From Anastatus disparis (lineage: Eukaryota > Arthropoda > Insecta > Hymenoptera > Eupelmidae), in NCBI GenBank assembly GCA_017163975.1, contig JAFFSR010000346.1, positions 1 through 64,000 of the forward strand: a stretch of DNA of 64,000 nt, in the 5' to 3' direction. This document shows positions 1 through 64,000 of the stretch, piece by piece. Positions within the stretch are counted from its first letter, which is position 1. Every line of letters starts with the position of its first letter. The notes under the pieces were generated by a model, which saw nothing but the letters and a program-made list of their open reading frames with translations, was not told the DNA's origin and made no database searches. The position numbers and the translations under genes were made by a program.

Positions 1-3000
1 GCCATTTTGAGAATTTTCCTAAACAGAACGAGCAAAACATTTATATACGGCTTAGTTTTCTGTTTAATTTCGATATTCAATCACTTGAGACTGAAATGTA
101 AAATGCAGAATTTTTACTATTAATTAAAATTTGTCTATGCTCCGGCCGCCATTTTGAAAATGTTCCAAAAATAGAAACTAGCTGAAAATGTATATGACGG
201 ATTAGTTTTATGCTCAATTTCCAATATCTAATCATCTCCGATACTGGAAATGTCAAAAGCAGAATTTTTTCTCTATTAATTTAAATTGTTCTAAATTTAC
301 AGCCATTTTGGAAATGTTCCGAAAAGCCAGAAATTACTGAAAATGTATATATGGCTTATTTTATGCTTGATTTAATATTGAATCACTCGTAGACTGGAAT
401 GTAAATTAATTTTCCGTATTATTTGAAATTTTCTATGTTTGGCCGCCATTTTGAAAATGTTCCTATATAGAAAGTGAAGCGGAAAATTATATACCGATGT
501 TTATGCTTAATCTCGATATTTAAACGCTCCAGACTTGAATGAGAAAAATAAGTATTTTTTTCATTAATTTAAATTCTTCTATGTTTGGCAACCATTTTGA
601 AAAAGTTCCGTGAATAGAAAATAGCTGAAAATTTATATACGAATTAGTTTTACGCTACTTTACCATCCGATTATTTCTGAGATTAAATGTCAAATAGAAT
701 TTCTTCTTATTAATATAAATTGTTCTGTGTTTGTCTGCTTTTGAAGCTGTTCCTGAAATAGAAAGTAGCGGAAAATTTATATACTAATTAGTTTTATGCT
801 TCACTTCGATATTGAATCATCTCTCCGAGACTGGAATGTAAAAAGCAGAATTTTTTTCTCTATTAATTAACAATTTTCTATGTATGGCTGCCATTTTGAA
901 AATGTTCCGGAAATAGAAAGTAGCTGAAAATTTATAGACGGCTTAGTTTCATGCTTAATTTCGATATCTAATCATCTCCGAGACTGAATGTAAAATGGAG
1001 AATTTTTTTCTCTATTAATTTAAATTTTCTATGTTTGGTAGCCATTTTGAAAAAGTTCCGGAAATAAAAATCAGCTGAAAATTTATATACGGCTTAGTTT
1101 TATGCTTAATTTTAATATCCAATCATCTCCGAGACTGGAATGGCAAAAGCAGAATTTTTTTCTATTAATTTAAATTGTTCTATGTTTGGCAGCCATTTTG
1201 AAAATAGTCCGGAAATAGAAATTAGCTGAAAATTTATATACGGCTTAGTTTTATGCTTAATTTCAATATCGAATCATCCCCGAGACTGGAATGTTAAAAG
1301 CAGAATTTTTTTCTATTAACTAAAACTTTTCTATGTATGGCTGCCATTTTGAAAATGTTCCGGAAATAGAAAGTAGCTGAAAATTAATATACGGATTACT
1401 TCCTATGCTTAATTTCAACATCTAATCATCTCCGAGACTGGAAATGTCAAAAGCAGAATTTTTTTTCTATTAATTTAAATTTTTCTATGTTTGGCAGCCA
1501 TTTTGAAAATGAACCGGAAATAGAAATTAGCTGAAAATTTATATACGGATTAGTTTTATGCTAATTTTAATATCTAATCATCTCCGAGACTGGAATGTCA
1601 AAAGCAGAATTTTTTTCCATATTAATTAAAAATTTTCTATGTTTGGCCGCCATTTTGAAAATGTTCCGAAATAGAAACTAGCTGAAAATTTATATACGGC
1701 TTAGTTTCATGCTTAATTTCAATATCTAATCATCTCCGAGACTGGAATGTCAAAAGCAGAATTTTTTTCTCTATTAATTAAAATTTTTCTATGTATGGCC
1801 GCCATTTTGAAATGTTCGGAAATAGAAAGTAGCTGAAATTATATACGGATTAGTTTCATGCTTAATTTCAATATCTAATCATCTCCGAGACTGGAATGTC
1901 AAAAGCAGAATTTTTTTCTATTAATTTAAATTTTTCTATGTTTGGCAGCCATTTTGAAAATGTTCCGGAAACAGAAATTAGCTGAAAATTTATATACGGA
2001 TTAGTTTTCTTGCTTAATTTCAATATCCAATCATCTCCGAGACTGGAAATGTGAAAAGCAAGAATTTTTTCTCTATTAATTAAAATTTTTCTATGTATGG
2101 CCGCCATTTTGAAAATGTTCCGGAAATAGAAACTAGCTGAAAATTTATATACGTATTAGTTTCATGCTTAATTTCAATATCTAACATCTCCGAGACTGGT
2201 TCAAATTTTTCTTCTTCTTTTTAAATTACTCAACTTATACATTTTTTCAATTGAGACTGGAATGTCAAAAGCAGAATTTTTTTCTCTATTAATTTCAAAT
2301 TTTTTCTATGTTTGGCAGCCATTTTGAAAATGTTCTGAAAATAGAAATTAGCGGAAAATTTATATACGGCTTAGTTTTTATGCTTAATTTCAATATCCAA
2401 TCATCTTGCGGGACTGAAATGTTGAGAATTTTTTTTCTATTCATATAATTTTTCTATGTATGCCGCCATTTTGAAAATGTTAAAAAGGAAACTAGCTGAA
2501 ACTATACGGCTTAGTTTTCATGCTTAATTTAATATCCAATCATCTCCGAGACTGGAATGTCAAAAGCAGAATTTTTTCTCTATTAATTTAAATTTTTTCT
2601 ATCTGTTTCTTTGTTTGGCAGCCATTTTGAAAATGTTCCGGAAATAGAAAGTAGTAAAATTATATATTATTTCATCTTAATTTCATATCTTGAAAATTTA
2701 TATACGGCTTAGTTTTATGCTTAATTTTAATATCATCTCCGAGACTGGAATGTCAAAAAACATTTTTCTTTATTAAATTTTTCTTTTAAATTTTTAATTT
2801 ACAAATTTTTTCTCTATCAATTTAAATTTTTCTATGTAGTTTTAAAATGTTCCGGAAATAGAAAGTAGCTGAAAATTTATATACGGATTAGTTTCATGCT
2901 TAATTTTAATATCTAATCATCTCCGAGACTGGAATGTCAAAAAGCAGAATTTTTTTTCTATTAATTTAAAATTTTCTATGTTTGCAGCCTATTTTAAAAA

Positions 3001-6000
3001 ATGTTCCGTGAAATGTTAGCTGAAAATTTATATACGGCTTAGTTTTTGCTTAATTTCAATATCAATCATCTCCGACCTAAATGTTAAAAGCAGAATTTTT
3101 TCTCTATTAATTTAAATTTGTTCTATCTTTCTGCCATTTTTGAAAATGTTCGCGGAAATTGCTGAAAATTAATAGTTTTTCATGCTTAATTTTAATATCG
3201 AATCATCTTCCGAGACTGGAATGTTAAAACAGAATTTTTTCTTCTATTAATTTAATTTTTATGTTTCTATGTATGGCCGCCATTTTGAAAATGTACCGAA
3301 ATAGAAACTAGCGAAAATTTATATACGGCTTAGTTTCATTTCAATATCTAACTATGTCAAAAGCAAATTTTAATTTAATTTTTCTACGCCATTTTGATTT
3401 TGCTGAAAATTTACATACCGCTTATTTTCATTTAATTTTAATATCCAATCATCTCCGAGACTGGAATGTCAAAAGCAGAATTTTTTCTCTATTAATTTTC
3501 TCTTCCTATTTTTCTATGTTTGGCCGCCATTTTGAAAATGTTCCAACGAAATAGAAACTAGCGAAATTTACAACGGATTAGTTTCATGCTTAATTTCAAT
3601 ATCTAATCATCTCCGAGACTGGGAATGCAAAAGCAGAATTTTTTTTCCTATTAATTTAAATTTTTCTATGTTTGGCAGCCATTTTGAAAATGTCCCGGGA
3701 AATAGAAATTAGCTGAAAATTTATATACGGATTATTTTCATGCTTAATTTCAATATCTAATCATCTCCGAGACTGGAATGTCAAAAGCAGAATTTTTTTT
3801 CTCTATTAATTTAAATTTTTCTATGTTTGGCAGCCATTTTGAAAATGTTCCGGAAATAGAAATTAGCTGAAAATTTATATACGGCTTAGTTTTATGCTTA
3901 ATTTTAATATCCAATCATCTCCGAGACTTGAATGTCAAAAAGCAGAATTTTTTTTCTATTAATTAAATTTTTCTATGTATGGCTCGCCATTTTGAAAATG
4001 TTCCGGAAATAGAAAGTAGCTGAAAATTCATATACGGATTAGTTTCATGCTTAATTTCGATATCTAATCATCTCGAGACTGGAAATGTCAAAAGCAGAAT
4101 TTTTTTCTATTAATTTAAATTTTTCTATGTTTGGCAGCTATTTTAGAAAATGTTCTGGAAATAGAAATTAGCTGAAAATTTATAGATGGCTTAGTTTTAT
4201 GCTTAATTTTAATATCCAATCATCTCCGAGACTGGAAATGTCAAAAGCAGAATTTTTTTTCTATTAATTTAAATTGTTCTATGTTTGGCAGCCATTTTGA
4301 AAATGTTCCGGAAATAGAAATTAGCTGAAAATTTATATACGGCTTAGTTTTATGCTTAATTTCAATATCGAATCATCTCCGAGACTGGAATGTTAAAGCA
4401 GAATTTTTTTCTCTATTAATTAAAATTTTTCTATGTATGGCCGCCATTTTGAAAATGTTCCGGAAATAGAAAGTAGCTGAAAATTAATATACGGATTAGT
4501 TTCATGCTTAATTTTAATATCTAATCATCTCCGAGACTGGAATGTCAAAAGCAGAATTTTTTCTCTATTAATTTAAATTTTTCTATGTTTGGCAGCCATT
4601 TTGAAAATGTTCCGGAAATAGAAATTAGCTGAAAATTTATATACGGCTTAGTTTTATGCTTAATTTTAATATCCAATCATCTCCGAGACTGGAATGTCAA
4701 AAGCAGAATTTTTTTCTCTATTAATTTAAATTGTTCTATGTTTGGCAGCCATTTTGAAAATGTTCCAGAAATAGAAATTAGCTGAAAATTTATATACGGC
4801 TTAGTTTTATGCTTAATTTCAATATCGAATCATCTCCGAGACTGGAATGTCAAAAGCAGAATTTTTTTCTCTATTAATTTAAATTGTTCTATGTTTGGCA
4901 GCCATTTTGAAAATGTTCCGGAAATAGAAATTAGCTGAAAATTTATATACGGCTTAGTTTTATGCTTAATTTCAATATCGAATCATCTCCGAGACTGGAA
5001 TGTTAAAAGCAGAATTTTTTTTTCTATTAATTAAAATTTTTCTATGTATGGCCGCCATTTTGAAAATGTTCCGGAAATAGAAAGTAGCTGAAAATTAATA
5101 TACGGATTAGTTTCATGCTTAATTTTAATATCTAATCATCTCCGAGACTGGAAATGTCAAAAGCAGAATTTTTTCTCTATTAATTTAAATTTTTCTATGT
5201 TTGGCAGCCATTTTGAAAATGTTCCGGAAATAGAAATTAGCTGAAAATTTATATACGGCTTAGTTTTATGCTTAATTTTAATATCCAATCATCTCCGAGA
5301 CTGGAATGTCAAAAGCAGAATTTTTTTCCATATTAATTAAAATTTTTCTATGTATGGCCGCCATTTTGAAAATGTTCCGGAAATAGAAACTAGCTGAAAA
5401 TTTACATACGGATTAGTTTCATGCTTAATTTCAATATCTAATCATCTCCGAGACTGGAATGTCAAAAGCAGAATTTTTTCTCTATTAATTTAAATTTTTC
5501 TATGTTTGGCAGCCATTTTGAAAATGTTCCGGAAATAGAAATTAGCTGAAAATTTATATACGGATTATTTTCATGCTTAATTTCAATATCTAATCATCTC
5601 CGAGACTGGAATGTCAAAAGCAGAATTTTTTTCTCTATTAATTTAAATTTTTCTATGTTTGGCAGCCATTTTGAAAATGTTCCGGAAATAGAAATTAGCT
5701 GAAAATTTATATACGGCTTAGTTTTATGCTTAATTTTAATATCCAATCATCTCCGAGACTTGAATGTCAAAAGCAGAATTTTTTTCTCTATTAATTAAAA
5801 TTTTTCTATGTATGGCCGCCATTTTGAAAATGTTCCGAAAATAGAAAGTAGCTGAAAATTCATATACGGCTTAGTTTCATGCTTAATTTCGATATCTAAT
5901 CATCTCCCGAGACTGGAATGTCAAAAGCAGAATTTTTTTCTATTAATTTAAATTTTTCTATGTTTGGCAGCCATTTTGAAAATGTTCTGGAAATAGAAAT

Positions 6001-9000
6001 TAGCTGAAAATTTATAGATGGCTTAGTTTTATGCTTAATTTTAATATCCAATCATCTCCGAGACTGGAATGTCAAAAGCAGAATTTTTACTCTATTATTT
6101 TAAATTGTTCTATGTTTGGCAGCCATTTTGAAAATGTTCCGGAAATAGAAATTAGCTGAAAATTTATATACGGCTTAGTTTTATGCTTAATTTCAATATC
6201 GAATCATCTCCGAGACTGGAATGTTAAAAGCAGAATTTTTTTCTCTATTAATTAAAATTTTTCTATGTATGGCCGCCATTTTGAAAATGTTCCGGAAATA
6301 GAAAGTAGCTGAAAATTAATATACGGATTAGTTTCATGCTTAATTTTAATATCTAATCATCTCCGAGACTGGAATGTCAAAAGCAGAATTTTTTCTCTAT
6401 TAATTTAAATTTTTCTATGTTTGGCAGCCATTTTGAAAATGTTCCGGAAATAGAAATTAGCTGAAAATTTATATACGGCTTAGTTTTATGCTTAATTTTA
6501 ATATCCAATCATCTCTGAGACTGGAATGTCAAAAGCAGAATTTTTTTTCCATATTAATTCAAAATTTTTCTATGTATGGCCGCCATTTTGAAAATGTTCC
6601 GGAAATAGAAACTAGCTGAAAATTTACATACGGATTAGTTTCATGCTTAATTTCATCTCTAATTTCAATATCTAATCATCTCTTCTCCGAGACTGGAATG
6701 TCAAAAGCAGAATTTTTTTTCTCTATCAATTTAAATTTTTCTATGTTTGGCAGCCATTTTTAAAATGTTCCGGAAATAGAAATTAGCTGAAAATTTATAT
6801 ACGGCTTAGTTTTATGCTTAATTTTAATATCCAATCATCTCCGAGACTGGAATGTCAAAAGCCGAATTTTTTCTCCATTAATTTAAATTTTTCTATGTTT
6901 GGCAGCCATTTTAAAAATGTTCCGGAAATAGAAATTAGCTGAAAATTTATATACGGCTTAGTTTCATGCTTAATTTCGATATCTAATCATCTCCGAGACT
7001 AGAATGTCAAAAGCAGAATTTTTTTTCTCCATTAATTTAAATTTTTCTATGTTTGGCAGCCATTTTGAAAATGTTCCGGAAATAGAAATTAGCTGAAAAT
7101 TCATATACGGCTTAGTTTTATGCTTAATTTTAATATCCAATCATCTCCGAGACTGGAATGTCAAAAGCAGAATTTTTTTCTCCATTAATTTAAATTTTTC
7201 TATGTTTGGCAGCCATTTTAAAAATGTTCCGGAAATAGAAATTAGCTGAAAATTTATATACGGCTTAGTTTTATGCCTAATTTCAATATCGAATCATCTC
7301 CGAGACTGGAATGTCAAAAGCAGAATTTTTTTTCTATTAATTAAAATTTTTCTATGTATGGCCGCCATTTTGAAAATGTTCCGGAAATAGAAAGTAGCTG
7401 AAAATTAATATACGGATTAGTTTCATGCTTAATTTTAATATCTAATCATCTCCGAGACTGGAATGTCAAAAGCAGAATTTTTTTCTCTATTAATTTAAAT
7501 TTTTCTATGTTTGGCAGCCATTTTTAAAATGTTCCGGAAATAGAAATTAGCTGAAAATTTATATACGGCTTAGTTTTATGCTTAATTTTAATATCCAATC
7601 ATCTCCGAGACTGGAATGTCAAAAAGCCGAATTTTTTTTTCCATTAATTTAAATTTTTCTATGTTTGGCAGCTATTTTAAAAATGTTCCGGAAATAGAAA
7701 TTAGCTGAAAATTTATATACGGCTTAGTTTCATGCTTAATTTCGATATCTAATCATCTCCGAGACTAGAATGTCAAAAGCAGAATTTTTTTTCTCCATTA
7801 ATTTAAATTTTTCTATGTTTGGCAGCCATTTTGAAAATGTTCCGGAAATAGAAATTAGCTGAAAATTCATATACGGCTTAGTTTTATGCTTAATTTTAAT
7901 ATCCAATCATCTCCGAGACTGGAATGTCAAAAGCAGAATTTTTTACTCTATTAATTTAAATTGTTCTATGTTTGGCAGCCATTTTGAAAATGTTCCGGAA
8001 ATAGAAATTAGCTGAAAATTTATATACGGCTTAGTTTTATGCTTAATTTCAATATCGAATCATCTCCGAGACTGGAATGTTAAAAGCAGAATTTTTTTTC
8101 TATTAATTAAAATTTTTCTATGTATGGCCGCCATTTTGAAAATGTTCCGGAAATAGAAAGTAGCTGAAAATTAATATACGGATTAGTTTCATGCTTAATT
8201 TTAATATCTAATCATCTCCGAGACTAGAATGTCAAAAGCAGAATTTTTTTCTCTATTAATTTAAATTTTTCTATGTTTGGCAGCCATTTTGAAAATGTTC
8301 CGGAAATAGAAATTAGCTGAAAATTTATATACGGCTTATTTTATGCTTAATTTTAATATCCAATCATCTCGAGACTGGAATGTCAAAAGCAGAAAATTTT
8401 TTTCCATATTAATTAAAATTTTTCTATGGCCGCCATATGGAAAATGTTCCGGAAATAGAAACTAGCTGTAAAATTTTACTACGGATTAGTTTCATGCTTA
8501 ATTTCAATATCTAATCATCTCGAGACTGGAATGTCAAAAGCAGAATTTTTTTCTCTCTCAATTTAAATTTTTCTATGTTTGGCAGAATTTAGCTGAAAAT
8601 TTATATACGGTTGATTATTTTCATGCTTAATTTCAATATCTAATCATCTCCGAGACTGGAATGTCAAAAGCAGAATTTTTTTCTCTATTAATTTAAATTT
8701 TTCTATGTTTGGCAGCCATTTTTAAATGTTCCGCAAATAGAAATTAGCTGAAAATTTATATACGGCTTAGTTTTATGCTTAATTTTAATATCCAATCATC
8801 TCCGAGACTGGAATGTCAAAAGCCGAATTTTTTTTCTCCATTAATTTAAATTTTTCTATGTTTGGCAGCCATTTTAAAAATGTTCCGGAAATAGAAATTA
8901 GCTGAAAATTTATATACGGCTTAGTTTCATGCTTAATTTCGATATCTAATCATCTCCGAGACTAGGAATGTCAAAAGCAGAATTTTTTTCTCCATTAATT

Positions 9001-10050
9001 TAAATTTTTCTATGTTTGGCAGCAATTTTGAAAATGTTCCGGAAATAGAAATTAGCTGAAAATTCATATACGGCTTAGTTTTATGCTTAATTTTAATATC
9101 CAATCATCTCCGAGACTGGAATGTCAAAAGCAGAATTTTTTTTCTCCATTAATTTAAATTTTTCTATGTTTGGCAGCCATTTTAAAAATGTTCGGAAATA
9201 GAAATTAGCTGAAAATTTATATACGGCTTAGTTTTATGCTTAATTTTAATATCCAATCATCTCCGAGACTGGAAATGTCAAAAGCAGAATTTAATTTTTC
9301 TCCATTAATTTAAATTTTTCTATGTTTGGCAGCCATTTTAAAAATGTTCCGGAAATAGAAATTAGCTGAAAATTTATATACGGCTTAGTTTCATGCTTAA
9401 TTTTAATATCCAATCATCTCCGAGACTTGAATGTCAAAAGCAGAATTTTTTTCTCTATTAATTAAAATTTTTCTATGTATGGCCGCCATTTTGAAAATGT
9501 TCCGGAAATAGAAAGTAGCTGAAAATTTATATACGGATTAGTTTCATGCTTAATTTTAATATCTAATCATCTCCGAGACTGGAATGTCAAAAGCAGAAAT
9601 TTTTTCTCTATTAATTTAAATTTTTCTATGTTTGGCAGCCATTTTGAAAATGTTCCGGAAATAGAAATTAGCTGAAAATTTATATACGGCATAGTTTTAT
9701 GCTTAATTTTAATATCCAATCATCTCCGAGACTGGAATGTCAAAAGCAGAATTTTTTTCTCTATTAATTAAAATTTTTCTATGTATGGCCGCCATTTTGA
9801 AAAGTTTCCGGACATAGAAACTAGCTGAAAATTTATATACGGCTTAGTTTCATGCTTAATTCTAATATCCAATCATCTTCAAGACTGGAATGTAGAAAGG
9901 AGAATTTTTTCTCTATTCATTGAATTTTTCATATGTTCAGTCGCCATTTTGAAAAGGTTCCGGACATAGAAACTTGCTGAAAATTTATATGGCATCATTT
10001 TAGGTCCTCATAATCTAATTCCAGTCATTTCCCGGACTGGAAAAAGAAAA
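1..10050. repeat. Satellite array, ~153-bp monomer
   Basis: About 65 head-to-tail copies of an AT-rich unit. Each unit contains the landmarks GCCATTTTGAAAATGTTCCG, TAGCTGAAAATTTATATACG, CATCTCCGAGACTGGAATG and CAAAAGCAGAATTTTTT. Successive GGCAGCC landmarks at 4591, 4744 and 4897 are each 153 bases apart. Two main monomer types alternate irregularly: one with GGCAGCC and GAAATTAGC, the other with GGCCGCC and GAAAGTAGC. Monomers at the left edge (1-900), in the middle (about 2640-3420) and at the right edge (9850-10050) are the most decayed; those at 3600-9800 are very similar. The array runs off the left edge. Short open frames inside it are chance readings. A pericentromeric or heterochromatic satellite is the likeliest identity, but location cannot be shown from sequence alone. 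Confidence 0.97.
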
Positions 10051-10095
10051 ATTTTTTCGTTGTTACGAACGTTTAAAACTTCAGACTCATGAAAC

Positions 10096-10418
10096 TAATA
10101 ACTATAGCAAAATGAAGAGAAGCCGCATCTCGTAATAAAAAAGCAATATTTTCTTTGATAAGAAAGAATTCATTTTATTGCTTCGTTTTCAAGAAAACCT
10201 TGAAAAACTTAAATCATAGAGGTTAGGGTAGACAATTTGGTTTTTCAAGGTTTTCTTGAGAACGAAGCAATAAAATTAATTTTTTCTTATCAAAGATAAT
10301 ATTGCTTTTTCTGATACAAGATGCGGCTTTCTCTTCATTTTTTGATAAAGTTATTAGTTTTTGTAAAAAAATCATTTCTTTGATTAGAAAAGGACAGAGA
10401 TACGTGACCTCCTCTTAA
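10096..10418. mobile_element. Family-1 fold-back MITE, left end lost
   Basis: Palindromic element of the most abundant family in the window. Both arms carry a motif like AACCTTGAAAAACTTAAA or its complement, and the right terminus reads GTGACCTCCTC followed by TTAA at 10415-10418. The left terminal ~50 bases seen in intact copies (GAGGAGGTCACGTATCTCTG) are missing. No coding capacity. See the intact copy at 48737-49125. Confidence 0.85.
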
Positions 10419-11342
10419 AAAAGTCATAGAAACATTTTACTTGGCTCATTTTAAAGAGGACTATTAGAGTTTTAGAGCCCATTTTGTTTTTTTTATATCG
10501 TAATTTCCATAAAAATGGCATTCTCTTTTGTGTGGGCCAAAAAAATTAGTAAAAAAATTTTTTTTTACATCGCTATAAGCAATCAGAAAATGACTTTTTT
10601 CATACCGGACTTACTTTATTTCGAAGATTTTTCACCAATCTTTTGAACACTGTTTGGATTTTGAAGATGCGATCATAAGTTTCGAAGATATAAAACTTTT
10701 TATTTTGATAAATTTCACTCTAGGGTGGGCAAAAGCAATTAACCGGTAGTGTACTTCCAAAGATACAATTATTATAATTATACTTCTCGGACTTTAAAAT
10801 TATACAATTATTTGCGCAATATTTTAAATCGCACTGTATTTAGATTATTATAATAGTATCAAATAAAATCTCTATAATTAAATTATTAAATCAAGTGTAC
10901 TTATTTATTGAATCTAGCTAAATCATGGTAAGATTATTACGATTATATTTCTATATATACCTTTCAAAATTCAAGTGTATTTTTTCGTGATAGCGGTTCA
11001 AATCAATTAAGATTAGTAGAGTCTTTCTACCACTAGACTAACATTTGATAAAACGTTTATAAATCAATTACTAGCTTTATTCTTCACTTAATATTATAAT
11101 AAAACATATACACGTAGCCCTTTATAACATACAACATTTAATTCTTAATTTTCTCCTGGTGTAAGGCCAGGACTTCACAGATGATTAGATTTATTAAAAG
11201 ATCATTGAAGATTCACCTAAAGAAAACTTTTGAATGATTAAAATTATTTAGTATTTTAAATAAAAGTTATTAAAAAATTGCAAATTCTTGGATATTTTTT
11301 AAAAGTTGTAAAAGCAAGCTGGGGTTGTGTGCTTGCCCCTAG

Positions 11343-11343
<1 letters not shown>
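10419..11343. other. AT-rich gap with a dispersed structured repeat
   Basis: No gene is visible. Part of it (about 10985-11180, minus strand) is a diverged relative of 52570-52960. Shared landmarks are TCTAGTGGTAGAAAGACTC-like and GTCCTGGCCTTACACCAGGA-like hairpins. The rest is unrecognised. Confidence 0.4.

Positions 11344-11408
<65 letters not shown>
11344..11408. repeat. (TA)n microsatellite
   Basis: Uninterrupted TA dinucleotide run of about 65 bases. Open frames rich in Tyr-Ile over it are artefacts of the repeat. Confidence 0.98.
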
Positions 11409-11409
<1 letters not shown>

Positions 11410-11582
11410 CTGTACTATCGATTGCAAAGTGAAGAAACGACGTTATCAAAAAACGGTTTAAAACAAAAGATAATACTAAGTTGTAATGTGTATTTGGCTG
11501 GCAGGTGATTAACAATATTATCAAATTGTATTTGAATTTTAAAGTAATAAATAAATTAATTCTTTTTTCAAATAATATATAC

Positions 11583-11585
<3 letters not shown>

Positions 11586-11633
<48 letters not shown>
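11586..11633. repeat. (TA)n microsatellite
   Basis: Nearly pure TA run of about 48 bases. Confidence 0.97.
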
Positions 11634-11779
11634 CGCCCATTCTCTGTCAAATCAAAGGAAAAAAAAATTTTTCGCTAAAAATTGGTAAAATAGTTGTTTT
11701 CCATATTATGAACCACTCAGAATTTTTTTAGATTCCTGTAGTACATATTCTTAGAGGTACGGAGCTTCAAAGTTGAAAG

Positions 11780-13830
11780 TGTTCCTGGTCCTTTTAGACA
11801 AAATGACGATAATAATTCAGCACCTCGTCCTCTCAATGGTGAGTGTTTTATAAAAATATGGGAGAATGAAACAGTTTACAGAGGTTTGATACCAACATCC
11901 ACGAAGGAATTTATTTGAATATATAACATGCGAATACGTTGTTATTTCAATATCTAGTGATTCGTTACCAAACAGAGCGATTAAGTTTTTTAAATTTATG
12001 CGTGATTATGCTTATGAAGACCTGTGGGACATTATTAGCCGCATTTCTCAGAGCGCGTGGGAGTTATCTATAAATGATACTTTTGTTATTCGAATTAAAA
12101 ATTATCGTGAACCTACTGGTAGTGGACGTACTAAAATATTTAATTTTACTCTGTTAAATCTCGCTCCGTTATTAGAATAGTCAATGAAGATTCGAAATGT
12201 TTACCGCGGGCATTGGTAGTAGGTTTTGTTCACGCGGAAAAAATGGCAAGTGGTAAAAATTTTAGTGAAGAAGTTAAAAAGTTTAGGAAAAACGTTAGAA
12301 AATCTAATAGTAAAATGCAATTAGATTTAGCCAACAAATTAATTGAAAATGCTAAAGCGCAAATAGATCCGGAAATCAGGTACAGTATAAAAAAAATTAC
12401 TCAATTTCAAAATATATCCGAGAGAAAAAGGGGACAGCCATTGTCGTTCATGAATAAGATCGCGTCGATACCGTTGAAAGTCCAGTGTTTTAACGGATAT
12501 AAAATCTTAATGGAGAAGAAAATTAAAATTTCGTGTATATTAAATATTTTATATGACCCGGGAAAAAGTAATTTTGACACCATAACGAATATAACAGGTG
12601 TAGCAATGTATGAAAATTTTTGTGTACCTCGTAAAAAAGGTACTAAACGTTTAGGACTCCACAAATGTTCATCAAAATGCGAAAAAATGTAAAACTATTG
12701 GAGTTTTTGATGAAGATTTCGATTTAATTAAGTGTTCTGAATGTTTATTAGCGTTTTATGGGCGAACGTGCATTGAAAACCATATGAGAAAAAATTCGTA
12801 GGAAAAGAATTTAGCCGTTTGTGGCGCTGTAAACAAATGCAGTTCGTGCAAAAAAAATTATTTCTATAAAATATGGGAAGCATACTTATAATAGTTATTT
12901 CTGTGCTACTTATGTATGTACGCGTCCTTATAATCATAATTCTTTTATGTCGGTCATTAAAAAAAAAATCAGAGTTCAACGAAAACCCTAACTTGCATTT
13001 TTATTTTATGACTTCAAAGCCACCCGAAATAAGCAAGTAGGTGATAAGAACGACAAATTCATTCATAAGGTCAATTTGTGTGTTGCACAATTGTGTTGTG
13101 AAAAATGTATTGATTCTTCAATGGATACACCTTTTATATTTTGTGGTGGTGGGGAGATGTTCATTTTAAAAATAACGTTGTACAAAATTTTATAAATTTT
13201 ATATTTTGACTCAATCGAACGAGGTCGAAAAATATTGAAACTTTAATTTGTATGATGGGCAATCGATTTTAAAATATTTAGTAGAAAATATAAAGATAAC
13301 ACCGAAGATTGTCAGGAGTGGTACAAGCATAATGCTTATGAATCTCAATAATCACGTAAAATTTATAGATGGTTTAAATTATTTCTATATGCAGCTCTCG
13401 TATTTATCAAATGTTTTCGGCTTCGAAGCAAGTATACTTAAATGCACTTCTACTCATTTATTCAACACGAAAGAAAATGGAAAGTACATAGGTGTCATGT
13501 CTCACGTAAAATTTTATATGCCAGAAACAATAAATGTTTCCGATAAGAAAAAATTTTACGAGCAGCATAAGTAAATGACTATACATAATTACGTGTTCAA
13601 TTTTGAAAAGGAAGTGTTAAAATATTGTAAGAGCGATGTTGAAATGTTAAGAAAAGCTTGCTCCTTATTTATAAAAAGTTTTTGGAAGTCGGAGATATAT
13701 GTCCTTTCAACAAAGCTACCATGATTGCTAGTGCTTTTAGAAAAATACTTTTAGAAAAACGCAAAATAAGTACAACGTACAAAAGTATCTATGATGCACT
13801 CGAAAGAAGTCTAAACTTAAAATGTCTAAT
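11780..13830 (+). pseudogene. Broken family-B DNA polymerase (Polinton/viral type)
   Basis: Fragments in at least three frames read as one decayed protein-primed-type DNA polymerase. 11998-12180 and 12213-12692 resemble the long N-terminal region of insect Polinton-like polymerases, ending in a Cys/His-rich stretch (LHKCSSKCEKM) that continues out of frame. 13248-13574 contains YDGQSILKYL, matching the Exo II block, followed by a KFIDGLNYFYMQLS segment. From about 13590 another frame has YCKSDVEMLRKAC, matching the Exo III block (YxxxD). The palm-domain catalytic motifs are absent: after about 13830 the sequence becomes unrelated. Stops and frameshifts make it non-functional. It could derive from a Maverick/Polinton or from an endogenised adinto-like virus. 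No capsid, integrase or terminal inverted repeat was found nearby to decide. Confidence 0.72.
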
Positions 13831-14097
13831 AACTTTTAATTTAGTTTCCCTCATATTACGTTTTCACTTAAAGTTTTCTTCCTATAGGATTACCTGGTGG
13901 ATAATAAAATTGAGGTAGTTGGCATTTTACAGTCAGTGTCAAAAGTTGAACGTGAAATATAGTCGGTGTGGCGTATACACAGTTGCTTATTTTTGTAAAG
14001 AACTTTTTGTTTGTGGCTATACAGTTCAAACGCACCAATACATGTTTACACTGTATAAGTATACGTGAACATAAGCTTAAGAGCAATGTACCATAAA

Positions 14098-14195
14098 AGT
14101 GGCAACGCTGTGATTACAGTTCTGTATATTTTCCTAACCCCCTCTTACTTGAAAGTTTAAATTCACGTGCTCTGCTTTGCAGCGGCGTTGCCACT
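14098..14195. mobile_element. Short terminal-inverted-repeat element
   Basis: 98-bp unit bounded by AGTGGCAACGCTG and its near-perfect complement CGGCGTTGCCACT. No coding capacity. It may be a tiny MITE or an end fragment; the superfamily is unknown. Confidence 0.45.
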
Positions 14196-14898
14196 ATTCT
14201 CTGTTTCTTTCCTCATTCATTTTTCAGAAGCGAAAATTTAAAAACTTCTATTTACAATAACTAAATAACTATGCGGTTGAGTATTTTCATTTTTTTACAT
14301 AATATTTTATACATAATTTTAAACATCATATTAGTTTTTTGAAAAGATCTGAATGGTGGGTTTTTAGTTATGTACTGATTTAAACAGCTTGTTATAGGAA
14401 TCACATGTTTAATGTTGCAACTTTAAAGCTCTATATCTCGCTTTTAGTAGGGAGCATTTTTCTAACAATTTAATATGATGTGTAGAATAATATAATTTAA
14501 AAGTAGTCTAAATTTAAAAAATCTGATTGAAAGTGAATTTCATGCCAACTACCTTAAGAAATTAACTAATTTGTGGAAGGGCATTTCGATAAAGAAATTT
14601 ACGATAATTTTAATACACGCAGTTGAAGAATTTTCGAAACTTATTTTTAACTACCTACGTCAAACCGCACCGTACATTCAAAGGCATTAAATTTTTCAAG
14701 GTATTAAGTAATATAACAGAATCTTTTGTTATCAACAGAAATTTCACTTATGTAAATATATATATTTTAATTTTTACATACATTTAAAGTATACATTTTT
14801 CTTTTTTTTTACTATGTTTACGAATTTTTAAACACACATTGAAAACTTTCTTAGATAATAATTATGAAAAATAAAATGTTTCAAACCTTTTAAATGCC
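14196..14898. other. AT-rich DNA, nothing recognised
   Basis: No open frame, repeat or RNA signature that I can support. Confidence 0.5.
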
Positions 14899-15302
14899 TT
14901 AAGGGGTGTCCTTATACCGGCACAGAGATCTACCTTATCTACATTTGAATTATGTATTTTAATAAAAATTTAACTATTTTTGACTAAAATTTATAGAAGA
15001 GGCACATTCTTAACATTGTAAAGAATTTATTGCAACTTTAAAAGACAGAATAATAGTGAAAATGAAGACAAAAACTGCATAATACGATTATTCATAACTA
15101 CACTGAAAAGTTAATCGTATTAAGCAGTTTTCGCCTTTATTTTTACCTTTATATTGTCTTTTAACGTTGCAATAAATTCTTTGGCATGTTAAGAATGTGC
15201 CTCTCCTACGAATTTCAGTCATAAATAGTTAAATTTTTATTAAAATTCATAATTTAAATGTAGGTAAGGTAGAACTCTATGTCGGTATCAGGATTCCCGA
15301 AA
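14899..15302. mobile_element. Fold-back MITE at a TTAA site
   Basis: 404-bp palindrome. The left end reads TTAAGGGGTGTCCTTATACC. The right end read on the minus strand is TTCGGGAATCCTGATACC, so the right TTAA has mutated. The arms continue inward through a CATTCTTAACATTGTAAAG-like block and its complement. No coding capacity. Confidence 0.75.
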
Positions 15303-15340
15303 TTTTATATTTGTAAAGCATCTGCTGAAACTATGACTTA

Positions 15341-15998
15341 CAGGGAGAGTGTTTCGCCTTTGGATCGCCGATTGTGCTCAAATTTTGGAAATGTTTTCTG
15401 GATGCAGAAACATAAACGAGGGCAAAATTTTAGAGGCCAACGCTTAATATTTCCCTAGTTACAGGCCATTGAAGAAAATCACTAAAAAAGTTACCAGATC
15501 TTCAAACGCTTATAGTTTCTCAGCATTATTAGCTAGAAGCTTATATCTTTCTTTAAATAAAAACTGAGCTCAAATCCTTTCGAAATAGCACCTATACCAT
15601 CTCAAAATATTATTTTTCCCCAAAGTTAGAGCATAATAAAGATTGGACCTGGATTTTTTGTTTAAAACATTAATTAATAATAAAAGCTAAAATTGAGTTT
15701 AATCTTTATTATGCTATAACTTTGAGAAAAAATAATATTTCAATATGCTATAACTACTATTTCGAAAGGATTTAAGCTCAGTTTTCATTTAAAAAAAGGT
15801 TTAAGCTTCTAAATGCTGAGGAACTATAAGCGTTTGAAAATCTAGTAATTTTTTTAGTGTTTTTCTTTAATGGCCTGTAACTAGGAAAATATTAAACGTT
15901 GGTCTCTAAAATTTTGGCTTTCTTTATATTTCTGCATCCAGAAAACATTCACAAAATTTGAGCGAAAACGTAGACCCGAAGGTGAAACACTCTCCTTG
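15341..15998. mobile_element. Fold-back element with TTA target duplication
   Basis: 658-bp palindrome with termini CAGGGAGAGTGTTTCGCC and, on the minus strand, CAAGGAGAGTGTTTCACC. It is flanked by TTA on both sides (15338-15340 and 15999-16001). The 3-bp TTA duplication fits PIF/Harbinger-type insertion; that assignment is inference. The termini match the element at 56814-57207. Confidence 0.8.
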
Positions 15999-16001
15999 TT
16001 A

Positions 16002-16478
16002 GTATAATAAAAAACGTCATTAATTTATGTACATACAAATATCATATGATTTCATTTATGGAAATTAATAGGTTTTACTCATAGTTTTTTTCTATAGTTT
16101 TCACTAATTACTAACATATTTTCACTTAAAGTCAAAAGATTTCATGTAAGAAACATACTATTTTTCTGTCATATCGTGATTTTTCAGCATCGAATTTTTA
16201 TTTAAAAGTTGATTTAAATGATTAGTGAAAATCATAGTCCACAAATTAATAAACGCATTGAAATGGCTTCTTATAATTTAAGGAAAAAGCTACAAATTAT
16301 CTATTACATTCACGTGTTTACCCTTGAACGCATCGTATACTAAAAAAATTGTTATTAGCCTCGCTCCGCAAAAAGATAAAAATTTGCGTGCGTAATTGAA
16401 ATGATTAATTAAACATTTCTTGGTATTACATTTTCTTTGGAAGCTTGGAAAAAATTTAAATCGTATTTTGAAAATATT
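16002..16478. other. AT-rich DNA, nothing recognised
   Basis: No gene or repeat is recognised between the fold-back element and the Copia LTR. Confidence 0.5.
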
Positions 16479-16714
16479 GTTAAAATTAGTGAGAGGTGAT
16501 TTGAATGAAATAAACGCAATTAATTCGTAATAAATAATTTATTATAAAAATACAAAATCTTAATATATCTTGGCTGCTTAACTGTCAAGCATGAAATGAG
16601 CAAACGCATCTTGCGTTCATCAAAGGTACCTCGCTTTACGGCTTTACGGCTCAATCGTGTGTGTGTAGTGTCACACACTACACACACACGATTGAGCGTG
16701 TCTATATTTTTAAC
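16479..16714 (-). repeat. 3' LTR of the old minus-strand Copia
   Basis: Homologous to the 216-bp LTRs at 36651-36866 and 43765-43980. On the minus strand it is preceded by a purine-rich GAGCGTGGGAGGAG tract (polypurine tract) and begins CGTTAAAAATATAGAC, i.e. the usual TG is mutated to CG. About 20 bases longer than its relatives because of an inverted duplication at 16651-16697 that creates an almost perfect palindrome. Confidence 0.85.
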
Positions 16715-16959
16715 GCTCCTCCCACGCTCAATATTGTTTATCATAAATAATTTTTATTAGAATACATAAATGAAAATATATAGAAAAGAAATAGAATTTT
16801 AAGTTTTTCAATCTTGATTTAAAGATTACTGCCGTTAGCTCTATTGTTAGTTGTTTTATTTAGGACCTGTAATACATACAAAGTAAAAAATATTAAAATA
16901 AAAGCAGTGTAAGTTTATGTATGTTTTTAAATTTTTGTTAGTCTTATCAGTAGTTTAGT

Positions 16960-19640
16960 ATTAACTTTGACAGACGTTCATGCAGTTCAAATGCCAGCGG
17001 TTTTGTGAATACGTCAGCTATCTGATTTTTAGAAGAAACCCAGCTGACATTTATCAGACTTCTTTCCAAACACTCTTTTACGTATTGTTCTTTTATTTCT
17101 GTCATATGTCTTAATTTTGTTCTACACCTTGTTAACAGTTATTGTATCCTTGATAAGTTCAAAGTCTTTCGTTCCTTTTAAGTATCTAAATTCTCTTCTA
17201 ACTGACTGCCAGTCATCTTCAGTGAGGTTGATTTGTTGAATGCCTAGAACATTAACAGCATAGGCAATATTTGTCCTGCTTGCATTGATTTATTATTTTC
17301 TTCACGCTTTCTTCTCTTGTTATTGTCCACCTGATTGGTTAACGTGGATATTCGTTGAGGAGGTAATTAATCAAAACTAAACTTCTTTAGCATTTTGCTT
17401 ATGCATTCTTCTTGCTTAAGAGGAGGTCGAGTATATCTGTCCTTTTCTGATTAAAGAATTGATTCTTTTACAAAAATTAATAATCGTCGCGAAAAATAAA
17501 AAGAAAGCCCTATCTCGTATAATAAAAGCTAGACTTTCTTTTATGAGGAAAAATTATTTGTATTGCTTCGTTTTTAAGAAAATCTTGAAAAATTTAATTA
17601 TCCATCCTAACTTTTTGCTACAATTATTAGTTTTTGAAAAAAAATAAATTCTTTGATTAGAAAAGAACAGAGATCTACGACCTGCTCTTAATGCTTAGTA
17701 TCCTTTTCTTTCTGTCTCACTTTATTTCTAAGCTTAAGAAATTTCTAGGCTCGCCAATTTCTGTCATTTTAAATTCTTCCTTTAAATTTGTCCTTATTCT
17801 TTCAATCATCTGTACATCATTGCAATCTAGCAGAATATTATCTACATACAATATCAAGATAAGAAATCCGTTCTCTTCTTACTGAGTAAATAGACAATGC
17901 TGATTGTTGAATGATCTAAGTTCATATTTCTTTACTGCCTCTTTGAATCTTTCATTTCATTATTTTGGACTGACTTTCAAACTGTATAAATTTCCAATAT
18001 ATACATCTTGTATAGTTTGATCCGTTCATAAATATCTCACTGTTCAAATATCTATTTAGAAAATCTGTCTTTACATCCTTTTTACATATTTCTAAATTTA
18101 GTTTGTTTGCCATTGCCAGTATAGATCTGATTAAAGGTGATCGTGAAACCAGTGCATATGTTTCTTACATATCATACTCATTTCTATCATTGAAACTATG
18201 AATTACTAATCTAGCTCTATAACTTATTTTACCGGCTTCTGTCTTTCTTGTAAATATCAATCTTGAATGTATAATGTTTGATCTTTTTCTGTCATTCATT
18301 ACAATTAATCTATCAACTAATTTCCATACATTATTCTTATACATAGATTCTAACTCTTCATTAATAGTTTTGGTCCATTTTGTTTTTGTTTATCTTTTGA
18401 CTTTGTAGCTTCCAAGTATGTACTCGGGTCACTATTTATTTCAGCTAATGAAACATAAGTTTCTTCATCCATTTTATTCTCTGTACTTGTTTGTGTTTCC
18501 ATTGGTAATTCAATCTGTCGTTTTGTTTTCTCTCTCTACGATTCTTGCACTTTATATTCAGTATTTTTTTTAACTTTTGTCGGTCGTCCTACTAATATTT
18601 TAATTTTCTCTCCTTCTCGTCCTCGTTCCTTTTTATCAGTCTTATTATTTTTGTTTCTCGGCCGTCTGACTGGTCTTTTGACTATCTCTCCCTCCGGTCT
18701 TTGTATTCGTGTCTCCAGTTTTTGTTTTCTCTATCTTCTCATACAAACGTCACAAACTATGTATCTTTATCTGTTCATCAATTTGTTTCTATTCTTGTAT
18801 ATCTGCCCTTGTAGACTAATTTGTCGTTGAATCGTACATTTTTACTTTCGTGTAATTTATATAAAACCCATTGTGTCTGAATGTATTATTTGCAGAGGTT
18901 CAATTGTTCTATGCCTGACTGTCTTAAATGAAAATTTGTTAAACTTTGCAATCATACACATTTTACAGTCTTTCAACGTATCATCAAATACAGCCTGTTT
19001 CAAATTTTTTATATTAGGAAATTTTTATTGTAATTTCCTTAAATAATAAACTGATGCATGGCCCATTCCAGTATGCTACAACATAGCGTAGTTGTTTGTA
19101 TTTATTTTCTCTGTCGCTTTTGTATTTTCAAGCTCACATTGAGATTCTTCACTGACTTCAATCTCATGTGATTTATAAATATTTATGTCTGCAATCTAAA
19201 TATTTTTCCTCTTTGACTGTCTGATTTCCTTCCTTTTCATTAAATTGATTATTTTCTTCAATATTCTGTTCTTCATACATTCTTCTTGTCGTTACATATG
19301 CTAGAACCTGTCTTTGTTATGAATTATTTTTTGTCGCATATGATTCAAACTCAATCAACCAATATGGCTGATTATATATTGATAAGGATAAAAGATTTTC
19401 ATTTAAGTATCCCGTGCATATAACTCTGTCTAAATTAATAAATTTTCTATCAGTTGTATTTATTTGCACGCTTCCTTCTATCTTATATTTGAAATTCGCG
19501 CTGCTGTCTTTATTTTCGCATTGAATTTTGTCCAGTTGTTTGATAAATGTCTTGAAAATCAACTCTGAATTTGTCAAATGTTCTATCGCATCGCTGTCAG
19601 CACTCTGTTCATTAGTCTTCTCGTTTTCTTTTAGGGGCCT
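16960..19640 (-). pseudogene. Copia pol remnant (protease to RNase H)
   Basis: Decayed minus-strand pol. The 19317-19640 part carries AIEHLTNSELIFKTF, aligning with the residues just after the Asp-Ser-Gly protease site of the young Copia at 44085-51962, followed by the linker before the integrase. Around 17830 the reverse-transcriptase box reads YVDN instead of YVDD, losing a catalytic Asp. Many stops and indels. It is interrupted by a family-1 MITE at 17416-17691. Confidence 0.8.
17416..17691. mobile_element. Family-1 fold-back MITE, internally deleted
   Basis: Bounded by TTAA (17416-17419 and 17688-17691) with family-1 termini GAGGAGGTCGAGTATATCTG and, at the right, CTACGACCTGCTC. Most of the right inner arm is deleted, so it is 276 bp rather than ~389. 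It lies inside the Copia pol remnant. Confidence 0.88.
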
Positions 19641-19826
19641 TAGGGTCCCAAAGGACCAAATTTCCATAACATATGCGCAAATGGAAGAGAGGGTGTAATA
19701 ATATGAGACTGCCACACACCTCGACGTGCGCCGGATACTGAACGAGTTCTATATAAACGAGTGGGGTGTATAGTGCATTCAAAAGACGAGTTTTTATTAT
19801 GCGTGTATATATATATATATATATAT
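19640..19826. repeat. Dispersed repeat fragment plus TA run
   Basis: Contains GAGACTGCCACACACC followed by a GACGTG motif, also present at about 56040-56080. The junction at about 19640 is where homology to Copia gag-pol is lost. It ends in a short TA run used as the target of the next element. Identity unknown; an LTR fragment is possible. Confidence 0.5.
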
Positions 19827-21961
19827 GGGACGTTTCATGTCAACTCGACTGACAAAAAAATAGAATTTGCTGAAAATCCGTGAAGAGGTTCCATTTGATT
19901 CCCAAAATATACAAAAAAATTTTTAGAGGCATAGGTCAAAGGGATTACGAGTAATAAGTAATAGAATATTGTGATTTTTCAAATTTTTTTGTTAAATTAC
20001 CAACCTAATTATTTTTTTCCTCAGAAACTAAGGATTTTAGAGATTCACTTATAAATATATTTATTGTTGCAAATAATGAGTAGAATCTACACAAATTTTT
20101 TTAAATCTCAGAATTGCTGTCTTCTGATTGGTTCATTTTGTACTTTCATGTAATTTTGAATTTCTGGTGTTCGACCAGGTTGATTTCACTCAGGTGGCAC
20201 TATGTTATGTCTTTTTATAATATCTTGAAGTGAGCTTTGTCTCATCTTAGGCATAGAACTGAGAGAAGAGCTATAGAACTTTGAATATTAAAAAATAACA
20301 TAGAATTTTCAATTTAAAACATATATACTGTGGATTTGGTTCTTCGCTTACAGATGATGCAATATACGAACAAATGATTTTTAAATATCTTGGAAGAGAT
20401 CTATTTCTTAATAATTTAATTATTAATTTAGAATCTGAATTGAAATATCAACTGTTCATTATTTAGACATCCTCAAAATACACTCGTAACCAAAACATAT
20501 TTATGTGTTTCAATAAATTGTTATTATAATGATTTTAAATATGTGTTGAAAAATTTTTTTTTCAAATTTTATTACCTTTATTATATACTTGAAATGAATG
20601 TCAAGTATATAATAAGGGTAATAAAACTATGAGATCTTACCATAATTTTTAACAAAGGATTTTTCAATCAATCAATTATTGGAATTTATAGTTATCGAAA
20701 TCAAATAAGAAAAAGGATCTGAATATTTTAATATTTAATATTTATAAAAATCTTAATTTATTGGATTACATAAAACTATTATATAAATAATCATTTCTAA
20801 ATGTATAATACGTATTTAAATAATTTTTCAATACATATGTATTATATATTTATAAACTCATCTTATTTTAAATATTTAAAATCATAATAACAATTTATTG
20901 AAGTACATAAATATGTTTTGGTGTGAGTGTATTTTGAGGATGTCTAAATAATGAACAGTTGATATTTCAATTCAGATTCTAAATTAATACTTAAATTATT
21001 AAAAAATAGATCTCTTTTAAGATATTTAAAAATCATTTGTTCGTATATTGCATTATCTATAATCGAAGAACCAAATCCACAGTATATATGTTTTAAATTG
21101 AAAATTCTATTTTATTTTTAAAGGGGATGTAAAATGGACACTACACCTGTACTCATAAATATTCACTATCTTCACATTTTATTGCAAAATTTTCAATAAA
21201 AAAATGCATTAGCTTGTAGTATGTACCATAAAGATTATTCGGTTAAATTTTTAAATAAATTCATTCATTAGTTATTGAGAATTTTGGGTTCCAAAATTAT
21301 TTATTAAAATTTTTCAATTTTGTTCAGGAATCCAAATATCTTAAAAGCTAATGAATGAATTTATTTGGAAATTTATCTAAATAATCATCATGGTACATAC
21401 TACAAGCTAATGCATTTCTTTTCTGGAAATTGAGCAATAAAATGGAAAAGAAGCTAATATTTATAAGTACAGGTGTAGTGTCCGTTTTACATCTCCTTAA
21501 TATTCAAAGTTCTATAGCTCTTCTCTCAGTTCTATGCCTAAGATGAGACAAAGCTCACTTCAAGATATTATAAAAAGACATAACATAGTGCAACCTGAGT
21601 GAAATCAACCTGGTCGAACACCAGAAATTCAAAATTACATGAAAGTACAAAATGAACCAATCAGAAGACAGCAATTCTGAGATTTAAAAAAATTTGTGTA
21701 GATTCTACTCATTATTTGCAACAATAAATATATTCATAAGTGAATCTCTAAAATCCTTAGTTTCTGAGGAAAAAAATAATTAGGTTGGTAATTTAACAAA
21801 AAAATTTGAAAAATCACAATATTCTATTACTTATTACTCGTAATCCCTTTGACCTATGCCTCTAAAAATTTTTTTGTATATTTTGGGTATCAAATGGAAC
21901 CTCTTCACGGATTTTCAGCAAATTCTATTTTTTTGTCAGTCGAGTTGACATGAAACGTCCC
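19827..21961. mobile_element. 2.1-kb long-inverted-repeat (fold-back) element
   Basis: Ends GGGACGTTTCATGTCAACTC (left) and its exact complement (right), between TATATA-type flanks. The arms are nearly identical for about 0.9 kb, e.g. 19860-20350 against 21940-21060. No coding capacity. The right arm is interrupted by a 383-bp MITE at 21118-21500. Superfamily not determined. Confidence 0.85.
21118..21500. mobile_element. Fold-back MITE nested at TTAA
   Basis: Palindrome with left end AGGGGATGTAAAATGGACAC and minus-strand right end AGGAGATGTAAAACGGACAC. TTAA is present at both ends (21118-21121 and 21497-21500). The corresponding site in the other arm of the host palindrome (20288-20291) is an uninterrupted TTAA, showing insertion with TTAA duplication. 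Confidence 0.82.
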
Positions 21962-22134
21962 ATATATACATGCATAATAAGACTTTTGAGGATTTTGTGA
22001 GGTTGCTGTTAAATGGGAAACAATGTTAAATGAAAAAATCGACAAAATGCCGAGGCATTTTGAGGATTTTTGAGGATTTTAAGGCGCGTTCACATGCCTG
22101 ATTGTAACCCTGCCCAGCGGGGTTATTGGGCATG

Positions 22135-22288
22135 TTGGTACAATGAAAATACCATGTTTGCGATGAAAAGTCCATGCAATGAAAAGTCCTCGCGACGAAA
22201 TGCCCGTACGGTGAATGGTCCATATGATGAAAAGTCTGCCATGAAACGACTGACAGTGAAATGTCCTGCGAGGAAACGTCCGTGACCC
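22135..22288 (+). repeat. Degenerate 14-20-bp periodic sequence
   Basis: About nine imperfect units, most built on ATGAAAAGTCC: variants include GATGAAAAGTCC, GACGAAATGCCC, GTGAATGGTCC, GTGAAATGTCC and GAGGAAACGTCC. The stretch is GC-richer than its surroundings and lies between two fold-back elements. Function unknown. Confidence 0.65.
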
Positions 22289-22290
22289 TG

Positions 22291-22918
22291 TAGAATATTT
22301 TTAACTCTTTTAACTTAATTTTTTAATAATTGGAAATTTTCGGATTTTTGAATTTTCATAAATCAAATGTAACTTTTTAAAGAATTGATGAAATTAAAAA
22401 ATTTTAAATCGATTGCAAAGTGGAGAAAATTTCCTAAATGATTGTTTTCAATCAATTTTCAATATTTATTTCATGTGCAGAAATACAAACATGCGAAAAT
22501 GGAGCAAATAAGAAAATAATTTTTCAGGTTTAATTACATTTTCTATGTTTTTTCATGTTTTGATATGCTTACAACTGAAGTTAATAAATAAATTGTGTAT
22601 ACATTGAATTTACATTATACAGTTGTGAAAAGATGCCGAAATATAAAAAAATATGGAATATTTTATTGCACCTGAAAAATTATTTTGTTATTTGCTCCAT
22701 TTTCCCACGCTTGTAACTCTGTACACGAAATATACATTAAAAATTGATTAGAGATAATCTTTTAGGAAATATTCTCTACTTTGCAATCGATTTTGAAAAG
22801 TAATATTCATCAATTCTTTAAAAAGTTAAATTTGATTGATTAAAATTCAAAAATTCGTAAAAATTCAAAAATTTTAATTTAAAAAAAATTAAGTTGAAAA
22901 AGAGTCAAAATATTCTAT
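22291..22918. mobile_element. Fold-back element, ~630 bp
   Basis: Palindrome ending TAGAATATTTTTAACTC at the left and, on the minus strand, CTATAGAATATTTTGACTC at the right. Inner arms share TCGATTGCAAAGT-like and TGGAGCAAATAAGAAAAT-like blocks. A TA target is possible. No coding capacity. Confidence 0.75.
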
Positions 22919-23056
22919 AGCTTATAAAAAGATAATATTTTGTCCGATCTTTAAAACGCCGTTTGAATTTCTTAAATTCATCAAAGCGTTTCTGAGATAT
23001 TACGACTTGAATTTGAGTCTTTAAAAAAAAAATGTTGCGGAACTTTTGATCGGTAC
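22919..23056 (-). mobile_element. Tc1/mariner-like element end fragment
   Basis: On the minus strand a sequence beginning CAGTACCGATCAAAAGTTCC follows a TA that interrupts the Copia gag sequence just after AAG at about 23057. The terminus and the TA target are typical of Tc1/mariner elements (inference). The other end was not identified. Confidence 0.45.
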
Positions 23057-23779
23057 TGTACTTCTCAACTATAAAAGAATAGTAAACCAATACAAATAAA
23101 ATTACATATATTATGAGCTTAATAGACCGAAAACGAGCCCTTTAAGTTCAATATATCTATCAAAATAAAGAGAATGAACCTAGTATGCCGAACACAAGCA
23201 ATATTAGGTCATTTATATTTATGACAATTGAAGAGAATCAATCTAACATGCCTAACACAAACAATGTTAAAGTATTCAAATTTTTCAGTTATTTATGTAT
23301 ATTTTTATATTTATAATTATACATATATGCTATTATTCGCATACACAATATAGTGATCACAAATATTATTATGTATGTGAAAGTAGCAACTAGGATTGAT
23401 CAATATTATTTTAAAACCATGAATATATTCTTAAAATTATGTATATACGTACTAATTGTACGTTCAAGCTTGATTAAATAAAATTTTTAAATATAGAATA
23501 ATTATTATTCAATACTTAATTTATATTCAATTTCTGCCATAGTTTTGAATCCAATGCTGTCTTCGATAACTGTCACATACATCTCCTTATGAGAATGCTT
23601 CTTTACAAAATCATTTATCGTCTCTTGAGTTTTAAAAACAGCAATAAACTTTTCTTCTCTGTACAATGATAATTTTAAATTAATATTCCAAAATATATTT
23701 TTCTTTCAATTTATTTTATATATACTCGTTCGTTTCAGTCGGTCGATATTTAAATTAAATTATCATATTGTTACTCGCG

Positions 23780-24813
23780 AGGGGCTATTCACTTAAAAAA
23801 AAGTGTCAAAATGATTACAGATTTCATATGATTTCAAATGATTTCAAAATGATTTCAGAAATATATTTTTATACTTGTAACTTCAAACATTTTCAAAACA
23901 GGCTATGGTAGGCAGTGATTTCAAATGATTTCAAATAATTTCAAGCAAATTTTTTATGATTTTAAATAATTCCGAAATCATTCCAAGATAATTAAAATTA
24001 ATATTTATGAAGGTTAAACTTACTTTAAATTATAATCCCTAAATCGTCATTATTGAATCATATAAAAATTAAAATAATACCTATATTTTAAAAAATTCAA
24101 TTAAGAATAACTAAATTTTACATTTATTTATTAAAAAAAATTCTTTATTTTTTTATACAGCTCATCATTAACTACAATCCCACATTAAATTTTTTAAACA
24201 CAAAGTTAGTTTAAAAAATTAACCACCATAAGAGCTATGATCGAAAAACTTATCAGCCGTGTGTGACAGATACAAAGAGAGAAATTTAAACATAAGTAAA
24301 TAATGCTTATTTACTTATTTATAGATCTTATTTAAATTTTTTGTTAGTATTTCTTTTTTTCATTTTTCACATATATTCTTTTTAATTTGTTTTGATATAA
24401 ATTATCTTTTACATAAAAATTTTGTGTGGGATGCGTTTTGCTTATGATTAAAATCATTCATTTTTTTCAATTCCAGAAAAAAATTCTTGTAAATATTTAT
24501 ATATTATGTATCGATACTATTCCCCAAAAATAAAAAATTATTTTATTTATCAGAGCAGCTCATATTAATCTGGTATTTAAATAATATTTAGTATTATATT
24601 TCTGGTAATATTTTAAATTGTAAACTAAATACAAAAATATTCATTGATTTCAATGATTTCAAATGATTTCAATTTAAATAGTTTTGATTCCGGTAATCAT
24701 ATTGTGCACATAAAATTTAATAAAATATTTCAATGATTTCAAATGATTTCAATAATGGTTTCAAATGATTTCTTCTGGAGGTGGTCAATGATTTCTTATA
24801 GTGAGTAGCCCCT
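23780..24813. mobile_element. 1.03-kb TIR element with internal ATTTCA repeats
   Basis: Present in this leader and absent from the matching place in the other Copia copy (about 38550). Termini are AGGGGCTATTCACTT and, on the minus strand, AGGGGCTACTCACTA. Both subterminal zones carry repeated TGATTTCAAATGATTTCA-type motifs (23810-23950 and 24650-24790). No coding capacity. Target duplication is not clear. Superfamily unknown. Confidence 0.75.
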
Positions 24814-25134
24814 CGGTTACACGAGTTTCTCGTGTGCGCATGTATATGTATCTGTATCTATACTTTCTGTCGTGCGCGCACTGTTATACATTCATTTCTG
24901 CTCATACACAGACATACGCACAAATATATATACGTTCGTTTAGTCTTATCCGTCATTATTTACATTTAATAATTTTTAAAGCCATCTTATATATTTATTT
25001 AATTAACTTTATTTTTGTTTCAAATCCTTTTTTACTAACTTTTTTTTTAATCGGTCTTTTGCACGCCTTTACGTAAACTTTATTCTTTTCCACTTTCATT
25101 TAGTTCGTTTAGCTTCACTCATTCTGTCTCTTTC

Positions 25135-25523
25135 TTAAGAGCAGGTCGAATATATATGTCCTTTTCTAATCAAAGAATTGAGTTTTTTGCAATAACTAAT
25201 AACTTTAGCAAAAAATAAAGAGATAGCCCTATCTCGTATTACAAAACGGAATATTTTCTTCGATGAGAATGAATTGATTTTATTGTTTCGTTTTCAAAAA
25301 ATCCTTGAAAATCCTAAAACATAGAGGTCAGGGTAAACAATTTGGTTTTCCAAGGTTTTCTTGAAAACGAATAGGTAAAATCAATTATTTCTCATTAAAG
25401 AAAATATTGCTTTTTGTAATACGAAATGGGGCTATCTATTTATTTTTTGTTAAAGTTATTAATTACTGCAAAAAAAATAATTCTTTAATTAGAAAAGGAC
25501 GGAGATACGTGACCTTCTCTTAA
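25135..25523. mobile_element. Family-1 fold-back MITE, full length
   Basis: 389 bp including TTAA at both ends. Termini are GAGCAGGTCGAATATATATG and the minus-strand GAGAAGGTCACGTATCTCCG. The empty site in the other Copia copy is TTAA at 38232-38235, so insertion duplicated TTAA. Confidence 0.93.
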
Positions 25524-25970
25524 GCTGTCATTTTTATTGCGACCATGCGCACACTATACACATACTCACACGTATATACTGTCTCTTTTGTTCATGCCAT
25601 TGCTATCCTGTTATACATCACGGAAAAAAGTTTTCACCGGTAAAACTAATGCTAAATTCGATTAGATGTTTAAATTCCAATGCTAGTGTGTTCTAAAGTA
25701 ATGAATGGCATTAATTTTTTTCGCTCTATTGACAGCACAAATAAAATTCATACCAGTGTAGTATTTTTTAGTGCTATAAATATTTATTTTCGATAACTGA
25801 CGCGTGAATTTACAGTGCCACCTTTGGCACGGTTTTTTCGGGTGCCAAGCACGTTAAATAACGGCGCTGGTGTATGTTTGTGTATACGAATTTTCGATTG
25901 TAGCAGTGTACACGATTGTGAAGTTTTACACAAAAGTTTTTCTATTTATTGCATAGGAAATAAGTGCCAA

Positions 25971-26057
25971 ATGGATAATTTTATACAAAAAATATTAAAT
26001 GAGTGGAATCTCACTGAATTAACAAATCTTTTCAAGTGTAAATATAAATTACCTTAA
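25971..26057 (+). CDS. Short coding-like fragment inside the CACTG element
   Basis: Starts ATGGATAATTTTATACAAAA and encodes 28 residues (MDNFIQKILNEWNLTELTNL and 8 more), then stops. The pattern is like the first helices of SAM-like N-terminal domains of insect transposon proteins. It may be the first exon of the element's lost gene. An in-frame ATG lies upstream at 25815. Function not assigned. Confidence 0.25.
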   Translation: MDNFIQKILNEWNLTELTNLFKCKYKLP

Positions 26058-26478
26058 ATAAATGATACTTTATTTTCGTTGATATATATACATAAAAAGT
26101 TTCTAACCTAAAAATATTAGGCTACTGGAATTTATTATGATCAGATTAGATTTGATAAAATATAACTATATCAATTAATTAGACATTTTAATATCTCTAT
26201 AATCATCAATTAATCAATTAATTTGATAAATTTATTTACTTTATTTTATTTTTCTCATGTTCTGCATTTTTCCTACAAATTTTTCGCATAGAGAATTATT
26301 TTATTGGATTATCACAATACGTGCATTTGAAAGCACAAATCTTCAGCTTTATTTTGAATACTGCTTCTCTATGTTACTTTTATGAAAAGTTACATAAAAA
26401 AAAATGAGAAAAAATTGCAAGTTCGTTTCGACCAGTTTTCACGTATAATTTCGTACTAAAATAACTAAATAACTTTTC

Positions 26479-27225
26479 AAGAGCGTCAGTGGCGTAACCG
26501 GCTAAGGCGCACGCCTTATACGGTCTCTACACTTTCGCTCCAAGCGGTCGGGGGTTCGATTCCCGGTGAAAACCTGAAATTTTTTTCAGGCTTTTTTTCA
26601 TCGGAAAAAGAATCTCTGAGTGCGATGGGTCAATGTTCCTGGCGTGGGTCTTCTCCTGGGGGAGTTTTCCCTGCGTCACAGGCCTACACTGAAAAAATTG
26701 CGGGTGAGAAACTATACTAAATATGAATACGCAGCGTTCTGCGCATAAAAGCGATCCTCGTGCGCGTGAGAGAGATCCTCGCTACGTTTTTAGGCGCGCT
26801 GCCTTCTCAAAATTCTCTCGTCTCTACTCGTCTCTAATTTTGGGAAAGCAGCGAGCCCAAAAGCGCAGCGAGGATAGCTTTAATTTAATATAGCACCGAT
26901 GTATTGACGTTTAGTATAGCATCTCCTCGCTGTGGTAAGGGAGGGCACCTACAGTTTTTTCAGTGTAATAAGCCTGGGTAAATGCGGGAACCGACCGTAG
27001 AAATCTGCTTACCGACTGCTCTGGAACGCGGCAGTTTAAGATTTCTCGGGGATGTGGGTTATTAGGTAGCTTAGGATAAAGATATGTAGGACGTAAGAAA
27101 ATAGGAAAAAATAAAAAATAGGAAAATGTGTGCTAGGTAACATCCTCACACAAAGGTGGTAAGGATGCGGGTGCTAGGCCAAGTAAGGCTGCGCCCGGGC
27201 CAATAGGGCAAAAAAAAAAAAAAAA
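26479..27225 (+). mobile_element. tRNA-derived SINE with 16-bp target duplication
   Basis: The head has RNA polymerase III promoter boxes: A-like TGGCGTAACCGG at 26490-26501 and B-like GGTTCGATTCC at 26553-26563. It is followed by a ~370-bp unique body and a poly(A) tail of about 18 bases. It is flanked by perfect 16-bp direct repeats AACTAAATAACTTTTC (26463-26478 and 27226-27241), the hallmark of LINE-assisted retroposition. The spacing between the boxes suggests a tRNA with a long variable arm, such as Ser or Leu (inference). A 279-bp MITE is nested at 26687-26965. Confidence 0.9.
26687..26965. mobile_element. CACTG-ended MITE nested in the SINE
   Basis: 279 bp, left end CACTGAAAAAATTGCGGGTG and right end CACCTACAGTTTTTTCAGTG. 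TA lies on each side. The termini resemble the ends of the surrounding 25619-27642 element, so the two may use the same transposase. Confidence 0.7.
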
Positions 27226-28226
27226 AACTAAATAACTTTTCTTGAAAAAGAAATCTTGTTGAACTTTGAACATAAAACTCTGTCATTTTGTTTTCACAGA
27301 CATGTATATATATATATATATACATACATACATACATGTATAAATAAATAAAATATAACTGACTTGAAAGATTATTTATGATAGCAATAAGTTGATTTTG
27401 TGAAAAAACTGATACCATGCATTAAGAATTTCTCTGTTAATGCGCAGGACTGAAATTTTCATGTTGGCACTGGAAAAAACCGTGCTAGTCATTGAAAATC
27501 AATGTGCTGGACCTTAGAAGGTAAAATAGTAAAACTAGCATTGATTAAAATGATACTGTCATGGTTTTTTTCATTATAAAACACGCAATTTTAACTTTCT
27601 ATTATTTAGCACTAGTTTTTAAGGTGAAAACTTTTTTCAGTGCATGCGCATACATGCTCATACATATACATATATACACATATATGCATGCCTACGCGTT
27701 TATTTTTGTTTTTAGTCAGTCGCCGTCTTTCTGTCTTTTTCTAGTTGCGCGCGCACGTCCTCACGAACTTTTCATTGTACATGGCGTCGACATTTCTTCG
27801 TCAACTCGCTTTGGGCCTATAACCGCCATATTTGCGCGTGTTCCTATCTACATTTTTTATTTATACATAAAAGCGCGTCCGTTTTTACGTTTATTTTTCA
27901 TTAAAACAAAATTTCACCAAATCAAAGCAGCATTTATTCACGAAAAAACTAATTTTCCCGTCATTTTGCAAACATTTATTCTCAATCGGTTTTCTTTATT
28001 TAATTTCCCTTATTTTTTTCATAAAATTTGTAAAAAACACCTTTTGCAATCGTACAATTATTTTACTTTTCACTGTCGTTTAATCCGTCTTACCTTCACT
28101 TTACCTTCACGATTGTTGCACACACAACACAAAGAAGCAAGGGAAGCAGACAAGAAAAAAACGTTTTCTGAATTATAAAAGCCAAAAAAAAACGTGCACT
28201 TAAAATCGCTCTGGGCGCATAACCGC

Positions 28227-28388
28227 TTAAAATTAGCGGGAGGTGACTTGAATGAAATAAACACAATCAATTTGTAATAAATAATTTATTATAAAAATAC
28301 AAAATCTTAATACATCTTGACGGCCTCACTGTCAAACACGAAATTAACAAACGCATCTCGCGTTCATCAAAGATACCCCGCCTTACGA
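28227..28388 (-). repeat. 5' LTR fragment of the old minus-strand Copia
   Basis: Matches the LTR at 16479-16640 with diverged bases. It stops at about 28388, so the outermost ~60 bases of the LTR are gone and the target duplication cannot be checked. Confidence 0.8.
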
Positions 28389-29029
28389 AAAATTGAAAAG
28401 TAAAATATTATATGTATTGAAAAATGATTTTATTGAAAATTATTTCAATATTATTTATAATGAATTGATTGTTTTGCACTTAAACTCCATATCGTCAAGT
28501 ATTTTATTTAAAATTTTAGCCTGATAAATATTTTATATTAATGAAATGTTGTACTACGTTAAATTTATAACAAATGTAAAATTTATGCAAATATAATTTA
28601 ACGCATTTATAAAATAATTCGTTTTCATTCAACCTTTTTATCCTAATTCCCTCTAATATATTACAGAGTATGAATATTAAAATGTATATTTCTATACAGA
28701 TTATCAAGAATATGTAACGTCACGCATATATAAATATATTGTTAATATTTTTCAATTACCTGATTGACTTATTTTAGTCAGTTATACTTACGAAGAGAGT
28801 ACCCGACCTTTCTCACTGTGTACGATGGCCGTAGTCACTAAGGTTTTACGCACCTCTACTCTAATACTAATTTTGCCAAGTTCAAACTCGAAGTTCCAAC
28901 TTTTTTTTTCTTTTTTCGTTCTTTTTTTAAATATTATATTTTTATTATCAAATTTTAAAAATTAGTAAAATTTTTTTTGTTTCTTAAAAAAAGGACTTTT
29001 TCTAAATTTATTTAAATGTATGACAAATT
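28389..29029. other. AT-rich spacer, nothing recognised
   Basis: Low-complexity AT-rich DNA with poly-T tracts. No gene is supportable. Confidence 0.5.
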
Positions 29030-31095
29030 TTTAACTCATTTAATAAAAATAGAAAAAATTATATATGAGTTAATGAATTTATATTTCGTAAGTAAAACTT
29101 ATCAATACAAACATTAGAATCATAATTTAATAATATGAAACTTGACTTTGGCATTTTTAACACTATGTAATCTAAATCTGCACTTAAGTCACACTATTGT
29201 ATTATATTATCTCCATTGACATAGGTACGAATTCAGTAACGTAACTCAATAATCGTTAAGAAGGGGCCGAACTATCTGTCTCTGTCTAATAGCGTTTTTC
29301 ATTATTTATTTAAACACTATCCTTTATAACAAGAAAAAAATAGCAGCCCCCGCTAGATATTAGTATAATTAATAAATTTTGTAATAACAATCAAATTTTT
29401 TACCGCATAGTTTTTGACTAATTAGAGACCTACTATCAATTAAAATATAACCTATCTTTCTTTTGGTAGGTCTCTAATTATTCAAAAACCACGCAGTAAA
29501 AAAATTTGGTTGTTATTACAAAATTTACTTATTATATTAATATCTAGCGGGGGCTGCTATTTTTTTCTTGTTATACCGGATAGTGTTTACATAAATGATG
29601 AAAAACGCTATTAGACAAAGACAGATAGTTCGGCCCCTTCTTAAGCTGGAAGTTATAGTCTTTACTCTGTTCTCAGTTATTCTATCTATGTTCTTCTTAC
29701 CCTTTTTCCATAAGAAGAACAAGGATAGAGTATTTGAGAACTGAGTAACGACTATTACTTCTAGCCTTAGACTTGAGTTGGGTTTATTAATTAGAGCCAT
29801 AAGAAAAATTATGTTAAACGCTATTTCATCACTAAAGAAAAGTAACATGTAATATATTTTGTAAATAAAATAACGAATATTAGTTTTGAAACAGTACAAC
29901 GAATATTAGTATAAAAAAATCCTATATTTATTAATTTTATATATTAGGTAAAGATTTATTTCTAACGAAATTATAGTTTATTCTTACTTTAAAAGTATAA
30001 TGATGTTAACCTTTTTATATTTTTACTAAAAAATTGAAACCTAAAAATAAATCTACTAAGATACCACTGATAATAAATAATATGAACACCACATAATATT
30101 TTGCTAACAGTGAGAATTAAACAAGTTTTAAGGTCATTGATGATATTAATGACTTTATATTATCAAAGGTTTTGGATTTATTATCTTAACCTTATACAAA
30201 TTATAATTCGAATATTTCGCCCTAATGTTTTATCGAATGATCTTTTTAAACATCTAAAATAATAATTACAACGAACAATTTAGTATGGAATCAATTTTTA
30301 CTATACGATGTTATTTTAATATTGTAATATAGCACATAAAATAATATCATCGTCACTACAATTTCGTTAGAAATAAATCCTCACCTAATATATAAAATTA
30401 ATAAATATAAGATTTTATTTTTTATACTAATATTCGTAATACTGTTTCAATACTAATATTCGTTATTTTATTTACAAAATATTTTACATGTTACTTTTCT
30501 TTAGTAATGAAATAGCGTTTAACATAATGCTTTTTATGGCTCTAATTAATAGATCCAATTCAAGTCTAAGCTAAAAGTTATAGTCGTTACGCAGTTCTCA
30601 AATGCTCTATCCTTGCTCTTCTTATGGAAAAAGGGTAAGAAGAACATAGATAGAATATCTGAGAATTGAGTAAAGACTATAACTTCCAGCCTAACGATTG
30701 TTACTTGAGTTACGTTACTGAATTCATACCTATGTCAATAGAGATAATATAATACAATACATGACATAAGTGCAAACTTTATTTATAACCTTTAAAACGA
30801 TTACAAATGTCATAAAATAATTGCGAATAATATGCGCTTTTCAACAAAAAAAATATATTGTAATATTAATATGAGACTTGTTAACAAGATTTCAATGTAC
30901 TTGCATGCTCACATTTCTTTATAGAGTGTAAAAATAGACCACATAGCTCTCGCAAACGAGTGACTTAAGTGCAGATTTAGATTACATAGTGTTAAAAATG
31001 CCAAAGTCAAGGTTCATATTATTAAATCATGATTCTAATGTTTGTATTGATAAGTTTTACTTACAAAATATAAATTCATTAACTCATATGTAATC
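29030..31095. mobile_element. ~2-kb long-inverted-repeat element
   Basis: The outer arm 29060-29250 (ATGAGTTAATGAATTTATAT landmark) is complemented by 31090-30700, and the inner arm 29645-29960 by 30690-30370. The centre is AT-rich and non-coding. The right arm has an extra ~190-bp segment (about 30770-30960). The left arm is interrupted by a family-2 MITE. Exact termini uncertain. Confidence 0.75.
29256..29644. mobile_element. Family-2 fold-back MITE
   Basis: 389 bp with TTAA at both ends and termini GAAGGGGCCGAACTATCTGT. The arms contain AGCAGCCCCCGCTAGATAT and GTAGGTCTCTAATTATTCA or complements. The matching site in the other arm of the host palindrome (30691-30694) reads TTAG on the minus strand, i.e. 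an empty site one mutation from TTAA. Confidence 0.93.
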
Positions 31096-31246
31096 TCAAG
31101 TTGATATTTTGACCATACTTATCATAGCTGTACCTGTGAATTGACTCATGTATCAGAAGATTTTCTTTTATTAAAGTAATATGATATTCAAAAGATTTTA
31201 TCACATCCAAAGTAGTGAAATATCAACAAAATCATGAAAGAAGTCT

Positions 31247-31634
31247 TTAAGAGGAGGTCGAGTATATCTGTCCTTTTCTAATCAAAGAATTAATTTTATT
31301 ACAAAAACTAATAATTTTAGTAAAAAATTAAGAGAAAGTCGCATTTTGTATCAAAAAAAGCAATATCTTCATTGATGAGAAAAAATTAATTTCATCGCTT
31401 CGTTTCCAAGAAAACCTTGAAAAACTTAAAACACAGAGGTTAGGGTAAACAATTTGGTTTTTCAAGGTTTTCTTGAAATCGAAGCAATAAAATGAATTTT
31501 TTCTTATTAAAGAAAATTTTGCTTTTCATTATACGAGATGCGGCTTTCTCTTTATTTTTTGCTAAAGTTATTATTTTTAGCTAAAAATTAATTATTTGAT
31601 TAGAAAAGGACAGAGATATGTGACCTCCTCTGAA
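31247..31634. mobile_element. Family-1 fold-back MITE
   Basis: Left TTAA at 31247-31250 with GAGGAGGTCGAGTATATCTG. The right end GTGACCTCCTC is followed by TGAA, a mutated TTAA shared with the next element. Confidence 0.9.
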
Positions 31635-32710
31635 GGAGGTTCTCGCATGAAAATTCAGAGACTACACAATAAAATAAAGTTTCTTATTATTTAAAATGTC
31701 CCGAATCCGATCGTATGCTTAATTTTTGAGCTTGATTTGCAAAATTTAATAAAATCAGAACTCAAAGTTTGAATTTTTTTGTACAGGCTCTTATGGGACT
31801 GTGAATAAAATAAATCAAAATCGAGTATTTGCAAAGCAGGGAGTGATTTTCTGAAAAACAGACGGATGAACAAATGTCTAAAAGAAAGTTTCCTCTTTCA
31901 AATGATATCTAGTAAATTACTTATTGCCGTGGTAAATATTGAGATGTTACACGTTAAAGTTAATAAACGTCTTTGCGACCAGATTAAGAGATGCTATGTT
32001 TTTCGCATCACTCAACAGCGACAAGGAAAGTGCGCGAATTTTGAAAGTTTTAAATTCTCATAACAAAATACAATTAATAATATTATACATAAATATATAT
32101 TATATTATTTTAAATTTATGATAAACTATTCTATTTCTGCTATTTTTACATAATTTCTTTAAATTTTATTACATTATTATCAAAATATTAAAATAAAAAT
32201 AAGCAATCTTAACCTCAAAGCAGAAACCGGTCACAGACGCCGTGTTACATACATATGGGCCAAAAGTACTGGAACGGCGAAATAACTCTGCGGGATTGTA
32301 TTTTAGGAGAAAAAGCTTAAAACAAAAGATAGAGGATATTTTTTTGACTATTCGACGGTGATAATGACCATGACCTTGACCATAACCTTGAATGTCATTT
32401 CAAGGTCAAGTTAATTTCTTTAAATGGGAACCCATAATTTTCACCTCAGAAATAAAAAGAGCGGAAAATTTTACGTTTGGATATGTATTTACGGTCCACA
32501 CTGTATGTGTATACATTGTACTACGTGATCGAATTCATGATAATTTATTTACATTCTAAGCGCGTAACGTGCAAAAAATGCAATGTTCATAGTATATTTG
32601 AACGTAAAAAATAATAATTTAATTTTCGAAAATAAATATATATATATAAATATCTATATTCACTTTTTTATCGACTTTGACCTTAATTGTACTCGCAAGA
32701 ACCTCCTTAA
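31631..32710. mobile_element. TTAA-site TIR element, 1.08 kb
   Basis: Left end GGAGGTTCTCGCATG directly after the (mutated) TTAA. Right end on the minus strand is TTAA then GGAGGTTCTTGCGAG. The interior has TGACCTTGAC-type repeats around 32360-32410 but no coding frame. Diverged, so less certain than the palindromic families. Confidence 0.55.
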
Positions 32711-33508
32711 ATACCTAATCTAAAATGTCGATTCTTGCAAAAATATAATGCGAATATTTGTAAATCTTATTATTTTTCTGACTTGATTGCATAATTTAAT
32801 TCATAAATTAAGTTCTAGAATACAATTTCTTAACATAAATAATAATACAAAGTCTGCAAATGAGCTGAAATTATCCAAAAACGTCCGAAAAATGAGTTTT
32901 TTGAATTTTTAATTATGGCGCACCTCCAGGAAATATCTGAAGAAGTTCAGACAAGTACTTTTAAACAAAATACAAGTTTTTTTGCAAGAATCGGCCCTGT
33001 ACCGAATTTTCCGTGAAAATAGGAAGGGTTTTAATTTTTTTTGCATCTTTTTAGGTTATATAGCATCATCAAATCTTTATGAAAAAATTTTACAAGATCT
33101 GTGAAGATTTGAACTATAAGCACGATTTTTTTGGGCTTTTTTCTGATTTATTCACGGAGATTTGAACCTGGCGACCACGAAAAATCAATTAAAAAGTCCC
33201 TCTGGGCAAAAATTGAATTATTAAAGAGTCCCATTGGGCAAAAAAATTACCTGGTGATGGCCTAAGACAAGAAAGCCAAAATAAGTGCTAATGTCAAAAG
33301 GCCAATTAAATTAAAAGAAGAAGTTACCAGGTCAAGCAAAAATTTCAGGGACAGGGCACTTTTGACTATCTTAACTGGGGTTCCCTTTACATCAACATTT
33401 TTAACTCATTCAATAAAAATAGAAAATCAATGCATCTAATTTCATTTTGGAAAAATAAAATAATAAATGGATCTAACAAAATAAACAATTTTACGAATTT
33501 AAACTTCA
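32711..33508. other. AT-rich spacer, nothing recognised
   Basis: Contains two GTCCCTCTGGGCAAAAATTG-like copies at 33196-33240 but no gene. Confidence 0.45.
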
Positions 33509-33617
33509 TTAAGAGGAGGTCACGTATCTCTGTCCTTTTCTAATCAAAGCATTGAGTTTTTGTAAAAAAATAATTTCTTTGATTAGGAAAGGACAGAGAT
33601 ACGTGACCTCCTGTTAA
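33509..33617. mobile_element. Miniature family-1 fold-back MITE
   Basis: 109 bp consisting of only the terminal ~45 bases of each family-1 arm (GAGGAGGTCACGTATCTCTG and complement) around a short loop. TTAA lies at both ends. It shares its right TTAA with the next copy. Confidence 0.92.
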
Positions 33618-33762
33618 GAGGAGGTCACGTATCTCTGTCCTTTTTCAATCAAAGAATTGAGTTTTTTACAAAAACTAATGACTTTAGCAAGAAATGAAGA
33701 GAAAGCCGCATCTTGTATCAAAAAAAGCAATATTTTCTTTGACAAGAAAAATAGTATATTAT

Positions 33763-34625
33763 GCGTCAAGGCCGCAAAACGTATTATTCTTGGCGAGTGC
33801 ATGCTGAGGGGCTGAGCGTAGCGAGGCCGTTCCAGCTGCACGAGCAAGAATGATACGTTTGTGGCCGTGACTGCATATACTTTTTTTTTGCCCGAAGGCC
33901 GCTAAGCGGAAGCTGGGGCGGAGCCCCCCCGCCTATAAAAAAAATAATTGATAATTCTTAAAATATGAAAGATTTTGATAAAAAAATTCAATCATAAATA
34001 ATAAATAATTAATAATTCTTAAAATACAATAAAAAAATTTAATAAAAAGAATTTGATTATAAAAACCACTAATAATTGTTAAAATATAAAATTAAAATTA
34101 AACAAAAATACAATAAAATATAAATAAAGCTAAACTATAAAAATTATAATTAAAAAATATTATTTAAAAAAAGTAAGAAAAAGTTTTAAAAAATTTAAAA
34201 ACTAATAATTGTTAAAATATAACATTAAAATTAAACAAAGATACAACAAAATATAAAACGAAAACTAAACTATAAAAATTATAATTAAAAAATATTATTT
34301 GAAAAAGAAAAAAAAGTTTTAACACACGAAACTTGTAACTATGTCTTTCTCTTGCTCTTTCCTTTTCTTTCATAATATACATATATTGAGTCTAAGTTAT
34401 TCGTTAACGTATACAAAGTATAGTATATGTGAGAAAAGGATAGTGATATTAAGGGAAGCGAGCAGTTCATTAAGTTTATTTCCAAGAATCAGCGACGTCG
34501 AGAACGTTTTTCTGCGACCTTTTATTAAAATAATACATTGGATATATACATTTTTCTTTTGCGGCCTAGGACAAGAATACACTATTTTGTGCTCCGTATA
34601 CAGGACACAAAAATTTATTTTGCGG
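33763..34625. mobile_element. 0.86-kb insertion with GGCCGCAAAA motifs
   Basis: Interrupts the family-1 MITE. It begins with a GC-rich palindrome (33770-33889; AAGGCCGCAAAACGTATTAT and a GTGGCCG-containing complement), followed by GGGGCGGAGCCCCCCCGCC and then an AT-rich body. Further GGCCGCAAAA motifs occur near 34560 and 34620 on the minus strand. GACAAGAAA and GACAAAAAA at the junctions may be a ~9-bp target duplication. No coding frame supported; superfamily unknown. Confidence 0.55.
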
Positions 34626-35218
34626 CCTGAGGACAAAAAATTAATTTTATTGCTTCATTCTCAAGAAAACCTTGAAAAACCAAATTGTTCACCCTAACCT
34701 GTATGATTTAAGTTTTTCAAGGTTTTCTTGAAAACGAACACTGAGAGAAAATTCATGCTAATAGAGCATGCGAGCTGCCATCTATGCGAGCATATAAAAC
34801 ATTGATACAAATATGACAGGCCGTGAGAAGCTCTATTAGTATTGGATTACCTTATACTAAAAAAGATGGTATGGAGAGTAACTAAAGCATGAACGGCATT
34901 CACTGATGACTCGCGTGGTATACTTCGATGACTCCCCACTCTCATATCCTTTGTTTGCTTGAGTCGCCTCCTCTTTTGGGTGGCGACGCGAGCAAACACG
35001 GCTGGTCTATACCCAAAATTATGTTGCAAATTTCTTTAACGTATTTTTGTAGCGTGAATCTTTTATTTCTTTTCTTTTTTTATGAAGGGAGATACGTTAT
35101 AAATATAACCTGTTAAACTTTTTAACTTTAAATAATTAATTTTTAACTTAAAATTTAATTATTTTAAACCGCTGGGGGGCAGATGAGCATGTACGATTTT
35201 ACGCCAGAGATATTTCGG

Positions 35219-35298
35219 AGTAGCGTTGGTCTAGTGCGTAACGTTCACGCTTTTCCTTTTGAGTACGCGAGTTCAACTCTCGGCTAGGATCACTTTTT
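35219..35298 (+). ncRNA. tRNA-like sequence, left arm
   Basis: Has an A-box-like TTGGTCTAGTGCG and a B-box-like GAGTTCAACTC, with a 4-bp T-arm stem around a 7-base loop. Nine T residues follow within a few bases, which would serve as a polymerase III terminator. The acceptor stem does not pair convincingly, so this is a tRNA relic or pol III promoter rather than a functional tRNA. Confidence 0.5.
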
Positions 35299-35861
35299 TT
35301 TTAATTTTTTTTTTATTGTTTTAATATTTTTTATTCCTTTTTATATTTATTTTTTTAGATTTTGTATTTTTTAAATAATTTTAAAATTTAATTTTTCACA
35401 AGTACGCTTGTTTTTTCAATGAAAATTTTTTAAAAATAAATTATTCTTTATAGGTAGTAATTACAAATATTGATAATTAAATAATAGTGATGTTTATTTT
35501 ATAATAGTATAGTTTAATTTATTTATAATTTAGTTTATAAAATTCACAATAAATTACAATAAATAAATAAAACTGAGTTATTATTATTTATGTTATAATA
35601 TATATTGTATATTGAAATATGTTTATAAAGACAAAATTGAACTATAGTATTGTAAATATCACTATTATTTATTTATTAATATTTTAAATTATTTTCTATA
35701 TGAAATAATTTATTTAAAAATATTAATAAAAAAAACGAGCATATTTTAAGTAACTTGTGAAAAAATAGATTTTAAAATTAATAAAAAAATAGAAAATAAA
35801 AAAAATATAAATAAAAAAAAGCAATAAAAACTATTGAAATAATAAAAAAATATTAAAAAAA

Positions 35862-35940
35862 AAGACCCTAGCCGAGAGTTGAACTCGCGTACTCAAAAGG
35901 AAAAGCGTGAACGTTACGCACTAGACCAACGTTACTTCGA
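35862..35940 (-). ncRNA. tRNA-like sequence, right arm
   Basis: Inverted copy of 35219-35298. Both internal boxes and the downstream T run (seen as an A run at 35856-35864 on the plus strand) are kept, with a few differences such as TAGGGTC for TAGGATC. Confidence 0.5.
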
Positions 35941-36650
35941 AATATCTTTGGCGTAAAATCGTACATGCTCATCTGCCCCCCAGCGGTTTAAAATAATTAA
36001 ATTTTAAGTTAAAAATTAATTATTTAAAGTTAAAAAGTTTAACAGGTTATATTTATAACGTATCTCCCTTCATAAAAAAAGAAAAGAAATAAAAGATTCA
36101 CGCTACGAAAATACGTTAACGAAATTTGCAACATGATTTTGGATATAGACCAGCCGTGTTTGCTCGCGTCGCCACCCAAAAGAGGAGGCGACTTGAGCAA
36201 TAGAAGAATGTCATAGTTAGCAGTAAAGAAAGAATAGTGGACAAGCCACGTTTACTTCCTTCACGTCCCATGAGAGGATACAGCGCTAGCTATCGAAGGA
36301 TATTAGAGTGGGGAGCTACTAAAGCATGTAAACAAACAGTTTTTGGATAGCACAAACCTCGTAAGAGTAGATGGCGCTGTTATTAAAGCATAGGATATTA
36401 CTTACTAACTTTGGATGCGTAGACTACATGCTCTATTGGCATGAATTTTCTCTCAGTGAAGCAATAAAATTAATTCTTTCTCATCAAAAAAAATATTGCT
36501 TTTTTTGATACAAGATGCAGCTTTCTCTTCATTTCTTGCTAAAGTTATTAGTTTCTGTAAAAAACTCAATTCTTAGATTAGAAAAGGACAGAGATACGTG
36601 ACCTCCTCTTAAAGCGCATTTTTAATAAAAATTTAATTGAATAACGTTAA

Positions 36651-36866
36651 TGTTGAAAATATAGACACACTCAATCGTGTGTGTGTAGTGTGTGGCGCTG
36701 CCGTAAAGCGGGTTATGTTTGATGAACGTGAGATGCGTTTGTTTATTCTGTGGATGACTGTTGGACAGTCAAGTTGTATTATACTTCTATGTGTTTTAAT
36801 AATAAATTATTTATTACTAATAATTTTCATCTTTTTCATTCAGGTGACCTCTCACTAATTTTAACA
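36651..36866 (+). repeat. 5' LTR of the old plus-strand Copia
   Basis: Begins TGTTGAAAATATAGACAC and ends TAATTTTAACA. 216 bp, same length as its 3' partner. Confidence 0.92.
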
Positions 36867-36883
36867 GGTTATGCGTCCAGAGC
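36867..36883 (+). other. Primer-binding site
   Basis: GGTTATGCGTCCAGAGC follows the LTR with no gap. It resembles the Copia-type site pairing with an internal part of initiator tRNA-Met. An ATG is embedded in it. Confidence 0.7.
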
Positions 36884-37430
36884 GATTTTAACTGCGCGTT
36901 TTTTTCACTTTTTTCGCGGCTTGTAAAGTTTGGAGCAGCTCATTATCACCGCGTTCATAATAGATTTTATTAATTAAAAGTAGATTTACAAAACGTTTTT
37001 CTTGTCTGCTTTCCTTGCTTCTTTGTGTTGTGTGTACTGCAATTGTCAAGGTGTAGGGCAGTGTGTGAAAGAAATTACACAAAAGGCTAACAGGAGCGAC
37101 AAAATCTCTTGTAGCACAGAAGGAAACAACAACGCCAGTAGCACAACAGTTGGTAACAAAATAAAAATATAATAAAACAGAGAAGTGCGGGTTCTTACAA
37201 GTAAAAAGAAAGAAAAACGTCGCAAGTGTGACTTAAGTGAAACGACGGATTATACATGTAAACGACTATGAAAAGTAAAATCATCGTACGATTGCAAAGG
37301 GTGTATTTTGCAAATTATATTAAAAATAAGGGAAGTTGAATAGAGGCCGGTTAAGAGTGAATCTTTACGAAAAGACGGGAAAATTCGTTTTTCATAAATA
37401 GGTGCTGCTTTGATTTGGTGAAATTTCGTT

Positions 37431-37809
37431 TTAAGGAGAGACACAAGTAAAACACACAAAAAATGAGGTTTTTTAGTTTTAACTTTTGATCCGTAGCACC
37501 TACAATGTTATCCATGCGTAATGTTGTTCAAAATCATCTAAAGAATCTATAAAAAAATTTTCAGCTCGAAATATTAAAAACTGTGGGACTAGTTCCATTT
37601 TAACGCTTCCTCACTTATCACTGAATCGAGCAGTCGTTAAAATGGAACTAGTCTCACAGTTTTTAATATTTCAAGCTGAAAATTTTTTTATAGATTCTTT
37701 AGATGATTTTGAACAACATTACGCATGGATAACATTGTAGGTGCTACGGATCAATAGTTAAAACTAATAAACCTCATTTTTTGTGTGTTTTACTTGTGTC
37801 TCTCCTTAA
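37431..37809. mobile_element. Family-3 fold-back MITE
   Basis: 379 bp, TTAA at both ends, termini GGAGAGACACAAGTAAAACA. The inner arms share CATTACGCATGGATAACATT. The empty site in the other Copia copy is TTAA at 27901-27904. Confidence 0.92.
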
Positions 37810-39211
37810 TAAAAAAAATAATCGCAAAAGCGGACGCGTTTTTACGTATGAATGTGAAGTGTAGATGCATGTAGAAAGAAGAAGAGCGATTGCTTAATTT
37901 CCGAAAAATGTGTAGATGGAGGCGCGTGCAAACACGGTGGCCATAGGTACAAAGCGAGTTGACAAAGAAACGTCGACGCCATGTACAATAAAAAGACTGT
38001 AAGGACGTGCGCGCGCAAATAAGAAAAAAAAGAAAAAAAAAGACGGCGACTGACTAAAGGGGAAAATAGACGCGCGGGCATGTATGTGTATGTGTATATG
38101 TATGTATGTATATGTACACGCATGAATGTAAAAAACAAAGAAAAAGAAACAGAATATCAGTGGCATAAGGGGGGAGACGGTGTGTGTGAGTACGTGTATG
38201 GTGTGCGCGCTGTCGCGATAAAAATGGCAGCTTAAGAAAAAGACAGAATGAGTGAAGCGAAACGAACTAAATCAAAGCGGACAAGAATAAAGTTCACGTA
38301 GATGCGTGCAAGGGATCGATTGAAAAGAATAAGAGATGAATAATTTTAGTAAAAACTAAAATTAATTAAATAGATGTATAGGACGGCTATGAGAATTGAT
38401 AAACGTAAGGAATGGCGGATGGGACTATACGAACGTGTATACGTTTGTGTGTACGTCTGTATGTGAGCATCGTGAATGTATAGCAGTGCGCGCACGACTG
38501 AAGGTATATATGCGGATGCATATACGTGTGCATGTGGCAGGCTTGAGTAACACTATGATAATGCAATTTAAATATTAACTGACTGATACGAACGAGTATA
38601 TATAAAATAAATTGAAAGAAAAATATATTTTAAGATATTAATTTAAAATTATCATTGTACAGAGGAGAGAAGCTTATTGATGTTTCTCAAAACTCAAGAG
38701 ACGATAAATAATTTTGTAAAGAAGCATTCTCATGAGGAGATGTATGTGACAGTCATCTAAGACAGCATTGGATTCAAAACTATGGCAGAAATTGAATATA
38801 AATTGAGTATTAATAATAATTATTCTATATTCAAAAATTTTATATAATCAAGCTTGAACGTATAATAGTACGTATATAAATAATTAATAAAAAAAATACA
38901 TTCATGGTTTTAAAATAATATTGATTGATCATAGTTGCTGCTTTCACATACATAGTTATACTTGTGTTTAGTATATTGTGTATGGGAATAATAGCACATA
39001 TGTATAATTATAAATATAAAAATATACATAAATAACTGGCGAATTTGATTCATTTAACATTGCTTGTGTTCAGCATGTTAGATTGATTCTCTTTAATTAT
39101 CATAAATGAATTACCTAACATTGCTTGTGTTCAGCATACTGGGTTGATTTTCTTTATTTTTCATAAATATGTGATTGATATATTGAGCTTAAAAGGCTTG
39201 TGTTCGGTCTG

Positions 39212-39600
39212 TTAAGAAGGGGCCGAACTATCTGTCTTTGTCTAATAGCGTTTTTCATCATTTATGTAAACACTATCCGGTATAACAAGAAAAAAATAGC
39301 AGCCCCCGTTAGATATTAGTATAATTAGTGAATTTTGTAATAGCAACCAAATTTTTTACCGCATAGTTTTTGACTAATTAGAGACCTACTAGCAATCTAG
39401 AATATAACCTATCTTCTTTTGGTAGGTCTCTAATTATTCAAAAACTACGCAGTGAAAAAATTTGGTTGTTATTACAAAATTTACTTATTATACTAATATC
39501 TAGCGGGGGCTGCTATTTTTTTCTTGTTATACCGGACAGTGTTTACATAAATGATGAAAAACGCTATTAGACAAAGACAGATAGTTCGGCCCCTTCTTAA
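39212..39600. mobile_element. Family-2 fold-back MITE
   Basis: 389 bp with TTAA at both ends, near-identical to 29256-29644. The empty site in the other Copia copy is TTAA at 23119-23122. Confidence 0.94.
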
Positions 39601-39704
39601 GCTCATAATATATATAATTAACTCTAACGTAAATTATCTAAATTTGCTTGTGTTCGGCAAAATTTTATGAATTTCATTTATATTGGTTTATTATTCCTTT
39701 CTAG

Positions 39705-42700
39705 TTGAGAAGTACGTTACAAGTGAAGAATTTGACCTGGTGATAAAGACAGTTACAGAGATAGAGACAGACTATATGTGCCCTATTGTACGACAGGTGG
39801 CTACACTATGACTGATTAGAAAGAGAGAAAAGACAGAATTAACAACAGTTATGAGACCGAAAAGACGGAGGGGCTATATAACGAGACAGTGTGAAAGCTG
39901 TAGTTAAAGTAACTGCAGGAGGTCAAATTGTGACAGATAAGGAAAAACAAAAATAAATTAAAGGTTTGACAGTAAAATTAAATGAAATGACTGAAGCAAA
40001 ATTGTCAGGTAAACAAATAATAGTAAAGTCAAATGAAAAAGTTAATAAAAAAAAAATAAAATATTTATAAATAAACATTTCGTTGTTTCGTCAATAAATT
40101 AATTAGAAAATTATGACAGAAAAATTGACGATGAGAGTAAGATTTTTTAGCATTATTATTATAATGAAAATTTTGATTTAGACCTATCTGACAAATTGGA
40201 CAAGGTAATGGAGGAGCTTAATTCTTACTTATTATGCAGATTGAAAGCCACCAAACGAGAGACAAAAATCCAGCTACAGCTATGACGGCCAAGTCAGGGG
40301 TGATACAGAAAGTGTGATGTTCTGAATGCCACTGTTATGGATACTATGCCAGCGACTGCCCACGATAAGAAACTAGCATAGAGAAGTGTTTCTTCTATCA
40401 GAGATTTACCCGTGACCATGTGATCTCAACATTTCCAAAATGTCAGGGAGACTCGAGACAGAATAACAGAAAAAGGTATGATTCAAAATATTATAATAAT
40501 AAAAGTAATGAAAGTACAGATCGGACAGCTTTCAACCGTAAGATAACTAATCCAATTAATTATGACAATTAAAAACGAGCGAAATCTGACAATGAAAGGA
40601 GACAAGAAAATGATGTAAAATATAACAGAGGATAATATCAAAAAGAAGGCAATTCTAAGCAATTAAAATCTAGAAACGAGAAGACTAATGAACAGAGTGC
40701 TGACAGTGGTGCGATAGATCATTTGACAAATTCAAAGTTGATTTTCAAGACATTTATTAAACAACCAGATGAAATCCAATGTGCAAACAAAGACAGCAGT
40801 GGAAATCTTGAATCTGAGAGAGAAGGAAACGTGCGAATAAATACGATTGATAGAAAATTTATTACTTCAGACAAAGTAATCAGCGTGAAAAACTTAAATG
40901 AAAATTATCCTTACGTAGGTTTGCATATGACTCAATTTCGAATGAATCATTTTTGACAGAAATATATAAATAGCCATATTGGTTGATTGAATTTGAACCA
41001 GATGTGATGAAAAATAACTTGACGAAACAAAGATAAGTTTTAGCATATATAACGACAAGAAAAACTAAAGAAGAACGGAATATTAAAGAAAATAATTAAT
41101 TTAATGAAAAGGAAGAAATCAAATAGTTAAAGAAGAAAAATATTTAGATTTTGATAACACGATTGCAGGTAGAAATCTCTATAAGCCACATGAGATTGAA
41201 GTCAGTTACGATGACAGTTTGTAAAGTTTAACTAATTGCCATTTAAGACAGTTAGGCATAAAGCTGAACTGAACCTCTGCAAATAATACATTCAAAAGTG
41301 TACTTTTTTAAGGACAGATCAAGGCATTAAGTACACAGGGGGATCCACTCAAGAAGTTTTGGAAAGACTGGGTGCAGAAAATCAATTTGTTTGTACAGAT
41401 ACATCTCAGCACAATGGAATTGCAGAAAGATTTTATCAAACTGTACAAAAGAAGGTGAGAGCCCTTATATATGATTCTGGTTTGCCAGAAAACATTTGAA
41501 ACTTGGCATTAAATGCGTCAGTTTATGCCTCCATCGCATGCAATAAATGACATGGTACCAACAATTCAAAAATTCAAGAATGATTATGAAATAGATTTGA
41601 ATCAAATAAAACGTTTTGGACGTTTTGCTTACATGTAAGTGCAAATAAAGGTTGGTCCAAAATTTCATTTTATTGCAAAGACAGTTATTCTAATAGAATA
41701 CGAAGAGATTGAATACATCTTACTGAAACCGAAAGAAGGGAAATTATACAAAAGCAGAGACATACGATTCAACAAACAAAATTAGTCTACAAGGACAAAT
41801 ATGCAACAAATTGTATAAAAGATTGCAAATAAATTGATGAACAGATAAAAATACATGGTTTATGAATTTTGAAAAAGAAGACAGAGAGAATGATATACGA
41901 ATACAAAAACCGGAGGAAGAGAAAATAAAAAAATCAGTAGCACGACCGACAAAAGTTTAAAAAAAATACTGAAGTGCAAGAATCGAAGGGAGAGGAAACA
42001 AAACGACAGATTGAATTACCAATGGAAACACAAACAAGTACAGAAAATAAGATGGACGAAGAAACTCATGTTTTATTAGCTGAAATAAATAGTGATCTGA
42101 CTACATACTTGGAAGCTATAAAGTCAAAAGATAAATAAAAATGGACCAAAACTATTAATGAAGACTTAAAATCTATGTATAAGAATAATGTATGGAAATG
42201 AGTTGTTAATCAACTGAAATGAATGACAGAAAAAGATCAAACATTATACATTCAAGATGGGTATTTAAAAGACAGTAAAATAAGATATAAACCCAGACTA
42301 GTAATTCGTGATTTCAAAGATAGAAATGAATATGATTTGCAAAAACATATGCACCAATTTGACGATTACCTTTAATGAGGTCTATACTGCCAATGGCAAA
42401 CAAACTGGATTCGTAAATATGTCAGATGGACGTGAATACAGCTTTTCTAAATAGATATTTAAACAGTGAAATATATATAGAAATACCTAAAGGGATGACT
42501 GTTTATGAAAAGATCAAACAGAACCAGATTTTTAAATTGAAAAAGGCTTTATACTATTTGAAAGTCAGTCTAAAATGTTAGAATAAAAAATTTAAAGAGG
42601 CAGTAAAGAAATATGGACTTAGAAAATTCAACAATCAGCTTTGTTTATTTACTCAGCAAGAAAAAGACGGATTTCTTATCTTAATATTGTATGTAGACGA

Positions 42701-43075
42701 TATTCTGCTAGTTTGCAAAAATGTAGAGATGCTTGAGAGAATGAAGACAAATTTGAAGAAAGAATTTGAAATTAGAGAAATTGGCGAGCCTTTTGATCAA
42801 TCAACTCCTCAACGAATACCCATGGTAACCAATCAGGTGGAAGAAAAAGCAGCGTGAAGAAAAGGATAAAGTGAGTGAAAAAAAAAACTAATGACAGAAA
42901 GTAAATGTAATCAACTTTATCGCAAAGCAGTTGGGACATTATTATATCTAGCCAATGCAAGCAGGCCAAATATTTCCTATGATGTTAATGTTCTAAGCAG
43001 ACACCAAATCAAACCCACTAAAGATGAACACTTGCAAAGAATGACGCAAGATGAAGACTAACAAATGGTTGAAAA
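39705..43075 (+). pseudogene. Copia gag-pol remnant
   Basis: The start (39707 on) aligns with the gag exon-2 start of the young Copia (KYVTSEEF against KEFVTEEQ). A zinc knuckle near 40318 has lost its His (CSECHCYGYYASDC). Protease-adjacent HLTNSKLIFKTF is at about 40720. Integrase core RTDQGIKYTGG is at about 41310, followed by HNGIAERF. The RT box YVDDILL is intact near 42690. Many stops and indels; RNase H is missing because of a deletion ending at the MITE at 43131. Confidence 0.88.
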
Positions 43076-43130
43076 AGTATTTAATAATATTTAAATAATA
43101 GTATTTAATAATAAAATTTAATAATAGTAT

Positions 43131-43518
43131 TTAAGAGGAGGTCACGTATCTCCATCCTTTTCTAATCGAAGAATTAAGTTTTTGCAAAAACTAATAACTT
43201 TATCGAAAAATGAAGAGAAAGACCCATCGCGTATTAAAAAAAGCTATATTTTCTTTAATAAAAAAGAATTAATTTTATTGTTTCTTTCTCAAGAAAACTT
43301 TGAAAAACCAAATTGTCCAACCTAACCTCTATGTTTTAAGTTTTTCAAGGTTTTCTTGAAAATGAAGCGAGAAAATCAATTCTTTCTTATTGAAAAAAAT
43401 ATAGCTTTTTTTGATACGCAATGGGGCTTTCTTTTTATTTTTCGCTAAAATTATTAGTTTTCGTGAAAAAATCAGTTTGTCGATTAGAAAAGGACAGAAA
43501 AAGTCGACCTGCTCTTAA
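43131..43518. mobile_element. Family-1 fold-back MITE
   Basis: 388 bp with TTAA at 43131-43134 and 43515-43518. Left end GAGGAGGTCACGTATCTCCA; right arm slightly diverged. Confidence 0.92.
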
Positions 43519-43764
43519 CACTGACAGAAATTCAAAATTATATATATATTTACATTTATTTATTCAAACTTTATTTTAATATTTCTTACTTTGTATGTAT
43601 TACAGGTCTTAAATGAAACAACGAGCAACAGAGCAAACAACTGTCATCTTTATATCAAGATTAAAAGCCTTAAAAATTTCATTTCTTTTTATACATTTTC
43701 ATTTATGTATTCTAATAATAAAAATTATTTATGTATGATAAATAACATTGAGCGTGGGAGGGAG

Positions 43765-43980
43765 TGTTAAAAATATAGACATGCTCCATCGTGTGTGTGT
43801 AGTGTGTGGCGCCACCGTAAGGCGGGTTATGTTTGATGCACGCAAGATGTGTTTGTTCATTCCGTGGATGACTGTTGGACAGTCAAGTTGTATTATACTT
43901 TTATGTATTTTAATAATAAATTATTTATTACTAATAAATTTCATCTATTTCATTTAGGTCATCTCTCGCTAATTTTAACA
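43765..43980 (+). repeat. 3' LTR of the old plus-strand Copia
   Basis: Preceded by the polypurine tract GCGTGGGAGGGAG (43752-43764). Begins TGTTAAAAATATAGACATG and ends TAATTTTAACA. Confidence 0.92.
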
Positions 43981-44079
43981 ATTAATATTTTTAAAAATTG
44001 GACTTCTTTCATTTTTCTTTTATTAAATATATTTTTATAATATCATCAATTTTTATTTTCGAAACAAAAAATTTGATTT

Positions 44080-44084
44080 ATAAA
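44080..44084. other. Copia target-site duplication (left)
   Basis: ATAAA, repeated at 51963-51967 directly outside the other LTR. Five bases is the usual Copia duplication length. Confidence 0.85.
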
Positions 44085-44403
44085 TATTGAGTTTTATTCT
44101 TTAAGGGGCGAGGTAATCAAAGATTACAATAAGCAGAAACTGCAACAAATTACACACAAGCTTTATAGAAAGTATTTATTGTTCTACACACACTCCTTAT
44201 ATAAGACACTCGTATTATAGTTCAATAATAAAAAAGATTGATTGACTTGACTCAGACACTGCTTGGAGACCTCACGACGAGTCGCTTGACAAGCACACAC
44301 TGGTCGACCGTCGCATATACAGAGAGAGAGAAGAAAAGAGGGCGCTTCTGTCCACGACAGCCTTAACTAAATTTACACCTAAAATATGCGCACACTCTTA
44401 ACA
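44085..44403 (-). repeat. 3' LTR of the young Copia
   Basis: 319 bp, identical to 51644-51962. On the minus strand it starts TGTTAAGAGTGTGCGCATA and ends AATAAAACTCAATA. The boundary ending in ATA rather than CA is chosen because it places the PBS directly next to the LTR and gives a 5-bp duplication. Confidence 0.93.
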
Positions 44404-44414
44404 CTCCCTCCCGC
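44404..44414 (-). other. Polypurine tract
   Basis: Minus-strand GCGGGAGGGAG directly upstream of the 3' LTR; the plus-strand primer site for second-strand synthesis. The same tract precedes the LTRs of the old copies. Confidence 0.8.
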
Positions 44415-44538
44415 ATATTTTTTAAAATAAATGAAAGGAAATTAAAAGAAAACCTCCGACCGTCCATCACTCCCAATCACTTCTTCAAATTTTTACTTCC
44501 TGCAACAGAGAACCAGTTTAAAGATTATATAAAACATA

Positions 44539-44711
44539 TTATATATTTAAGATTAATTTCATCAATTTAGCGTGCAAATCGAACGATAAGGGCTTAGTCA
44601 ATACATCCGCTATTTGCTCTTTCGAAGCCAACCAATTTACTTTAACCAGATCTCTCGTGACACATTCTCGAACGTAATGCTCCTTGATCTCAGTCATGTG
44701 TCTCAATTTTT
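44539..44711 (-). CDS. pol: Copia pol, end of RNase H (frameshifted tail)
   Basis: Encodes LRHMTEIKEHYVRECV and a C-terminal tail ending in LTKPLSF-type sequence, the usual end of Copia RNase H. It is out of frame with the preceding segment because the run of A at 44707-44711 has one base more than needed. Either a real +1 mutation or an assembly error. Confidence 0.85.
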
Positions 44712-45950
44712 CCTCCTCCTCCAGTTTTAACACTTGCTTCCGCAGCTCGATTATCGCACCATAAAGCCATGGGTGTGAACTCGTTCTTAAGGAATCTTTT
44801 TAAAGAGTTATACAAGGAAATCAGCTCCTGGCAGCAGTCGCTCATAGCTACGTATTCGGCCTGACAAGTTGATAGAGCAACATACTGCTGTTTCTTCGTT
44901 CTCCAAGCTACAGTGTCTCCATACAGCTTTATGACGTATCCACTCGTTGTCAGAGATCCTTTACAATCTCCAAAACTCGCATCTGAAAATCCTTGTAAAG
45001 AGTCACCTTTACCAAAGTAATTTAAGCCTATATCTTTTGTGCCTTTCAGATATCTGAAGACTCGCTCTAACATTTTCCATTCCTTTTCAGATGGGTTGAT
45101 TTGATGTCGACTGAGAACATTAACTGCGTAAGCAATGTCTGGTCTGCAAGTGTTAGCCAAGTAGAGCAAAGTGCCAACAGCCTCTCGATAAGGTCGATTT
45201 GAACTATTTTCTGTGTTTATAATTGTGTTCAAATCCTCGTTTTCCTCGTGATCTTTCCTATCTCTGTTGGCTACTTGATTTGTGACCATAGGTGTCCTTT
45301 GAGGATGTTCCTTATCAAATCCGAACTTAGTCAGCATTTTATCAATGTATTTCTCTTGTTTGATACTAAGATTCTTCTCTTTTCGGTCTCTGTGTATCTC
45401 CAGTCCTAGAAATACTTTTGGTTCTCCAATGACCGTCATTTCAAACTCCTTCATTAAATTTTGCTTTATCTCGTTCAATTTTCCTATGTCGTTACTGACC
45501 AGCATCACATCGTCTACATAAAGCACAAGAATCAAAAGTCTGTTGTTTTCGCACCAAGTAAATAGACATGGCTCATCGTCGTAGACCTTTAGATTAAGTT
45601 TGAGAGCAGTAGCACGAAATCTTTCATTCCAGCACTTGGGACTGACTTTCAGTCCGTATAAAGCCTTTTCAAGTTTGCACACCTTGTCTCGTCTCGTTTC
45701 TGCTGTGCAGTTTACTCCATCAGGTATCTCCATGTAGACTTCGTTGTTGAGAATGCCATTCAAGAACGCTGTTTTAACATCCATTTGACAGATGTCCATA
45801 TTGAATCGATTTGCGATGGCTAGCACAGATCTGATTAAAGGCAGACGTGAAACTGGTGCGTATGTTTCCTGCAAGTCATAAACGTTCCTATCTTTAAAGC
45901 CTCTGATAACAAGCCTAGCTTTGTATTTAGTGTTACCATCTGGGTCCTCC
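44712..45950 (-). CDS. pol: Copia pol: reverse transcriptase and RNase H
   Basis: Starts in frame at about KEDPDGNTKYKARLV (the open frame itself begins at 45967). RT: DVKTAFLNG with the first catalytic Asp, then LYVDDVML with the YVDD box. RNase H: GFSDASFGDCKGS, AEYVAMSD and LWCDNRAAEAS supply the acidic residues. The product copies the element's RNA into DNA and removes the RNA strand in cytoplasmic particles. It is separated from the upstream protease-integrase frame by a missing base in an A run (45951-45956) and from its own tail by an extra base. Confidence 0.93.
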
Positions 45951-48736
45951 TTTTCCTCAGAACCCATCTGGAATCAATGATGTTGGGTTTCTTGCCATTT
46001 CTCGTCTCCGGTCTATCAACTGTTCTCCAAACGTTGTTTTTATGCATGGAATTTAATTCGTCCTCGATAGCCTCCTTCCATCGTTGTTTATCAGTTGATG
46101 ACATGGCTTCTTGATACGTGGCAGGGTCTCCATTTAGTTTAGCAATCAAAGCTGTAGTAGTTTCTTCAGTTAAAGTTTCTTCATTAATGATATTCTCCTT
46201 CACTTTCCTTGGACGACCTCTTCCTCTTTTAGGCACTCCCTCCGTTCTCGTTGTCTGATTCTCCTTTTCATTCTCGAATTCAGTAAACCATGTATCACGA
46301 TTTACCTCGCTGTCCATTGTCTCCCAGTTATTTAGTTCTCTACGTTTATACTTATCAGCAAAGACTAGCTTCTCGTTGAACCTGACGTCTCGACTCTCGT
46401 AGAACTTTCCTTCTTCAGGTTTGAACACAACGTAGCCTGTTTCCTTGTATCCAACCAAGACAGTTCTACTTCCAATACCTCGAAATTTAGGACCAGTTTT
46501 CCTTTGCACCTTCATGTAAGCTAGGCAGCCAAAACGTTTCAGTTGAGTGATGTCTATCTTGTGATGAGGAGCAAATTTCTCTAACGGTGACATCATATCA
46601 TTAGAAGCATGTGGCAATCTGTTATATGCGAACACAGCAGATCCCAGAGCCACATCCCACATGTTTTCTGGCAGTCCTGAGTCGTAGATCATTACTCGTA
46701 CCTTCCTTTGAATGGTTTGGTTGAATCTTTCGGCAACACCGTTATGTTGAGGTGTATCAGGACAAGCCAGTTGATTCTCCGCTCCTAGTTTTTGCAGTAC
46801 TCCCACGGTGTGTCCTCCTGTGTACTCGGTGCCTTGGTCTGTTCTGAGGTAACAAACCTTAGCATCTTTTCCCAATAAATTTCGAGCACTCTTGACAAAA
46901 GATTCCAAGCATTGACCAGTTTCGTCCTTGGTTTTCATTGGGTATGCCATGGCCAGGCGGGAGTAATCATCTATAAATACAGATATAAATCTGTATCCTT
47001 TTGGATAGGTACTTGGACTTATTACACCCATTACATCTGAGTGTATTATCTGGAGTGGTTCAGATGCTCGTTGTCTAGTCGAATTGAATGGTTGTCTGTT
47101 GAGCTTCGATATCATGCATACTTCGCAATCTAGTATGGATTCATCGAAGTTTGTCTCCTTTAAGTCCTTTATCTCCTTATATTTTCTTTGTAACTCCTTT
47201 AGATATTTAAGGGACGCGTGTCCCAGTCTAGCGTGCCAGATCATAGCTTTACTGTAGGGAGAAACAACCTCAGTAGTTTTTGAATGCTCCATATCCAAAA
47301 CAATCTCATCAGTTTCTTCCATTTCCTCAGTATTATTTATAACTCTGTCTCGCAGAGTGTTATTGAAGTCTGAGATCCTTTTGGTCTTTGTTTGTTTCTC
47401 CTTATTTTCTTTTTCTTCTTTATTCTCCTTGTTACCCGTATCTTCTTCATCTGACATACTCCTCGTGATTACGTATGCCACAGTTTTGTTTGTTGCAGAA
47501 TTTATATCGTCACTCCTTTCAATCGTCTCTAGTTCTACTATCCAATAAGGCTTTTGATATATTCCAGAAATAAATAATTCATTTGACATTGGATCATAGA
47601 TATCTATCCTTTCGTTATCCAGATAGATGCTCAAGCCTTGATCAGCGAATTTTCGTAACGAAAGCAGATTATCTGACAATCTGTCTGCATACAGTACATT
47701 ATCCAACTTAATTTTTCTGTTTTGACCTGTGGTACCTAGAACTACTCCTGCTCCCTCCGATTTTAAGTTTGCGCCGCTATCTTTATTTGCGCATTTAACC
47801 TCGCTGAAATTCTCGTTAAAAGTTTTGAATATTAATTTTGAATTAGTTAAATGCTGAGTTGCTCCGGAGTCAGCAAGAAATTGCGTGATATTATTCAAAC
47901 CCCTATCGTTCGAATTTAGTCGCGCAATTTTACATGCACTTTCGACTTTTGTATCGATTACTCGTTTTATCTCGTTTAGTCCCGAGCACTTACCGTTCTC
48001 TTTATGAGCTTCCTTTCCTTTACGAGACTCGTTACTCCTTTTCTTATTGTTATATACTGACTTATTAGTATTATTGTGATGACTATTCTTTTCATGAAAT
48101 TTAGTTCTTTTTGCTCGAGACTCGTCTCCGGTATTGTTAGTTTTTCTCTTAAAACCACGTACGCGTCCGTAATGCCCGTCACCTCGAAATTTATTATTAC
48201 TATTATTTCGAATTTCATACCTGTTATCTCCTCGTCTCTGCCTCCTTAGTGGGCAATTGTCACCAATGTGGTCCGCCATTTTGTTACACTCGTAACAAAG
48301 ACGAAGGTTTCCACTGGGACACTCCTTACTCCAGTGGCCCGTTTTGTTGCACCTGTAACAGCGTACATCACTCGTGGCTGTCATAGCGGCAGCTCCTCCA
48401 CTCGTACCTCCTTTCAGCTGATTCTGAATACTCTCCATCTGCAAAATGTACATTCTCAGTTTATCATAGTTTAAATCCTTTTCAGTTGTAGTTTTGTACA
48501 TAAAATCAATATTTTGAATCTGAGGTACGTTTGCTACGATAGCATTAAAAAAGGCATCTCGTATATCTTCATCAGACAGAGATTTTACATCTGGTAGGTT
48601 GTTGTAATTCCTAACTAACTCATCAAAACGATCTAGGAACGCGCTTGCTTTCTCCTTGTTCGGGTTATATTGCAGACCGTAAAGTTGTCGTTTGATTGTG
48701 GCCGTTGTTACATTTCGTTCTCGTAATTTTATCTCC
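45951..48736 (-). CDS. gag-pol: Copia gag C-terminus, protease, integrase
   Basis: Open from the MITE junction; the first ATG is at 48501. Residues counted from that Met: zinc knuckle CYRCNKTGHWSKEC at 48-61, a second Cys/His knuckle at 69-83, Asp-Ser-Gly protease site (FLADSGATQHL) near 210, integrase HHCC region (WHARLGHASLKYL, then CEVCMISK) at about 425-475, integrase core D-D-E (IHSDVMG, LRTDQGTEY, HNGVAERFN) at about 490-600, an AT-hook-like KRGRGRPRKVKE, then the first RT residues ending SRWVLRK. Domain order PR-IN-RT-RH identifies Copia rather than Gypsy. A single-base deletion then shifts the frame. Confidence 0.95.
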
Positions 48737-49125
48737 TTAAGAGGAGGTCACGTATCTCTGTCCTTTTCTAAGCAAAGAATTGAGTTTTTTACAGAAACTA
48801 ATAACTTTACCAAAAAATGAAGAGAAGGCCGCATCTGGTATCAAAAATAGCAATATTTTCTTTGATAAGAAAGAATTAATTTTATTGCTTCGTTTTCAAG
48901 AAAACCTTGAAAAACTTGAATCATAGAGGTTTGGTTGGACAATTTGGTTTTTCAAGGTTTTCTTGAGAATGAAGCAATAAAATTAATTTTTTCTTATCGA
49001 AGAAAATATTGCTTTTTTTGATAGAAGATGCGGCTTTCTCTTCATTTTTTGCTAAAGTAATTAGTTTTTGTAAAAAAATAATGTCTTTGATTAGAAAAGG
49101 ACAGAAATACGTGACCTCCTCTTAA
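48737..49125. mobile_element. Family-1 fold-back MITE inside Copia gag
   Basis: 389 bp including TTAA at each end. The termini GAGGAGGTCACGTATCTCTG and complement are the best preserved of the family. The two arms pair over nearly the whole length, with a short loop near 48935. It splits gag. Counting one TTAA only, the two gag halves are in the same frame, so the insertion was a clean TTAA duplication. Confidence 0.97.
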
Positions 49126-50214
49126 GTCTGTTCAGCAATTTTACCGGATCCTTAATGTCCACCACTTTACTATGATAATTCGTATCAATGTGGTTGATGA
49201 TAATGTCTCGAACCCGAAATTTGTGTTTTTGTTTTACACTCTCGTCTAGATCATCGTTTGGCTGTTTAGACTCATCAATCACGTACAAAAGATCGTTAGC
49301 TTGTAACTCGGATGTAAGATAGTCCATGAAATAATCCATCTTCATTGATTCAGTCAATTGGTATTTGCGAAGAACGGATTTATTCATCAAACCAGCCTTC
49401 AAGGTTTCTTTTAACTCAATTGAGGAATAATTAGCTGAGTTATTTCCGCTCATCGCCTTCACTTCCTCTCTTACCATCCGAGATATTTCAGCTTTAGTTA
49501 CTCGTTCTCCTTCGATCTCCGTAGAATTACAACAACCTTTATAGCAACGTTCTCGCTCGTTTTCACTCGAGCAGCTATTTGAATTGAAATCATGATCAAC
49601 ATTATAAACCTGAGTCCTGAGATGGTCGAACTCGTCATCCTGTTTTTCTCTCAGCTCCTTCAGGTCATTGCTGAACTTCTCCCTCGCCCAATCTCTGAAC
49701 CTTCCTTCTCGTCTTGACATCGTTCTCTCGAAGGTGTCGAGTCGTTGCTCGTACTCTTCGAGTCGATGTTCGACTCTGTCGAACCTGGTTGAGAGAGCGG
49801 TCAGCTGATTCAAAATTTCTGTAAAATGGTTAGAGGTGAGATATTTATCTGGTATAAGACTTGTTTTATCTATTTCTCGTTCAAATTTAATTTTATCTCT
49901 GTTCAAAAATATTTTCTTAAGATTGAAATTGCAATTTGCAATACTTTTGATTTTTAGATTTTGTTTACCTCCCAATACCGACGCAGAAGCATCTTCTGCT
50001 CGTTCGTTGGCTTGTTCGACCTCGTTGTCCTCGTTCTCCTTAGTTTTCTCCTTGGTTGCCTCCTTGCCTCCAGATTTCTCCTCTATTCCTTTTTCGCAGC
50101 TGCTTTTCTTTCCACCTCGACAGTAAGGCATCAGCAACGGCATACCTCTCTCGTTTTCTTTGGCTATCTCTTTAGCCAAAGCCTCCAATTGCTCCTCAGT
50201 GACGAACTCCTTAT
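49126..50214 (-). CDS. gag: Copia gag exon 2, N-terminal part
   Basis: Begins after the acceptor TTTATAG at 50215 and is open to the MITE. Highly charged, with a predicted coiled coil (repeating LEEYEQRLDTFERTM-type heptads) about 120-190 residues in, then a region resembling Copia capsid (MDYFMDYLTSELQANDLLYV). Gag forms the particle that packages element RNA. The upstream start is supplied by exon 1 at 51582-51639. Confidence 0.88.
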
Positions 50215-51581
50215 CTATAAATCAGTTTTATAATAAATAGAAAATTCAACATTACTGAACACAAGTAATATACGAATTTAAATATTAGTTCAATTTCTTT
50301 TCATCAGTGAGCTTTGACTAACTCAGATCAAATCAACATTTTGTTCCTTATTTCGTTAAGTCTCTGACAGACAGAACACAAGTCGTATCAGAATCAAAAC
50401 TTTAAGAATTTTTTTTTGTTTAGCACATTAAAATTGTCACTAGTTTACTTCGATGTGAGATACCGAACTCAAGTATTCACTCGCGAAGTTTTGACTAGTT
50501 TTGTAATTAATTATTTTGTAATCAATTATATTAAACTTCATTAAGTTTAAATTCAATTGCATATATGTATATACATACATACATCTATGTATGTATACAC
50601 CTGTTTTCTCCTATACATATATACGTTCACATTCACACACTTGCATTTTCGTACGTATACTTGTATCATCACTCACACCTAAATCTTTTGCACTGATACA
50701 TATATCCATACACGCATACATACATACCTAGAGTGTATGAAACTCCAGACTCCGTCTCGAAGTACACTCGTTTCTCCTTTATAAGAACTCTCATTTCCTC
50801 GTTGCCGTGCCTGTCCTTAAATCCAAAAGCTTCTTCTTGAGTTTTCAAGAAAAGAAGCAGATTTTTCCTTTCTGTACAGAATTCAAAAAAATTAACCTTT
50901 TTATATTGCGTATATATATAAATATAATTTCCTTTTTAATTTATTAATTTTAATAAATCTAGATTTATTTATTTTATTAATTTTGCTAATAGCTTTGTTG
51001 CTTTTACTTTCGATATATATGTTTTATATGCTACGGCGTCCCATAGTTTTCATATAGCACATATATATATACATGTCGTACTCGTATAGCCATATCATGT
51101 ATCGCCATCTTTTATTCATGTTCGCGTTCCTCGTTCCTCGTTTCTCGTACAAGCGCGGCATCGTTCTCGCGCGTGCTTGACGCCTCGCGCCATCTTTACA
51201 CTGTTCTTCTTTCTCTGTCTCTTTCTGTCTCTTTCCTAGATCGACGCAAATCCGCCATATTGATTTGCCTCGAAACAAAGAGTCCAGAAAGAACGCCAAT
51301 CTCGAGAAAGAAAAACCCAACCGACATGTCAACTCCAATTTTAACGCGAACCTCGCTTTGCCAATAATCATTTCGATTCACATACATACACACACATACA
51401 CGTGTGCATGCATATCCACACATATACCGATGCACATGTGTGCCACGCTCATGGCTTTCTCCATTCCACGACACCGAGAAACGCGCACCAACCGTTTTTA
51501 CGTTTTCTCGCAGCAAAACGAAATTCCTCCTCATCTTCCTTTCCCGTACATAATGCATTTCATTTTCTTTTAATTTCTTAC
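50215..51581 (-). other. Intron in Copia gag
   Basis: 1367 bp. Donor GAG|GTAAGA at 51581 and acceptor TTTATAG at 50215 join a 58-base exon 1 to exon 2 in frame (codon split after its first base). The intron holds TATG/CATA microsatellites around 50560-50740 and 51375-51430 and purine-rich runs. Open frames in it are not conserved. A matching acceptor with the same phase occurs in both old Copia copies. Confidence 0.75.
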
Positions 51582-51639
51582 CTCGCTCCATCTCCCCTGT
51601 TGCTGGGCCTTGCGCAGCTGAAGCTTGCTGGGCTTCCAT
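51582..51639 (-). CDS. gag: Copia gag exon 1
   Basis: 19 codons plus one base starting at ATG 51639, rich in Ala and Gln, ending at a consensus donor. The ATG lies inside the primer-binding site. Supported by in-frame joining to exon 2; RNA evidence is lacking. Confidence 0.65.
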
Positions 51640-51643
51640 AACC
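51628..51643 (-). other. Primer-binding site
   Basis: Minus-strand GGTTATGGAAGCCCAG directly after the 5' LTR. It resembles the Drosophila copia site, which pairs with an internal stretch of initiator tRNA-Met rather than its 3' end. Confidence 0.7.
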
Positions 51644-51962
51644 TATTGAGTTTTATTCTTTAAGGGGCGAGGTAATCAAAGATTACAATAAGCAGAAACT
51701 GCAACAAATTACACACAAGCTTTATAGAAAGTATTTATTGTTCTACACACACTCCTTATATAAGACACTCGTATTATAGTTCAATAATAAAAAAGATTGA
51801 TTGACTTGACTCAGACACTGCTTGGAGACCTCACGACGAGTCGCTTGACAAGCACACACTGGTCGACCGTCGCATATACAGAGAGAGAGAAGAAAAGAGG
51901 GCGCTTCTGTCCACGACAGCCTTAACTAAATTTACACCTAAAATATGCGCACACTCTTAACA
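51644..51962 (-). repeat. 5' LTR of the young Copia
   Basis: Identical to 44085-44403. Followed outside by the ATAAA duplication at 51963-51967. Confidence 0.95.
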
Positions 51963-51967
51963 ATAAA

Positions 51968-52569
51968 TATCATAATTTAACTTACAAACATTAAATAAAT
52001 TTTTCACTACATTTTAAATAGCTTAATTCTTTTGGTCTCTCAAAAACTGGCATTTTCTAAACTTATATAGAAGTATGATAAAATTATTTTCAATTCATTT
52101 AATAAAAATTTAACATAGAATGTTGATAAACATCATTTCATTTTAGATACATAAAAGAATAAAGAAATGCTTTCATTAAAAGTATATCATTTTTAATATC
52201 AGTGCGAATACCTTGATATCAGGTTTTAAATGTCTTTTTATTGAATAATTTGATATAAATTTTTAATTTCGATAATTTTATTTTGGAAAAATTAAACTTT
52301 ACGAAACCTTGGGAATTTCACCAAAGCGCGTTTTTAATGAAGTCGACTTTGAATCATACTTATTTTTTTTTAAACTGATATAGAATTTTCACTTTTTCTA
52401 AAATTAAAAAAAAATAGATTTCAATGTTTTTTGTAATTATTACAATGGTTCTAAACTTTAAAACATGATATGAAAAGCATTTAAAATTTTTTTCAGTTTG
52501 ACAATTAATTAGGAAAAAAAGGTTATCTATGTTTTAAACTTTACAAAATTGTAGTTTATTTATTTAGTT
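51968..52569. other. AT-rich DNA, nothing recognised
   Basis: No coding frame or repeat supported. Confidence 0.5.
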
Positions 52570-52960
52570 GTTAGGTCCTGGCTTTCACCAGGACTAAAGA
52601 AAATAAATGACTGTATATATTGAGTTGATTGATAATTTATAGGTAGATTGAATAATTTAGTTTTGTATATATTGAATTAAATATTAAACTTAATACGTTC
52701 GATTGAGTGAATTTGATTCATTTTGAAATGTCTAAGTTAATATTAAAGTAGTAAAAGTTAAATAACATAAGTATAATAAGAAGATGTATGTAATCTAGTG
52801 GTGGAGAAAGCTCCACCAATATTTGACTGAGAGGGATCGCTCTCACTATTGGACAATTATTAAAAATAATTTAATGATTTGAATATAAATATATATTAAA
52901 ATTAATTCTTACTTTTAGTGCTCCTTTAAGTAGATTGATGCTGGGCACGGGCAGACAAAT
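52570..52960 (+). repeat. Dispersed repeat with small hairpins
   Basis: Contains GTCCTGGCTTTCACCAGGAC, GTGGTGGAGAAAGCTCCACC and TGAGAGGGATCGCTCTCA, each able to form a short hairpin. A diverged reverse-orientation relative lies at about 10985-11180. Element type unknown. Confidence 0.45.
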
Positions 52961-53382
52961 TAATAGGAACAATATGTAAATATATATATCCTCGAGGTTT
53001 ATTAATATCTCTTTTAACACTTTTAAAACAATAGGTACGCGTATATATTTTAATAATAGATATATGTATATGTAATATTAACAATTGCTTTTGAAATATA
53101 AGAACAACTTACGTGTAAACTTGTTACCAAAAAGAAACCCGGGGTGATGCCCGTTTTCATCCGTTTTCGATTTGGTTTTATACTCAAAATTGTTTATAAG
53201 ATTTATACATCAATTTTTATTTATCAATTTTCTTAAATTTTGATAATATGTTTCGTAATGGTTTTTATGATTCGTTTGTTAACTTCGAAATACACGTTTT
53301 GATTCTTTTCTTATGATCTACTTAATTGCGCTTAATAATGAAATAACTGAGTAATTTTGATTTGCCAATAATAATAAAAAAG

Positions 53383-53680
53383 ATACGTTTATGACGTAAC
53401 ACCTCGCTGCTCAGGAGATTGCATATCAGAAGGATAGTCAATCGAAAAATGAAAGATGGGTCAATTGAAGGCATCGATGCAATAACGTCCTTAGCGCCGG
53501 TTGGTGGCTTATGGCGCTAAGGACATTATTGCACCGATACCTTCAATTATTAAACATTTACAACATTCCGATTAAAATCTCAAAATTAATCAGGGACTGT
53601 ATATATTTAAAAAAAAAAAATTGAATAAGTGCCAACAGAAGGGTACGTATTTATGACGTAACACCTTGGGGCTCAAAAAT
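53383..53680. repeat. Direct repeats flanking a hairpin region
   Basis: TTATGACGTAACACCT occurs at both ends (about 53390 and 53650), enclosing the hairpin at 53463-53547. It could mark the borders of an unrecognised small element. Confidence 0.5.
53463..53547 (+). ncRNA. Strong pre-miRNA-like hairpin
   Basis: A 36-bp stem with only three mismatches, between AATTGAAGGCATCGATGCAA and the complementary ATTGCACCGATACCTTCAAT side, closed by a ~13-base loop after CCTTAGCGCC. Size and near-perfect pairing resemble a microRNA or siRNA hairpin, but it could equally be the core of a MITE. Confidence 0.45.
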
Positions 53681-53932
53681 GTTGCTTATTGAAGCAAAAG
53701 CAACATAAAAAACAAAATCCTGAAAACAGTTACTGATTAATAAGTCTTAAAAATCTATTTATGATTAACATGAATTAAAGTTTTATACAATTATTCAGGT
53801 TGTTAATTTGTAAAACATAGGTTAATGACATTGTAATTATAATTCAGCAAAGTCAACAAAAAATATGTATGCTGCTGACATGTCTAAATTTTTTTTTTGT
53901 GTTACTTTTAGTTTCCGTTGTTCTTTTTCGAG

Positions 53933-54022
53933 TATTTAAGAGCTAGTTTGCATTTCGTTTTTAACAATTATCATCATGTACTCAAAAAGACAGTTTACCC
54001 AAATTCGTGTAAGTATAGTTAC

Positions 54023-54086
<64 letters not shown>

Positions 54087-54515
54087 TCTTTTCATAAATA
54101 TAAATTTATATGTAGATATACATAAATATCAATTATTATAAAGAAAAGACAAGTAAATTAATCCTTTTTTTTGTGTTCCAGTTTAGAGACTGGCAATTGA
54201 GGCGCCTATTTTGATCCATGGATCAAAGGCAAAATATCTGGTGAGCCGGAGAGCAACTAAACTAAGATTTTGATGTATGGGATCTTTGGTCACTCTTCCG
54301 ACTTGAAGGCCGAAGGATGATTAGACAAGGCACTCTGATGACTATGGAAATCATTCAGAATAATGATGGAATGGTTATTGGGACCACATTCATAGCCACA
54401 GGAGAATTACTGAGAGTGAAAGACTAAGTCCTCGAAGAGTGAAACATCCAGGCTGGGTTCCTATTGACTGCAGCCCCATCATCAACAACCAAGATGAGAT
54501 ATGGGATTAAGAAAT
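53933..54515 (+). pseudogene. Possible split gene remnant
   Basis: TATA-like TATTTAAG at 53933; ATG at 53976 opening 11 codons (MYSKRQFTQIR) that end at a consensus donor CGT|GTAAGT (54009); a strong acceptor with polypyrimidine tract (TTTTTTTTGTGTTCCAG) ending at 54181; then about 330 bases GC-richer than their surroundings. No single frame stays open across the second part; one frame reads HPGWVPIDCSPIINNQDEIW near its end. The pattern suggests a decayed or non-coding spliced gene. Confidence 0.35.
54025..54088. repeat. (TA)n microsatellite
   Basis: TA run with one CA interruption, inside the putative intron of the split gene remnant. Confidence 0.95.
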
Positions 54516-54595
54516 TTAAGTCTTTTTTAATGTTTATCTCAAATTCAATGTTTTAAGTATCTTAATGATTGTATATATTTATGCATGCTTACTTG

Positions 54596-54597
<2 letters not shown>

Positions 54598-54653
<56 letters not shown>
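54598..54653. repeat. (TA)n microsatellite, target of a solo LTR
   Basis: TA run continued beyond the LTR at 55771-55783. Confidence 0.95.
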
Positions 54654-54656
<3 letters not shown>

Positions 54657-55770
54657 GACGAGGAATATATTTGAATAAACAAATTAAATATATTTGTGGG
54701 TTTCACGTGTACTCTCTTTAAGTACACGTGCACTTACCGTCAAATAACTGACTTTCGGTTTATAGTCGATCAGCCTAATTCAATACCGTCTGACAAAGAA
54801 AATCAGTTGAACAATATTTAATACTATTGCAGAACTTCGCTTTAAAGCTCTGCCTCCTCGACGTCTGGTACGACGAAACCCACGGCGTGTACCCGAGAAC
54901 TCTATTAAATACCGTTGATTAAGAAAGAATGTATTCAATTTTATTTGTGACACAGGAATAAGATGATATATAATTAGCAAGGAAATAAGATCATACTCTA
55001 CTTAATAATTAAATTCAATCTTGATTTTACTTTACTTTATTTAATCAACTTATTAGAATTTAATACAATGAAAAGTAGATATATAAAATAAATAATGACG
55101 TATTAAAAGTAGAATTACACATTCTTGGTAAATAAAGAAAATAAGGCCTAACCTAACCTACAACGCAACGCGTCGACGCAGACGACAGTCTCTTACGCCG
55201 CAAGCTCGAAAAACAATACAAAAAGAAAACCAGGACACGTTAAAGTCTGCAGACTTACATTTTATACCGACGTCTAGGTCAGAGCTTCTCTTCACCTATA
55301 GATCACCTGCGAGGTCTATTTGATGCGGCACCGGATGCACACGGTGCAGCTTTCGGTCGCACTCGTGCCCTTTGTAAAGTTCTCGAGAAGAATTTTGTAG
55401 AATGCAGCAAACAGCTAGATACTGATGATTGTCTATTCAATAATCACAGTGCAATCCTCACAAGACGTCGATTTTCCATTCAAAAAAATACTAACGGACG
55501 CTCAAGCACGTACAGCGAGAGAATTCATGGCGGCCAACCGGCTTCACGACGCGTTCGCTCTCGTATCCCGCTCGAGTCTCCCCGTCATGTCTTGCTCGCG
55601 CCTTCGCTAACCGACAGCCACACAAGACGATGAAATATCCACTCTCTGTGTCACTCTTATACACATAAAGTAAGGATAAAAGCTTACAATAGGATGTGCG
55701 ACTCACAACGAGGAGAGAGGCAGAAGTATACTGACATACAGTATATGTATAATTTGCTATCCTCGTTACA
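54654..55770. mobile_element. Solo LTR (1117 bp)
   Basis: Begins TGTGACGAGGAATAT and ends TATCCTCGTTACA, a TG...CA pair within an inverted terminal repeat, inserted in a TA microsatellite that continues on both sides. GC-richer than its surroundings. No partner LTR or internal region is present, so it probably formed by LTR-LTR recombination. Short frames in it are not convincing. Confidence 0.7.
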
Positions 55771-55783
55771 ATATATATATATA

Positions 55784-56130
55784 CATATTTTTATGAATGA
55801 GGTATTATGCAGACATTAGCGTACTTATGCTGACGTCCGCATAATGCCACCCGTTTTTCATTTATTTATTGATACTTGTGCTGACAATTCCATACAGTAG
55901 ATTTTTCTTGAGTTGAGTTACGAAAAAATTCTACAAAACAAAAACGCGCCCACCAATCAAATTTCGAGAACAAATGTGCCCACCAATCAAAGTTTTAACA
56001 AATTCGTATTTAACATATGCGTAAGTAACAAAGGAAGGGATAACATAGGAGACTGCCACACACCCGCGACGTGTGCAGGACACTAAACAAAGGCTGTACT
56101 GTATGAGTCAGCATAATGCCGCGTACATAC

Positions 56131-56170
<40 letters not shown>

Positions 56171-56367
56171 TATACATATATATAACTTGTGAGGTTAAAT
56201 ATCCATATATTACATGCATAATTATAATAAGAGCAAGGTGGGGTAGTCTAAAAACATCGAACGCGCTCTTATACTCGCGCATGGCTACGCCCGCCGCAAG
56301 CACATACACATGTATAATCAATTATAAAGAGTGCACACAGTTAAAGCAAGATTCGATGTAATATAAG
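55784..56367. other. Non-coding DNA with repeat fragments
   Basis: Contains a twice-repeated CCCACCAATCAAA motif (55950-55995), a GAGACTGCCACACACCCG block shared with 19690-19730, and a TA run at 56138-56182. No gene is supported. Confidence 0.5.
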
Positions 56368-56380
56368 ATGAATATTTCTT

Positions 56381-56553
56381 ATTACAGCATTGAAACTACT
56401 TATTATTATGAGAAGTGGGAGCACGTTGATGCTGTGCGGCTAAGAAGTAACGGCGAATCGAGCGTCGGCGGCTCGAATGCGAGCTTACAAGATGAACAGA
56501 AATATACTGAGGAATCACTATTCTGCACGGAAAGAAATATTGAAGACTTGTAG
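56381..56553 (+). CDS. Possible terminal coding exon
   Basis: An acceptor-like TTTCTTATTACAG precedes a frame of about 57 codons with balanced, GC-containing codons (EKWEHVDAVRLRSNGE and on) ending ERNIEDL and a stop. No upstream exon, family or polyadenylation signal was identified. It may be chance. Confidence 0.25.
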
Positions 56554-56813
56554 TCCCACGAAATCGAGGCCTACCTTAGTACATCGATTTAGAACAAACA
56601 TAAGCAGTAGTTCAGACGTTAAAAGTCATACCAACCGCCTTAATTAGTGCAACGAAACGTACGACACGAATTAACTCATTATTATATTGTGTGAGTCTTA
56701 TCTTATGTTGTTTAAAAGTCTCATCACCTGCAGCGGCTAATAAGACTCATACGAAGGACTGTATTAGCGGGCGCATGCCCCCTTCCAGTCCCGTAGCGTG
56801 TTGAACTGATTTA

Positions 56814-57207
56814 CAAGGAGAGTATATTAAAAAATGCTAATGAAATAGGGTAAAAATTTGATCGTATGTTACATGCTAAAAATATTGATAAATATGTAGT
56901 AATTTTCAATTAGGCACAATTTTTCAACCACAGAAGCTTTATTGATGCAATAAGGCTTAAATTGAAGCTCTTAACTTGTACTTTTTTCTTTTTCTCATAC
57001 ATTTTTCTGTAAAATTTTTAGTTGTTTAGCTATTCAAGTTCTTGTAAACGCTTCTTTTCTCTATATTTTTGAAGAAATGTCTATGTTCTCCGTCTATAGG
57101 GCCTATTAGCACAAAAGAAAAAACACGGGTTCATTTTTTTCCATCAAAGAATCATATCCTGCAGTTTCAGCCAAATCCGTTTCCCGGAGGTCAAATACTC
57201 TCCTTGT
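56814..57207. mobile_element. TIR MITE with TTA target duplication
   Basis: 394 bp. Ends CAAGGAGAGTATATT and, on the minus strand, CAAGGAGAGTATTTGACC, flanked by TTA (56811-56813 and 57208-57210). Same terminal signature as 15341-15998. Confidence 0.78.
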
Positions 57208-57210
57208 TAG

Positions 57211-57838
57211 TCTCACTCACTGGCCACTTTCTGTCCCATGCATTGTTTTTAATTCGTTTCGTATTGGACTTGTTTGCTAGGGCTGCTACGTAGACGTACG
57301 AGAATCCCGTCATTGATTTCTTTATAAGTTGGTGCGCAAGAATTAATTTAATTATATTATTTGGCTACATAATTCAATTAATTATTTTAAACTGAACTTA
57401 AACATTCTGTTACTACAATAGAATAACTTAAAACATAAGTAAATAGAATTGTAAAATCTTATGTATAACAAGAAAATCCAAATGATATTTGTGTATTTAA
57501 GAATATAATTTTGATTCTTAAATTTAATTCTCATGTTTTATTCTATGAAGTATTTTTTTTTAAACATAGAAATAATTATTTTAAAATCTAACTAATGAAA
57601 GTATTCGAATTAATTGTTTAATTAAAAAGTATTTTTTCTTTTATTCATTTTTTTTAATTGAACATAAAAGTAACTTGTAATACATAAATATATAACCATT
57701 TTTTTTTAAAATATTTCAAATACTTGAAATTTATCTTTTAAAAAAACTGTTTATAGGAATTATCATAATACTAGAACTAATCGTAAAGTACATACTATTG
57801 ATTTTACTATTTCAAAAATAAGGTTTGAATTTAAATTC
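57211..57838. other. AT-rich DNA, nothing recognised
   Basis: No coding frame or repeat supported. Confidence 0.5.
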
Positions 57839-59465
57839 TTAAGGTGGTTCACTCGGTAAGAAAGAGAAAGCTAGCTGTGAGAGAAAGAGATAGCGCTCAT
57901 ACACTGCCGCCGAGATACTTTTGCCCCCCTTCGTCTAAAATCGACTCATCTAAAAAGTTTTATAACTCTGGAAAAAATGGTCGTAGCCTAAAAATTCCAA
58001 CGGGATTCGAAAGATTGTTCAAAATTCTTTCAAAAATTATTGGTTTGATATAAAAAAAAAACCATTTTTTTCGTATCTCTTATCCTTGTTTAAAAATAAA
58101 TTTTTTTTAACTTTGTTTTGACTTTGTAAAATAGTGTTCAATTTTAGTAGAAATCGTTACATTAATACAAAACCAAATAGATTTTGAAGATCATATTTCG
58201 ACAATAAAAATGCAATGTCGAACGTCTAGATTCGACCTTTTAAGAAGGGGCCGAACTATCTGTCTTTGTCTAATAGCGTTTTCCATCATTTATGTAAACA
58301 CTATCCGGTATAACAAGAAAAAAATAGCAGCCCCCGCTAGATATTAGTATAATAAGTAAATTTTGTAATAACAACCAAATTTTTTCACTGCGTAGTTTTT
58401 GAATAATTAGAGACCTACTAGCAATCTAGAATATAACCTATCTTTTTTTGGTAGGTCTCTAATTATTCAAAAACTACGCAGTGAAAAAATTTGGTTGTTA
58501 TTACAAAATTTATTATACTAATATCTAGCGGGGGCTGCTATTTTTTTCTTGTTATACCGGATAGTGTTTACATAAATGATGGAAAACGCTATTAGACAAA
58601 GACAGATAGTTCGGCCCCTTCTTAAATCAGAGTTATAAGATTTTATATTTAAAAATAAGGTTTTGTTTAGATATATGAATATCTTTGAATTTAAGAGGAA
58701 TAGAAAAATTTGTCAGAGAGAAAAAATGTTCCTTTTTGGTCAAATAATAATAATATATAATAAAAAATGGATTTCGGAAAAAAGATTTTTTTTTTGCCTT
58801 TTTTACCCACGTTGTTCAATATTTTAAAGATATCAAAATTTCATTACATTCCAACAAAAAAAAAATTTTTTTCGAAATCAATTTTTTTGTAAAATGGTTT
58901 TTTTCATATCAAATCAATAGTTTTTGAAAGAATTTTGAACAATCTTTTGAATCCCGTTGGAATTTTTAGGCTACGACCATTTTTTCCAGAGTTATAAAAC
59001 TTTTTAGATAAGTCGATTTTAGACGAAGGGGGGCAAAAGTGTCTCGGCGGCAGTGTATGATCCAGTTGCGCATGCGTAACAACGTCAATGTGAACGAAAC
59101 ATGCATCGTTTATCTAATATAATTACATTTTAGAAACACTTTATCTCTTTAATAAAACGATGAATTTACGTCAATTTTGTTGGAAAATGTTTATTATTAG
59201 TTCCTTTATATATGTTTAAATTTTCAATTACACTTTGAATGTAGTTTATGAGATATTGCGATTAACAGCTACGAAATGTAAAAATTCCAATATATATAGA
59301 TATACTTCCAATGTAATTTGTGAAACTTTGAACATCGATTAATCAAAAACGAAGCGATGAAATGTTCTGAAATTTTAATATGATATTCACATTGCCTTTT
59401 TTGAACTATACCTACAATTTCAAGAATATCTTGAGAAAACACGTTAGTCGAGTGAACCACCTTAA
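57839..59465. mobile_element. TTAA-site TIR element, 1.63 kb
   Basis: TTAA then GGTGGTTCACTCG at both ends (complement at right). Inverted arms share CCGCCGAGATACTTTTGCCC-like and GTCGTAGCCTAAAAATTCCA blocks (57900-58050 against 59060-58910). Non-coding. A family-2 MITE is nested at 58240-58625. Confidence 0.85.
58240..58625. mobile_element. Family-2 fold-back MITE
   Basis: 386 bp with TTAA at both ends, near-identical to 29256-29644 and 39212-39600. Confidence 0.94.
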
Positions 59466-59815
59466 ATTAAATAAATAATCTTTTAGAAAAACTATATTTC
59501 AGGCGTTTGGGTATCAAATATTTTTGTTTGTTTTTAACACATTCTAAATATTATAACTTATTTACATATTAATTTTAATTTCAGCTCTTACAAACATTGA
59601 AATAAATTAAATAATCATCAAGTGTATACTTTTAATTTGATTTATTTGCAATTTTGGTTCATGAAAGTTCTGAAATTAACTGAACAATCGTTAAATACTT
59701 TAAAAAATTTATAATTTGTTAACATAACGTTTTTCAAAATACATATAAATAAAATTGTATATGTTATTTCCTACAGATATATATTGTCCCTGTCTTTTAT
59801 ATTGTACAAATAAAA
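59466..59815. other. AT-rich DNA, nothing recognised
   Basis: No feature supported apart from an acceptor-like TTTCCTACAG at about 59767-59776. Confidence 0.45.
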
Positions 59816-60107
59816 ATGAAAATTCTTCTTATTCATACTTTCTTAATTATGGTATCATACGATATTTTAGGACAAAAGATTTTAAAAAATAACTAATAAA
59901 ATAATGCGAATGTGTTTTCTTTTCTTAAAAATGAATGGTAATGTTATTAAATTTGAGTGCAACTTAACTAAAAAAAGTTGTGAAATTTTAAAAAACATTA
60001 CTGTTTACGCCCAAAGTGATAAATATTTCTTTTGGTCGGTAAATGATGAATACTGTTTGAGATTCTGTTTGAGATTCTACAGGATTTATGAATCTATCGT
60101 GATATAA
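59816..60107 (+). pseudogene. Possible secreted-peptide gene remnant
   Basis: ATG at 59816 opens a 26-residue frame starting MKILLIHTFLIMVSYDILG, which looks like a signal peptide, then stops. A second frame (59904-60107) continues with a Cys-containing segment (FECNLTKKSCEILKN, WSVNDEYC). Together they could be one small secreted protein broken by a frameshift or joined by splicing. No family recognised. Confidence 0.25.
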
Positions 60108-61164
60108 TTTAGACTTTTCTTTTGATAGTATTAAATTTTCATGAGCTATTTTTGCAATATCTTTCATATTTATTAATAATTTTTCTATATAGTTATTAAA
60201 GGTTTGTAATTTTTCTGATGATTTTAAAGGTTCGCTAGTTGGTAATCTAGCTGGGTAGGCGAAAACTAGTTCATGTGGTGTAAATTAACTTGAATGGACA
60301 CTAGTATTATAGTTAAATTGTGCAAGTTCAAGCCAATCATCTCATTCTAATTTTTTATCAGCGAAATTTTTCAAATATTCACATAGAGGATGATGAGCCC
60401 TTTCTAATAAACCATTAGATCGTGAATAAAAGGCGGTAGTTTAAATTTTTTTAAATTTAAATCTTTTTGAAATAGCTTTTATTAATTTGCCTGTAAAATT
60501 TGCACCTTTATCTGTAAGTACTACTTTTGGTGAACTAAAAATGCAAATAAATTTTTTTGCTATAGTCTCAGCTATAGTCTCTGCTGTTTGATTTTTCAGC
60601 GCGACAGCTATTAAAAATTTTGATAAATGATCTTGAATAGTTAATATATATTTGTTATTATTATTAGTTATATTAAGAGGTCCTACTATATTTAATGAGA
60701 TTTCATCGAATGTATTCTCTGGAGTATCTGTTATTATCATTCGTTTTGTCTTATTTCTTTTTAAATTATTTCTCTGACATGTTTCTCAGTTTTTAATACG
60801 ATTTTGTGTATTGTTTTCAAGATTTTCCTAGAAATATTTATTTTGAATTCGATTATAGGTTCTATTAAATCCCGAATGACCTCCTAAACTCGAAGAATGA
60901 TATAGTTCAACAATTTCATTTCTTTTTTCATTTTCAATATATTCTGTATTATTTCAGCAAATTATAACTTTTATATTTGTATTTTTATAAGTACTGTATA
61001 ATATTTTTTCGATTTCATTCCAATCTATGTTTAAAATTTTAATATTTTTTGATATACTAAATATAATACAATGAAAATATTTCTTGAATTTACTGATGGT
61101 GTAATAACTATAATAAATCAATTTACTACTGGTTGTACCATCAACTTTATTTCAATTATTACTT

Positions 61165-61868
61165 CTCAAAAAGAGGCATAGTGTATGGTTTGGTTGATAA
61201 AGCGATAAAATTTTCACACAAGAAACATCATGAACAAAATTTGAAATACATTTCTAATGTTCTTAGTGCTAATCAATATCCGTATTACTTTATAAAAAGG
61301 TGTGTTAAAGTTAGATTAAAAAAAATTTTCAATGAAAAAGATCCTACAAGGGAGGTGGAAAAAAATTTGAATAATTTGATTGTTTTGCCATTTATAAAGT
61401 CTTCGGAATATGATTTTAAAGCCATTTCAAGGAAGTATAATTTTTGTATCATTTTTAAATCTTGTAATAAAGTGCCTATATTGAATAATTTAGGAAAAGA
61501 TGTTGTTAACAAAAAAGAACGAACGAGTATAGTGTATGAAATTGATTGTATGGATTGTGATATGAGTTATGTGGGACAATCAAGTAGAATGCTTTGTACG
61601 AGAATTGTTGAACATATCAGAGACGTAAAAAAAAAAAAAAAAAAAAAAAGAAACTTCGGCAATCTGTTCACACATGTTTGACACAGGTCATACTTTCGAG
61701 TTTGATTTTAAGAAAATTAAAATTTTAGACATTGAAAAAGATTATTTTAAAAGACTGATATCTGAAATGATTTATATAGAAAAACATAATACTGTAAATA
61801 GAATACTGGATACTCAAAATCTTAATAGTATCATAAAAGAATTTGTACATAAACTCATTAAAAAATAA
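61165..61868 (+). pseudogene. Penelope ORF, linker plus GIY-YIG endonuclease
   Basis: 61165-61625 encodes the RT-to-endonuclease linker and then SIVYEIDCMDCDMSYVGQSS, in which YEI and YVG correspond to the GIY and YIG elements, with a CxxC between them as in Penelope/Neptune-type endonucleases, and RIVEHIRDV with the Arg and Glu-His of the fold. A run of about 21 A (61628-61649) shifts the frame. The rest of the domain continues at 61674-61868 (MFDTGHTFEFDF and on). The N-terminal RT was lost by 5' truncation. Confidence 0.8.
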
Positions 61869-62382
61869 TAATTAAAATAGTAATTAAAAATATGTGTTGG
61901 ATTGTACAATAAATAAAAAGTAATAATTTTTAATATTTCAAGACATGTGCAAAAATTGTATGACGTTTTATCTATTAGTGCTTTGAATATTGTTGGGTTG
62001 TTAACATTGAAAGTTAGAAGCGTCTCTGTGGTTGCGTTTTTGCTAGTTGGGTTCAGGTACTTTTTGACGCTTGTGTTAACTGGGTTCATATACTCTTAGA
62101 TATATTTTGTCGGTGAAATATGTATAGTCATTCTTTGTAAAATTTCTTACAATACAGATCGTTAAATGTATTGAGATAATTAAGAAAATTAATATTGTTA
62201 TAATGATAAAATGATTAAATTTATAATTAATGTATATGGTTTGAAAGAAAGGCATATTATATTATAATTGTATTTAGGTATGCATTGTGTTTATTTAGAA
62301 GTTTTGTTATTTCGAAGTTAAAACATTGGAATTGTATTTTTATGATTTTGTGTTTAATTCATGGGTGATTTTTTTGTAGTTC

Positions 62383-62410
62383 CTGATGAGGGTTTATTAG
62401 AAACCGAAAC
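62383..62410 (+). ncRNA. Hammerhead ribozyme core
   Basis: CTGATGA, a stem II GGTTT/AAACC closed by a five-base loop, then GAAAC: the conserved catalytic core. Hammerheads are known in terminal repeats of Penelope-like elements. Stem I pairs only weakly here and stem III would be very short, so self-cleavage is uncertain. Confidence 0.7.
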
Positions 62411-62900
62411 GTTGAGAAGTAATAATTGAAATAAAGTTGATGGTACAACCAGTAGTAAATTGATTTATTGTAAATATAATACAATTATTTTCAATCAGTA
62501 AATCTTTCAACGTATTCAAATTATTTATTAATTTCTCTTTTATTAATATTGTTGATTCTTTTATATTTAAGCACATTATAAAAGTTTTTCTTCTTTCATA
62601 ATTTATTATTTTAATCTTATTATCTTTTAAATCATTATTTATATAATTATTTTTGTATGTAAAATATTCATCTTGAATCTTATACAAAGATATCCTTTCA
62701 TTCGTAATTAAATGTAGTATATTATCTTTTCTACTTTATATAGAATTTTTAGAATATATGATAGTATTAGATTTATTCAAGTATATATTTTCTTGTATTT
62801 CGTCTTGATTTTCGACAGTTGTAATTTCCTCATTTGGTATTGTTTTAATTTTTTTTGGTCGACCACGTTTCTTTTTAATACGTGTGCGTTCCTCATTTAA

Positions 62901-64000
62901 TTTTTGTATTTTTACTTAATTTGTTGGTATATTTGGCTGATTCCATTCAGATTCATGCAGGCCGTCACTGATAGAATTTTTTTTTTTCTTCTAAGAAATA
63001 AAAATACCTTCTATTATGTATATAAAGATAAAATTTACCTCGTAGAACACTCAAAAAAATTTTTTTTTTTACTACAGCAATTCTAGTGTTGGATGTAAAA
63101 ACGAAAATTTAAAAATTGAAAATGAACCTCTACTTTTAAATGACTATAGCTCCGTCAATTTTTAGGGCGTTCTTTTAACGAAAGTGTGCGGAATTTGGTC
63201 TAGTTTAAAATGCAATCTCGATTTTTGTAATACAATTTGATCTTACTGAGTTATTTACGAAAAACCGAAAAAAAGCGATTTTTTTCAAACACGATTTTCT
63301 CAAAAACTATATTTTTTTTTTTTTTTAATTTTTATATGATTTTATAAATAAAAAATACTAACTTTTAGGGTAGGTGAGAATATGCGATTTTGCCTTTTTT
63401 TTTTTTAACAGATTTTTAAACGTTTTTTTTATATTTTATATTAAAACATTGATACCATGGCGCATTATACTATTTTTCCAACTTTACGTATTCTTACAAC
63501 TATTTTTATGCTTTTATTTAGTAATATATCAAAAATATCAACAATAATCTTTAAAATAAACCCCGGATCGAATATTTTGATCAATTAGAACCAAAGTTAT
63601 GATGATTTAAAGTTTAAAAAAAAATGTTGAAACTTTAAATAAATATAATATTTACATTGAGGAAACGCAATTTTCGTTGAAGATTAAAATCTGAAGATAT
63701 AAATTTTTTAATTTAGAAAAAAAGTTATTTTGATGAAAGAATATATAACCATTTATCCTCTTTTTATGGTACATTATTATAATAAAAATTTTTTTTGTTG
63801 AAGAATATAATTTTTTTATCAGTTTGAATTTCGCGCCTAGAATTTGAATTTATTTTCTAGGGAGTTGACGCATGTCACTACTAGGTGGCGATGATTCTTT
63901 CTTTGCATTCTCATCAACGACTTGACGCGTTTAAAAATATAAGAAAAGGAAGATAAAAAATAAAGTTGTTTAAGAAAAATTATTTTTTTCGATCTGTTAT
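62901..64000. other. AT-rich DNA, nothing recognised
   Basis: Poly-T/A rich with no supportable coding frame, RNA gene or element boundary up to the window edge. Confidence 0.5.

Follow-up and report, generated by a model that had tools for sequence, protein, structure and literature searches.

Palindromic MITEs with purine-starting ends inserted at TTAA in Anastatus disparis, and their probable link to Kolobok transposases

Introduction

Two transposon superfamilies, piggyBac and Kolobok, are known to use TTAA as their target. Kolobok elements are described as combining a TTAA target site duplication (TSD) with 5'-RR/YY-3' termini, unlike piggyBac (PMC9587614). Members of piggyBac have CC-type ends (e.g. 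CCTCTAG...) and a DDE_Tnp_1_7 transposase. The closest non-autonomous relatives described are the T2-MITEs of Xenopus, a set of numerous subfamilies that insert at TTAA, carry the purine-rich terminal motif AGGRR and are presumed to rely on Kolobok transposases (PMC6004289). In insects, the Kolobok MITEs of iMITEdb have a mean length of ~386 bp (PMC5199201). Among coding elements, KolobokE and other Kolobok lineages are described with a TTAA TSD, RR/YY termini, a DDE transposase with a CxxH signature and two zinc fingers, and in KolobokE a YqaJ/lambda-exonuclease-like domain lies behind the transposase (PMC9587614).

Here we analyze a stretch of 64,000 nucleotides (hereafter the window) from the hymenopteran Anastatus disparis (contig JAFFSR010000346.1), which harbours several families of comparable elements. 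Like T2-MITEs, these are non-autonomous, fall into many subfamilies, target TTAA and have purine-rich ends, and one of them even has an end reading TTAA-AGGGG; compared through the ends printed for T2-MITEs, they differ in host, in being mostly near-complete palindromes, and in starting with GR rather than AGG (PMC6004289). By their description, the insect Kolobok MITEs of iMITEdb resemble the full-length copies of three of our families in length and in being non-autonomous (PMC5199201). The kind of element is therefore already known, and the families themselves look new when judged by published descriptions and printed ends. We consider it likely (probability about 0.85) that they are palindromic MITEs moved by Kolobok DDE transposases acting at TTAA.

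Results and Discussion

We found seven palindromic or short-TIR families with a TTAA target in the window (A, B, C, D, E, F, and H; Table 1), which cover 6,539 of its 64,000 bases (~10%). Families A, B, C, F, and H are nearly complete palindromes of ~380-405 bp (379-389 bp for full-length copies of A, B, and C), while D and E have short TIRs. Some copies have been remodelled by later events: A5 is interrupted by two foreign insertions, and the D copy of 1,627 bp consists of ~470 bp of its own sequence plus a foreign insert of 1,154 bp (57902-59055).

Table 1. TTAA-targeting elements of the window, with their boundaries, termini and empty sites
Element	Coordinates	Strand	Termini, target site and context
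A8, truncated on low side	10091..10418	-	TTAA-GAGGAGG at 10418; beside satellite array
F palindrome	14899..15303	+	TTAA-GGGGTGTCC; decayed right end ATTTCGGG
A1, 276 bp	17416..17691	+	TTAA both sides
H palindrome	21119..21500		ends TTAA-(A)GGGGATG and TTAA-GGAGATG
A2	25135..25523	+	homologous empty site 38232
B1	29256..29644	+	TTAA-GAAGGGG; homologous empty site 30691 = TTAG
A3	31247..31634	+	within left target site of E; common site now TGAA
E element	31631..32710	-	short TIR GGAGGTTCTYGC; TTAA at right end
A4, mini copy, 109 bp	33509..33617	+	TTAA 33614-33617 common to A4 and A5
A5	33614..36612	+	pieces 33614-33751, 34635-34738, 36458-36612
C palindrome	37431..37809	+	TTAA-GGAGAGACAC; homologous empty site 27901
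B2	39212..39600	+	homologous empty site 23119
A6	43131..43518	+	TTAA-flanked family A copy
A7	48737..49125	+	inside gag part of copia-like retrotransposon
D element	57839..59465	+	TTAA-GGTGGTTCACTCG
B3	58240..58625	+	held within 57902-59055 insert of D copy

An earlier sequence-only reading of this DNA had proposed that several families with listed starts insert at TTAA, and each of these starts is indeed present where it was placed. TTAA borders 28 of the 31 element ends in the window (25 of the 28 tabulated plus three added, namely the right end of the truncated A8 and both H ends). Two of the three remaining ends are a single site, 31631-31634 (TGAA/TTCA), seen from A3 and from E, while at the third, on the right of F, the sequence has decayed to ATTT; a second genomic copy of this family has TTAA on both sides. 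All five homologous empty sites hold a single copy of the target, with TTAA at 38232, 27901, 23119, and 20288 and TTAG at 30691, as had been claimed; that at 20288 lies in one arm of the palindrome 19812-21976, the other arm of which is occupied by H. The gag frame put forward as a sixth site is also supported: A7 spans 389 bp when TTAA is included on both sides, which makes a net insert of 385 bp (1 mod 3). This length matches the shift in frame from one ORF to the other, and by arithmetic on the ORF coordinates the gag frames on either side agree once 385 bp are subtracted. Insertion is precise. Some of the large palindromes of the window lack TTAA flanks, none being seen at the edges of 15332-16007, 19812-21976, 22284-22924, 29058-31094, and 34919-36236.

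The same target is found genome-wide, where 6,383 of 6,681 exact 23-bp family A ends lie directly after TTAA in 939 Mb (control 0). The 6,681 exact ends of family A alone in a genome of this size, together with the share of the window that is covered, make such elements a main builder of the genome. A short pattern, TTAAGAGGAGG, which also takes in other families, gave 15,833 matches against 219 for the reversed control; the other families counted across the genome were D (94 matches against 0 for the control) and E (258 against 5). Of eight A, B, and H ends in loci that were fetched without a TTAA pattern, six had TTAA, the other two having TAAA (L014) and CGTT (L050, a weak match). Exact A and B ends had no match in viral contigs, nor had exact A ends in bacterial and archaeal genome contigs. 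Ends, empty sites, and the genome-wide A count all show TTAA target duplication for the window families.

Two purines follow the target at 29 of the 31 ends, the exceptions being the right ends of A4 (CA) and F (CG), so that the window families display 5'-RR...YY-3' termini. The opening letters are GA in A and B, GG in C, D, E, and F, and GG or AG in H. The terminus TTAAGRRG that had been suggested as common to all is slightly too narrow, with D (GGTG) and one H end (AGGGG) falling outside it; what the families share is a purine start, mostly GR. Might this be chance or ascertainment, in AT-rich DNA rich in TTAA from which families were picked for like starts? TTAA does occur 991 times in the window, and since N4, N1, and L007 were retrieved by means of an A-type pattern, the way they start cannot count as independent evidence. 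However, TTAA outside the elements continues with GR at only 76 of 1,787 sites (both strands), and with GRRG at four; element boundaries are set independently by the empty sites; the coding element K (see below), found through its transposase, and the extra family M, which came to light as an insertion within an E copy, both open with GG; and for family A the genome-wide proportion of ends at TTAA by itself refutes such an origin. We therefore regard a fortuitous origin of the shared start as extremely improbable.

The TTAA target is common to piggyBac, a superfamily which is present in this genome and of which DDE_Tnp_1_7 pieces even lie between D ends at one locus (L069). The families could accordingly be MITEs of piggyBac whose ends are atypical and whose movement relies on a piggyBac transposase. 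Yet the piggyBac of L069 is nested, with its own ends TTAA-CCTCTAGACCGCCGGGA, and the window D copy has a single intact TTAA at the corresponding nesting point. Moreover, no window family starts with CC, TTAACCC is absent from the window, and CCY follows TTAA at 8 of 1,982 sites; the published RR-terminus rule is given for Kolobok and not for piggyBac (PMC9587614). The combination of TTAA, CC-type ends, and DDE_Tnp_1_7 is not found in the families, the sole DDE_Tnp_1_7 seen being the nested one with its own CC ends. A piggyBac origin appears quite unlikely. The sequence-only reading had already remarked that these ends are not of the piggyBac type, and of the two superfamilies that it named the evidence points to Kolobok.

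Candidate transposases of this type are abundant in the genome. The Pfam family PF20700 gave 1,429 first-look candidates, and all of the 114 scored were matching. Among the loci compared, only one PF20700 subfamily showed TTAA ends. It includes an element, K, present in three complete copies of 3,179 bp (both TTAA counted; L071, L072, and L081) that are ~98% alike, with ends TTAA-GGATGCC at both sides, where similarity among the copies stops. K thus has the TTAA TSD and RR termini described for Kolobok. Of the 16 exact K left ends, 9 stand 827-830 bp ahead of a PF20700 match among those listed. The K ORF codes for 612 aa, and its alignment with 17 homologues (chosen from 120 listed, 227 having been found) shows as invariant D225, C260/C263/H284/C290, D327/D329, C353xxH356, and E500, while H433/C436/C444 are nearly invariant in the 18 sequences. 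These residues correspond to the first D, CCHC finger, second D, CxxH signature, and E published for Kolobok (PMC9587614), and by motif alone K has a DDE triad with the C/DxxH signature and a zinc finger before the last E. A profile search against solved structures gave no matches. Judged from its sequence, K is apparently an intact member of the Kolobok superfamily, and may be active.

A YqaJ nuclease follows the transposase in 8 of 9 PF20700 ORFs, which were chosen from 30 (L039-L068) mostly for length, matching the layout described for KolobokE (PMC9587614). K differs from KolobokE in coding for the transposase alone, with no YqaJ, and it is K whose ends were seen. Pfam names PF20700 'Mutator-like transposase', and no name of a K homologue mentions Kolobok among the matches listed. 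Our data suggest that the PF20700 proteins of Pfam include Kolobok transposases, which would aid annotation.

Scans for TTAA-TIR pairs gave exactly one in each of the three K copies. None was found around the PF20700 domain in the 30 first-fetched loci (L039-L068, 1,500-bp flanks; controls AATT 0, TATA 1, ATAT 0), and the scan of 60 loci (L009-L068) gave one weak AT-rich pair (L025). A looser scan returned weak AA-starting pairs in L044, L056, L062, and L064 (11-12 of 16 letters); these pairs do not enclose the domain and were therefore not accepted as ends. The pair L079/L082 has a common block of 2,053 bp with neither TTAA nor TIR at its ends, and in L062/L064 (6.5 kb) and L068/L074 (4.1 kb) likeness runs to the limits of the fetched DNA.

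No element with the ends of A, B, C, D, E, F, or H was found to code for a transposase, and K has in common with these families TTAA and the opening purines, not the end sequences. The search for longer elements with the same ends and a DDE transposase, advised by the sequence-only reading, led to six long copies with A-, D-, E-, or N4-type ends (L069, L070, L073, L083, L084, and L085), none of which holds a Kolobok transposase; the one apparent success is the D copy with the nested piggyBac (L069). L070 and L073, copies of D and E, contain large palindromic inserts and lack any ORF of at least 100 aa, and the three others are pairs of separate MITEs with a longest ORF of 123 aa (L083). Outside these six, widely spaced end pairs among the matches listed, which for A and E are the first 100 places, lie at C2:487791-494269 for A, C371:6702256-6704017 for D, and C4:8170426-8175242, C231:2342021-2354545, and C24:718869-720209 for E. 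An A end beside a PF20700 gene (L041) belongs to an ordinary A copy. THAP domains (PF05485; 145 matches of 150 scored, 356 candidates) were also considered, and five groups of THAP loci were rejected as partners since their common edges (e.g. ATGAGGCT, ATGGGGGTG, ATTCGCGATC) show no TTAA.

Kolobok mobilization in trans would then proceed by cut-and-paste: a DDE transposase encoded by elements at other places in the genome would bind the termini, excise the element, and join it into a TTAA site, thereby duplicating TTAA. We infer the link of these transposases to the window families at the level of the superfamily, and a genome with apparently intact K copies offers a setting for testing it.

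How many transposases would be involved can be addressed from the termini. Those of A, B, and two further end types, N4 (known from both ends) and L007 (known from one end only), are alike over ~30 bp (z 3.9-11.2; at most 1 in 1,000 shuffles), while their interiors do not match one another, a pattern that a single transposase acting on unrelated palindromes would produce. To judge from their end sequences, these four probably owe their movement to one transposase or to sister enzymes. The termini of C, D, E, F, H, M, and K, on the other hand, show no comparable similarity to one another or to A/B beyond the opening purines, with a best z of 1.7 among themselves and of 1.6 against the A/B group (among the best 14 of 66 pairs). 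A single transposase moving all families through one common recognition sequence, which the A/B/N4/L007 group taken by itself would fit, is hard to reconcile with these unlike termini and with the many diverged PF20700 transposases that coexist in the genome, and we judge it unlikely; C, D, E, F, and H probably depended on different Kolobok transposases encoded in this genome. Examined by the recommended alignment of termini, the one transposase lineage proposed from sequence is therefore supported for A, B, N4, and L007 and not for the remaining families, so that one lineage holds at the level of the superfamily rather than of one transposase.

Within the A/B/N4/L007 group, it is conceivable, if doubtful, that one Kolobok transposase repeatedly made near-perfect palindromes from unrelated sequence, the terminal ~30 bp being kept and the interior replaced by a new inverted duplication. 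If so, recurrent palindrome formation, for example when excision or gap repair involves template switching or the repair of hairpins, would be the way in which this transposase founds new MITE families. Among the other families, a separate shuffle test gave one weak exception, the right end of D against one H end (43 of 2,000 shuffles), which is within expectation for so many pairs.

Palindromic families of the window and their TTAA target

The window (64 kb) has a GC content of 29.9% and is rich in repeats, with a satellite array, a copia-type retrotransposon and many palindromes. Seven palindromic or short-TIR families (A to F, and H) insert at TTAA. When all ends in the window are considered, TTAA is present at 28 of 31 and two purines follow the target at 29 of 31. 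The TTAA misses are a mutated site common to the copies A3 and E, counted twice (once per side), and F's right end, which has decayed. This last family was doubtful on window data alone, and is confirmed as the seventh because a second copy in another locus of the genome (L083) has TTAA on both sides.

Alignment of each filled site with its homologue inside the window gave the empty sites listed in the table. Two more emerged from genome comparison: the window copy of E has one TTAA at the point where L073 carries a palindrome of a further family, M (ends TTAA followed by GGGTATGG), and the D copy shows one TTAA where L069, a long D copy, carries a piggyBac element. By arithmetic on ORF coordinates, A7 adds a net 385 bp (1 mod 3) to the gag region of a copia-like element, which explains the frame shift between the two gag ORFs. 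The host element is probably young, since its two flanking repeats are identical.

Families and features of the window, with one locus from elsewhere in the genome
Feature	Position	Observation
Family A		TTAA-GAGGAGG; seven copies with both ends, one truncated
Family B		TTAA-GAAGGGG; three copies
Families C, D, E, F, H		one copy apiece
Satellite array	1-10058	tandem, unit ~152 bp; edge ~30 bp from truncated copy A8
ORF	12144-12692	182 aa
H empty site	20288	single-copy TTAA
B2 empty site	23119	single-copy TTAA
C empty site	27901	single-copy TTAA
B1 empty site	30691	TTAG
Insert in A5	34739-36457	inverted ends CACTGAGAGAAAATTCATGC
Palindrome within this insert	34919-36236	tRNA-like stretch on each arm
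A2 empty site	38232	single-copy TTAA
Copia-like element	44085-51962	two flanking 319-bp repeats, 100% identical; gag split by A7
Insert in D	57902-59055	inverted ends CACTGCCGCCGAGA; hosts B3
PF20700+YqaJ ORF	L062:247-3522	N-terminal match to Herpes_teg_N (2e-09)

Abundance in the genome

Ends of A, D and E were counted over the whole assembly (939,413,245 bp, 399 contigs). Of 6,681 genomic matches to the 23-base A end (control 0), 6,383 (95.5%) lie directly after TTAA, which bears out for genome copies of A the TTAA duplication claimed by the sequence-only reading and speaks against a different target in this family. D ends number 94 (control 0) and E ends 258 (control 5). A shorter pattern, TTAAGAGGAGG, occurs 15,833 times in the genome versus 219 for the reversed pattern, and picks up other families too: among eight loci retrieved by this pattern, three (L001, L004, L007) are not A. 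L001 and L004 hold two more TTAA palindrome families, of ~540 and 398 bp, that start with GAGGAGG; the L004 copy sits among ORFs of Helitron-like appearance. In loci fetched for transposase domains and not by a TTAA pattern, six of eight A, B and H ends have TTAA, the other two having TAAA (L014) and CGTT (L050, a weak match). These MITE families are of a known kind but look new, and they are very abundant in the genome.

How far the terminus is shared

TTAA sites outside elements in the window are followed by GRRG at 4 of 1,787 and by GR at 76 of 1,787. All seven families open with two purines, mostly GR, and to this extent the proposed common TTAAGRRG terminus stands; GRRG itself does not hold for D (GGTG) and one H end (AGGGG), nor for M (GGGT) and the transposase-encoding element K (GGAT).

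Loci fetched with the A pattern yielded two more end types, N4 (L004/L083/L085) and L007 (seen at a single end). These can be aligned with each other and with the ends of A and B across ~30 bp, with z between 3.9 and 11.2 and no more than 1/1,000 shuffles. Outside this group, the best pairs among the best 14 of 66 are L007 with N1, a further end type (29/1,000), and D with E (66/1,000). An earlier shuffle test with other representatives gave 20/2,000 for A versus B, the next lowest being the D right end versus an H end (43/2,000), and an ungapped 17-base test gave 14 matches between A and B, equalled by 8 of 3,000 random windows, some possibly A copies. The terminal 40 bp are the only blastn match between one A and one N4 copy, and the self-comparison of the window gives no match between A and B in pieces of at least 60 bp. 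A single transposase lineage moving unrelated palindromes, as had been suggested for all families, fits A, B, N4 and L007, whose ends are alike with A-N4 and A-B interiors unmatched, but the rest show no comparable likeness.

Probable assignment to Kolobok

According to PMC9587614, Kolobok elements differ from piggyBac in that their TTAA duplications go with 5'-RR/YY-3' termini. Their transposases have C/DxxH following the second D; a zinc finger precedes the last E in almost all lineages, a CCHC finger that hardly varies follows the first D in some, and KolobokE has a downstream lambda-exonuclease-like domain. MuDR, P and hAT are described there as having no zinc finger between catalytic residues two and three. 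The residues of this Kolobok description are invariant or nearly so in an alignment of K with 17 homologues, chosen among 120 listed of 227. Nine PF20700 ORFs were picked from 30 loci, in most cases for their length; a YqaJ domain lies downstream in eight of them and is absent in K. Judged against the published description by their target and ends, and by the motifs and domain arrangement of the transposases, the families are probably Kolobok-type MITEs. Their closest published parallel is the T2-MITEs of Xenopus, with 16 major subfamilies, a TTAA target and AGGRR ends, ascribed to Kolobok (PMC6004289), and full-length A, B and C copies (379-389 bp) compare with a mean of ~386 bp given for insect Kolobok MITEs (PMC5199201).

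The domain PF20700 is named "Mutator-like transposase" and marks transposases with Kolobok motifs in L039-L068 and L071, a name that may mislead annotation. One such ORF, in L062, has an extra match to Herpes_teg_N, a domain unusual in a transposon protein.

Candidate coding partners

The loci examined yielded no coding element bounded by ends of the A-H types. L069 encodes pieces of a piggyBac transposase, which we rejected as the partner of D: its junctions show that it is a nested insertion at a TTAA within D and has CC-type ends of its own, an example of piggyBac ends in this genome. Repeated THAP proteins also occur here, but none of the edges seen reads TTAA.

PF20700 matched all 114 scored candidates, of 1,429, and it was through PF20700 copies with a 612-aa ORF that K was recognised. 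Three K copies (L071, L072, L081) show ~98% similarity across a length of exactly 3,179 bp that includes both TTAA, and are bounded on both sides by TTAA-GGATGCC, where similarity ends; L080 has the left end only. By subtraction, of 16 exact matches to the K left end, 9 sit 827-830 bp before a PF20700 match, among the matches listed. The genome that carries the MITEs also harbours apparently intact Kolobok elements. K is the only PF20700 subfamily with ends seen; a second has no TTAA ends at the edges of its shared block, and the ends of two others lay beyond the DNA fetched.

Other features of the window

The 182-aa ORF has no Pfam match; it resembles the N-terminal region of a Polinton-type DNA polymerase. 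The tRNA-like stretches of the palindrome inside A5 (GGTCTAGTGCGTAACG...GTTCAACTCTCGGCTAGGATC on one arm) gave nothing by ARAGORN or Rfam at gathering scores. Compared with L069, the insert in D has an apparent TA duplication, and is perhaps a Tc1/mariner-type palindrome.
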